Part shown: positions 1 to 33,445 of the stretch, one piece after another
Position numbering within the stretch: the stretch's first letter is position 1
Layout of the letters: every line of letters begins with the position of its first letter
Source of the DNA: a virus
Reading direction: 5' to 3' (one strand)
Virus record (IMG/VR): IMGVR_UViG_3300036715_004097
Location: 1-33,445 of that record
DNA: 33,445 nt
The notes under the pieces: generated by a model
Databases searched by the model: none
Told to the model about the DNA's origin: nothing
What the model saw: the letters and a program-made list of their open reading frames with translations, nothing else
Translations under genes and position numbers: made by a program

Positions 1-4
1 GGCC

Positions 5-343
5 ATGCTCAAGGCCTCGACGCTCGAGGAGGTGCGCGCCCGGTGGCGCCGAGGCCTCGCCGAGCCCCCTGGCTGGCTCCAGGTGCGCACCGTCGCGCAG
101 TTGAGGGCCAAGTGGAACGACCTCGCCCCGAAGACGCGCCCCGCAGCCTCGCGGATGCCGTGCGCCCGGTGTGGCGCCGTGTCCACGTACGAAGTCGGGG
201 ACGGGACGCCGGTGTGCTACCCCTGCGGAGACGATTGGGCGGCCCTGGTTGGCTCCAGGAGCCTCGACTGGGGGTCGCCTGAGGGTTTGGCCGCCATCGC
301 CGCTCAGACGCGCTCCTGGGCCCAGCGGGAGGCCTTCCAGTGA
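5..343 (+). CDS. Small zinc-ribbon protein, start uncertain
   Basis: A 112-residue protein with two cysteine pairs, CARC near residue 53 and CYPC near residue 71. This looks like a single zinc ribbon, with an Arg-rich N-terminus and a Trp-containing C-terminus. No enzyme motif is visible. The window starts four bases before the ATG, so neither its ribosome binding site nor an upstream start can be judged. Its stop overlaps the GTG of the RusA-like gene (GTGA), so the two are probably co-translated. Small zinc-ribbon proteins beside replication and recombination genes are common in phages. The precise role is unknown. Confidence 0.6.
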   Translation: MLKASTLEEVRARWRRGLAEPPGWLQVRTVAQLRAKWNDLAPKTRPAASRMPCARCGAVSTYEVGDGTPVCYPCGDDWAALVGSRSLDWGSPEGLAAIAAQTRSWAQREAFQ

Positions 344-762
344 CTCTCTCCAACGCTCTGCGCCGCACCGCCGACGCCATCGTGTGGGCGGACGAGCACG
401 AGGCCGACGTCAGGGCGTTCGTGCCTGGCGTCGTCGGCTCCACGCCCAACGCGCGCGAGCACCACTTCGAGCGCGTCAAACGGGCGAAGGCGCAGCGGAG
501 CGGGGCGTTTCTGCTGACGCGTCACGCAGGCCTCGCGCTGCGCGAGGTGCCGCAGATGGCCGTGGTGGTGGTGCTGACGCGGTGCAGCCCTAGACTCTTG
601 GACGACGACAACCTCGCCGGGGCGCTGAAAAGCTACCGGGACGGGGTGGCCGACTCGCTCGGAGTCAACGACAGAGACGCGCGCGTGTCGTGGTTAGTCG
701 ACCAGGCGAAGAGTAGCGAGGCAGGTGTGCGAATCGAAATCTACCAGTGGAGGCAACCGTGA
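340..762 (+). CDS. RusA-like Holliday junction resolvase
   Basis: A 140-residue protein whose C-terminal half has the RusA-family pattern: an acidic LDDDNLAGALKSYRDG stretch near residues 86-101, then DSLGVNDRD, then a strand ending in RIEIYQ. RusA enzymes are small dimeric nucleases that resolve Holliday junctions and branched DNA. The Asp residues of the DDDN and NDRD motifs are the expected metal ligands and are present. In phages such enzymes clear branches before packaging, which fits the position just upstream of the terminase genes. The start is the GTG overlapping the previous stop, preceded by a GGGAGG Shine-Dalgarno sequence. The family call rests on motifs only. Confidence 0.75.
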   Translation: MTLSNALRRTADAIVWADEHEADVRAFVPGVVGSTPNAREHHFERVKRAKAQRSGAFLLTRHAGLALREVPQMAVVVVLTRCSPRLLDDDNLAGALKSYRDGVADSLGVNDRDARVSWLVDQAKSSEAGVRIEIYQWRQP

Positions 763-794
763 GTGAACTGACGCTAAGGGAGGCGACACCTTGA
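759..794 (+). CDS. Possible 11-residue coupling peptide
   Basis: A GTG with a well-placed GGAGG five bases upstream opens an 11-codon frame (MSELTLREATP). Its start overlaps the RusA-like stop (GTGA) and its stop overlaps the TTG start of the next gene (TTGA). The double overlap suggests it carries ribosomes across the gap, rather than making a working peptide. It is not otherwise recognisable. Confidence 0.3.
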   Translation: MSELTLREATP

Positions 795-1102
795 GTGCCC
801 GCACGGACGCAGAGCGCCGCGAGGCCGCCAACGAGGCCGCGCTCGAGCGCAGCAAGGTGGCGCGGCGGCGCATCGACGCCGTCGTGCTGCTGCGGTACCA
901 GGGCCTCTCGCTGCGCGCCATCGGGGCGCAGGTGCTGGACGAGCGCGGCCGCCCGATGGGGCCAGACTCGGTGCTGTTGCTGCTGCGTGTCGTAGGATTC
1001 GAGCGCGGCGGCCCGGGACGACGACCGGCCGCAGGCGAGTCGCTGCGTCGGACGGTGGCGCGGTACGCAAGGGAGGCGAGCCATGGCCAAGAAACGCGCT
1101 GA
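791..1102 (+). CDS. Small helix-turn-helix protein
   Basis: A 103-residue basic protein starting at TTG, with GGGAGG seven bases upstream. Residues about 28-60 (beginning VVLLRYQGLSLRAIGAQVLDERG) resemble the helix-turn-helix of resolvase or invertase DNA-binding domains, where a glycine-containing turn joins the SLRAIGAQ helix to a recognition helix. No catalytic domain is attached. It ends 20 bases inside the DUF5681 gene. Lying between a resolvase and the terminase genes, it could be a packaging-site recognition or late regulatory protein. That is inferred from position only. Confidence 0.6.
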   Translation: MSARTDAERREAANEAALERSKVARRRIDAVVLLRYQGLSLRAIGAQVLDERGRPMGPDSVLLLLRVVGFERGGPGRRPAAGESLRRTVARYAREASHGQETR

Positions 1103-1487
1103 GCTGAGCAGGTCTGAGCAGGCGAATACGGTGGGGCGCCCCTTCAAGCCCGGCAAGTCGGGCAACCCTGGCGGCGTGTCGAAGGAAAAGCGCGCATTCC
1201 TTGAGCGGCTCCGCACTGACGACGCCGAAGAGGTCTACACGTCGCTGATGGACCTGGTCCGCCAGCGCAACCCTTCGGCCGTCATCCGCGCCTGGGAGTG
1301 GGTGGTGGGCAGGCCTCGCGAGTCGGTGGAGGTGAGCGGCCCCGGCGGCGCGCCCCTCACCGTTGCGCGCATCGACCCATCGAAGCTGACGGCCGGTCAA
1401 CTGCACGCCTTCGTCGCGGCCCTGCGCGCGCAGCATCGCGACGCGCCCGAGATGGACACACCCAACGAGCCAGATCCCAGTGCATGA
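1083..1487 (+). CDS. DUF5681 protein, terminase small subunit-like
   Basis: A 134-residue protein. Near residue 19 it carries GRPFKPGKSGNPGG, the hallmark of DUF5681 proteins, which are often encoded just upstream of a large terminase. The rest is a short helical body (about residues 35-80) and a Pro/Asp-rich tail. The ATG has only GGGAGGCGAGCC upstream and lies inside the previous gene. The stop overlaps the terminase ATG (ATGA), so the two are translationally coupled. A role as DNA-recognition subunit of the packaging motor is inferred from position. The family's biochemistry is not established. Confidence 0.72.
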   Translation: MAKKRAELSRSEQANTVGRPFKPGKSGNPGGVSKEKRAFLERLRTDDAEEVYTSLMDLVRQRNPSAVIRAWEWVVGRPRESVEVSGPGGAPLTVARIDPSKLTAGQLHAFVAALRAQHRDAPEMDTPNEPDPSA

Positions 1488-2842
1488 CGCAAATCATCGA
1501 GGTGGAGGGGATGCCGTCGCTGGAGGAGCTCGAGGCCGAGCTCGAACTGCGAGACCTCGTGCGCTTCGTGCCGCGCATGTCTCCGGCGTATATGGCGCCC
1601 ACCCACCTCGCGCCGCTGTTGCGCCGCTTTGAAACGGCCATCGACGGCATTCCGCAGCGCGTGTGCTGTAGCGCCCCGCCGCGCCACGCGAAGACGGAGT
1701 CGGTGCTGCACGTCCCAGCATTCGCCCTGCGTCGACGCCCGGAGCTGACGCTCAGCTACTCGACGTACGCCGACAGGCTGTCTCGCTCGAAGTCGCGCAA
1801 GGCCCGGCGCTTGGTGGAGGCGGCTGGCGTCGAGACGGTGGGCAGCGTCAACGAGTGGCGCACCGCAGAGGGCGGCGGGATGCTGGCCGGCGGCGTCGGC
1901 GGCCCTCTCACCGGGCACGGTGTCGATATCGCAATCATCGACGACCCCATCAAGAATCGCTTGGAGGCCGAGAGCGAGGTGAAGCGGGGCGGCCTCCAAG
2001 ACTGGATGAATGACGTCCTCAAGACGCGAATCGAGCCAGGCGGCAGCATCTTTGTCTTCATGACGCGCTGGCACCCCGACGACTTGGTGGGCAGCCTCGT
2101 GGACGAAGGCTTCGAGTATATCAATCTTCCAGCCCTCGACGAGAGCGGTGCCGCGCTGTGGCCGGAGCGCTGGCCCGCTGACGCGCTCGCGAAGAAGCGC
2201 GACGAGGTGCACGAGTATACGTGGGCGTCGCTCTTCCAGGGGCAACCGCGCCCACGTGGCGCGCGCGTCTTCAACGACGTGCACAGCTACACCGAGCTGC
2301 CACGCGTCTACCGCTCTGCGGCCGGCGTCGACTCGGCCTACTCGCAGTCCAAGACGGCCGACTACAGCGCCGTCGTGCGGATGGTGCGCGCGGGCGAGTA
2401 CTGCTACGTGACGCACGCCGCTCGAGTGCGGGAGCCGGCGCCCATCTTCAAGCAGCGCCTCCATGCGATGCACGAGGCCGACCGCGCGATGACTTGGCGC
2501 TGGTACGTCGCCACCAGTGAGCTCGGTGCCGCGAGCCTCTTCGGCGAGGGCGCGCACGGCGTCCCGCTAGTGGGACAGGTGGCGAAGGCGGACAAATTCA
2601 TCCGCGCCCTGCGCTATGCCGCTGCTTGGAACGCAGGCAAGGTGCTGCTGCCAACGTCGGCGCCATGGCTCGAAGAGTTTCTCTCCGAGCACGCGTCCTT
2701 CACGGGCGTGCGCGACAAGCGGGACGATCTCATCGACGCCGCCGTGGCCGCCTTCGACCTGCTCGACACCGGCGACGTCGATATCCCCACGCAGCCGAAG
2801 CGCACGCCCGGAAAAAAGTACCTGCGCGAAATCGCCTTCTAA
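1484..2842 (+). CDS. terL: Terminase large subunit (packaging ATPase-nuclease)
   Basis: A 452-residue motor protein that pumps phage DNA into the prohead and cuts it. The ATPase half has a variant Walker A loop SAPPRHAKTES (about residues 63-73), a Walker B strand IAIIDD (149-154), and a coupling motif FMTRWHPDD (192-200). The RNase H-like nuclease half begins at GVDSAYS (281-287), whose Asp is the expected first metal ligand, and ends with the conserved RDDLIDAAVAAFDLL. The frame is open further upstream, but ATG 1484 overlaps the previous stop and gives a normal length and the usual N-terminus. It is the anchor gene of the structural operon. Confidence 0.93.
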   Translation: MTQIIEVEGMPSLEELEAELELRDLVRFVPRMSPAYMAPTHLAPLLRRFETAIDGIPQRVCCSAPPRHAKTESVLHVPAFALRRRPELTLSYSTYADRLSRSKSRKARRLVEAAGVETVGSVNEWRTAEGGGMLAGGVGGPLTGHGVDIAIIDDPIKNRLEAESEVKRGGLQDWMNDVLKTRIEPGGSIFVFMTRWHPDDLVGSLVDEGFEYINLPALDESGAALWPERWPADALAKKRDEVHEYTWASLFQGQPRPRGARVFNDVHSYTELPRVYRSAAGVDSAYSQSKTADYSAVVRMVRAGEYCYVTHAARVREPAPIFKQRLHAMHEADRAMTWRWYVATSELGAASLFGEGAHGVPLVGQVAKADKFIRALRYAAAWNAGKVLLPTSAPWLEEFLSEHASFTGVRDKRDDLIDAAVAAFDLLDTGDVDIPTQPKRTPGKKYLREIAF

Positions 2843-2845
2843 CGA

Positions 2846-2865
2846 GCGGTGTAGCAGCGAAGGAC
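2846..2865 (+). repeat. 20-base element upstream of portal gene, copy 1
   Basis: GCGGTGTAGCAGCGAAGGAC is repeated exactly at 21552-21571. Here it lies between the terminase stop and the portal GTG, with 22 bases between its last base and the start codon. The same 22-base distance is found before the endolysin ATG. The flanking sequences differ, so the element itself appears conserved. A late promoter or other transcription signal is the simplest reading. Confidence 0.7.
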
Positions 2866-2887
2866 AAAAGCCGACGACGTTCGCGTT

Positions 2888-5344
2888 GTGGCCAAGCGCA
2901 CCCTCTCACGCAAGACGCTCAGCCGGGCCGACGAGGAGCCATTCGCCGGGCCCGACTTGCGCCTGACGGCTGACGGGCGGCTTGCGCTTGGGCCGCAGGA
3001 GATTGGCGCGACGGGTACCGCCAACTCCTTCGGAGACCTCCTCACCGAGTACAACCCGGCCCTCACCTATCAGCAGGGCTACGGCACGCCGGGCTCTCGC
3101 AGCTGGGGCGCGTGGGAGTACTTGCGCCGCACCAACCCCTGGGTGGCGCAGGGGCTCGAGTTCGTCGCCTCGCCGATTCGCGACGCGTCAATCGGCGTGC
3201 AGGTGGCGACACACGAGTCCCTGCCAGAGGAACTGGCGGCGAAGCAAGCCGACTTCGTTCGCTGGGCTCTCACTGAGGCGCTGTCGCCCGCCATCAGCGA
3301 CCTGCTCCAGTCGATGACGAAGTCGGGGCTCAACGACGGCTTCGAGCTGCGCGAGCTCGTCTGGGGCAGCGTCAAACACCCGTCTCTCCCGGGCGGCATC
3401 GGCAACAGCGTCGTGCGCCTGGCCGAGCGCCTGCCGTCGACGCTCATCTACCAAGCGTGGCACGAGGAGAATGGCCAACTGGTGGGCGTACGGCAGCGTG
3501 CGCCCTTCGCCGGTGCGTGGCGCATCGTCGAGATTCCCGTGGAGAAAGTGAGCCTCTTCAGCTGGGGCCGAACCGGGAACAACTACGCCGGCTACTCGGT
3601 GTGGCGGCCGGTTTTTTACATCACGCAGGTGCAGGAGCAGATCCTCAAGATGCTCGGAATCACGCTGACGCGCGAGGGCGCCGGCGTGCCGACGGCGGTG
3701 TCGCAGGGTGCGGACGCCGCCAACCTCAACGACAAGCAGCGCAAGGCGCTGGCGCGGCTGCTCCAGAATCTCGTGTACCACGAGAACGCCAGCGTCGTGA
3801 TGCCGAGGGGCTGGGACATCAAGTGGGTCTACAGCCCCGGCGCCAACAAGAGCCACGTGCTCGAGGCGTGGCGCGACCTCGGCATCGTCGTCCTCCAAAT
3901 GGTGGGCGCGCAGCAGTTGACACTGGGCACGGGTGGTACTGGCTCCCGTGCTGTCGGCCAGACGCATGATGCGCAGTCACTTGTTTTCGTGCAGTCCGTG
4001 GTTGCCGCGCTGGAGTCGTGCCTCAATGGTCGCGCGGGCGCTCTCGAGACGGGCCTCGTGCGCAAGCTGGTGGACGCCAACTGGGGCCCGCAGCCGGCGT
4101 ACCCGAAGCTGACGATTTCCCTGAAGCGGCCGCAGCTCGGACCCCTCGAGAAAATGCAGGCGGTACAGGCCGCAGTCGGTGCCGGCGCACTCACCGTCAC
4201 CGCCGACGACGAGAACGCGTTCCGCGAAGACCTCGGCCTTGAGCCAATCGACGCCGAGGCACGCGACGAAGAGAAGGCCAAGCGCGCCGCCCTTCGTCCG
4301 CCCGTCGCAGCCGTGCCTCCCGGGCAGCCCGCTCAGACGCCCAACGACGACTCAAGCCCAGGTCAGTCGCCTGCCGCACGTGCGCCGGCCGACAAGGAGG
4401 AGAACCAGCTTCCTCTGGGCACCTCTCGTGGCGCGTGCGGTTGCACCACGCACCGTCGCCTCGCTCGAGGTGGACAGCCCTTCACGCCGTCTCGGGCCCT
4501 GCGTCCCGGCGAGGAGAGGCTCGACCTCGCGGCGATTGACTCCTTCCTCAACAGCGCTCGCCATGACTTCGAGCAGCGCGTACGCCCCGTCGTCGTCGAG
4601 ATGTTGGTGAAGGCGCAGCCGGCCATTCACCGCGCGATGGCCGAGGGCAAGCCGGCCGACGTGGCGAAGGTGCCGCTGGACACCTCGCGGCTGTCGGACG
4701 CCATCGACGCATTCCTCACTGCCTGTCGCGCCGAGGGCAACCGGCAGGTGCGGGGCGAGCTACGCAAGGGCGCCGGGCCCGACATCGCGGAGAAGCGCGC
4801 CGAGGGAGAGCCCGCGGTGGCGCCCACGAAGCTGGCGGCCGCTGGCGACGACGAGGACGACGAGGGCAAAGAGGCCGACAACTCGCCCGAGGAAGAGGCC
4901 GACGAGCTGCTCCAGCACCAGCGTGACGCGCTCCTTCGCCGCATGGAGTCGCGCCTCGAAGGGCAGCTTGAGCAGGAGGCCATCGACGCGAAGCGCACCG
5001 GCGGCGACGCCTCCGAAGTCGTCTCGCGCACCGTCGAGGATCAGCTCGACTCGGGCGCCTTCCGCGCGGACGCGGGCACCGTCGTCACCAAGGCCTGGAA
5101 TGCCGGGCGCGACGAGGCCGCGAAGCAGCTGGGTGGCGTGGCGGCTGTGCAGTACTCAGCCATCCTCGACGGCAAGCAGTGCGACGAGTGCGCGGCGATG
5201 GACGGCGCCACGGCCGACTTCGAGAGCGCGGAGCATGACGCGATGGTGCCGCCCAACCGCGACTGCGAGGGCGGCGACAACTGTCGCTGCTGTCTCGTCT
5301 ACCTCACGGCCGATCAGGCCCCCAACGACGGGAGCGACGAATGA
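2888..5344 (+). CDS. Portal protein fused to MuF-type head morphogenesis domain
   Basis: An 818-residue protein. Residues about 40-430 match the DUF935 / Mu gp29 portal family in layout (SWGAWEYLRRTNPWVAQGLEFV, later LNDKQRKALARLLQN and LEAWRDLGIVVLQMV). Portals form the dodecameric DNA gate at one head vertex. After a linker and a highly acidic coiled stretch (about 648-700), residues 754-805 carry the zinc-like C-terminal signature of Mu gpF / SPP1 gp7 proteins: YSAILDGKQCDECAAMDG, then PPNRDCEGG and CRCC. These are separate genes in Mu. GTG 2888 is chosen because a TAG at 2852 closes the frame and no other start lies between. Its ribosome binding site is poor. The stop overlaps the next ATG. 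Confidence 0.88.
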   Translation: MAKRTLSRKTLSRADEEPFAGPDLRLTADGRLALGPQEIGATGTANSFGDLLTEYNPALTYQQGYGTPGSRSWGAWEYLRRTNPWVAQGLEFVASPIRDASIGVQVATHESLPEELAAKQADFVRWALTEALSPAISDLLQSMTKSGLNDGFELRELVWGSVKHPSLPGGIGNSVVRLAERLPSTLIYQAWHEENGQLVGVRQRAPFAGAWRIVEIPVEKVSLFSWGRTGNNYAGYSVWRPVFYITQVQEQILKMLGITLTREGAGVPTAVSQGADAANLNDKQRKALARLLQNLVYHENASVVMPRGWDIKWVYSPGANKSHVLEAWRDLGIVVLQMVGAQQLTLGTGGTGSRAVGQTHDAQSLVFVQSVVAALESCLNGRAGALETGLVRKLVDANWGPQPAYPKLTISLKRPQLGPLEKMQAVQAAVGAGALTVTADDENAFREDLGLEPIDAEARDEEKAKRAALRPPVAAVPPGQPAQTPNDDSSPGQSPAARAPADKEENQLPLGTSRGACGCTTHRRLARGGQPFTPSRALRPGEERLDLAAIDSFLNSARHDFEQRVRPVVVEMLVKAQPAIHRAMAEGKPADVAKVPLDTSRLSDAIDAFLTACRAEGNRQVRGELRKGAGPDIAEKRAEGEPAVAPTKLAAAGDDEDDEGKEADNSPEEEADELLQHQRDALLRRMESRLEGQLEQEAIDAKRTGGDASEVVSRTVEDQLDSGAFRADAGTVVTKAWNAGRDEAAKQLGGVAAVQYSAILDGKQCDECAAMDGATADFESAEHDAMVPPNRDCEGGDNCRCCLVYLTADQAPNDGSDE
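4160..4190 (+). repeat. 31-base exact match to 25478-25508
   Basis: These 31 bases, inside the portal gene (codons for about residues 425-434), recur without mismatch at 25478-25508. There they lie on the non-coding strand of a leftward gene. In the portal frame they encode QAVQAAVGAGAL. In the leftward frame their complement encodes CAGTDCGLYR. Both readings look like functional protein, so neither copy is plainly debris. Confidence 0.9.
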
Positions 5345-6702
5345 GTACGCGCGGAGCACTCCTTGAGGCAGCTCGTCAGCTGACGGGCAGGGCGCGCGCG
5401 GAGACGGTGCGCTGGCTCGGCGAAGTCGACGAGGAAACCGTTGCCAACCTCCAGGCGGAGTCGGTGCGCCTCGGGCTTCCGCTGCGTCAGGTGTTGCGCC
5501 TGCGGGCGAAGGCGATTCAACAGGCCGGGCGCGTGTCCGCGGACCAGCTCGCCTCCGGCGTCATTCGTCTCTCGTCTACCGCTGCGGTCCTCTTCCGGCT
5601 CGAGGGCGTCGGCGTCGTGGACCCAGGCGACGCGAAGGGCCCATCGAAGGCGGTGTGGTGCCAGCTCTTTGTCGCGGGCACGCGCTACCGACCGGATTTC
5701 CCGGATGGCTCCATCACCTTCGACGCGTCCTTCTTCGACGCGATGATGGCCAACTGGAAGACGTACCAGGCGAAGGGCGGCAAGCCGCTGCCCCTCGACT
5801 ACGCGCACGACGAGTCAGGCATCGCCTCGGGCTGGATCCAAGAGCTGGAGATGCGGCCGGGCGAAGACGGAACGCCGGTGCCGTGGGCGCGCATCGAGTG
5901 GACCGACAGGGCCCGCGCCGCGATCCAGGCGAAGGAGCTTCAGTACCTCTCGCCGACGTTCAGCTGCGACGGCTGGGACCCAACCACCGGCCAGCGCCAG
6001 GGCCCGACGCTCTACGGCGCGGCGCTGCTCAACACCCCCTTTCTTTTCGATCTGCCGCGCGTGGCGGCGAGTCGTGAAGCCGTCCCTTCCACGCATTCAC
6101 CGGGGCCCGAGCCCCGCACGGAGTCACACATGCTGAAGAAGACGCTGCTCGCCCTCGGGCTCCCCGAAGGCACCACTGAAGATGAGGCGCTCAAGGCGCT
6201 GGCGGAGATGGCCGGCGAGAAGGTGAAGCTGGGCGCGGAGACGAAGGCGCACGTCGTGGCGCTCGAGTCGATGCGCGTCGATCTGGCCGCCGCGAAGGCC
6301 GAGGGCGCAAAGGCGCTGGCCGAGGCGAAGGTGCTGCGCGAGGAGGGCGAGAAGCAGAAGCTGGGCGCCCTCTGCGATGAGCTCGTCGCCAAGCACCACG
6401 TGCTGCCGGCGCAGCGCGACGCCGTGACGGAGTACGCGCGCGCTGTCGGTATCGACGCCGCCCGTGGCTTCTTCACCAAGCTGTCGGTGGTGCCAACCGG
6501 CGAAGTCGGCGTGAAGGGCACGCCCGCCGCGGACAAGAAGCCGCACGAGGCCGCCGACGAGTTCAACGCCCTCGTCGACGAGGAACTGAAGAAGGGCGTG
6601 AAGCCTCAGGTGGCGATGTCCCGTCTGCAGAAGGCGCACCCCGCGCTGTGGTCCATCGCGCGCAACGCGAAGCCGGCCTCCTTCAGTCCCGTCGAGGAGT
6701 GA
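5341..6702 (+). CDS. Mu gpI-like prohead protease with scaffold domain
   Basis: A 453-residue protein. Residues about 105-240 have the Mu gpI protease pattern: ITFDASFFDAMMANWKTY, then PLDYAHDESGIASGWI (about 152-167), a WTDRARAAI helix, and QYLSPTF (about 201-207). These proteases cleave scaffold and head proteins during prohead maturation. From residue 264 the sequence becomes charged and helical (KVLREEGEKQK), as in the scaffold region that Mu gene Z makes from the same frame. An unusual 100-residue helical N-terminal extension precedes the protease. It starts at an ATG overlapping the portal stop (ATGA). Confidence 0.85.
   Translation: MSTRGALLEAARQLTGRARAETVRWLGEVDEETVANLQAESVRLGLPLRQVLRLRAKAIQQAGRVSADQLASGVIRLSSTAAVLFRLEGVGVVDPGDAKGPSKAVWCQLFVAGTRYRPDFPDGSITFDASFFDAMMANWKTYQAKGGKPLPLDYAHDESGIASGWIQELEMRPGEDGTPVPWARIEWTDRARAAIQAKELQYLSPTFSCDGWDPTTGQRQGPTLYGAALLNTPFLFDLPRVAASREAVPSTHSPGPEPRTESHMLKKTLLALGLPEGTTEDEALKALAEMAGEKVKLGAETKAHVVALESMRVDLAAAKAEGAKALAEAKVLREEGEKQKLGALCDELVAKHHVLPAQRDAVTEYARAVGIDAARGFFTKLSVVPTGEVGVKGTPAADKKPHEAADEFNALVDEELKKGVKPQVAMSRLQKAHPALWSIARNAKPASFSPVEE
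6130..6702 (+). CDS. Possible internal scaffold product (Mu Z-like)
   Basis: An in-frame ATG at codon 264 of the protease gene begins MLKKTLLALGLPEG, with CGGAG seven bases upstream. Starting here would give a 190-residue helical scaffold without the protease. Mu makes scaffold Z in just this way from gene I, so an internal start is plausible. The sequence does not prove it is used. Confidence 0.4.
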   Translation: MLKKTLLALGLPEGTTEDEALKALAEMAGEKVKLGAETKAHVVALESMRVDLAAAKAEGAKALAEAKVLREEGEKQKLGALCDELVAKHHVLPAQRDAVTEYARAVGIDAARGFFTKLSVVPTGEVGVKGTPAADKKPHEAADEFNALVDEELKKGVKPQVAMSRLQKAHPALWSIARNAKPASFSPVEE

Positions 6703-6747
6703 GCGTCTCGCTCGCCCTTCGCTTCACCACTCACAGGAGAAAACACC

Positions 6748-7134
6748 ATGTCGTCACGCTTCAATATGTTGGGCTCTGAGCAGCTGGGCCTCACGGCCGG
6801 CGCTGCCATCACCAAGAATCGTTTCGTCAAGCTGTCGGCAGCGGAGACTGTCATCAACACCGCGGCTGCGACGGACATCCCATTGGGCGTCGCCACCGAG
6901 GCGCCGGCCAACACGTTCCCGTGTCCGATTCAGATCATCGGCGTCGCGAAGGTGGAGGCGGGCGCTGCCGTCGCTGCCGGCGCGCAGGTGTCGTCTGACG
7001 CCTCGGGCCGCGGCATCACCGCCGCTGCCTCCAGCGTCTCGGCCGGCATCGCCATCACCGCCGCGACGGCGGCCGGCGAAATCTTCGCGGTGCTCCTGCA
7101 CTGCGGCCCCAACGTCAACGGCCCCGTCAACTAA
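6748..7134 (+). CDS. Head decoration / capsid cement protein
   Basis: A 128-residue Ala/Gly/Thr-rich beta protein with an excellent CAGGAG site before the ATG. The pattern (GLTAGAAITKNRFVKLSA, then PLGVATEAPA, then VEAGAAVAAGAQVSSDASG, ending GEIFAVLL) is that of DUF2190-like capsid cement proteins. These sit at the threefold or quasi-threefold points of HK97-type capsids and brace them. Its position just before the major capsid gene is the usual one. A hairpin follows in the gap. Confidence 0.75.
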   Translation: MSSRFNMLGSEQLGLTAGAAITKNRFVKLSAAETVINTAAATDIPLGVATEAPANTFPCPIQIIGVAKVEAGAAVAAGAQVSSDASGRGITAAASSVSAGIAITAATAAGEIFAVLLHCGPNVNGPVN

Positions 7135-7141
7135 CCCCTTC

Positions 7142-7164
7142 GCCCGGGCACTCGTTGCCTGGGC
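7142..7164 (+). terminator. Strong hairpin before the capsid gene
   Basis: GCCCGGGCA, a five-base loop, then TGCCTGGGC: a nine-pair stem with one G-U pair. No T-run follows, so it may act as a processing or stability element rather than a full terminator. It lies between the decoration and capsid genes. Confidence 0.5.
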
Positions 7165-7188
7165 AACACCCTCACCAGGAGCACGCAC

Positions 7189-8172
7189 ATGCCTTTGGAC
7201 CCCTCACAGTTTCAGACGCCGGACCCGCTGGCGAACCTCTCCATTCGCGCGATGAATTCCCGGGAGGACTTCATCGCCGACTTCGTCTTCCCGCCCGTGC
7301 CCGTCCAGCAGCGCCAGTACAGGCGGTACCAGTACGACCTCAACAACAAGCGGGAGCGCCCGCTCGCGGTGAAGGTCGGCACCAAGACGAAGGCGAACAT
7401 GGTCGACTACAACGTGACCAACGCCACGGGCGAAGTGTCCGTGCGCCGCCTCGCGGCCGAGTGGGACCCGCAGGATGCGAAGGACTTCGACAAGTCCGTC
7501 AGCGACCTTCAGACGGACGCGGCCCTCACCCTCACCGAGCAGCTGTGGATTGCTCGCGAGCGCGAGGTCATCAACAAGATCAACGCCGTCGGCAACTTCG
7601 CCACCGGCCTCAGCACCACCCTCACCGCGGGCACCACCCGCTGGGGCGACGGCTCGACGGCCAACCCGGTGGGCGATGTCATCGCGGCACGCGCCGCCGT
7701 GCGCAGCGCCTGCGGCGTCAATCCCGACAGCATCGCGATGTCGTGGACGATGTTCGAGAAGCTCAAGGCGCTCGCGTCCATCATCGACCGCGTGAAGTAC
7801 ACGCAGCCCGGCGCCGCGCCCGACATCAACATCTTCAAGGGCCTCTTCGGCGTGCAGAACATCTTCATCTGCGGCGGCGTCTCGACGACGGCGAACGAAG
7901 GTGCGGCGACGCAGGCGCTCAGCGACATGTGGGGCAACTACGTCCTCGTCTTCAAGCAGGGCCAGGTCGGCCTGCGGCAGATGGGCTTCGGCTACAACTT
8001 CACACTCCAGGAGGGCATGTATTCGAAGGCGTGGCAGGACCCGCAGAAGGGCGCGCAGCTCCCGATGCAGGGCCTCGAGATGGGCTGGTGGTACGACCTC
8101 CAGCCCGGCTTCGTCGACTCCTTCGCAAGCGGCAAGTTCAACGCGGGCTACCTCATCGCCAACACCTACTGA
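7189..8172 (+). CDS. Major capsid protein
   Basis: A 327-residue HK97-fold-type capsid subunit, recognised from its order and composition. It has an N-terminal FIADFVFPPVPVQQ segment, a long TLTEQLWIAREREVINKI spine helix (about residues 112-129), a beta-rich domain with DSIAMSWTMFEKLK, and a C-terminal WWYDLQPGFVDSFASGKFNAGYLIANTY stretch. It follows a protease and decoration gene and precedes connector genes, the classic place. The ATG has CAGGAG upstream. Hairpins in both flanking gaps suggest that its mRNA is separately stabilised or trimmed, fitting the most abundant late protein. Confidence 0.88.
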   Translation: MPLDPSQFQTPDPLANLSIRAMNSREDFIADFVFPPVPVQQRQYRRYQYDLNNKRERPLAVKVGTKTKANMVDYNVTNATGEVSVRRLAAEWDPQDAKDFDKSVSDLQTDAALTLTEQLWIAREREVINKINAVGNFATGLSTTLTAGTTRWGDGSTANPVGDVIAARAAVRSACGVNPDSIAMSWTMFEKLKALASIIDRVKYTQPGAAPDINIFKGLFGVQNIFICGGVSTTANEGAATQALSDMWGNYVLVFKQGQVGLRQMGFGYNFTLQEGMYSKAWQDPQKGAQLPMQGLEMGWWYDLQPGFVDSFASGKFNAGYLIANTY

Positions 8173-8183
8173 GTCGTCTTCTC

Positions 8184-8220
8184 GAGGGGGCTTGAGCTGC
8201 TGTCTGGCTTGAGCCTCCTC
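8184..8220 (+). terminator. Hairpin after the capsid gene
   Basis: GAGGGGGCT pairs with AGCCTCCTC (nine pairs, one G-U) around a 19-base loop, 11 bases after the capsid stop. A direct repeat GGCTTGAGC lies inside it. There is no T-run, so it could be a partial terminator or an mRNA 3-prime stabiliser. Confidence 0.4.
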
Positions 8221-8260
8221 GCGAAGTCGCCTCACTCCTCACACCCAAGGAAACGATGAC

Positions 8261-8548
8261 ATGCCCCAGTTCTACGTGACGCACTCCTCAGTGAAGCACA
8301 CCGACTCGAAGGGGACGGCCATCCTTGCCGGCCCCGGCCAGTCCATCGAGCTGACGCAAGAGCAGGCCGACGGCATCAACGAGGCCGCGCGCGGCGGCCG
8401 CAGCGAGACGGATCCCGACGCGGGCGACGACCTCCTCGTCACGCCAGACGCCTGGGCGAAGATGCAGGCTGCGGCCAAGGCGCTGCGGAACATCGGCGCG
8501 GACCTCCCCGACGCCCTCGCCGGCACCCAGGCCTCCACGAAGGCCTGA
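8261..8548 (+). CDS. Small hypothetical head-region protein
   Basis: A 95-residue protein with no recognisable family. It opens with a short beta stretch (QFYVTHSSVKH), has an acidic middle (SETDPDAGDDLL), and ends in an amphipathic helix and an Ala/Thr tail. AAGGAA lies upstream of the ATG. It stands alone between two hairpins after the capsid gene, where phages often encode a minor head or head-completion protein. The function is unknown. Confidence 0.65.
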   Translation: MPQFYVTHSSVKHTDSKGTAILAGPGQSIELTQEQADGINEAARGGRSETDPDAGDDLLVTPDAWAKMQAAAKALRNIGADLPDALAGTQASTKA

Positions 8549-8555
8549 CGCCACC

Positions 8556-8588
8556 AGGCGGGCGCCTCCACCATTGGGCGCTCCGCCT
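8556..8588 (+). terminator. Probable terminator hairpin
   Basis: AGGCGG-GCGCC pairs with GGCGC-T-CCGCCT: eleven pairs with one bulged T and a ten-base loop. It is followed by TCCCCTTTCCC, a weak T-containing tract. It lies eight bases after the previous stop. Confidence 0.5.
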
Positions 8589-8613
8589 TCCCCTTTCCCG
8601 CAACGAGGCGCCC

Positions 8614-9027
8614 GTGGCTGACGAGACGACCACCACCCTGACGCAGCTCGCGCTGAGTGCGCCGGGAGGCATCGTGCTCGTGAAGATGATCGTCGACTGG
8701 GCCCTCGCCCGCGCAGAGCGCGCCGAAGCCGCCAAGAAGAAGGCCGAAGAAGAGGTGGGCGAAGTGAAGGAGCGCGAGGAGTCGGCGGCGACGAAGAAGC
8801 TGGAAGAGGTGCTGGCTGTCGTCACGAAGCTTCAGCAGGACTTCGCGGTGTTCGCCTCCACCTTCGCGCAACACCAGCGCGCCACCGATGACAAGTTCGG
8901 AGACCAAGCCGACGCAATCAGGAAGGTCGACGGGCGCGTGTCCGAGCTCGATCCCAGGCTGGCTCGCGTTGAGCGCGACATTGTCGAGATTCGCACCCTG
9001 ATGAGTCGCCCGCGGAGGACGCGATGA
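8614..9027 (+). CDS. Coiled-coil protein with possible membrane-like N-terminal helix
   Basis: A 137-residue protein starting at GTG. Residues about 10-32 form an apolar helix (LALSAPGGIVLVKMIVDWALA). Residues about 34-75 are a Lys/Glu/Ala coiled coil, and a second heptad-like part with regular Leu, Val and Ile runs to the C-terminus. The stop overlaps the next ATG. Small holin-like or connector-associated proteins have this shape, but position argues against a lysis role. Its job is unknown. Confidence 0.62.
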   Translation: MADETTTTLTQLALSAPGGIVLVKMIVDWALARAERAEAAKKKAEEEVGEVKEREESAATKKLEEVLAVVTKLQQDFAVFASTFAQHQRATDDKFGDQADAIRKVDGRVSELDPRLARVERDIVEIRTLMSRPRRTR

Positions 9028-9512
9028 CCGTTCAGACTTTCGCCGTCGATGCCGACAGTATTCGGCGCCACTACTTCCCGCACCTCGACTCCTTCAGCGC
9101 CAGCACCTCGCCGACGCTGGCGACGGTGACGGAGCGCATCACCCGCGCAGCGGCTCGACTCTCCGGGCAGCTGTATATGCGCAACGTCGACCCGACGACG
9201 ATTGTGGACACCACCAGCCCCGCCTGGGTGTGGTGCCAGGAGACGCTGAGTCTCATCGTCGCCATCCGCCTCGCGCAGGTGGTTTCCGGCGCCAACAGTG
9301 AAGCCGTGAAGGCGTGGCAGGCCGACCTGACGGAGCGCTTCCATGTGCTGTCCGACTCCGGCGAAGCCGCGCTGGGCGGTGGCGCTGACGCCTTCGGCCT
9401 GAGTGAGTCGGCGGGCCCGACTGACTTCATCAGCGAGTTGAGTCTCGACGTGGGCGACACGTCGCTCGCGTCGGACGTCTCGCCGGTGCTTCGCCGGAGT
9501 GACCTCCTGTGA
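9024..9512 (+). CDS. Head-tail connector protein (Mu gp36 / gp6-like)
   Basis: A 162-residue mostly helical protein. The N-terminal half (ADSIRRHYFPHLDSFSAS, then TVTERITRAAARLSGQL) and the central helix WVWCQETLSLIVAIRLAQVVSG resemble DUF1320 / gp6-type adaptor proteins that sit below the portal. It follows the capsid gene and precedes a virion morphogenesis gene, as expected for an adaptor. The ATG overlaps the previous stop (ATGA), and its own stop overlaps the next GTG. Confidence 0.68.
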   Translation: MTVQTFAVDADSIRRHYFPHLDSFSASTSPTLATVTERITRAAARLSGQLYMRNVDPTTIVDTTSPAWVWCQETLSLIVAIRLAQVVSGANSEAVKAWQADLTERFHVLSDSGEAALGGGADAFGLSESAGPTDFISELSLDVGDTSLASDVSPVLRRSDLL

Positions 9513-10045
9513 GCGTCGTCGGACTCAGAGTGACGTACACCGTCGGCCGCGAGACGGGCGACGACGTGGTGCGAAACATCGCCGTCGCCCTCGAGCGCGC
9601 GGGCGCCGAGGTGGCACAGTTCGGCAAATACGCCTTCCCGCATCTCATCCCCGTCTTTGAGTCCGCCGAGAAGCGCCAGTTCTCCGCCGAGGGTGCGGGC
9701 CCATCATCTGGCCACTGGGCGGCATTGAGTGCGGCCTACGCGAAGTGGAAGGCGAAGAAGTACCCAGGCAAGCCGGTGCTGGAGCGTAGTGGGAAACTGC
9801 GCAAGGCCCTCACCTCCAACGGCCCCAACGCCGTGCGCGACTACTCGGCGTCGATGATGAACTTCGGCACGACGGACGTTGAGTACGCATCGTTCCACCA
9901 GATGGGCACGCCTTTCATGCCGGCGCGCCCGCCCTTCGACTTCGACGCGCAGTTCGAGAAGGAGATGCGCCAGGCCGCGCAGCTCGGACTCATCGACGCC
10001 GTGCGCGCAGCGAAGTTGGACTCCATCGCCGAGGTGACCGAGTGA
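9509..10045 (+). CDS. Virion morphogenesis / tail completion protein (Mu gpG-like)
   Basis: A 178-residue protein matching the phage virion morphogenesis family in key blocks: HWAALSAAYAKWKAKKYPGKPVLERSGKLRKAL (about residues 69-101), then YASFHQMGTPFMPARPPFDF (about 130-149). The HQMGT...PARP block is a strong signature of Mu gpG and P2 gpS-like proteins, which take part in head-tail joining. It begins at a GTG overlapping the previous stop and ends overlapping the next GTG. Confidence 0.82.
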   Translation: MSVVGLRVTYTVGRETGDDVVRNIAVALERAGAEVAQFGKYAFPHLIPVFESAEKRQFSAEGAGPSSGHWAALSAAYAKWKAKKYPGKPVLERSGKLRKALTSNGPNAVRDYSASMMNFGTTDVEYASFHQMGTPFMPARPPFDFDAQFEKEMRQAAQLGLIDAVRAAKLDSIAEVTE

Positions 10046-11241
10046 GCGCCTTCTCCTCCCCTTTCTCCCGCCTCGCATCGGCCACCGTCGCCGGCCTCGT
10101 CTCCATCGCCGCGCAGACGTTCGCCGGGGTGAAGACTTTCACGAGCGCCATTGTGGCCAGCGCGGGCATCCAGCTCGGCGCGCTGTGGAACACCAACGGA
10201 GGCACGGCCGGCGACGTGGTGCTGAAGCTGGGCACCACGCTCCCCGCTGGATCGACGAACGCCACGGCCACCCTGGTGTCGTTCCGCAACGGCATCGGAG
10301 GGACCGAGAATGAACTCATCACCATCGGCGCCCAGGGGGGCATGACGATCGCTTCAGGTGGCCTCTGGGTCTCAGGCAACATCTACGGTGCGTCTGCACT
10401 CACTTCGGGCGGCGGGCTCATCTACAACAACACCTACTGCGACCTTGTCGGCGGCAGCCTCCGCGGCTCCCACGCCCATAACGCGCCCACCTACTGGCTC
10501 GCCCAGCTCGGCGCGGGCGCCACCGACGTGTGCGTAATCAACGGCACATCGGTGGCCGACGGAACGGTGAATGCCACGGCGAAGCTCGCGAGTTGGCGCA
10601 CGGGCATCTTCGGAACGGAGGTCGAGTACGCCTATTTGACGAAGGGGCTGCTCTCAATCGTCGGCTCGCTGTCTCTCACCGGTGGCGCCAGCACGGTGAG
10701 CGCCTACCAACTCCAGACGAGCGATGGTACGACGTTCCGCGTGGCCAACGGGGGCATCTACGTCGGCGCGACCATCCAGGACACGTGGCCGGCCGCTCGC
10801 ATCAACCTCCCGACCAACGCGCCCCTCACTCTCACGGGCACGCAGGCGAACGGCGCCACGGCAGTGGGCACCATCACCGACACGGGCGCCGCGTACTCGA
10901 CGGTGGGAGCGAAGGCGCATAGCTTCCGCAGTGGCGGCGCCGAGCTCGCGTACGTGAGCATGCGCGGGGCGTACGGCCTGGGCACCATCACCGATACCAG
11001 CGCGAGCCCAGCTGCCACCGCGGCTATCAACGCGGCCAAGGGGCGCTGCGCCTTCTCGAGCGGCATCTCGGCGCTGACGTTGACCAACGACCAGATCACC
11101 ACCGACTCCGTGCTGCATATCGAGTGGGAGGATTTTCCGCCTGGCCTGCACAAGGTTTCTCTCAGCGCCAACACTGCGGTGATTACGCTGCCGTCGGCCA
11201 CCGCGGCTATCACGAAGTTCCGATGGTACCTGGTCAAGTAG
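10042..11241 (+). CDS. Fibre-like repeat protein in the neck gene cluster
   Basis: A 399-residue Gly/Thr/Ala-rich beta protein with at least three degenerate repeats built around S(F/W)R-x-G...E-x-x-Y/I...G: near residues 80-100 (SFRNGIGGTENELITIGAQG), 187-210 (SWRTGIFGTEVEYAYLTKG) and 293-310 (SFRSGGAELAYVSMRG). Paired phrases GTITDTGA and GTITDTSA also occur. Such sequences are typical of trimeric phage fibres and whiskers. There is no enzyme motif. Fibres normally lie after the hub genes; this one sits between the gpG-like gene and the probable tail terminator, so a neck whisker or head fibre is possible. It is translationally coupled to its upstream neighbour. Confidence 0.62.
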   Translation: MSAFSSPFSRLASATVAGLVSIAAQTFAGVKTFTSAIVASAGIQLGALWNTNGGTAGDVVLKLGTTLPAGSTNATATLVSFRNGIGGTENELITIGAQGGMTIASGGLWVSGNIYGASALTSGGGLIYNNTYCDLVGGSLRGSHAHNAPTYWLAQLGAGATDVCVINGTSVADGTVNATAKLASWRTGIFGTEVEYAYLTKGLLSIVGSLSLTGGASTVSAYQLQTSDGTTFRVANGGIYVGATIQDTWPAARINLPTNAPLTLTGTQANGATAVGTITDTGAAYSTVGAKAHSFRSGGAELAYVSMRGAYGLGTITDTSASPAATAAINAAKGRCAFSSGISALTLTNDQITTDSVLHIEWEDFPPGLHKVSLSANTAVITLPSATAAITKFRWYLVK

Positions 11242-11248
11242 GGAACAC

Positions 11249-12628
11249 ATGGCCGACCGCATCTCTCTCTTCGCCGTCGACGACATGGGCGCGCCAGCCA
11301 CCGGACTGACGCCGTCCTTCGTCAAGTACGTCGACCGCACCGGCACCACGCGCACGCCCCCGGCCATCACCGCGTCGAGCGTCGCGGGCGAGTACGTCTT
11401 CTCGCCCTCGCAGGCCGACGAAGATCTCGGCGTGTGCTGGCTCGTCGACCTCGGCACCACCTCGGGCGGCCTCTCACGCCGCGTCTCCGGCACCGTGCCG
11501 CTGTTCACCTCCTTCGAATGTTTCCACCTCGAAGACGGCGCAGGCGCCCTATGGACTGGCGCGGCTCCGACGTGGGGCGGGTATGCCGACTTCGCGGGCA
11601 ACGCGCGCGCGGCGCCCACGCTGGCGGCTCTGGGCAACGGCCTCTACACCTTCACGCCCAGCCCGGATGACTTGACGCTCGACGTCACCTTCCGTCTCGA
11701 CTCGCCCGTGGGCGCGTACCCGGCCTACGTCGCCGGCAGCCCCGAGGCGCGCAAACAGCCGACGCCAGCGCCCAGCACCGGGCTCGACGCCGAGGGCATC
11801 GTGGTGCGGGCTCTGCGCGAGTACCTGCTCGCCAACCTCCCGGGCAAGGTTGCGCAGCTCAACGCCCTGCGCGGCGCGGCGCTGAAGTCGGCCCTCGTCG
11901 AGCCCTTCACCGTGCCTGCGTCGGCGTCCCTCGTGCTATCTACCACCGGGCGCGACTCGGGAGGCGTGACGGTGGCGCTCCCCTCGGGCAGCCAGACGGC
12001 CAGCGCCATCGCGGCCACAATCAACGCCGCCGTGGTGCCCAACGTCACAGCCAGCACCGATGCCGGGCGCCTGGTGCTGACGTCGACGGTGACGCCCGCC
12101 GTGGGCACGCTGTCGCTGCTGTCGCTCCAGGCGGGCACCGGCAACGCGGCCTTCGGCTGGGACGCGGGCGGCGAGCACGTCACCACCTCGGCCCTCGTGG
12201 CGCCATCGTGGCGCGGCATCACCGACGGCTGGCCTCTCGCTGTGCCCGACATGGGCAGCGGTTTCTGGGTGATTCTCGGAGACCGCGAGTCAGTGCCTGT
12301 TGACCCGGACGTGCGGCGCGATGAAATCCTCGTGACGCTCGAGGTGACGCTCCTGAAGATGGAGGCGGCCACCAGCCCGCACCGCAGCCGCGAGGGCATC
12401 ACCTCGTGCCTGCGCGCCGTGCGCGAGCTGCTGCTGACGTCGACGGGACGCTACCTTGGGCGTGTCGGCAGCGGCGACGTTCTCTTCGCCGCCATCAGTA
12501 AGGCGAACATCCCCGGGCGCCCCTTCAGCTTCGTCGACAAGAACGGCGCCAGCGTCGTCAACGCGAGCGTCTTCGACGCCGCAACCTTCACCCTTACCTG
12601 CCGCGTGTATCAGCGCCCGGCTTTCTGA
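11249..12628 (+). CDS. Probable tail terminator with Ig-like N-terminal domains
   Basis: A 459-residue multidomain protein. Residues 1-165 hold two related beta domains (LFAVDDMGAPATGLTPSF and FHLEDGAGALWTGAAPTW, each followed by G-x-Y-x-F-x-PS). A middle part (about 195-310) has a flagellin-hook-like block with TASAIAATINAAV. The last 130 residues (WPLAVPDMGSGFWVILGDRE, then DEILVTLEVTLLKM, then ITSCLRAVRELLL) look like a small tail terminator or completion protein. Position just before the tail tube gene supports that. It starts with ATG eight bases after the fibre gene and lacks a clear Shine-Dalgarno site. Confidence 0.55.
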   Translation: MADRISLFAVDDMGAPATGLTPSFVKYVDRTGTTRTPPAITASSVAGEYVFSPSQADEDLGVCWLVDLGTTSGGLSRRVSGTVPLFTSFECFHLEDGAGALWTGAAPTWGGYADFAGNARAAPTLAALGNGLYTFTPSPDDLTLDVTFRLDSPVGAYPAYVAGSPEARKQPTPAPSTGLDAEGIVVRALREYLLANLPGKVAQLNALRGAALKSALVEPFTVPASASLVLSTTGRDSGGVTVALPSGSQTASAIAATINAAVVPNVTASTDAGRLVLTSTVTPAVGTLSLLSLQAGTGNAAFGWDAGGEHVTTSALVAPSWRGITDGWPLAVPDMGSGFWVILGDRESVPVDPDVRRDEILVTLEVTLLKMEAATSPHRSREGITSCLRAVRELLLTSTGRYLGRVGSGDVLFAAISKANIPGRPFSFVDKNGASVVNASVFDAATFTLTCRVYQRPAF

Positions 12629-12640
12629 AAGGACGTCACC

Positions 12641-13840
12641 ATGTCTCTCAATCCCGTCAACGGCTGGGACAAGCGCCTCTTCGCCGTCGCCGAAGCCACC
12701 CTCGCCACCACGCCGGCCCCCGCGTCGCCTGCGGCGTATGCCGCGCAGGCGATCGAGTTCATCTCGGCCAACCTCGGCCCGGGCGAAGTCGGAAAGGTGC
12801 GCGGGAAGAAAGACCGCAACCAGGGCCGCGACATGCAGTCAGCTTTCATCGAGGGCCGCGTCGAGCCCATCCCCTTCAGCGTCGTCGCATCGATGAAAGG
12901 CCGCGCCGCCATCGACGCTGCGCCCCAGGCGCTCGCGCTGCTCAGGGCGGCCGGTCTGAAGAGCACCATCAACAGCGGCGTGTCGTACGTGCTGAGTCCC
13001 AGCGCGACGCCCATTGAGTCGGGCGACTTCGCTTCGTGCAGCCTGACGGAGATTCTCGGCGCACAGACGGCGGCGTACCAGGCGGAGATTCTCCGCGGCT
13101 GCATCGTCGACAAGCTGCGCTTCGAGGGCGGCGACAAGGAGTTGACTCTCACCGCCTCGGGCAAGGGAGTGGGCAAGCTGGTGCAGGGCGCGCTCGACTC
13201 GGTGACGCTGGCCTCTGCGGTGGTGACGACGCTGACGCACACGGCCGAAGAGTCGTACCGCCTCGAGCCCGGGTACTACCTCTGTGAGTCGGAGGTGGTT
13301 CAGGTGACGGTGGTGGGCTACGGAAGCACGTCGTCGACCATCGCGCGCGGCGCCCTCGGCACCACGGCTGCGGCGCACACGGCGGCGAAGTTCCAGCCGT
13401 ACGTGCCGCCCAGCATCACCTACTCCGGCGCGCCCATCTCCGAGGTGGTGACGAGCTTCGCTCTCGGCGGCGTCTCCATCCCCGTCACGTCGTGGTACGT
13501 GGAGATTTCGACGGGCGCCGGTTTCACCACGGGCGAGGTGGGCTCGAAGTACGCGCAGAACGTCAAGTTCACCCGCTACGACGTGAAGGTGGGCGCCAAG
13601 CTGGTGCTGCGCGCCGACAACGTCTCGTTGCTGGGCAAGGTGCGCCAGCGGCCCACCGTCGCGCTCGCTCTCAGCCAGGGCGCGGGCGTCGGCGGCATCT
13701 TCTCGCTGGGCATCGCCAACGCCGAGGTGGAGCCCTTTGCTGTGCCCGATGTCGCCAACGACGTGGCTACCGTCGACGTCACCCTGCGCGTGCGCGACTC
13801 CGGCACCGCGTCGGACGCCTTCTCCGTCACCCTCACCTGA
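12641..13840 (+). CDS. Major tail tube protein
   Basis: A 399-residue beta-rich protein. Its N-terminus (NPVNGWDKRLFAVAEATLATTP, then FISANLGPGEVGKVRGKKDRNQGRD) and its mid-protein features are those of large siphovirus tail tube proteins, which stack as rings around the tape measure. It lies directly after the probable terminator and before the chaperone and tape measure genes, the universal order. AAAGGACGTCACC precedes the ATG. The protein is longer than lambda gpV (about 250 residues), perhaps with an inserted surface domain around residues 205-260. Confidence 0.75.
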   Translation: MSLNPVNGWDKRLFAVAEATLATTPAPASPAAYAAQAIEFISANLGPGEVGKVRGKKDRNQGRDMQSAFIEGRVEPIPFSVVASMKGRAAIDAAPQALALLRAAGLKSTINSGVSYVLSPSATPIESGDFASCSLTEILGAQTAAYQAEILRGCIVDKLRFEGGDKELTLTASGKGVGKLVQGALDSVTLASAVVTTLTHTAEESYRLEPGYYLCESEVVQVTVVGYGSTSSTIARGALGTTAAAHTAAKFQPYVPPSITYSGAPISEVVTSFALGGVSIPVTSWYVEISTGAGFTTGEVGSKYAQNVKFTRYDVKVGAKLVLRADNVSLLGKVRQRPTVALALSQGAGVGGIFSLGIANAEVEPFAVPDVANDVATVDVTLRVRDSGTASDAFSVTLT

Positions 13841-13848
13841 GAGACAGC

Positions 13849-14292
13849 ATGGCCAATCTGACGCTGAAGAAGAAGGTGCGATACTTCCCGAGCATCCCGG
13901 GCAACCTCGAATTGCCGGAGGCGGAGCGCTTCCACTTGGTGGTGATGTCGGGGCTGCCGAAGGTGGTGCTCGAGCAGGTGGTGACGGACGCCACCGAGGC
14001 GGCACAGCGCGTCGACGTGACGGCCCTGACGGAGGCGCTGTCGCCGGCCGTGTCGCTGGGCGCCGTCAGCCTCGAGCTTGACGGCGTGGAGGTACAGGCA
14101 GTGGGCGACTACCTCACTGCATTGGTCGGGCAGTCGGGCCAGCCGCTCCTCTTCGAGTTGGTGCAGCGCGTGGTGGAGCTCAATTCCTTCAGCGGGGCGC
14201 GGGCCGTTTTCTCCGCGCCGCCGTCTGGTGGTACCGCTGGTACTGCCGCCCTGAGCACCGGGCAGGCCAGCGGGCAGACGGCGAGCCCTTGA
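13849..14292 (+). CDS. Tail assembly chaperone (lambda gpG-like)
   Basis: A 147-residue protein with a basic N-terminus (ANLTLKKKVRYFPSIPGNLELPEAERFHLVVMSGLPK), a helical centre, and a flexible Gly/Ala/Ser/Thr tail. Genes of this kind lie between the tail tube and tape measure in siphoviruses, and their products hold the tape measure before assembly. The true start is ATG 13849, just after the tube stop. The reading frame of the next gene (-1) is open well back into this one, as in G/GT frameshift pairs. Confidence 0.65.
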   Translation: MANLTLKKKVRYFPSIPGNLELPEAERFHLVVMSGLPKVVLEQVVTDATEAAQRVDVTALTEALSPAVSLGAVSLELDGVEVQAVGDYLTALVGQSGQPLLFELVQRVVELNSFSGARAVFSAPPSGGTAGTAALSTGQASGQTASP

Positions 14293-14591
14293 AGTGGCGC
14301 GCGGACCAGCGACAGGGCTGGTTCGGCTGGCGGCCCGACAGGGCCGGTGCGCAGCCTCTCCACGTGGCGAAGGTGGACCTGGACGAGGCACTGCGAGAGT
14401 CGAGAGAGGTGCTCAACCTGTGGTGGGTGGCGCGCCAGCACGAGGCGCCTCCGCTGTCGGGTGGCGTGCTGGACGCCTGGCCGGCGTGGCTGGCTGAGGC
14501 GCTGGCGGTGTGCAGGGACGAAGAGAGCGCGGTTACGTTGTTCGAGAGGAGTGTGGCGCATGGCCGACCTGAAGCTGACGCTCACCGGTGA
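14289..14591 (+). CDS. Trp-rich tail assembly chaperone (lambda gpT-like)
   Basis: A 100-residue frame beginning at a TTG that overlaps the stop of the previous gene (TTGA), in the -1 frame. It is rich in Trp (WFGWRPD, LNLWWVARQHEA, WPAWLAEAL) and ends 32 bases inside the tape measure gene. Many siphoviruses make the second chaperone by -1 slippage. No canonical slippery heptamer is visible here, but C-CCT-TGA at the stop could allow a one-tRNA slip onto CCC. Re-initiation at TTG is the other option. The gene is real by coding content and position; its expression mode is open. Confidence 0.58.
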   Translation: MKWRADQRQGWFGWRPDRAGAQPLHVAKVDLDEALRESREVLNLWWVARQHEAPPLSGGVLDAWPAWLAEALAVCRDEESAVTLFERSVAHGRPEADAHR

Positions 14592-16476
14592 GGACCGGGC
14601 CTCGCCCGCATTCAAGTCGGCGGCAGAATCTGCCACCGAACTGAGCAACGCAGCGAAGCAACTCTCTGAGGCTGCGGAGGCGCTGAAGGGGTCGACGAAG
14701 GGCGCGGGCGACGCCACCGACGAGGCGGCAGAGAAGGCCGCCAAGGCGACGGAGAAGTGGCGCGAAATCGGCGAGGTGCTGAAGAAGGGCGCTGAGCTGA
14801 CGTGGGAGCTGACGAAGAAGACGGTCGAGCTCTCCGAGGAGCAGGCGAAGGCGGACCGCCAGCTGAAGCTGGTGGCCGGCGACATGACGGACGCCTTCAA
14901 GGCTCAGGCGTCCGCGATGCAGGAGCAGCTCGGCGTCTCCGACGACATGGTGCAGAGGATGCAGCTCATCCTCCTGCGCTTCGGCGAGGCGCCCGCGGCC
15001 ATCGACAAGACGGTGCGCGCGCTGCTCGACTACTCGGCAGCGACGGGCGTTGACGCCGTTTCCGCCACCGAGACGCTGACGAGCAACGTCGAGACTGGGC
15101 GCAAGGCGTTCAAGGAGCTCGGACTCCAGTACGACTCGACGGGGCTGCGCTCGAAGGATCTCGAAGCCATCACCGGAGCGCTGGCGAAGAAGATTGGAGG
15201 CGCCGCCCAGGCTGATGCCGAATCGCTGACGGGCGCCTTCGCGAAGATGAAGGAGCAGATCTCCGAGGTGGGCGAAACCGTCGGCGGACACATCACCAAG
15301 CTGGTGCAGCGGACGGGCGTCGTCGAGAAGCTGACCTATGCGTTCAAATCGTGGAACACGGTGTTGGGCGGGGACGATGCGTACAACAAACTGAAGGAAC
15401 GAGAGAAGCTCTACGACGAGTTGCGCGCCATCGACGAGAAGATGGCGTCAGGGCGTACGCGGGGCTTCAGCGACGACGACCTCGATCAACGCCTCCTCAG
15501 CACGCGCAAGAGCGACATCGAGGTGAAGCTGGGCGTAATGCAGGCCGAGGTGAATGCGGCCAACGGCATGTCGCAGGCGCTTCCTTCCAGCAGCAGCGCG
15601 CCGCAGCAGACGGCGAAGTACGCAGAGCTTCAGAAGGCGGCGAAGGAACACGCCGACGAGATGCTAAAGATTTCGCAGAAGAACGCCGAGGACATGCGGC
15701 GCCTCCAGAAGTCCGAAGACGCGCTCGACGCTGCCGAAGCGGAGAAGGACGCGAAGGCGCTCGCCAACGTGCAGGAGGGCATCTTCAGGGACGCCGAGTT
15801 CGATGGCTGGGAAAAGGTGCGCGAGCAGTCGAAGAAGCAGCAGAAGGAGGACTTCGCGGACCTCATGAAGGCGAACGATCTGATGGTGAAGCAGATCCGC
15901 GATCGCGAAGAGGAGTGGAAGAAGGCCGGCGAGCAGCTCGGCGCGGCCTTTGGCAACGCCCTCGTCAGCGCCGTCGACCAGCTCGCCAGCGGCGGGAAGA
16001 TGGACCTCGGCGGCATCCTCGCGGGCATCCTCCAGACGGCCGGCAGCGTGCTGGGCGGCGTGCTTGGCTCCGTCGTCCCGGGCCTGGGTACCGCCCTCGG
16101 CGCCACCATCGGCGGCACGCTGGGTGGCCTCGCTGGCGCTGGCGTCAAGGCGGCGACGCGCACCTACCACGATGGCGGCTGGGTGGACGCGCCGCGACAC
16201 CACACCGGTGCGTGGATTTCGCCCGATGAGCAGCGCGCCATTCTCCAGCACGGCGAGCGCGTGCTGTCCCGGCGCGAGGTGCACGACATGGGCGGCCCAG
16301 CAGGCGTCGACGCTGCGGCGAAGGGCGGAAGCGGGGGCACTGGCGTCACGGTGCATGTCAACGCTTTCGACGGCTCCAGTGTGCGCGACTTCTTTGAGCG
16401 CGCGGGCGGACGTGCCGTCTTCGACGCCGTGCGCACCGGGCGCGGCCCCATGTCGGCGCTGCTGGGAGGGCGCTGA
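14560..16476 (+). CDS. Tail tape measure protein
   Basis: A 638-residue protein. The N-terminal third is Ala/Lys/Glu-rich coiled coil (KLTLTGEDRASPAFKSAAESATELSNAAKQL). A middle helical part follows, then a second coiled coil (about 360-480), a Gly-rich apolar segment (about 485-535, LGGVLGSVVPGLGTALGATIGG), and a conserved tail HDGGWVDAPRHHTGAWISPDEQRAILQHGERVLSR. Tape measures set tail length, and this size predicts a tail of roughly 90-100 nm. ATG 14560 has GAGGAG upstream and gives the standard KLTLTGEDRAS start, although the frame is open further back. Confidence 0.88.
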   Translation: MADLKLTLTGEDRASPAFKSAAESATELSNAAKQLSEAAEALKGSTKGAGDATDEAAEKAAKATEKWREIGEVLKKGAELTWELTKKTVELSEEQAKADRQLKLVAGDMTDAFKAQASAMQEQLGVSDDMVQRMQLILLRFGEAPAAIDKTVRALLDYSAATGVDAVSATETLTSNVETGRKAFKELGLQYDSTGLRSKDLEAITGALAKKIGGAAQADAESLTGAFAKMKEQISEVGETVGGHITKLVQRTGVVEKLTYAFKSWNTVLGGDDAYNKLKEREKLYDELRAIDEKMASGRTRGFSDDDLDQRLLSTRKSDIEVKLGVMQAEVNAANGMSQALPSSSSAPQQTAKYAELQKAAKEHADEMLKISQKNAEDMRRLQKSEDALDAAEAEKDAKALANVQEGIFRDAEFDGWEKVREQSKKQQKEDFADLMKANDLMVKQIRDREEEWKKAGEQLGAAFGNALVSAVDQLASGGKMDLGGILAGILQTAGSVLGGVLGSVVPGLGTALGATIGGTLGGLAGAGVKAATRTYHDGGWVDAPRHHTGAWISPDEQRAILQHGERVLSRREVHDMGGPAGVDAAAKGGSGGTGVTVHVNAFDGSSVRDFFERAGGRAVFDAVRTGRGPMSALLGGR

Positions 16477-16479
16477 GCC

Positions 16480-17298
16480 ATGGCCGCCTACGCCACCACC
16501 AACGTGCTCGCAGGCCTCGCTGCGGCCAACTTCACACCTGGCAGCGGCCCTGCCGACGCCACGCGCGGATACCTCAACGACTCGGCGATGGCGGCCCAGT
16601 ACGTCTTCACCGCGGCGGCGGCGGGGAACACCCTCGTCGTCGACCTCGGTGCGCCCGTGACGATGATCGGTTTCGGCATCCTCAACCACAACCTCGCGAC
16701 GATGGCGTCACCCGGCATCACGATTCTGGGGGCAGACGACGCGGGCTTCACGACGGGCGTTGTGATGCCCTTCAGTCCTACGACGGTGCCGACGACGGCA
16801 CCGTCGCAGAAGGAGTTCTGCGCCATCTTCAACCCAACCACGAAGCAGTACTGGAAGCTCACCTTCGGGTGGACCGGCACGTACGCGCTGAAGCTGGGCG
16901 AGCTCTTCGCCATCTCCGCAGCCGTCGGCGGCCTCACCACGCTGTCGCGCGGAAGCGTCGACGGCAGCGGCGAGACGGAGACGCTCCTGCTCAACTCGGA
17001 GCAAATGCAGACGGGCAACATTAAAGTCGCCTTCCTCGCCGGGCCCATTCGCTCAAGGCACTGGAAGACGGTCGACTTCACCGCAGCCCAGCGTGACGAG
17101 TTGCTCGCCCTGTGGCGCGCGGTGAAGGGGCCCGTCACGCCCTTCCTCTGGCTCGAGGCTGCCGTTGCGGGCGCATGCAACGACTGTCTCTTTGGGCGCC
17201 TCCAGCTTGACGCCTTCGCGTGGACGTGGGCCGACTACAACCTTGTGCAGCCGCCCGACTTCGTCCTCGTCTCTGAGGGCCGGGAGGTGGGCTCGTGA
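16480..17298 (+). CDS. Distal tail protein-like (Dit position)
   Basis: A 272-residue beta protein directly after the tape measure. The first half (AGNTLVVDLGAPVTMIGFGILNHNL) reads like a discoidin or carbohydrate-binding jelly roll, where a point of difference from ideal axes is mapped by a sequence such as KQYWKLTFGW. The second half (RSRHWKTVDFTAAQRDELLALWRAVKGPVTPFLWLEA) looks like the DUF2460-type or Dit-like ring part. Such proteins join the tail tube to the hub. Its stop overlaps the next GTG. Confidence 0.6.
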   Translation: MAAYATTNVLAGLAAANFTPGSGPADATRGYLNDSAMAAQYVFTAAAAGNTLVVDLGAPVTMIGFGILNHNLATMASPGITILGADDAGFTTGVVMPFSPTTVPTTAPSQKEFCAIFNPTTKQYWKLTFGWTGTYALKLGELFAISAAVGGLTTLSRGSVDGSGETETLLLNSEQMQTGNIKVAFLAGPIRSRHWKTVDFTAAQRDELLALWRAVKGPVTPFLWLEAAVAGACNDCLFGRLQLDAFAWTWADYNLVQPPDFVLVSEGREVGS

Positions 17299-19553
17299 GC
17301 ACCTTCGCACAGCTCGTTTCGCGCCCGTCGCCTGGGGTGGCCTACTTCCTCGACGTCTCGCTCGACCGCTTCGCCACGACCTACAAGCGCTATGCGACGC
17401 ACTACGCGAGCGCAATGGACCTCGTCAGCCCGGCGACGGAGGTGCGTATCGTGCAGCACGGCATGGGCGTGCTTCAGCGCGCCTTCGCGCCAGACCACGG
17501 CGTGACGGCATCCACCATCGAGGTGACGCTAGCCAACACCGACGGTGGTGCTGACTGGTTTGTCGACCGCACCAGCTTCGCCAACGTGCAGAAGGCGCAG
17601 TTCCGTCTTACGTGTCTCGCCTACGACGCCAACAATCCGAGCGACTCCGCTTCGAAGGTGCTGGGGCTTTTTGTTTGTATGAATCCTCCGGTGCGAAACG
17701 GCTCGCGCATCGAACTCTCGCTCGCCGACAACGTACTGGGTGACGCGGGCGAGGTGGTCAGCACCCCGACGATTCGAGACTGGTGCGCCATTGACGACCC
17801 CTGGCGGCCCACCGACTTGGCGGCCATCGTCAATGGTGGCCTCACGGATTACGGCGGAGGCCTGTACGCTCAGCCTGACCAGTGGGGACAAGTCAAAGGC
17901 TTCAACTTCGACTCGCCGATTCAGCTCGCGTTCGGCACAGACATCACCCCCGTGCGTGTGTACCAGGACTGCTTCGTTATCTGCGCCGTTGCGGGGTCTG
18001 CCGGCTCGCTTCCTATCAGCGACATCACGGCGGTCAACTACGCGCCCGTCCCGCTGTCGGCGGCGCTGCGTGCTTCGAACGGAAGCTATACCTCTTCGTT
18101 GTACTCGGCCGGGAACCTGCCGCAGCGGTACGCGCGATACGACCCAAACGGTAACCCAATCGGCTCGTCTATCTTTTGGACCGTCCGACGCACGCCCGAT
18201 ATCGTGAAGAACGGGAAAACGTTCCACTTGTTGTGGATCCAGATCAGCCTCACCACGCAGAACGGCGGCTCTGAGTACCTGGCGAAGCAAGGCTTCGACG
18301 TCAGCGACGTCGCCTCCCTCTTCTACGGCTACGGCGTCTATGACTTGCTGTCGCCCATCACCGTCCACGGCGCGCTCTTCAGCCACCCCGCCAACGACAT
18401 CACCGCCGACACAGGGCAGCCAACACCCTCAGTGGCGCTTGACCTGCTCACCTACTACACGCGCGCCACGGTGCCGATCGACACGGCCAGCTTCACGGCG
18501 ATGGCGAAACTTCGAGCGCTGCCCGCAAATGGCGTCGTCGTGCCAGGCGCGATGTTGAACAAGACGCAGTCACTCGGCGATGGCGCGATGGTGAAGGCCC
18601 TTCGCGGCCTCTGCTCGGCTGGGAACTTCGACATCTTCGTGCGGTGGGACGGTACCTTCGTGGCCTCTGCGCAGGTGTCCGACTTCTCCACCCTCGCCGC
18701 GACGCCGGCCGTCCTCGACGAAACGCTCTTCAAGGCTGACGTGACGGACCGAATCCCCTCGGTGACGGAGCGCGGAGCGCCATTCAATCGGCTCTTCTTC
18801 TCGAAGGGCGGCCAGCGTTACGGCCCCTACGACGACGCCGCCAGCATCGCCGCTTGGGGGAAGGTCATCTCGACGGAAATCAACGTCGATTGGTGCCTCT
18901 ACCTGCCTACCGGAATCGGCCGCGACAACGCCAGTATTCGCACGCTCGTCACGGCCACTACCTGGTTGAACGGGCTCAACTACGAGCTGGGCGACTACGT
19001 CACGTTCAGCTGGAGCCGCGGCGCCCTCGGCGGCCCCTACACGGCCAACCTGTTCCGTATTGAAGGCATCGCGCTCGACCCGGCCAGTTCGACGGTGCAA
19101 CTCACGCTCTCATGGCAGAGCGACCTCGGAGCCCCGAGTAACCTGCCATACCTGCTCGACGACGAGACGCTGGCCACGCGGGTGGCCTACTCGGCGGGGC
19201 GCACCATCACGCTCACCACCACGTCAACAACCGTCGTCTTCGCATCAGGCTCACTCCTCACCGACGGCGTCACGGCCGGCGACACCATTATCGTGCTCGA
19301 CGCCGCCGAGACGTCGCCCACGGGCTTTCAGCGCAACCGCGTGTTGAACATCATCAGCATCACCGACGCCACGCATCTGGTGGTCGATGCGAGCGACTTC
19401 GGCACGGGCGGACCCTTCACGCTCGCCGGCTGGGAGATTCGCCGCGGGGCGCTCACTTACCGGGCCAACGCTGCCGTCTTCGGCAAGCTCTCCAGCGCCA
19501 CCGGCTTCTTCTCCGACGGCACCACCATCGCCAACAAGCTGCTCGACGGGTGA
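17295..19553 (+). CDS. Tail hub / baseplate protein
   Basis: A 752-residue protein beginning at GTG overlapping the previous stop. The N-terminal half (VAYFLDVSLDRFATTYKRYATHY, then ITDYG-type beta repeats) and the long central part (LDLLTYYTRATVPIDTASFTAM, then ALRGLCSAGNFDIFVRWDGTF) have the layout of siphovirus tail-associated hub proteins. The last 150 residues are a small beta domain (TITLTTTSTTVVFASGSLLTDGVTAGDTIIVLD). No peptidase or lysozyme motif is visible. Position between the Dit-like protein and tip proteins supports a hub role at the centre of the tail tip. Confidence 0.68.
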   Translation: MSTFAQLVSRPSPGVAYFLDVSLDRFATTYKRYATHYASAMDLVSPATEVRIVQHGMGVLQRAFAPDHGVTASTIEVTLANTDGGADWFVDRTSFANVQKAQFRLTCLAYDANNPSDSASKVLGLFVCMNPPVRNGSRIELSLADNVLGDAGEVVSTPTIRDWCAIDDPWRPTDLAAIVNGGLTDYGGGLYAQPDQWGQVKGFNFDSPIQLAFGTDITPVRVYQDCFVICAVAGSAGSLPISDITAVNYAPVPLSAALRASNGSYTSSLYSAGNLPQRYARYDPNGNPIGSSIFWTVRRTPDIVKNGKTFHLLWIQISLTTQNGGSEYLAKQGFDVSDVASLFYGYGVYDLLSPITVHGALFSHPANDITADTGQPTPSVALDLLTYYTRATVPIDTASFTAMAKLRALPANGVVVPGAMLNKTQSLGDGAMVKALRGLCSAGNFDIFVRWDGTFVASAQVSDFSTLAATPAVLDETLFKADVTDRIPSVTERGAPFNRLFFSKGGQRYGPYDDAASIAAWGKVISTEINVDWCLYLPTGIGRDNASIRTLVTATTWLNGLNYELGDYVTFSWSRGALGGPYTANLFRIEGIALDPASSTVQLTLSWQSDLGAPSNLPYLLDDETLATRVAYSAGRTITLTTTSTTVVFASGSLLTDGVTAGDTIIVLDAAETSPTGFQRNRVLNIISITDATHLVVDASDFGTGGPFTLAGWEIRRGALTYRANAAVFGKLSSATGFFSDGTTIANKLLDG

Positions 19554-19556
19554 CCT

Positions 19557-20540
19557 ATGCCTTTCAGCGTAATTCCCTCGAAGGCATGGAAGGACTCGCT
19601 CGGTCCCCAGGCCCTCACCACGATGAGCGAAAACCTCCGTTACCTGCGGCGAGCCTCTGCGCGCGAGCACCGTTGGAGCAACGGACAGCACAACGCCTTC
19701 GAGGTGCCGCGCATCGTCGGGCGCATCGTGGCCAACGCTTGGACGGGGAGCTACCCCGGCGAGTTCACCTTCTCGCACCCCGGGACGGGCCAGTACCGCT
19801 TCGTCTTCGCCGCTGGCGGAAATGTTGCCCTGTCGGTTGGCTCTCTCGACCCTTCGCTGCTGCGCGCGCAGCTCAACGTCCTGCGCGAAAACCAGGTGCC
19901 GTACCTCGCGACATATACGACGTACTTCTCTGCCGGCCTGCTCTACCTCGACGTTTTCGTGCGGCGCCTCACCAGCACGCTGGGTGTCGCGGGGAACGCC
20001 TGGGCACTCATCGACGGCGCCGTCGATGTCGCCATCCACTGTCCTCCGGTGCCCGACGCCATCACCTATGCCGCGCTGCCCCAGGCGTTCACTCGAGGGG
20101 CGTCGCTCCCTGCCGTAGCGTCGAATGCTGCCGACTGGGCGACGCAGGTGCAGGAGGCTGGAGAGATTCAACGCATCCTCTCGGCCGAGCACGTTTCGAC
20201 GACGGGCGAACACAACGTGCTCGAGGTGGCCAAGGCCTCGGGCCTCGTCACGTGGAACGGCACCGCATACAGCACGACGTCGAGCACCATCACCGGCATC
20301 ACGCGGGTGTCGGCGGGCTCGCTCCAACTCACGCATGCGACGTGGGCGACGCTGACGGGCGCTTTCGTCTCCCCCGACTACGCACGGACGAATGGCGGCT
20401 CGCCGACGGTGCCCATCATCGTCAACGCGCGGCAGCAGACGACCGGCATCATGAATGTCTACATCTACGCCTGGGACCAGGTGAACCTGTGGTGGCAAAT
20501 GGCAGACGCCGACTTTTTTATCGCGATGCACGGAGACTGA
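19557..20540 (+). CDS. Tail tip protein with an internal repeat
   Basis: A 327-residue protein. Two copies of a motif REH(4)G(Q/E)HN(2)EV(4)G occur: REHRWSNGQHNAFEV near residue 36 and AEHVSTTGEHNVLEV near residue 212. Each is followed by a short beta stretch that reads like a receptor-facing fold (SYPGEFTFSHPGTGQYRFVF and AYSTTSSTITGITRVSAGS). Such duplication is common in tail tip and adhesin parts. It starts three bases after the hub gene stop and ends next to a GTG start. No known family is assigned. Confidence 0.6.
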   Translation: MPFSVIPSKAWKDSLGPQALTTMSENLRYLRRASAREHRWSNGQHNAFEVPRIVGRIVANAWTGSYPGEFTFSHPGTGQYRFVFAAGGNVALSVGSLDPSLLRAQLNVLRENQVPYLATYTTYFSAGLLYLDVFVRRLTSTLGVAGNAWALIDGAVDVAIHCPPVPDAITYAALPQAFTRGASLPAVASNAADWATQVQEAGEIQRILSAEHVSTTGEHNVLEVAKASGLVTWNGTAYSTTSSTITGITRVSAGSLQLTHATWATLTGAFVSPDYARTNGGSPTVPIIVNARQQTTGIMNVYIYAWDQVNLWWQMADADFFIAMHGD

Positions 20541-21068
20541 GTGGCGACCTATACGAAAATCCCGAAGCCGACTTCAGCCAACTACGCCCTCGGCTACCAA
20601 ACGTTCAACACCGCAACGCAGAATCAACTGGCGCTGCGCGATGCCTGGGTGCTGCGGCATGGCGCAGTCGATTTTCAGCCGCCGCCCGCCAACGCACAGA
20701 GCCGACCCGACTGGACAACGTGGCTGGGGCGCCACAACGATGAGCGAATCCCTCGAGACGTCGTCTACGTGCGACCGCGCGTCAGTGGAGCGTCGTACGC
20801 GGTAGATATGCTGGCAGGGCACCATGCGACGGCTGTTTCGCGCTTCGCTGCGGGCGCCTACTTCGTCAGGGTGCTGGGGCTGCAAAACTACTGGGGCGTC
20901 GCCGCCATCGCGGCAGGAAACTTGGCAGTGTGGGCGATGGCTCGCTCCGACTACCCACCCTACGGAAGCACGTCGCAGTCAGGCATCTGGGTGTTCACCT
21001 ACTCGATGGGTGCGTCGTCGCTCGTTGCTGTCGACGCCCCATTCACCCTCGCCGTCTACGGCAGCTAG
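20541..21068 (+). CDS. Tail tip or adhesin-like protein
   Basis: A 175-residue protein starting at GTG directly after the previous stop (TGAGTG). It has a short helical N-terminus (QNQLALRDAWVLRHGAVDF), a GRHNDERIPRDVVYVRP segment, and a C-terminal beta region rich in Ala, Gly, Tyr and Trp. The RHNDERIPRDV stretch recalls the HN-x-x-EVP motif of the preceding gene, so the two may share a fold. As the last tail gene it is a candidate for host recognition. Its stop overlaps the stop of the leftward lipoprotein gene by four bases. Confidence 0.58.
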   Translation: MATYTKIPKPTSANYALGYQTFNTATQNQLALRDAWVLRHGAVDFQPPPANAQSRPDWTTWLGRHNDERIPRDVVYVRPRVSGASYAVDMLAGHHATAVSRFAAGAYFVRVLGLQNYWGVAAIAAGNLAVWAMARSDYPPYGSTSQSGIWVFTYSMGASSLVAVDAPFTLAVYGS

Positions 21069-21493
21069 CGCGAGCTGCACTGGATCTGGTTCGTCTCGTG
21101 GAATCGACTGCTGGCGCACCACGAGCACGCGAAGCCGACACCGGTGCCGCCATCCACGGAGATGGCGCTCGCCGACGCGTCCCGCTCCCCGCCGCTTCCG
21201 CCTGGAGCGTCGCAGGAGACAAGAGGGCCGCCGTCCGCATAGGCCAGGCACGAGGTGGTTTGGCCGATTTCTGCGCAGCCATCGCACTGCACCTCAACCC
21301 ACTCTCCGGCCGAACACACGCGCATCGTGTTGGACCGCAGGTCGACGTGGAGGGAGCAGAAGGCGCTGTCGGCGCCGAGCTCGCCGCCGGGTGACTTCTC
21401 GAAGAGATAGTCCGGCTTCACGCACCCGCCGTCGGGCAAGTGCTTCCCGTCACCGCACGCGCTCGCCACCACGGCCACCACCAGAAGCATCAT
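21065..21493 (-). CDS. Leftward lipoprotein (moron candidate)
   Basis: A 142-residue protein with a short lipoprotein signal peptide, MMLLVVAVVASACGDG. The lipobox ASAC puts the lipidated cysteine at residue 13, followed by Gly, not the Asp inner-membrane retention signal. The mature part is Cys-rich (for example CDGCAE, SCLAY, FACSWC), suggesting several disulphides. ATG 21493 is chosen because GGAG lies eight bases upstream; an ATG two codons earlier is too close. It is the only leftward gene among late rightward genes. Phage lipoproteins often block superinfection or alter the host surface. That role is an inference, and the ligand is unknown. Confidence 0.72.
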   Translation of the reverse strand: MMLLVVAVVASACGDGKHLPDGGCVKPDYLFEKSPGGELGADSAFCSLHVDLRSNTMRVCSAGEWVEVQCDGCAEIGQTTSCLAYADGGPLVSCDAPGGSGGERDASASAISVDGGTGVGFACSWCASSRFHETNQIQCSSR

Positions 21494-21551
21494 TCGCATG
21501 TCTCCACCGTAGCAGCGCCGGTAACCGCGCGCGCCACTGGATGCACGTACG

Positions 21552-21571
21552 GCGGTGTAGCAGCGAAGGAC
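21552..21571 (+). repeat. 20-base element upstream of endolysin, copy 2
   Basis: GCGGTGTAGCAGCGAAGGAC, identical to 2846-2865, again with 22 bases between its end and the start codon. A partial relative, ACCGTAGCAGCGCCGG, lies at 21505-21520 in front of the leftward lipoprotein gene. The separate GGAGGG nearer the ATG is the ribosome binding site here, so the element is probably not for translation. Confidence 0.7.
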
Positions 21572-21593
21572 GCTCGCGGCGGAGGGTAGCGCC

Positions 21594-22121
21594 ATGCGCT
21601 GGCTCACCGACCAACCGTGGCTGTCTGTCACCGCACCCCTCACCGCTGGCACACTCGCGCGCTCCCCGGAGACGCTCGAGAGGGTGGCCGCGCAGTTCGA
21701 CGTTGAGCGCTCGCCTCGGTACCAGCCGAAGCCTGGGGCCACCTACTGCAACGTCTTCGCGGCCGACGTCACGGCGGCGCTGGGGTGCGCCATTCCCCAC
21801 GTCGACCGAGGGCACGACGGCCTGCTGACGGAACTGACGGCCAACGCCACCGTCGACTGGCTGGCCGGCCCCGGCAGCGTGCGCCACGGGTGGGAGTTGC
21901 TCCCCGACGGGCACACGGCCCAGGCGATGGCCGATGCCGGACGGGTCGCCGTCGCCATCTGGCGCAACACCTCGGGCGGACCCGGACATGTCGCGGTGCT
22001 GATGCCTTCGCACGGCGCGCCCGGCGTCTGGATTGCGCAGGCCGGCGCCCACAACTACGCCCGCGCGCCCCTCGCGTCGGGCTTCGGCGCCCTGCCCGTC
22101 GTCTTCTTCGGGCACCCCTGA
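21594..22121 (+). CDS. Endolysin, Cys/His amidase-peptidase (CHAP/NlpC-like)
   Basis: A 175-residue protein. Residues about 44-63 (RYQPKPGATYCNVFAADVTAALG) hold the likely catalytic Cys at the start of a helix. About 80 residues later GGPGHVAVLMPS supplies the His on a strand, and IAQAGAHNYARAPLASGFG may give the third polar residue. This is the layout of CHAP and NlpC/P60 peptidoglycan hydrolases. There is no signal peptide, so it needs the holin downstream for release. GGAGGG lies eight bases before the ATG. It opens the lysis operon after the 20-base element. Confidence 0.75.
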   Translation: MRWLTDQPWLSVTAPLTAGTLARSPETLERVAAQFDVERSPRYQPKPGATYCNVFAADVTAALGCAIPHVDRGHDGLLTELTANATVDWLAGPGSVRHGWELLPDGHTAQAMADAGRVAVAIWRNTSGGPGHVAVLMPSHGAPGVWIAQAGAHNYARAPLASGFGALPVVFFGHP

Positions 22122-22140
22122 GCCGCCGCCAGCTGCCCAC

Positions 22141-22181
22141 CCGAAGCCACGGCCGTCGCCCACGTCTGACCCGGGCTTCGG
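22141..22181 (+). other. Inverted repeat between endolysin and holin
   Basis: CCGAAGCC and GGCTTCGG form an exact eight-pair stem around 25 bases. It lies in the 102-base gap between the two lysis genes and could tune holin translation or termination. There is no T-run. Confidence 0.35.
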
Positions 22182-22210
22182 CCTCGCAGTCCTCACCTGA
22201 CCTCGCAGTC
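22182..22210 (+). repeat. Short direct repeat before holin
   Basis: CCTCGCAGTC occurs at 22182-22191 and 22201-22210, a 19-base period ending 13 bases before the holin ATG. It could be an operator or chance; nothing else in the gap explains it. Confidence 0.35.
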
Positions 22211-22223
22211 CCCTGGAGCCACC

Positions 22224-22871
22224 ATGCGTCACCTCAAGCTGCACCTGCTGCTCTTCGTCGCCGCCGCTCTCGCCGTCCTCACGCCCGCACTGGCCCTCGC
22301 GCAGGACGGGGGGGCGCCGTTGCCTCTCCCGACGTCCCACGTCGCTCCAGCGCCCGCGCAGAGCCCTCTGCTGGGCCTCTTCTTTGAGTACGCGCTGCCG
22401 CCTCTCCTGACGGGGCTCGGCGGCCTCGTCCTCTGGCTGCTCGGCAAGCTGGGCGACTTCCTCGCCGCCAAGACGTTAGCGCAGGTGCAGGTCTCGCTCG
22501 CCGCGAAGGGCCTCGACGCGTTGAGCAAGTTGACCGTCATCGTGCAGCACACCGTGACGGAGGCCGAGGCGTCCTTGAGGCCCCTCTTCGCCAAGTCGCT
22601 CGAGGACGGAAGACTGACGCCTGAAGAGGGCGCCGCGCTCAAGGCCGCCGTGCTCAAGCAACTCAAGGAGCAACTCGCGCCCGAGCTGCTCGCGCTCGTC
22701 AAGACTGAGCTCGGCGACGCCTTCGAGACGGTGCTCGGTGGTCTCGTCGAGGGCGCCGTCGCCAAGCTGGGCACCTCATCGGCGCCGGCTGCCGCCACCT
22801 CGGCCGCGCTCGCCCTGAAGGCAGCGGAGTTGATGCCGGCCCCCCCTTCGATGCCCCTCGCCGGGAGCTGA
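22224..22871 (+). CDS. Holin-like membrane protein
   Basis: A 215-residue protein with a cleavable-looking signal (about residues 1-26, LLLFVAAALAVLTPALALAQ). A membrane helix lies near 55-75 (LPPLLTGLGGLVLWLLGKLG), followed by a long amphipathic helix region with the block DGRLTPEEGAALKAAVLKQLKEQL. Signal, one membrane helix and a charged cytoplasmic or periplasmic tail resemble LL-H-type phage holins, and the gene follows the endolysin. CTGGAGCCACC lies before the ATG. Its last codons contain a run of seven C, and a -1 slip there would read into an open frame to 23083. Segments of this gene recur antisense in the leftward operon. Confidence 0.68.
   Translation: MRHLKLHLLLFVAAALAVLTPALALAQDGGAPLPLPTSHVAPAPAQSPLLGLFFEYALPPLLTGLGGLVLWLLGKLGDFLAAKTLAQVQVSLAAKGLDALSKLTVIVQHTVTEAEASLRPLFAKSLEDGRLTPEEGAALKAAVLKQLKEQLAPELLALVKTELGDAFETVLGGLVEGAVAKLGTSSAPAAATSAALALKAAELMPAPPSMPLAGS
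22372..22395 (+). repeat. Holin segment repeated at 25072-25095
   Basis: Twenty-four bases encoding GLFFEYA of the holin recur at 25072-25095 with one mismatch (T to C in a wobble position). The second copy lies on the non-coding strand of a leftward gene. Confidence 0.75.
22656..22695 (+). repeat. Holin segment repeated at 23664-23703
   Basis: Forty bases encoding KQLKEQLAPELLA of the holin recur at 23664-23703 with five mismatches, beginning with 14 identical bases. The second copy is immediately beyond the stop of the leftward gene 23938-23708. Confidence 0.75.
22840..22846 (+). other. C7 tract / possible -1 slippery site in holin
   Basis: Seven C in a row, read in frame as GCC-CCC-CCT, make the heptamer C-CCC-CCT (22841-22847), which fits the X-XXY-YYZ slippery rule. 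A -1 slip reaches a frame open to 23083. An extra C in the tract would do the same permanently, so it may be programmed, phase-variable, or a base-count error. Confidence 0.5.
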
Positions 22872-23083
22872 GCGAGGGGCTTACCGCAGTCGACGCGCTG
22901 CCCGTCGGCACGGGGTACGCGCAGTTGCTCGCCGGCCTCGACACCACGGCCGCCTGGGCGCGTGGTGAGGCGGGCTGGCACCCGCGCGCCGGTCTGGACG
23001 TCTATGGCTACGGCGAGGCCCGCGCAGCCTGGGGCGCCACCGTGGAGGGCGTCGTGGGCGTTGGCGTCAGGGCTACGTGGTGA
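22847..23083 (+). CDS. Frame-shifted C-terminal ORF after holin, barrel-like end
   Basis: In the -1 frame of the holin gene an open stretch of 78 codons runs to TGA 23083. It has strong coding look: LTAVDALPVGTGYAQLLAG, then TTAAWARGEAGWHPRAGLDVYGYGEARAAW, ending GVGVRATW. The alternating beta pattern and final aromatic residue recall the C-terminus of an outer-membrane beta barrel. It has no ATG or GTG; CTG 22868 and TTG 22922 are the only in-frame candidates noted, neither with a good Shine-Dalgarno site. It may be expressed by slippage on the C7 tract, or be the tail of a damaged gene. A third lysis protein acting on the outer membrane is a speculative role. Confidence 0.45.
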   Translation, partial: FDAPRRELSEGLTAVDALPVGTGYAQLLAGLDTTAAWARGEAGWHPRAGLDVYGYGEARAAWGATVEGVVGVGVRATW

Positions 23084-23089
23084 GGCTTA

Positions 23090-23107
23090 CTCGGCGTCCT
23101 CGCCGAG
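23090..23107 (+). terminator. Perfect hairpin ending the lysis operon
   Basis: CTCGGCG-TCCT-CGCCGAG is a seven-pair perfect stem with a four-base loop, six bases after TGA 23083. It has no T-run, but it lies between two converging operons, where a bidirectional terminator is expected. From 23108 to 23255 I see no convincing gene; a near-palindrome lies around 23212-23227. Confidence 0.55.
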
Positions 23108-23255
23108 CCGTGTGGCGCCCACCGGCCGGCGGTCTGCGGGGAGACAGCCGAAGGCGTGGGGCGTGACAGGTGGCTGTTGGTCTGGCGCGCCCAACGCCTC
23201 CCCGAAGGGCTTCCGGCGGCCGGAGGGCGATGCCTGGAGAGGAGTGTGGCCCCCG

Positions 23256-23462
23256 TCACTTGCCGCACTGACAACTCGGCACCAGGCAACGCCCCTTCTC
23301 GTGCGTAGTGTCCAGGTGACCGCAGCCGCAGAAGTCAGGCCTCAGGGGGCACGCGCGGCAACTGCACAGCCCGAGTATCAGCGCGGAGCCCCCCCCGAGA
23401 GGAGCCACCTGTTCACCGAGGGAGCCTCCTTGGGCCAGTGTGTCGGGGGCCGCAGTCGGCAT
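23256..23462 (-). CDS. Cys-rich zinc-binding protein end
   Basis: A 68-residue frame whose C-terminal half is strongly Cys-rich: CSCRACPLRPDFCGCGHLDTTHEKGRCLVPSCQCGK. The C-G-C-G-H...H...C...C-x-C arrangement is a familiar small zinc-binding motif of phage and bacterial proteins. The ATG at 23462 lacks a good ribosome binding site. The overlapping upstream frame (23569-23378) has an excellent one and would run into this frame by a -1 slip on the G8 tract at 23396-23389. The two may therefore be one protein of about 104 residues. Confidence 0.45.
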   Translation of the reverse strand: MPTAAPDTLAQGGSLGEQVAPLGGGSALILGLCSCRACPLRPDFCGCGHLDTTHEKGRCLVPSCQCGK

Positions 23463-23569
23463 CGTGGCAACGGCGTGCCAACCTCGGCGTTCAGGGCGTT
23501 GCGAGGGCGTCGCGGCACCTCAAGCGCGATGCGGTGAGGGCAGCCGCTGCTGTAGCGGGCGAAGGGCAT
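23378..23569 (-). CDS. Small protein with repeated SVNRWLLS segment
   Basis: A 63-residue frame starting MPFARYSSGCPHRIALEVP, with CAGGAG five bases before the ATG. Near its end is PKEAPSVNRWLLS, shared with the leftward ORF at 25186. It stops at 23378, just after a run of eight G on the coding strand, where the Cys-rich frame overlaps. Read through a -1 slip, it would supply the N-terminus of that zinc-binding protein. No family is recognised. Confidence 0.45.
   Translation of the reverse strand: MPFARYSSGCPHRIALEVPRRPRNALNAEVGTPLPRCRLRPPTHWPKEAPSVNRWLLSGGAPR
23389..23396 (-). other. G8 tract / possible -1 slippery site
   Basis: Eight C on the plus strand give TCG-GGG-GGG-GCT in the frame from 23569, containing the heptamer G-GGG-GGG. 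A -1 slip moves directly into the Cys-rich frame ending at 23256. One added base would do the same. Confidence 0.5.
23395..23436 (-). repeat. Ribosome-binding-site cassette repeat, copy 1
   Basis: Forty-two bases repeated at 25036-25077 with three adjacent mismatches. On the coding strand it contains AAGGAGG, eight bases, then GTGAACAGGTGGCTCCTC, so it looks like a translation start (MNRWLL) with a perfect Shine-Dalgarno site. It also lies in frame with longer ORFs in both places. Confidence 0.75.
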
Positions 23570-23613
23570 GGGGTCTCCTGAAGGAGGGAAGGCGGCAGGC
23601 TCCAGCAGTGGGC

Positions 23614-23664
23614 CATTGCGGTGCTCCCTGGTGCTGCGGCGTGATTGCCGCGATCAGTGATTTA
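23614..23664 (-). promoter_or_regulatory. Leader copy 2 with hairpin and Shine-Dalgarno
   Basis: Matches 25948-26002 with a few changes. On the minus strand it has AAATCACTGATC, the hairpin GCGGC-AATCAC-GCCGC (23651-23636), GCAGCACCAGGGAGCACC, and an ATG at 23616. That ATG opens only about 41 codons. The -10 sequence of copy 1 is absent and replaced by the antisense holin segment, so this leader looks like a displaced duplicate. Confidence 0.6.
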
Positions 23665-23703
23665 AGCAACTCAAGGAACAGGTCGCACCCGAGGTGCTCG
23701 CGC
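23664..23703 (-). repeat. Antisense copy of holin segment 22656-22695
   Basis: Thirty-five of 40 bases match the holin gene in the same plus-strand orientation, so the leftward transcript here is complementary to holin mRNA. It lies between the stop of 23938-23708 and leader copy 2. Confidence 0.7.
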
Positions 23704-23707
23704 GCCC

Positions 23708-23938
23708 TCACTCGTCATCTCCTGCGAACAGCGGGACCGGAGGGCTCCCCGCGAGCACGTAGTGACGCATGGCACCTCGGCACCAGTCGGAGAGCGGCAC
23801 CTGCGCCACCCGCGCCGCCTCCTCGACCAGTGCGCGGAGCTCCGCGCTGCATCGGACCTCGAGACGGGTCTCGCTCACTACACGCCCAGGTGGGCGACCG
23901 CGGCCGCGCTTTGGCACTGCGTTGCGTGAGCCGCTCAC
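23708..23938 (-). CDS. Small DNA-binding protein, ribbon-helix-helix-like, paralog 1
   Basis: A 76-residue basic protein: a GRGRPPGR AT-hook-like turn (about residues 12-19), then a strand SETRLEVRCS and two helices (AELRALVEEAARVAQ and PLSDWCRGAMRHYV), as in ribbon-helix-helix repressors. The tail is LAGSPPVPLFAGDDE. The protein at 25416-25183 shares the GRPPGR turn, the two helices and the SP-V-P-FAG-D tail, so they are paralogs. GTG 23938 overlaps the stop of a 20-codon leader ORF. A repressor or antitoxin-like regulatory role is inferred. Confidence 0.65.
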   Translation of the reverse strand: MSGSRNAVPKRGRGRPPGRVVSETRLEVRCSAELRALVEEAARVAQVPLSDWCRGAMRHYVLAGSPPVPLFAGDDE

Positions 23939-23997
23939 GTGGTGCGAGACCTCGACGGGACCGCGAGTCCACTGCTGACAGCGTGCAAGCGATTCAT
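23935..23997 (-). CDS. 20-residue leader peptide
   Basis: An ATG with GGAG four bases upstream (GGAGAAAATATG) opens 20 codons beginning MNRLHAVSSGLAV and ending exactly in the GTG start of the ribbon-helix-helix-like gene (GTGA). It lies after a GCAGCACCA leader sequence shared with other leftward genes. It may couple or attenuate the downstream gene. No stem-loop attenuator was recognised. Confidence 0.45.
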   Translation of the reverse strand: MNRLHAVSSGLAVPSRSRTT

Positions 23998-24073
23998 ATT
24001 TTCTCCGTGGTGCTGCGGGTAGGCGGCCAGAGCGTCAGGCAGTCTCAGGCGTCGCCCGAGACCGCTAGCCCAG

Positions 24074-24373
24074 TCACGGCAGGTCCTCGGGCTTCGGGCA
24101 GTGCTCGGCCCACGCCTTGACATCTGCCACCAGCACGCGGCGAGCGCTCCAGCGATGGAGCAGCTCTGGCAGGCGCGCAGGCTCCGAGACGCTGTGGTCC
24201 TGCTGCGGTCCGTCCTCCGCAAGTTGGCTTAGCCTGCGGCTTCCTGATTTGCGCACCAACGTGACAGCGCCACACAGCTCCCACTCGTCACCCTCGACGT
24301 GACGGGCCCAGCCAACGCGAGTTACGCCCCAGTAGCGGCCCGGTACTTGAATCAGCAGTAAGCCTTCACGCAT
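24074..24373 (-). CDS. Conserved-looking small protein with internal start
   Basis: ATG 24373 has GGAGG nine bases upstream and gives a 99-residue protein beginning MREGLLLIQVPGRYWGVTRVGWARHVEGDEWELCG and ending AWAEHCPKPEDLP. The Trp-rich first half looks like a compact beta fold. It is in frame with the low-complexity ORF above, so it may be made both alone and as a fusion. I do not recognise the family. Confidence 0.6.
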   Translation of the reverse strand: MREGLLLIQVPGRYWGVTRVGWARHVEGDEWELCGAVTLVRKSGSRRLSQLAEDGPQQDHSVSEPARLPELLHRWSARRVLVADVKAWAEHCPKPEDLP

Positions 24374-24679
24374 CTCGTGTGTCCTCCAGTGGTGGTGGTT
24401 GTTGTTGTTGTCGGTGGCGTCGTTGTCGTTGCTGCTGTCGTCGGTGGCGTCGTCGTCGTCGGCGGTGGCGGTGGTGTCGTCGGCGTCGGTGGTGTCGGCG
24501 GTGGCGGTGGTGTCGTCGGCGTCGGTGTCGTCGGCGTCGGTGACGTCGTCGATGTCGGCGTCGGTATTGTGAGACGCAAACCGCGCGAACTTGCCCCAGC
24601 CGACAGGCTGGGCCGTCTCCTCGGCCGCGTCCTGCAATGCGTCGCGCACGCGCGGGTTAGAGAGTTTGCGGTTCCTCAC
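24074..24679 (-). CDS. Low-complexity Asp/Thr-rich fusion ORF
   Basis: A 201-residue frame from GTG 24679, three bases after the previous stop. Residues 1-38 are an ordinary small domain (NPRVRDALQDAAEETAQPVGWGKFARFASHN). Residues about 39-97 are almost only Asp, Thr, Ala, Asn and His, encoded by a GTC/GTG/GGC triplet tract. Residues 103-201 are an ordinary domain that also has its own start at 24373. Either the two domains are fused by the repeat, or the repeat has removed the stop between two genes. The acidic linker length could vary by triplet slippage. Confidence 0.5.
   Translation of the reverse strand: MRNRKLSNPRVRDALQDAAEETAQPVGWGKFARFASHNTDADIDDVTDADDTDADDTTATADTTDADDTTATADDDDATDDSSNDNDATDNNNNHHHWRTHEMREGLLLIQVPGRYWGVTRVGWARHVEGDEWELCGAVTLVRKSGSRRLSQLAEDGPQQDHSVSEPARLPELLHRWSARRVLVADVKAWAEHCPKPEDLP
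24459..24530 (-). repeat. 36-base tandem repeat in triplet tract
   Basis: Two tandem 36-base units (24459-24494, 24495-24530) that differ only near the end, within a tract of GTC/GTG/GGC triplets spanning about 24385-24565. On the coding strand they give a 12-residue repeat such as TTDADDTTATAD. Unit changes would keep the frame. Confidence 0.75.
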
Positions 24680-24682
24680 GGG

Positions 24683-24973
24683 TCACTTCGCCAGGAGCGT
24701 GGTGACGGCCTCCAGCTTCGCCAGCCGCGCCTTACTGGCAGCGATGGCGACGCGACAGCGCGCGCAGCGCGGCCGCATCAGCGCTGCCTCGGCCGACAGC
24801 TCGGCCTCCTTGGCAGCGCGAGCAGCCTCGTACTCGGCGCCCAGCGCGTTGAGCAACCCCTCGTCCGCCCCGAGCTGGAGGCTGCGCTCGAGGTCGGCAA
24901 TCTCCTGCTCCCGCGCCCACTCCTGACCGTCCGCCGTGCCCGCCGCCGCCTTGCTGTAGTTCTTCGAGTCCAC
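24683..24973 (-). CDS. Coiled-coil protein with Cys pair
   Basis: GTG 24973 has GGGAG eight bases upstream and leader copy 3 before it, giving a 96-residue helical protein: MDSKNYSKAAAGTADGQEWAREQEIADLERSLQL, an Ala/Glu-rich coil, then RPRCARCRVAIAASKARL with a CARC pair. A phage small structural or regulatory coil is possible. The frame is also open upstream to GTG 25186, so a longer form exists on paper. Confidence 0.55.
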   Translation of the reverse strand: MDSKNYSKAAAGTADGQEWAREQEIADLERSLQLGADEGLLNALGAEYEAARAAKEAELSAEAALMRPRCARCRVAIAASKARLAKLEAVTTLLAK

Positions 24974-25186
24974 GATCTCACTCCCAGTTGCGGGGCGGCT
25001 TGATTGCCGCGCCCGTTGGTTATTTGCACGGCAGTCCGAGAGGAGCCACCTGTTCACCGATTCAGCCTCCTTGGGCCTCTTCTTCGAGTACGCGCCCCAC
25101 ACGGTCTCGCGCAGCAGCTCGACGACGACGTCGGACGCGCGACGGTGCGCGGTGTATCGGTGCACCGGCACACGAAACGTCCTCAC
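24683..25186 (-). CDS. Longer form containing RTFRVPVHRYTAHRRA N-terminus
   Basis: GTG 25186 overlaps the stop of paralog 2 (GTGA) and opens a 167-residue frame: RTFRVPVHRYTAHRRASDVVVELLRETVWGAY, then SKKRPKEAESVNRWLLS (the repeat shared with 23395-23436), then the same frame as the coil protein above. The first 32 residues look like genuine protein, the middle like inserted repeat and leader sequence. It may be a gene end joined in frame to a second gene by recombination. Confidence 0.4.
   Translation of the reverse strand: MRTFRVPVHRYTAHRRASDVVVELLRETVWGAYSKKRPKEAESVNRWLLSDCRANNQRARQSSRPATGSEIVDSKNYSKAAAGTADGQEWAREQEIADLERSLQLGADEGLLNALGAEYEAARAAKEAELSAEAALMRPRCARCRVAIAASKARLAKLEAVTTLLAK
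24974..25026 (-). promoter_or_regulatory. Leader copy 3 with hairpin
   Basis: On the minus strand: AAATAACCAACGGGC, hairpin GCGGC-AATCAA-GCCGC (25010-24995), then CCGCAACTGGGAGTGAGATC and GTG 24973. It has the same order as copies 1 and 2, with the loop differing in the last base. No convincing -10 box is upstream, so it may act on a longer transcript. Confidence 0.55.
25036..25077 (-). repeat. Ribosome-binding-site cassette repeat, copy 2
   Basis: Matches 23395-23436. Here AAGGAGG and GTGAACAGG continue into an open frame that reaches 24683. The adjacent bases 25072-25095 match the holin gene. Confidence 0.75.
25072..25095 (-). repeat. Antisense copy of holin segment 22372-22395
   Basis: Twenty-three of 24 bases match, in the same plus-strand orientation as the holin gene, so the leftward transcript is complementary to holin mRNA near the codons of its GLFFEYA segment. 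Confidence 0.7.
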
Positions 25187-25416
25187 CCGGCGTCCTCTCC
25201 AGCAAACGGCGGCACCACGGGGGAGCCGGACAGCACTCGCGCGCGCATCGCCTGCCGCGTCCACTCCGTCAGCGTCTGCCCCGCCGCACGCGCTGCGGCG
25301 GACGCGAGGCCTTTCAGCTCGGGCGACAGCGGCACCAGCACCGCCGCGCCCGACTTTGCTGGCGAGCGTCCCGGAGGTCGACCGGGGCCCCGCTTCGCTG
25401 GCTCTCGGGCGGCCAC
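25183..25416 (-). CDS. Small DNA-binding protein, ribbon-helix-helix-like, paralog 2
   Basis: A 77-residue protein from GTG 25416, one base after the previous stop. It has AKRGPGRPPGRSPAKSG, then a strand AAVLVPLS and helices ELKGLASAAARAAGQ and TLTEWTRQAMRARV, and a tail LSGSPVVPPFAGEDAG. The tail and helix pattern match paralog 1 at 23938-23708. Ribbon-helix-helix proteins bind operators as dimers through the N-terminal strand. Two copies in one operon suggest either two operators or heterodimers. The target is unknown. Confidence 0.65.
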   Translation of the reverse strand: MAAREPAKRGPGRPPGRSPAKSGAAVLVPLSPELKGLASAAARAAGQTLTEWTRQAMRARVLSGSPVVPPFAGEDAG

Positions 25417-25417
25417 G

Positions 25418-25717
25418 TCAGGCCACCACTGCGTCGCGGTCGGACTCCTCAGCGTCAATCTGCGCCTGCTCCTCCGCGCGGTACAGGCCGCAGTCGGTGC
25501 CGGCGCACATGTGGCCACCCTTCAGCCACTCCACCCGCGCCCACCTCCCGGCGCTGGTGCGGTACCAACCGGCGAGAGCGACAGGCTCCAGCAGCGTTTC
25601 GTTTTCGGCGAGGTTCGTCACGGTGTCTCCAGCGCTCGCGATGGAATCAGGCAGGGCCGGCGAGCGATGCGGCCCTGCTCTGCGCCCGAGCTGCACCAGC
25701 CTCGGGCGGTGCTGCAT
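25418..25717 (-). CDS. Small hypothetical protein carrying the portal-matching segment
   Basis: A 99-residue protein from ATG 25717, which overlaps the previous stop (TGATG). The body (ETLLEPVALAGWYRTSAGRWARVEWLKGG, then MCAGTDCGLYRAEEQAQ) looks like a short beta domain with a Cys pair. The 31 bases behind CAGTDCGLYR are exactly those of the portal gene on the other strand. The family is unknown. It is the second gene of a coupled operon from the promoter at 26003-26031. Confidence 0.6.
   Translation of the reverse strand: MQHRPRLVQLGRRAGPHRSPALPDSIASAGDTVTNLAENETLLEPVALAGWYRTSAGRWARVEWLKGGHMCAGTDCGLYRAEEQAQIDAEESDRDAVVA
25478..25508 (-). repeat. Antisense copy of portal segment 4160-4190
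   Basis: Thirty-one identical bases in the same plus-strand orientation as the portal gene. The leftward mRNA therefore carries a perfect 31-base complement of portal mRNA. Confidence 0.9.
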
Positions 25718-25950
25718 CAGGCATCGCAGCGGCACTGACCGGCCCAGTGGCGGCCGCACGGCCCGGCCACGTCCCAGGCGCCGCCGCTGGTGATGATGGC
25801 CGAGCCGTCGGGGTACGCGAAGCGGGTCTCGGTGCCGTCGACGCGCGAGACCTCGGCGCCCTCGGCGAACGCGGAACGCTGGGTCTCGGTGAGGGTCGAG
25901 CCGTCCTCGAACTTGGCGGCGCGGGCGGTGGCGATAGATTCGGTGGTCAT
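25717..25950 (-). CDS. Small hypothetical protein, first gene of leftward sub-operon
   Basis: A 77-residue protein, MTTESIATARAAKFEDGSTLTETQRSAFAEGAEV, then a short beta part and GGAWDVAGPCGRHWAGQCRCDA with a Cys/His end that may bind a metal. ATG 25950 has AGGGAG eight bases upstream and a 40-50 base leader with the conserved hairpin. A good promoter lies at 26003-26031. The function is unknown. Confidence 0.65.
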   Translation of the reverse strand: MTTESIATARAAKFEDGSTLTETQRSAFAEGAEVSRVDGTETRFAYPDGSAIITSGGAWDVAGPCGRHWAGQCRCDA

Positions 25951-26002
25951 TGTGGTGCTCCCTGGTGCTGCGGGCGGCGTGATTGCCGCGCTCAGTGATT
26001 TA
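25951..26002 (-). promoter_or_regulatory. Leader copy 1 with hairpin
   Basis: Transcribed leader from the promoter at 26003-26031: AAATCACTGAGC, hairpin GCGGC-AATCAC-GCCGC (25989-25974), GCAGCACCAGGGAGCACCAC, then ATG. This is the only copy with a clear promoter, so it is probably the parental one. Confidence 0.65.
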
Positions 26003-26031
26003 TTTATACAACGCCTCTCACGGCAGCGCAA
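26003..26031 (-). promoter_or_regulatory. Sigma70-like promoter for leftward sub-operon
   Basis: On the minus strand TTGCGC (26031-26026), 17 bases, TATAAA (26008-26003), in an unusually AT-rich spot. Transcription would start near 25996, about 46 bases before ATG 25950. A dyad at 26046-26067 lies just upstream. Confidence 0.7.
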
Positions 26032-26045
26032 GGGTTTTTCGATAT

Positions 26046-26067
26046 AAATCTACGGCGCCACAGATTT
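26046..26067. promoter_or_regulatory. Dyad operator candidate
   Basis: AAATCT-N2-GGCGCC-N2-AGATTT, a 22-base dyad with an exactly palindromic centre and arms. It sits between the stop of the two-HTH regulator (26075) and the -35 box at 26026-26031. It could be the operator of that regulator or of the ribbon-helix-helix paralogs, or part of a terminator; there is no T-run. Confidence 0.5.
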
Positions 26068-26074
26068 CGCGCGG

Positions 26075-26626
26075 TTACGGGTGCGTCTCGCTCTCCTGTG
26101 CGGCCGCGTGCTCGACTACCCTCAGCCACCGTAGTCGATACCTCGACGTCTGCTTGGTCGACGTGCCCAGCACCAGCGCCAGCTCGCGCAGCGGCAGGTG
26201 CCCGTGCGTGCGCAGCGCCGCCTTGACGCGCTCTGCGTTCGCGAGATTCTCGGGCGAGTCTGCGCGGAACGCACTGCGCGGAAGGACGCGCTGAAACGTC
26301 AGCCCGGCCTCGCGCCCCACCTGCCGCACGGTGTCGACTCCGACGCCGACGGCGGCGGCGAGTTCGCGAATCGTCCACGAGTCGCGCGACCCGTGCATCG
26401 CCACGATTGCCTCCCAGCGTCGTCGGGCCTCGGCGTTTTTGCGCGGATTCGCCGCGGCGGATTTCGCGAGGTGCGGCTCATTCGCTGGCAGCGTCGGGCC
26501 AGCCGACGCCAGCGCCTCCTCGTGCTGCGCGGCCATCCGTTGCAGGCACCTGCGCCGAAACTCTCGCTCCGCAGTGTCGCGGGCAGTGGCGAGCCAGTGC
26601 GAGTACTCGAGTGTAGGTCCGCTCAC
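26075..26626 (-). CDS. DNA-binding protein with two helix-turn-helix regions
   Basis: A 183-residue protein. Residues about 82-110 (SWTIRELAAAVGVGVDTVRQVGREAGL) and about 141-168 (GHLPLRELALVLGTSTKQTSRYRLRWL) both read as helix-turn-helix units. The N-terminal 65 residues are a charged helical part. GTG 26626 overlaps the stop of the previous gene. It ends just before a dyad and a promoter, which suits a local transcription regulator. No ligand or protease domain is visible, so it is not a classic CI-type repressor. Confidence 0.65.
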   Translation of the reverse strand: MSGPTLEYSHWLATARDTAEREFRRRCLQRMAAQHEEALASAGPTLPANEPHLAKSAAANPRKNAEARRRWEAIVAMHGSRDSWTIRELAAAVGVGVDTVRQVGREAGLTFQRVLPRSAFRADSPENLANAERVKAALRTHGHLPLRELALVLGTSTKQTSRYRLRWLRVVEHAAAQESETHP

Positions 26627-26901
26627 TGAATCACCTCCTTCAGCGCCTCGTCGAGCGCCACCTCGTCGTCGACGAACATCAACGGCGACAGACGAGCAAT
26701 CACGCTCGCCAGTCTCTCCAGCGCCTCTGCGTCGACAACGGCCACGCGCACAAGCCGGTTTCCGCGTGCCTTGCCGACGAACTTCTCGATGTCCTTACGC
26801 CGGGGCGCCAGCTCGACACCCCCGAAATCGTCAAGGCGCAGCAAGCCATTGCCGATTTCCTGAATCGCCCAGTACGTCGGCGGCTTCTTCCTCTTCGCCA
26901 T
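26623..26901 (-). CDS. Small hypothetical protein
   Basis: A 92-residue protein, MAKRKKPPTYWAIQEIGNGLLRLDDFGGVELAPRRKDIEKFVGKARGN, ending in an acidic Leu-rich helix (DDEVALDEALKEVIQ). AGGTGG lies a few bases before the ATG. It begins 16 bases after the T-run of an intrinsic terminator, so its transcription must come from read-through or an unseen promoter. It is coupled to the HTH gene by GTGA overlap. Confidence 0.6.
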   Translation of the reverse strand: MAKRKKPPTYWAIQEIGNGLLRLDDFGGVELAPRRKDIEKFVGKARGNRLVRVAVVDAEALERLASVIARLSPLMFVDDEVALDEALKEVIQ

Positions 26902-26916
26902 GTTCCACCTGCCCCC

Positions 26917-26964
26917 AAAAAAGAGCACCCGCGCCGCGCCTGGGGGTGTGACGCGGCGGGGTGC
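26917..26964 (-). terminator. Intrinsic terminator of leftward operon
   Basis: On the minus strand GCACCC-C-GCCGCG and CGCGGC-GC-GGGTGC form a long GC-rich stem around 13 bases, followed directly by TCTTTTTT. It starts 18 bases after the stop of the gene ending at 26982. This is the best intrinsic terminator in the window. Confidence 0.85.
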
Positions 26965-26981
26965 GAGGCGGTGTTGCTGCC

Positions 26982-27371
26982 TCAAAGATTAGTGGTGTCT
27001 CGGTCCGTCGCCAGCACCGTCTCGGCCGCGCGCTTCGCGGACTCGTACGTCGGCGCCTCGCCCAGCTTGCCGCGCGCCCACCAGCACCAGCCGGCGTGTC
27101 CGGTTTCGGGTGAAGGCTTGCTCGCGTACGTCACCACGGCGAGCGGCTCAGCGTTGCTCGGACAGTGCCACGACAGCGCGCCGGAGTTCCCCGCCCAGTA
27201 CTCGGTGGCCAGTCTGTTGACTCGCAGCAGTCGCAGGAGTTCTGCAGTGTTCTCGCTCACGTCTTCCGGGTCGTCGATTTCGACCTCGGCGGGTGCGCAC
27301 ACAAAAAAACGCGCGCCGCGCTTTGCGTTCTGCGCCAGAGCAGGAGGCAGCAGCGCCCGCCTGCCGCTCAC
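26982..27371 (-). CDS. Small hypothetical protein
   Basis: A 129-residue protein from GTG 27371, overlapping the previous stop (GTGA). It opens SGRRALLPPALAQNAKRGARFFVCAPAEVEIDDPEDV, has a helical centre (NTAELLRLLRVNRLATEYWAG), and a Trp-rich part GHAGWCWWARGKLGEAPTYESAKRAAETV. The last part resembles a DNA- or protein-binding arm-type motif with AP2-like spacing, but this is weak. It is the last gene before the strong terminator. Confidence 0.6.
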   Translation of the reverse strand: MSGRRALLPPALAQNAKRGARFFVCAPAEVEIDDPEDVSENTAELLRLLRVNRLATEYWAGNSGALSWHCPSNAEPLAVVTYASKPSPETGHAGWCWWARGKLGEAPTYESAKRAAETVLATDRDTTNL

Positions 27372-27577
27372 GGCGTCACCTCGGGCCACTCGACGCGCCA
27401 CACCCACGGGTTTGCCGCCCACGAGCCATCGCCATAGACGCCGTGCCAGAGCCAGCGAAACGCCCCGCAAGCGGAGTCCCAGCACGGCGTGCTTCCGTCG
27501 CGCCCCGTGTCCTCGGCGTGCCACCCGCCGTCGTCGCACCGCGTGACGCCCTCGGCCGTCGTCTTCTTCGCCGCCAT
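27368..27577 (-). CDS. Trp-rich small protein
   Basis: A 69-residue protein, MAAKKTTAEGVTRCDDGGWHAEDTGRDG, then WDSACGAFRWLWHGVYGDGSWAANPWVWRVEWPEV. It has seven or more Trp residues and three Cys. AAGGAG lies seven bases before the ATG, after a GCAGCACCACC leader. The family is unknown. Confidence 0.62.
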   Translation of the reverse strand: MAAKKTTAEGVTRCDDGGWHAEDTGRDGSTPCWDSACGAFRWLWHGVYGDGSWAANPWVWRVEWPEVTP

Positions 27578-27607
27578 TTGCTTCTCCTTGGTGGTGCTGC
27601 GTGAGTG

Positions 27608-28027
27608 CTACGGGGAAACGCCATGTGCCGCGCCCGCCAGAATCTGGCGCGCAGGTGCCTGGCGCCAGCGACGGAGGACGCCCGCGAGCATGTCGCGCGA
27701 CTCCCGGTACTCGCGCTTTCCGGCGAGCCTCCGCGCGAGGGTGCTGCCCCAGCGGCGGCTATCGGCAGCATCCTCGCGCAGCACGTCGGCGAACCAGCTC
27801 GGCGAGGGGCACTGGCCGTGCAGTTCACGGTACCGCGTCAGCGCCGCCGCGCACGCGAAACAGCACTTCTCGGTCCACGCGCGGCCGTCGTCCACGATTC
27901 GATCGCACCGGTACTGGGAGCCCGGCACCACGACGTGGCCGCAGCAACAGCACCGGTGATGTTTTCGGGCCGTGCGCCACTCCTCGACGTAGACGTCGGA
28001 CGGGCCCTCAGGGAGAGCGAAATTCAT
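27608..28027 (-). CDS. Cys-rich zinc-binding protein
   Basis: A 139-residue protein from ATG 28027 with GGAGGG upstream. Residues about 20-60 (TARKHHRCCCCGHVVVPGSQYRCD, then WTEKCCFACAAALTRYRE) give a His/Cys-rich fold that probably binds one or two zinc ions, with a helical C-terminus rich in Arg. Similar proteins occur in phage recombination operons. Whether it binds DNA is not shown. The frame is open upstream to 28138, but no good start is there. Confidence 0.65.
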   Translation of the reverse strand: MNFALPEGPSDVYVEEWRTARKHHRCCCCGHVVVPGSQYRCDRIVDDGRAWTEKCCFACAAALTRYRELHGQCPSPSWFADVLREDAADSRRWGSTLARRLAGKREYRESRDMLAGVLRRWRQAPARQILAGAAHGVSP

Positions 28028-28115
28028 GCCGCCCTCCGATCGAACCCACGGATGGGTGGGGCTGGCAAGGGTGATGACTGCGCGAGCGCGCTCACAGCGT
28101 CGCCGGGCCGAAGCT

Positions 28116-28955
28116 TCACGGCGCGGACGTCTCCGCAACGGATGGCGTCTCCACGGACTCAGCGGCAGCCTCGGCCGGCAGTTCTGCCGGCACGTCGACG
28201 ATTGCCATCTTCCGCGTCACGCGCTCCTTGAGCTTCGCGCTCACGGCCTCGGGCGCGATTGCCTGCGCAACCACCTCGCCGTCGACGTAGTCCGCATCGT
28301 CGGCTTCGATGGCGCGCGCGAAGCGCTCCGAGGAAAGAGGAAGCCACTTCGCCAGGCGGCGAAACACCGTCTTGCGCGCCATTTCGTCGTAGTCCGTCGC
28401 CCACGGGCCGTTGTTTCCACTGCGGCTCCGCGTCCGAATCGCGTCCACCTGGTGGCGCGACATCACCTCCACCAGCACAGAGCCGTCCTTCAACTTCGCC
28501 ACGGCGTAGACGTAGCGCACGCCCCCCGCGTCTCCGTCGAGGTACGGCACATGCTGGATGGTCTGGTCGATTCCCTCCTCGAGCGCGAACTTGTCTTTCT
28601 CACGCACAACGACGGCGCGCACCGAGGCCAACTCGCCCGAGCGCCGGGAGAGCTCGAGGAATCCCCGGTATCCGATGACGGGCGTGCACGTCGTCTTGTA
28701 GGGCACGAGGTAGAGGTGTCCGAGCGGCCCCCCTGGCTCGAGGCCCAACTCGGCCGCCACCAGCACGGACTGGAGCAGCGACGTGGGCGTGCACTGCTGG
28801 AGTTGCGGCGACTTCGCGACACAGTTGACAGCGACCCGCATTAATCGCTCGGGAGTCAGGTGCGCAGGCACCAATTGCGCGATGGAGTCCTTCCGCGCGC
28901 GCAGCAGGTCCGCCAGGGTTTCGGTAGTCGACTTCTGAATTTTCGTTTCGCTCAT
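28116..28955 (-). CDS. recT: RecT-family single-strand annealing protein
   Basis: A 279-residue RecT homologue. Typical blocks are LTPERLMRVAVNCVAKSPQLQQCTPTSLLQSVLVAAELGLEPGGPLGHLYLVPY (about residues 33-85), VIGYRGFLELSRRSGELASVRAVVVREKD (about 92-120), and WATDYDEMARKTVFRRLAKWLPLS (about 184-207). It anneals complementary single strands made by the partner exonuclease, in phage recombination and repair. ATG 28955 has AAGGAG upstream and overlaps the exonuclease stop. The C-terminus is acidic and Ala/Glu/Val-rich, as in other family members. Confidence 0.9.
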   Translation of the reverse strand: MSETKIQKSTTETLADLLRARKDSIAQLVPAHLTPERLMRVAVNCVAKSPQLQQCTPTSLLQSVLVAAELGLEPGGPLGHLYLVPYKTTCTPVIGYRGFLELSRRSGELASVRAVVVREKDKFALEEGIDQTIQHVPYLDGDAGGVRYVYAVAKLKDGSVLVEVMSRHQVDAIRTRSRSGNNGPWATDYDEMARKTVFRRLAKWLPLSSERFARAIEADDADYVDGEVVAQAIAPEAVSAKLKERVTRKMAIVDVPAELPAEAAAESVETPSVAETSAP

Positions 28956-29824
28956 GACTGCTCCTTGGTGTTCCACTTCGGTTTGAACGTGCGCACGCCG
29001 CGCACGTTGGCGCGCCACGTGATGACTCCCTCGGGCCCTTCGATTCCGCTGGCGTCGGCGATGAGCGACTTGAGCCGCGCCTCCAGCGTCTCCGTCGCGC
29101 GCTCCCACTTTCCGGCCTCGCTCTGCGCGAGTCGAAGCTCTGCCATCAGGCAATCTTCCCGAGGCGTCGCTGCACGCACGGGCGTCGCGTCCTTTGGCCA
29201 GCGCGCGCGCAACCAGTCGCGCACCTGACTGCTGCCCTCCATCGAGGGCTCCGCGCCCTCGACGACGTGGCGTCTCCACCACGTGCGGGCGTAGTCGAGC
29301 ATCCGCGCCTGCAACTCTGCGTCGGCGATGGCGTGGTAGACAACGAGGTCTCCGTCAAGCAACGCAGCGAGGTGCATCTCGCTGGAGAGAGGGTAGTGAC
29401 TGGAGCAGACGAGGTGCTCCCACTGGAGCTGGAGGAGGTACTCGGGCGGCACCTGGTCCGTGCCTGACTCCCCCCACTGCGGGCCGCCACGGCGCGGCGA
29501 CTTGATTGAAAGGAGACGCCTTCCGCTCTCGGTCCCGACGACGCGGTCGGGCGTGCACAGGGCGATTGGCGCCTGTGCGTGCCGCACAGTCCCGGGCTCC
29601 AGAGATTCCACCACGCCGTAGCGGTGCGCGTACCAGCGCGCGATGCCGTCCTCGAGGAACGTGCCGCGCCGCATGTCCTCCGTCTCGGGCACACACCACC
29701 CCTGCGTCTTGCTCAGCCACACGTCGTAGGGCGCGGCGAAGCGTGACTCGCCCAGCACGGCGGAAATCTCGCTCCCGCCGATGCCTGTTTTTCGCACCTC
29801 CAGCTGCTCCGGCGTCAGCGGCAT
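28952..29824 (-). CDS. YqaJ-type 5'-3' exonuclease (lambda Exo-like)
   Basis: A 290-residue protein. Residues 14-40 (GIGGSEISAVLGESRFAAPYDVWLSKT) and FLEDGIARWYAHRYG (about 56-70) are the YqaJ signature. The catalytic block reads CTPDRVV (Asp93), then LLSIKSPR (Lys108), then YLLQLQWEHLV. The usual E-x-K appears here as S-I-K, so the middle acidic ligand is missing or replaced. The enzyme should resect double-stranded ends and load RecT, which is coupled downstream. GAGG precedes ATG 29824. Confidence 0.85.
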   Translation of the reverse strand: MPLTPEQLEVRKTGIGGSEISAVLGESRFAAPYDVWLSKTQGWCVPETEDMRRGTFLEDGIARWYAHRYGVVESLEPGTVRHAQAPIALCTPDRVVGTESGRRLLSIKSPRRGGPQWGESGTDQVPPEYLLQLQWEHLVCSSHYPLSSEMHLAALLDGDLVVYHAIADAELQARMLDYARTWWRRHVVEGAEPSMEGSSQVRDWLRARWPKDATPVRAATPREDCLMAELRLAQSEAGKWERATETLEARLKSLIADASGIEGPEGVITWRANVRGVRTFKPKWNTKEQS

Positions 29825-29828
29825 CGTC

Positions 29829-30020
29829 TCACCTCGCCCAGTGTGCGTGTTGCTTCCTCAGGGCCTCCGCGTCGCAGGACGGACAGCGACAGACGGAGCG
29901 CCAGGCGAGACGGAGGCGTCGGCCAAGCCGACCGCCGTGTCCGTGCGCGGCCTCGAGCTGGTCGTGCTCTTCGTCGGCGATTGCGTCAGACGCGCGCCAG
30001 TCGAATAGGGCGGTGGTCAT
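29829..30020 (-). CDS. Small Cys-containing protein
   Basis: A 63-residue protein, MTTALFDWRASDAIADEEHDQLEAAHGHGGRLGRR, then a basic stretch and CRCPSCDAEALRKQH. The C-terminal C-x-C-x2-C could bind a metal. Its ATG overlaps the previous stop (ATGA), and its own stop is just upstream of the exonuclease start. The function is unknown. Confidence 0.55.
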   Translation of the reverse strand: MTTALFDWRASDAIADEEHDQLEAAHGHGGRLGRRLRLAWRSVCRCPSCDAEALRKQHAHWAR

Positions 30021-30157
30021 CTTCTGGCCCCCGACAGCGCCCCCGGCACGAGGCACCCGCACCGGCAGCAGTGGTAGCGCCAACTCCACGCACGGACGAC
30101 GCCGGGCGCGGTTGCGTGGCCGACGACGGCGCAGACGAGGCGGCGGAGGGCGCTCAT
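30017..30157 (-). CDS. 46-residue zinc-ribbon-like protein
   Basis: An ATG overlapping the stop of the previous gene (ATGA) opens 46 codons: MSALRRLVCAVVGHATAP, then YHCCRCGCLVPG. The C-x4-GH...C-C-x-C-G pattern is common in tiny phage zinc-ribbon proteins. Its stop overlaps the next ATG. Exact four-base overlap on both sides supports it strongly despite its size. Confidence 0.6.
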   Translation of the reverse strand: MSALRRLVCAVVGHATAPGVVRAWSWRYHCCRCGCLVPGALSGARR

Positions 30158-30390
30158 TTCGTGGCCTCTAGCGCGTCAGCCGCGGCGGCGTAGACGTTGG
30201 CCGCCGTGCGAACGGTGCGCGGCAGGCGGCCTTCCATCGAGACCACGCCGTCGAGCGCGCAGCGAAGCTGTTCGCGCTCCTTGCGCAGTCGCTCCACCTC
30301 CGACTGCACCGCCTGCGCGTGCTGCTCGCGCTCGGCTCGGTCCTCCGCGTCGACGAGGAGGCAGAGGGTTGATTCGAGGTCGACGCTCAC
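30154..30390 (-). CDS. Coiled-coil protein
   Basis: A 78-residue helical protein from GTG 30390, with GGAGG seven bases upstream. A Glu/Arg/Gln-rich coiled coil (AEDRAEREQHAQAVQSEVERLRKEREQLR) fills the first half, and an Ala-rich helix ends it. No family is recognised. It is coupled on both sides. Confidence 0.6.
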   Translation of the reverse strand: MSVDLESTLCLLVDAEDRAEREQHAQAVQSEVERLRKEREQLRCALDGVVSMEGRLPRTVRTAANVYAAAADALEATK

Positions 30391-30437
30391 AGGGCGCCTC
30401 CGGGCGCAGGAGCGTGCTTCGTCTTGGTCTTGTTCAT
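30387..30437 (-). CDS. 16-residue coupled peptide
   Basis: ATG 30437 overlaps the stop of the upstream gene and has GGGAG five bases before it. Sixteen codons (MNKTKTKHAPAPGGAL) end overlapping the next GTG (GTGA). The peptide is strongly basic and Pro-rich. It may serve only to couple its neighbours. Confidence 0.45.
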   Translation of the reverse strand: MNKTKTKHAPAPGGAL

Positions 30438-30667
30438 GACTTCTCCCTGAGGAAGAGCTCGGTTTCGACTTCCAGTTTGCTCACCACCTGGTGCTGCGCC
30501 GCGAGCAGGTCCCTCACGTAGTCGCGGGCCAGCTGCACCCGCCGCTCGAGGTCCGTGACGTGGTCCCAGAGGCGGTCGTTCTCGTCGCGCAGACGGTCGA
30601 CCTCTGAGTGCCCGTCACGAATCAGATCGCGCCCGGCCCGGGCCCACTCGGTATCGGTCGCACTCAC
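30434..30667 (-). CDS. Coiled-coil protein
   Basis: A 77-residue protein from GTG 30667, overlapping the previous stop. It is one long helix with heptads: HSEVDRLRDENDRLWDHVTDLERRVQLARDYVRDLLAAQHQVVSKLEVETELFL. It probably forms a coiled-coil dimer. The function is unknown. The second coil protein in this operon, at 30390-30154, has a similar style. Confidence 0.6.
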   Translation of the reverse strand: MSATDTEWARAGRDLIRDGHSEVDRLRDENDRLWDHVTDLERRVQLARDYVRDLLAAQHQVVSKLEVETELFLREKS

Positions 30668-31104
30668 AGGTTGCCCCGCGCGTCCGCCAGGCGCTCCGCC
30701 GCCTCTTCGCGGCGCCATCCGTCGCACTCGGCACAGTGACACCGGCCGGCAGAGACGCAGGCGCCGCACGCCCAGTCGCCGTCGGTGCAGTGCGCGTCGC
30801 CGTGCGAGGCCTCGGCAGGGCGACCGCACGCGGCGCACTCCGGCTGCTTCGCCAGCGTCCCGGACTCGTACTCGTTGCGGAGGTCGTGGACGTACGCCGC
30901 GAAGTCGGAGACGCGCATCTCCCAGCGGTGTGCGCGCTCGTCGGCCTCGCTGGCCTGCCCGTGGTAGCGCACCCAGCACGGCACGAGGTGGCGCTCGCTC
31001 GCGGAGACCTCCAGTGAGCCGAAGATGAGCTGCTCAAGCGCGTCCTCGAGCTCCATCTTGGAGTCGCACTCCAGGCGCAGCGGCTGCAACACTGTTCTCG
31101 TCAT
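30664..31104 (-). CDS. Zinc-binding protein, first gene of leftward operon
   Basis: A 146-residue protein. A helical acidic N-terminal half (MELEDALEQLIFGSL, then HLVPCWVRYHGQASEADERAHRWEMRVSDFAAYVHDLRNEYES) is followed by a Cys cluster CAACGRPAEASHGDAHCTDGDWACGACVSAGRCHCAECDGW with about nine Cys and several His, enough for two zinc sites. ATG 31104 follows GGGGGTAGG. It is the first gene after the leftward promoter at 31227-31253, so an early role is likely. Confidence 0.62.
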   Translation of the reverse strand: MTRTVLQPLRLECDSKMELEDALEQLIFGSLEVSASERHLVPCWVRYHGQASEADERAHRWEMRVSDFAAYVHDLRNEYESGTLAKQPECAACGRPAEASHGDAHCTDGDWACGACVSAGRCHCAECDGWRREEAAERLADARGNL

Positions 31105-31226
31105 GACCTACCCCCAAGCACTGCGTGTCCGTCGCTACTGGGCTCACCGGGCCGACCCCGGCGCTCTGTGCTGGCTCCGACCGACCCACCGCCCGCCCAC
31201 CGGCCTCGCTTCGACCGTGGCTGAAC

Positions 31227-31253
31227 TGTATACACGAACGAGCCATACGTCAA
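31227..31253 (-). promoter_or_regulatory. Leftward early promoter
   Basis: On the minus strand TTGACG (31253-31248), then TATACA (31232-31227) at 15 bases, or TACAGT at 17. The -35 is near ideal. It faces the leftward operon starting at 31104 and lies back to back with the promoter at 31286-31314. Palindromic GTATAC occurs in both -10 regions. Confidence 0.6.
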
Positions 31254-31285
31254 GAGAAACCATTTCGACCGACGGAAGCGGTGTA

Positions 31286-31314
31286 TTGAAGTAGTTACAT
31301 GTTTCAGGTATACG
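31286..31314 (+). promoter_or_regulatory. Rightward promoter of regulator gene
   Basis: TTGAAG, 17 bases, TATACG in the plus direction, about 65 bases before GTG 31379. With the leftward promoter it forms a divergent control region; the rest of 31105-31378 holds no gene. Confidence 0.65.
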
Positions 31315-31378
31315 GCACAGAGCGCGAAGAAGCCCGACGGAACGGGCGTGCAGTTCCAAACTCGAAGGAGTGAAAAAA

Positions 31379-31609
31379 GTGACCGCAACAGTCCCGAGCA
31401 ACATGTCGCTCTACGTGCCCCCCGATAAACTCTGGATGCTGAGCTTGCGCTCGACGCAGGCGTTCCGGGAGAGGATCCAGGGAGTCGTGCGCATCTGGAA
31501 GAAGCACGCCGAGGCGCGTGGCGACGACGCGGGGGCCATCGACATGGCTTACGTCACGCGCCGAATCCTCGAGGCTGGCGTCGACCAGGCCTTCGCCGAG
31601 TACGACTAA
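31379..31609 (+). CDS. Small regulator-like protein ended by an in-frame TAA
   Basis: GTG 31379 has AAGGAG eight bases upstream, better than GTG 31370, which has no spacing. The 76-residue product reads VPSNMSLYVPPDKLWMLSLRSTQAFRERIQGVVRIWKKHAEARG, then DMAYVTRRILEAGVDQAFAEYD. The strand-then-helices order suggests a small DNA-binding or partner-binding protein. The frame continues past TAA 31607-31609 for 23 sense codons (EPKTEAALEAIEAAVVKATKKSR), a natural-looking helical tail. So the gene is either shortened by a nonsense change or read through. Being first after a divergent promoter suggests regulation. Confidence 0.62.
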   Translation: MTATVPSNMSLYVPPDKLWMLSLRSTQAFRERIQGVVRIWKKHAEARGDDAGAIDMAYVTRRILEAGVDQAFAEYD

Positions 31610-31681
31610 GAGCCGAAGACGGAAGCGGCGTTGGAGGCCATCGAGGCTGCCGTCGTCAAGGCCACCAAGAAGTCCCGCTAA
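31610..31681 (+). pseudogene. In-frame tail cut off by TAA
   Basis: Twenty-three codons in the same frame beyond the TAA, with a helical, charged sequence and a normal TAA end at 31679-31681. The composition matches the gene before it, not random sequence. It is probably the former C-terminus of the regulator-like protein. Confidence 0.5.
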
Positions 31682-31682
31682 C

Positions 31683-31722
31683 CCGGCCCGAGAAGGGCCC
31701 GGCCAACTACCGCCCGGGCCGG
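31683..31722 (+). terminator. GC-rich inverted repeat
   Basis: CCGGCCCG (31683-31690) and CGGGCCGG (31715-31722) form an exact eight-pair stem around 24 bases that can also pair within itself (GGCCC-GAGAA-GGGCC). No T-run follows. From 31723 to 31848 I see no convincing gene. Confidence 0.45.
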
Positions 31723-31848
31723 AATACCTCGCGTCGAAGATGGCCAACTCTTCCAGGGCCGCGCGCTCGGTGCGGCATTCCGTCGTCTGATGGAGCCGGA
31801 CGGCGCACGGGAATTGCCCATGCTGTCTCACTCGAAAGGAAAGAACAA

Positions 31849-32127
31849 ATGACTCCAGCTTGCGTCGACGTCTCGCCCACCCACGGCCCTGGCGCTGACG
31901 CCAACCTCGCGCGCGTCACGGGCGCCATCGGGCCCGCCGTGCTTGCCTTCTGCCGCGCGCGCCTCAGCGGCACGTTCCGCGCGGCGGAGTTGCACGCGGC
32001 CGTGCCCTTCGCTGCGCCCGCATCCGCCGACAGAGTCCTGAGAGACCTCCGCCGCCGCGGGCACGTCCTCTACCGCGTCGTCGACCGCGCCGCTTCGCTG
32101 TACCAGGTCGAGGGGGTGACGCCGTGA
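31849..32127 (+). CDS. Winged-helix-like small protein
   Basis: A 92-residue protein. Residues about 24-85 (RVTGAIGPAVLAFCRARLSGTFRAAELHAAVPFAAPASADRVLRDLRRRGHVLYRVVDRAASLYQV) have the helix-helix-recognition helix-beta hairpin order of winged-helix DNA-binding proteins. GAAAGGAAAG precedes the ATG. It opens an operon with a membrane peptide and a DNA methyltransferase. The target is unknown. Confidence 0.65.
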   Translation: MTPACVDVSPTHGPGADANLARVTGAIGPAVLAFCRARLSGTFRAAELHAAVPFAAPASADRVLRDLRRRGHVLYRVVDRAASLYQVEGVTP

Positions 32128-32272
32128 GCCCCGACACCTGCGACTGCTCCGGCTACTCCCTCGACGTCGTGCACCGGCTCTGTCTCGTCTCGGCAGGCGG
32201 TGGCCTCCTCCTTGGTCTGTTTCTCGCGCTCGCAGCCCTGGTGCTGGTGAGTGCCGCCCGGGAGGTGCGCCC

Positions 32273-32276
<4 letters not shown>
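32124..32276 (+). CDS. Small single-span membrane protein
   Basis: A 50-residue protein from GTG 32124 (GTGA overlap): SPDTCDCSGYSLDVVHRLCLVS, then the apolar segment AGGGLLLGLFLALAALVLV and a short basic tail AAREVRP. One membrane helix with three Cys in front. The stop overlaps the methyltransferase GTG. The function is unknown. Confidence 0.6.
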
Positions 32277-33096
<820 letters not shown>

Positions 33097-33100
<4 letters not shown>

Positions 33101-33445
33101 GCTATATCGCTGTCGACCTGAGGGTGATCGAGGGGCTCGCCGGGCAGGTAGCCCGGGCCTCCGCCGCCTCCGAAGACCGCGTGTTGGCCGGGCTCGTGCG
33201 CCTCTGGCACCGGTGCTGGGTCACCACCTCCGACACCGTCACCCGATCGCAGCTCGCGGGCGTGTTCGGTGTCGAGGGCGTCGAGGCCCTCGCCGACGCC
33301 CTCGTGCACCTCGAGTTTCTCGACGTCGTCGAGGGGGGCTGGCGGGTGCGTGGCGCAGAGCGTTATCTGCGCCTCAAGGAGTCGCGCAGGGCCGGCGCGC
33401 AGAAGACGAACGCCGCACGCTCTAGAGCGTCGCTCAAGTCACGCT
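33097..33445 (+). CDS. Replisome organiser-like N-terminal domain, cut by window end
   Basis: At least 116 codons from ATG 33097 (ATGA overlap). The visible part, YIAVDLRVIEGLAGQVARASAASEDRVLAGLVRLWHRCW, then TRSQLAGVFGVEGVEALADALVHLEFLDVVEGGWRVRGAERYLRLKESRRAGAQKT, is the winged-helix N-terminal domain found in phage replication initiators and helicase loaders. These bind the phage origin and recruit host helicase. The C-terminal part lies beyond the window, so the product is incomplete here. A helicase-loading partner probably follows. Confidence 0.7.

Follow-up and report, generated by a model that had tools for sequence, protein, structure and literature searches.

The 20-base element GCGGTGTAGCAGCGAAGGAC, which occurs twice in the window (the whole stretch of DNA analyzed here, an entire IMG/VR virus record of 33,445 bases and 68% GC), very probably marks two late promoters. 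One would serve the head block and the other the lysis block, with GCGGTGTAGCAGCGAAGGAC as the upstream (-35 region) recognition element of both. The full reading, in which the two late promoters combine a phage-specific -35-region element with leaderless mRNA and a phage activator, is also considered probable. Each promoter would have an element of about 15–20 bp at approximately -42 to -23 and, some 10 bp further on, a degenerate sigma70-type -10 box (nAnnnT, -12 to -7), with transcription starting at or beside the start codon to give a leaderless mRNA. Host RNA polymerase would read the element with the help of a phage late activator, most likely the HTH-type protein encoded before terS. 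The repetition and its position, the agreement of copies inside a genome and their divergence from one genome to the next, the -10-like columns, the missing Shine-Dalgarno sequences and the small gene ahead of terS are seen directly in the sequences; from these we infer that the sites are promoters, that they act late, that their transcripts are leaderless and which factor reads them. In a limited search of the open literature, nothing was found on how late genes are switched on in this phage group, and little seems to be known. The anatomy described here yields exact predictions of transcription starts, as well as pairs of elements and candidate factors in several lineages, and thus offers a natural experiment on how a regulator and its sites could shift specificity together.

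The element and its genomic setting

The late genes of the window run rightward in the order terS, terL, portal with a Mu F domain, Mu-like protease, capsid and tail. After the tail genes come a leftward lipoprotein gene and then the lysis block, and the early genes, including those for RecT and YqaJ, are transcribed leftward. The first copy of the element separates terL from the portal gene; the second lies after the lipoprotein gene and ahead of that for the probable endolysin. The relevant features are the following:

791–1102, + strand: small basic protein with a predicted HTH, candidate late regulator; immediately before terS, with similar proteins at the same place in relatives
1484–2842, + strand: terminase large subunit (phrog_38, E 7.8e-68; Terminase_6C); ends 3 bases short of element copy 1
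2846–2865, + strand: first copy of the element, in the upstream/-35 region of the late promoter proposed for the head block (portal); spans -42 to -23 relative to the GTG; exact repeat with positional counterparts in six relatives
2876–2881, + strand: proposed -10 box GACGTT, from the 12-site column analysis; A at -11 and T at -7 from the start codon
2888–5344, + strand: portal with C-terminal Mu F-like domain (Portal_Mu, Phage_Mu_F); opens the head block; starts with GTG and lacks a Shine-Dalgarno sequence
21065–21499, - strand: leftward lipoprotein gene adjoining the second proposed promoter, recognized from its sequence; a leftward lipoprotein gene is at the same place in G123 and G127
21552–21571, + strand: second copy of the element, in the upstream/-35 region of the late promoter proposed for the lysis block; spans -42 to -23 relative to the ATG; exact repeat
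21582–21587, + strand: proposed -10 box GAGGGT; A at -11 and T at -7; overlaps a possible Shine-Dalgarno sequence, GGAGG
21594–22121, + strand: probable endolysin of 175 aa, first gene of the lysis block; relative G132, in its lysis region, and phage ctUh1700 have homologues

The original prediction was of an exact 20-base repeat situated 22 bases before both start codons, with unrelated flanks, and a mismatch scan and the coordinates confirm it. Both copies end 22 nt upstream of the start codon (GTG 2888 for the portal, ATG 21594 for the probable endolysin), and exact identity stops at either edge of both. There is a single copy per promoter, and it is not palindromic. Beyond the two copies, the window contains no match with up to 3 mismatches (0 found, 0.00 expected) and no further site with up to 5; the next best sites have 6. 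A partial copy had also been described at 21505–21520, before the leftward lipoprotein gene. This amounts to just the 9-mer GTAGCAGCG at 21509–21517, which is oriented rightward and so does not point at the leftward gene; it is regarded as chance or vestigial, and a lipoprotein promoter at 21505–21520 was rejected on the grounds of its 9-nt length and wrong orientation. A cos or pac site was likewise rejected, since the second copy sits at the lysis block, as was the idea that the TAG within the element is the terL stop codon, since terL has its own earlier stop in the window, G123 and L189.

Of the two gene labels in the prediction, "portal" is borne out by the Portal_Mu match. "Endolysin" is plausible, but unproven: the product has no Pfam or PHROG match, and its homologues are all unannotated, with C52 and H132 invariant among them. 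The lipoprotein gene breaks the rightward late block, so that a fresh rightward promoter would be needed downstream of it. Leftward lipoprotein genes are found at the same place in the window (21065–21499), G123 (33838–34239, - strand) and G127 (24462–24887, - strand), in each case before a rightward lysis or post-tail block, and the three proteins look unrelated to each other. Their position is possibly a conserved cargo slot, perhaps one for superinfection exclusion.

Could the repeat have arisen by chance? Across 60 runs of an order-4 Markov simulation of the window, the length of the longest exact repeat ranged over 15–19 nt, and the portal leader box of the window had chance matches elsewhere of at most 15 nt (200 simulations). 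Chance does not account for the GCGGTGTAGCAGCGAAGGAC repeat. However, the window also has other exact repeats of 20–31 nt, mostly in the early region, so the repeat of a 20-mer is by itself no proof of function.

Position, but not sequence, is kept in relatives

When portal, endolysin and TerL were used as single queries against IMG/VR, no relatives were found; these surfaced only through alignment searches (TerL, portal and clade TerL). The TerL alignment led to an Archangium-labelled MAG contig (L093, G001; TerL 69%, portal 50%, capsid 47%), in which the structural block has the same order as in the window, and to a Chloroflexi-labelled contig (L094, G002; TerL 57%). The portal and clade TerL alignments led to the IMG/VR contigs G123 (3300042480_001415), G127, G124, L189 and G132 (3300029930_000020). 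The three other element-bearing lineages (G123, G127/G124 and G132) have portal proteins that are 45–50% identical, and G127 and G124 are mostly 87–96% identical over their aligned parts. A capsid-alignment scan of IMG/VR gave no more close relatives, and a draw of 117 genomes from the phylum added nothing useful. The nearest relative of the phage group sits in the Archangium-labelled MAG, and the host of the window phage is probably a myxobacterium. G123 and G122 (3300034166_001928) share 24.5 kb at 99.98% identity, with different source numbers.

The exact 20-mer GCGGTGTAGCAGCGAAGGAC was absent from the IMG/VR scan. What the relatives have instead is an element of their own in the corresponding place. 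In G123, GGTGTAGCTCGGCGGTCCAC precedes the portal gene and recurs unchanged upstream of ATG 34331, the start of the first rightward gene past a leftward lipoprotein gene; two changes distinguish a third copy, which lies before ATG 37214, at the start of a block of small membrane proteins and a DUF5675-like protein (a label assigned by eye). These copies are at +16183, +34292 and +37174, and the near-identical second assembly gives the same three. The G127/G124 lineage has GGTGTTGAGGCGTAGCAG, which in G127 lies at +7697 (portal) and at +24908, upstream of ATG 24946, which likewise starts the first rightward gene beyond a leftward lipoprotein gene. In G132, TTGACGGTGAAACG is found at +1902 (portal) and at +18468, before ATG 18505, which opens the block containing the endolysin homologue. 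In each of the three relative lineages with contigs extending as far as the lysis or post-tail block, the lineage's own element recurs where that block begins, and in these lineages it lies 36–40 nt ahead of the start codon. In L189 and G002, the matching position upstream of the portal gene carries GGTGTAG (single portal-leader matches), and G001 has a short core match only, TGGTAGC at exactly -39, which is weak. Counted in this way, the portal element is present in six relatives, clearly in G123, G127/G124, G132, L189 and G002 and weakly in G001. No such element was found before the portal genes of the distant relatives L194 and L197.

Copies are alike within a genome and unlike between genomes, with a short GGTGT core in most lineages. 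The observed match length was reached in 0 of 200 simulations for the window, G123 and G127 alike, and in 5 of 200 for G132, where the repeat is just 14 nt long. In all 12 sites, the first core base of the element is 36–41 nt away from the start codon, and the spread within a genome is at most 1; the sites are not all independent, since some portal leaders are homologous to one another. The expectation of conservation in related phages was therefore borne out for position, which is kept at 36–41 nt before the portal start in six relatives, but not for the sequence of the 20-mer or an 11-mer. Conserved position and repetition together with a lineage-specific sequence is what one would see for a binding site evolving along with a phage-specific factor.

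These relatives also bear on the possibility that the element has no regulatory function and is instead a recombination boundary or a short patch that was duplicated. Exact repeats of 31, 25 and 20 nt elsewhere in the window, and the placement of the element at module borders, are in keeping with such an origin. On the other hand, three other lineages have different repeats in corresponding places at a near-equal distance to the start codon, and a shared recombination boundary should have retained its sequence as well as its position. This explanation is largely refuted by the relatives already and is considered highly improbable.

A -10-like box and probable leaderless starts

Alignment of the 12 sites by their start codons, which are predicted ones, puts the most information in four columns: -38 and -36, which are in the element, and -11 and -7, which are downstream of it. 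Of the 3,696 two-column pairs in the range -22 to -1, A(-11)/T(-7) ranks first, with a nominal p of 5e-9 and a corrected p of ~2e-5; the corrected value is preferred because the position range was picked after the sites had been viewed. The invariant bases of the sigma70 -10 box are A(-11) and T(-7), counted relative to the transcription start. The two columns fit these bases if transcription starts at the start codon.

An nAnnnT box with its T at -9 to -6 is found in 10 of the 12 element genes, against 1 of 42 controls and 8.7% of all ATG/GTG codons, and none of 200,000 leader shuffles reached 10 boxes. The enrichment persists without the window sites (8/10, p 1.3e-7) and for the non-portal sites only (4/5, p 2.7e-4). 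The box is imperfect in one G123 site, which lacks T(-7), and in L189, which lacks A(-11), and T(-12), which is expected in TANNNT, is not conserved across the element genes. A scan of window regions for consensus sigma70 promoters and terminators gave no promoter, as would be expected if the -10 box is GC-rich. With the relatives' own repeats at the same module starts, the -10-like box supports the interpretation, put forward in the original prediction, of GCGGTGTAGCAGCGAAGGAC as a late promoter or activator site.

Element genes also differ from other late genes in how translation would begin. A Shine-Dalgarno sequence of at least 4 nt is present in 1 of 10 element genes, compared with 41 of 49 controls, which were late genes of the window and relatives with well-placed starts (Fisher p 1.7e-5). 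The sole exception is the lysis gene of the window (GGAGG, spacing 8), where a leaderless message would not use the sequence. It is likely, judging from these patterns, that the messages of the element genes are leaderless and start at the start codon. Leaderless mRNA would explain both the fixed distance from element to start codon and the missing Shine-Dalgarno sequences. In a survey of bacterial genomes, a TANNNT box some 12 bp upstream of the start serves as the mark of leaderless genes, and its middle bases are uninformative where GC is high (PMC3160421). The element genes resemble these in box position, in the A/T pattern and in the absence of a Shine-Dalgarno sequence; they differ in that the first T is not conserved, that a phage-specific upstream element is present, and that the pattern is confined to element genes, nearly all other late genes having a Shine-Dalgarno sequence. 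If the leaderless reading holds, leaderless first genes and Shine-Dalgarno-led genes would be mixed within one late operon.

The fixed distance to the start codon would also be seen if the element acted in RNA. Transcription would then start further upstream, and the 20-mer would be a 5'-UTR signal, such as a translation enhancer, a site for a regulatory protein or sRNA, or an antitermination site. Another translation signal could indeed be expected for genes that lack a Shine-Dalgarno sequence, and there is a precedent for repeats tied to translation starts in the Start-Associated Sequences (SAS) of cluster K mycobacteriophages, which are found in 11–19 copies with one sequence cluster-wide (PMC3203893). 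Like the SAS, the elements described here are short, asymmetric and repeated, and they accompany the start codons of some genes only; unlike them, they occur in 2–3 copies, lie further upstream and have their own sequence in each lineage. The SAS is located at the translation initiation site itself (PMC3203893), whereas both window copies of GCGGTGTAGCAGCGAAGGAC end 22 nt before the start codon. Moreover, the -10-like box is downstream of the element, where it would be expected if the element is untranscribed, and neither leader folds unusually compared with shuffled sequences. An RNA-acting element is considered unlikely.

What reads the element?

A promoter with this anatomy could also be controlled by a phage repressor, with the element as its operator, or could function unaided through a phage-specific -35 sequence. 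The same anatomy would result in either case. At the -35 position, the G132 and G127 elements contain TTGACG and TTGAGG, respectively, 17–18 nt from the -10 box, and the leftward early region encodes an HTH-type protein (26075–26626) and ribbon-helix-helix-like proteins. However, there is one non-palindromic copy per promoter, and no TTGACA-like sequence was found in the window or G123 elements, which host polymerase alone would be unlikely to read. The operator version differs from the activator reading chiefly in the sign of the factor. Taken together, these alternatives to an activator site seem improbable, and an activator remains the preferred reading.

As for the activator itself, a small basic protein is encoded directly before terS in the window, G123, G001, G127, G124 and G002, which is every lineage covering that spot (the G132 contig is cut there). 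These proteins are alike in their N-terminal part (MSxR..ERR..A..A..ER.K) and divergent in the HTH part. Pfam HTH_23 scores above the cut-off in G002, weakly in G123 and G001, and not at all in the 791–1102 protein of the window, for which the predicted model is helical with a possible HTH (pLDDT 76) and gave no significant match in Foldseek. What ties the HTH-type protein to the element is position and parallel divergence alone, and it is put forward tentatively as the late activator that reads the element. More speculatively, the protein would direct host polymerase to 2–3 leaderless promoters per genome, factor and element would change together, and the late promoters of the relatives would be mutually incompatible. 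In the 33.4-kb record, which is possibly incomplete, there is no unassigned ORF of the size of a T7-type single-subunit RNA polymerase.

A parallel in gene order comes from the RinA/Ltr late regulators of Gram-positive (staphylococcal) phages, which are encoded just before terS (PMC13123087). Both systems have a small basic protein in that position (here a candidate regulator), late structural and lysis genes downstream, and a repeated sequence upstream of a sigma70-type -10 box. They differ in that RinA/Ltr phages make one long late transcript from a promoter with several direct repeats, whereas the phages described here would have 2–3 promoters per genome, each with a single element of 15–20 bp and probably leaderless, and in that the candidate regulator is not recognized as a RinA/Ltr member.

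The mRNAs of Thermus phage P23-45 are leaderless. In its middle and late transcription (gp39; PMC7403470), as proposed here, the host polymerase acts with a phage factor and leaders are short or missing, but P23-45 has extended -10 promoters, in contrast to an upstream element that varies from phage to phage.

Other repeats in the window

A 31-nt exact direct repeat links 4160–4190, on the sense strand of the portal gene, with 25478–25508, in an early-region ORF read on the opposite strand. Two small leftward-encoded proteins (23708–23938 and 25183–25518, - strand) look by eye like ribbon-helix-helix paralogues and are possible early regulators; Pfam gives weak matches for the first product and none for the second. 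A leader repeat of 58 nt (imperfect, 88%) precedes early genes on the leftward strand at 25945–26002 and 23611–23664, with a third, partial copy at 24995–25023; it contains a hairpin, GCGGCAATCACGCCGC, and an SD-like AGGGAG ahead of the ATG. There is a 20-nt exact repeat at 23620/25954. A 42-nt repeat (93%) at 23395–23436 and 25036–25077 encodes a similar KEAxSVNRWLLS tail on the leftward strand, and a 25-nt exact repeat is found at 23395/25036. The region from 22.3 to 26 kb resembles a patchwork of short duplicated pieces.

Follow-up and report, generated by a model that had tools for sequence, protein, structure and literature searches.

Does a phage operon that carries two pieces of an opposing holin-like gene use them as antisense RNA to time lysis, or did they come to lie there for other reasons? 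The question is raised by one virus record, IMGVR_UViG_3300036715_004097, whose 33,445 bases (68% G+C) form the window, that is, the whole stretch of DNA analysed here. Its rightward genes include a terminase (Pfam Terminase_6C), a portal of Mu type with an F-like part and a putative endolysin-like gene, which had no match in Pfam or PHROG and whose label derives from its place and its relatives alone. A relative, G001, is syntenic with the window from terminase to tail, its main genes having protein identities of ~28-61%; G002 is a more distant relative.

The putative holin gene and its two antisense pieces

The gene after the endolysin-like gene encodes a putative holin, weakly so named, mainly from this place and from a hydrophobic stretch seen by eye; it gave a weak match with PHROG 36209 (holin; E = 0.009) and none in Pfam. 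It is absent from G001 and G002, and no relative was found in viral_contigs (39 pattern stretches), in genome_contigs (249 stretches) or among 50,697 phage records, an empty result that does not amount to absence in nature; these searches may have passed over records very near the window. L018 and MW202637 are relatives of the endolysin; in L018, tblastn with the window ORFs, examined for a shared lysis cassette, returned the endolysin and otherwise weak matches only. Around the lysis genes, we also observed a run of seven C (22840-22846, plus strand) near the 3' end of the putative holin, possibly a frameshift or a sequencing error, and downstream of it a coding-like frame (22925-23083) that stays open across this run in another frame and for which no ribosome site was found. 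Between the tail genes and the lysis cassette lies a cysteine-rich leftward ORF with a lipoprotein-like start (21065-21493, minus strand), to which a leftward ORF in the same place in G001 is similar by eye.

Searching the holin region against its own record returned three places: the gene itself, scrap 1 and scrap 2. Both matches are as given in the preliminary description (35/40 and 23/24), and both are direct repeats on the plus strand. Over 20 order-4 Markov simulations of the window (ungapped matches, scored +1/-2) the best direct match reached 16-19, against 25 for scrap 1 and 21 for scrap 2; hence the two scraps are not chance matches. They stand in reverse order relative to the gene, implying two separate events and ruling out a dead holin copy split by insertions.

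Table 1. Positions in the window of the putative holin gene, the duplicated patches and the recombinase genes
Feature	Positions	Strand	Remarks
Putative holin gene	22224-22871	+	215 aa; ORF, coding score 77, weak PHROG match; source-type sequence of both scraps
Holin segment paired with scrap 2	22372-22395	+	23/24 match
Holin segment paired with scrap 1	22656-22695	+	35/40 match
Scrap 1, holin-like	23664-23703	+	35/40 (88%); antisense to leftward transcription
Scrap 2, holin-like	25072-25095	+	23/24 (96%); antisense to leftward transcription
Portal-gene segment	4160-4190	+	copied exactly (31/31) at 25478-25508
Portal scrap	25478-25508	+	31 nt, exact, direct; within leftward ORF 25418-25621
42-nt patch, copy 1	23395-23436	-	39/42 against 25036-25077
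42-nt patch, copy 2	25036-25077	-	6 nt (25072-25077, TGGGCC) common to holin scrap 2
Start leader, copy B	23611-23664	-	GCGGC...GCCGC stem; 1 nt common to holin scrap 1
Start leader, copy A	25945-26002	-	before leftward gene 25717-25950
RecT gene	28116-28955	-	Pfam RecT, E = 1.3e-45; candidate agent of short-homology recombination
YqaJ-type recombinase gene	28952-29824	-	Pfam YqaJ, E = 1.2e-19

The holin reading frame passes through both matched segments, and the six differences between scraps and gene are four synonymous changes and two of Leu to Val, none of them at a second codon position. Under random change, an outcome with all differences synonymous or conservative had P 0.0027 (40,000 trials), the conservative residue classes of this test having been fixed after the differences had been seen. 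This pattern indicates that holin coding constraint acted while the copies diverged, and that they did not diverge as an antisense pair; it is not what one would predict from decay of an unconstrained scrap or from selection for pairing. Either the scrap derives from a diverged holin allele, or holin changed after copying. Adenine-directed diversity-generating copying is ruled out, the differences not being limited to adenines.

Duplicated patches and repeated leaders in the leftward stretch

Holin is not special as a donor: the portal gene, a start leader and a 42-nt patch are also duplicated (Table 1). Across the copied segment, the portals of the window and of G001 align without gaps, which makes the portal gene the natural donor of the 31-nt piece. 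Scrap 1 starts at the end of leader copy B and scrap 2 inside the 42-nt patch; when two such pieces were placed at random within 23084-26040, the probability that both abutted other patches was 0.0011 (200,000 trials). The portal scrap adjoins no other duplicated patch. The stretch thus bears the mark of recombination relics, in that incomplete copies from unrelated genes meet at a few bases common to both.

Over the whole window, seven direct matches have a score of at least 20 and a spacing above 150 nt, two being halves of one leader, and no inverted match of that score and spacing was found. We counted matches by the same thresholds, with terminal repeats set aside, in six other phage sequences. 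Direct matches numbered two in G001, three in G002, none in MW202637 (part), four in Dorito, 16 in Bumble (most of those listed falling within one stretch, 18-21 kb) and one in Malibo, and inverted ones two in Bumble and none in each of the other five. Thus, dispersed direct matches are not unique to the window phage, and the direct orientation is common.

The window being a single virus record, with no junction confirmed by the other records searched, an artefact of assembly or amplification of the metagenomic contig has to be weighed. It is very improbable: the scraps, at 24-42 nt, are shorter than a read, and four of the five patches in the region differ from their partner copy, unlike what is expected of a copying artefact. 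Exact-pattern scans of viral_contigs gave no hit for holin scrap 2, the leader or the 42-nt patch.

Alternatively, the copied pieces could have been kept for a use unrelated to holin, as leftward coding sequence or as 5' leaders near starts. A leftward frame across 25040-25130 scores as coding, the leftward ORF around the portal scrap has a score of 22.5, and AAGGAGG followed by GTG is present in both copies of the 42-nt patch. However, the list of ORFs scoring above 4 does not include the one that follows leader copy B (from 23615), and no homologue of leftward ORF 25421-25621 was found in phages or in G001 and G002. Such re-use is unlikely as the general explanation, although the portal copy in a coding-like ORF and the coding-scoring frame suggest that certain scraps may by now be translated. 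Among the neighbouring small genes, two leftward ORFs (23708-23938 and 25183-25518, minus strand) appear to encode diverged versions of the same small protein, with GRPPGR and a AGSPPVPLFAGDDE-like end in common and possibly of ribbon-helix-helix type; the second shows 42% identity with G001 over 50 aa. A low-complexity run of GTC/GGT repeats (24392-24570, minus strand) encodes an Asp/Thr/Ala-rich linker within leftward ORF 24074-24679.

CGCAGCACCA occurs six times in the window, always on the minus strand, against 0.15 expected, and at 23629-23638, 24008-24017, 25963-25972 and 27592-27601 (minus strand) it stands just before leftward starts with a GGAG-type site; it is a start-associated motif. 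Of known systems, the one nearest to the repeated leaders is the Start-Associated Sequences of Cluster K mycobacteriophages, which have the consensus GGGATAGGAGCCC before starts (PMC3203893). As described there, those elements are, like leaders A and B, repeated, placed before starts and of one orientation, with an inverted repeat in some; unlike them, the leaders read CGCAGCACCA ... GGAG, exist in few copies and belong to another phage group. The consensus GGGATAGGAGCCC is not found in leaders A and B, which are not members of the Cluster K family and may work in a similar way.

A second element, GCGGTGTAGCAGCGAAGGAC, 20 nt long, is present in two identical copies (20/20; 2846-2865 and 21552-21571, plus strand), 22-23 nt upstream of the portal start and of the endolysin-like start. 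G001 has three like elements (22283-22312, 4174-4193 and 1293-1321, minus strand of that record), with the core GGTGTAGC and a flank that differs from the window; one of them lies in the gap between terminase and portal. A GGTGTAGC element comes after the cysteine-rich leftward ORF in the window and after the ORF similar to it by eye in G001. With its conserved core, GCGGTGTAGCAGCGAAGGAC is a candidate late promoter or start-associated element, and the GGTGTAGC element before the portal and lysis-side genes is a more promising lead than the antisense scraps.

Predicted pairing of leftward RNA with late mRNAs

The sequence itself makes leftward RNA complementary to the putative holin mRNA at two sites, and this complementarity, one mark of a trans-acting antisense RNA regulator, goes beyond chance. 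The preliminary description had pointed it out and suggested that, holin timing setting lysis, such pairing could matter. The modelled pairing is favourable: with the cost of opening local structure added to the duplex energy, scrap 1 gave -29.4 and scrap 2 -21.8 kcal/mol with the holin mRNA, against a best value of -10.3 and a median of +9.7 kcal/mol for 69 other leftward 40-mers. The scrap and holin RNAs would thus pair stably if both are made. The portal scrap with portal mRNA, however, gave -32.2 kcal/mol, implying that this strength is what any copied scrap yields.

A role in lysis found no support. Selected antisense control, by which a leftward and presumably early RNA would pair with holin and perhaps portal mRNA, delay late proteins and so time lysis, has in its favour these strong modelled energies and the antisense placing of all three late-gene scraps. 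Yet the pairing sites lie ~149 and ~433 nt into the holin coding region, away from its start; the differences track holin codons (as an RNA duplex, the six amount by hand count to three wobble pairs and three mismatches); and the scraps are fused to unrelated copied patches. In addition, simple scans confined to sigma-70-like promoters and intrinsic terminators gave no leftward promoter-like or terminator-like site, no Rfam family was found in the region, and the leaders fold no better than shuffled sequences (z -0.54, -1.46 and -0.41). The idea of many weak antisense matches was rejected as well: at scores of 13-15 they are no more numerous than the null range allows, and the three strong matches alone stand out. 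Taken together, these points make antisense control quite improbable.

Phage antisense RNAs such as lambda OOP and P22 sar are discrete and come from an overlapping locus. The RNA considered here is like them in being complementary to a phage mRNA and in coming from the other strand; it differs in consisting of two distant internal scraps, for which simple scans found neither promoter nor terminator. Among the papers listed in literature searches on phage antisense RNA, with holins and lysis or with late genes, no title or abstract opening dealt with dispersed antisense scraps of holin, and no paper was found on holin genes paired with a complementary transcript made early. We give little credence indeed to the stronger proposal that three antisense 'stamps', two of holin and one of portal, jointly keep late mRNAs in check for as long as leftward transcription lasts. 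If it were true, antisense control would have been built by copying scraps of target genes into the opposing operon; antisense control in general, if real here, would reveal how antisense regulators can originate by a simple route.

Short-homology recombination as the probable source of the scraps

We consider it probable, at about three chances in four, that the holin scraps are relics of short-homology or template-switching recombination in a mosaic stretch of small leftward genes at ~23.1-26.0 kb. Firstly, donors are not confined to holin, since the exact portal piece, the leader and the 42-nt patch are present as second copies too. Secondly, both holin pieces abut another copied patch, and their order is reversed relative to the gene. 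Thirdly, a fragment of a diverged holin gene would be expected to show just such differences as these six, and antisense matches of lower score are not in excess. Finally, the phage encodes both RecT and a YqaJ-type recombinase, and short dispersed direct matches, with inverted ones rare, occur in other phages too. The copies, the way they are fused and the coding-type differences are direct observations, from which we infer the recombination route and the absence of any resulting function.

A polymerase, or a strand annealed by RecT, would switch between short similar sequences, in the phage's own genome or with a related phage bearing a diverged holin allele, and would leave scraps of 24-42 nt in the leftward arm, within its spacers and its small genes. 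Scraps would be tolerated in the spacers between small leftward genes because constraint there is presumably weak. The antisense pairing would then be a by-product of copying a rightward gene, uninverted, into a leftward operon. Recombination by lambda Red on diverged sequences is reportedly a parallel for phage mosaicism brought about by RecT or Red-beta-like recombinases.

According to De Paepe et al. 2014 (PMC3945230), exchange of small gene fragments is far commoner than exchange of entire modules; for Red beta, the paper cites 23-27 bp as the minimal pairing segment. The window resembles the mosaicism treated there in that the fragments are small, the phage encodes RecT and lengths of 24-42 nt are near 23-27 bp. 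The exchanges counted in that paper, however, are those between genomes that measure at least 100 bp, whereas the pieces in the window are second copies within one genome, surrounded by genes on the other strand. The same authors argue that illegitimate recombination is rare in comparison with homology-driven exchange, a view that stands against recombination relics as the explanation here. Four further points weigh against it: no relative with the lysis cassette was found, which would display the copying step directly; the portal scrap is exact and lies within a coding-like leftward ORF, so that at least one copy may have been retained; all three late-gene scraps are antisense, an outcome that chance alone would give one time in four; and G001 and G002 have weaker repeats only, so that the process is not in evidence here for the group at large.

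The recombination reading, favoured here, offers a view at base-pair scale of how pieces of structural and lysis genes land between leftward phage genes. It also carries a caution, in that a phage operon complementary to a late gene does not necessarily exert antisense control.
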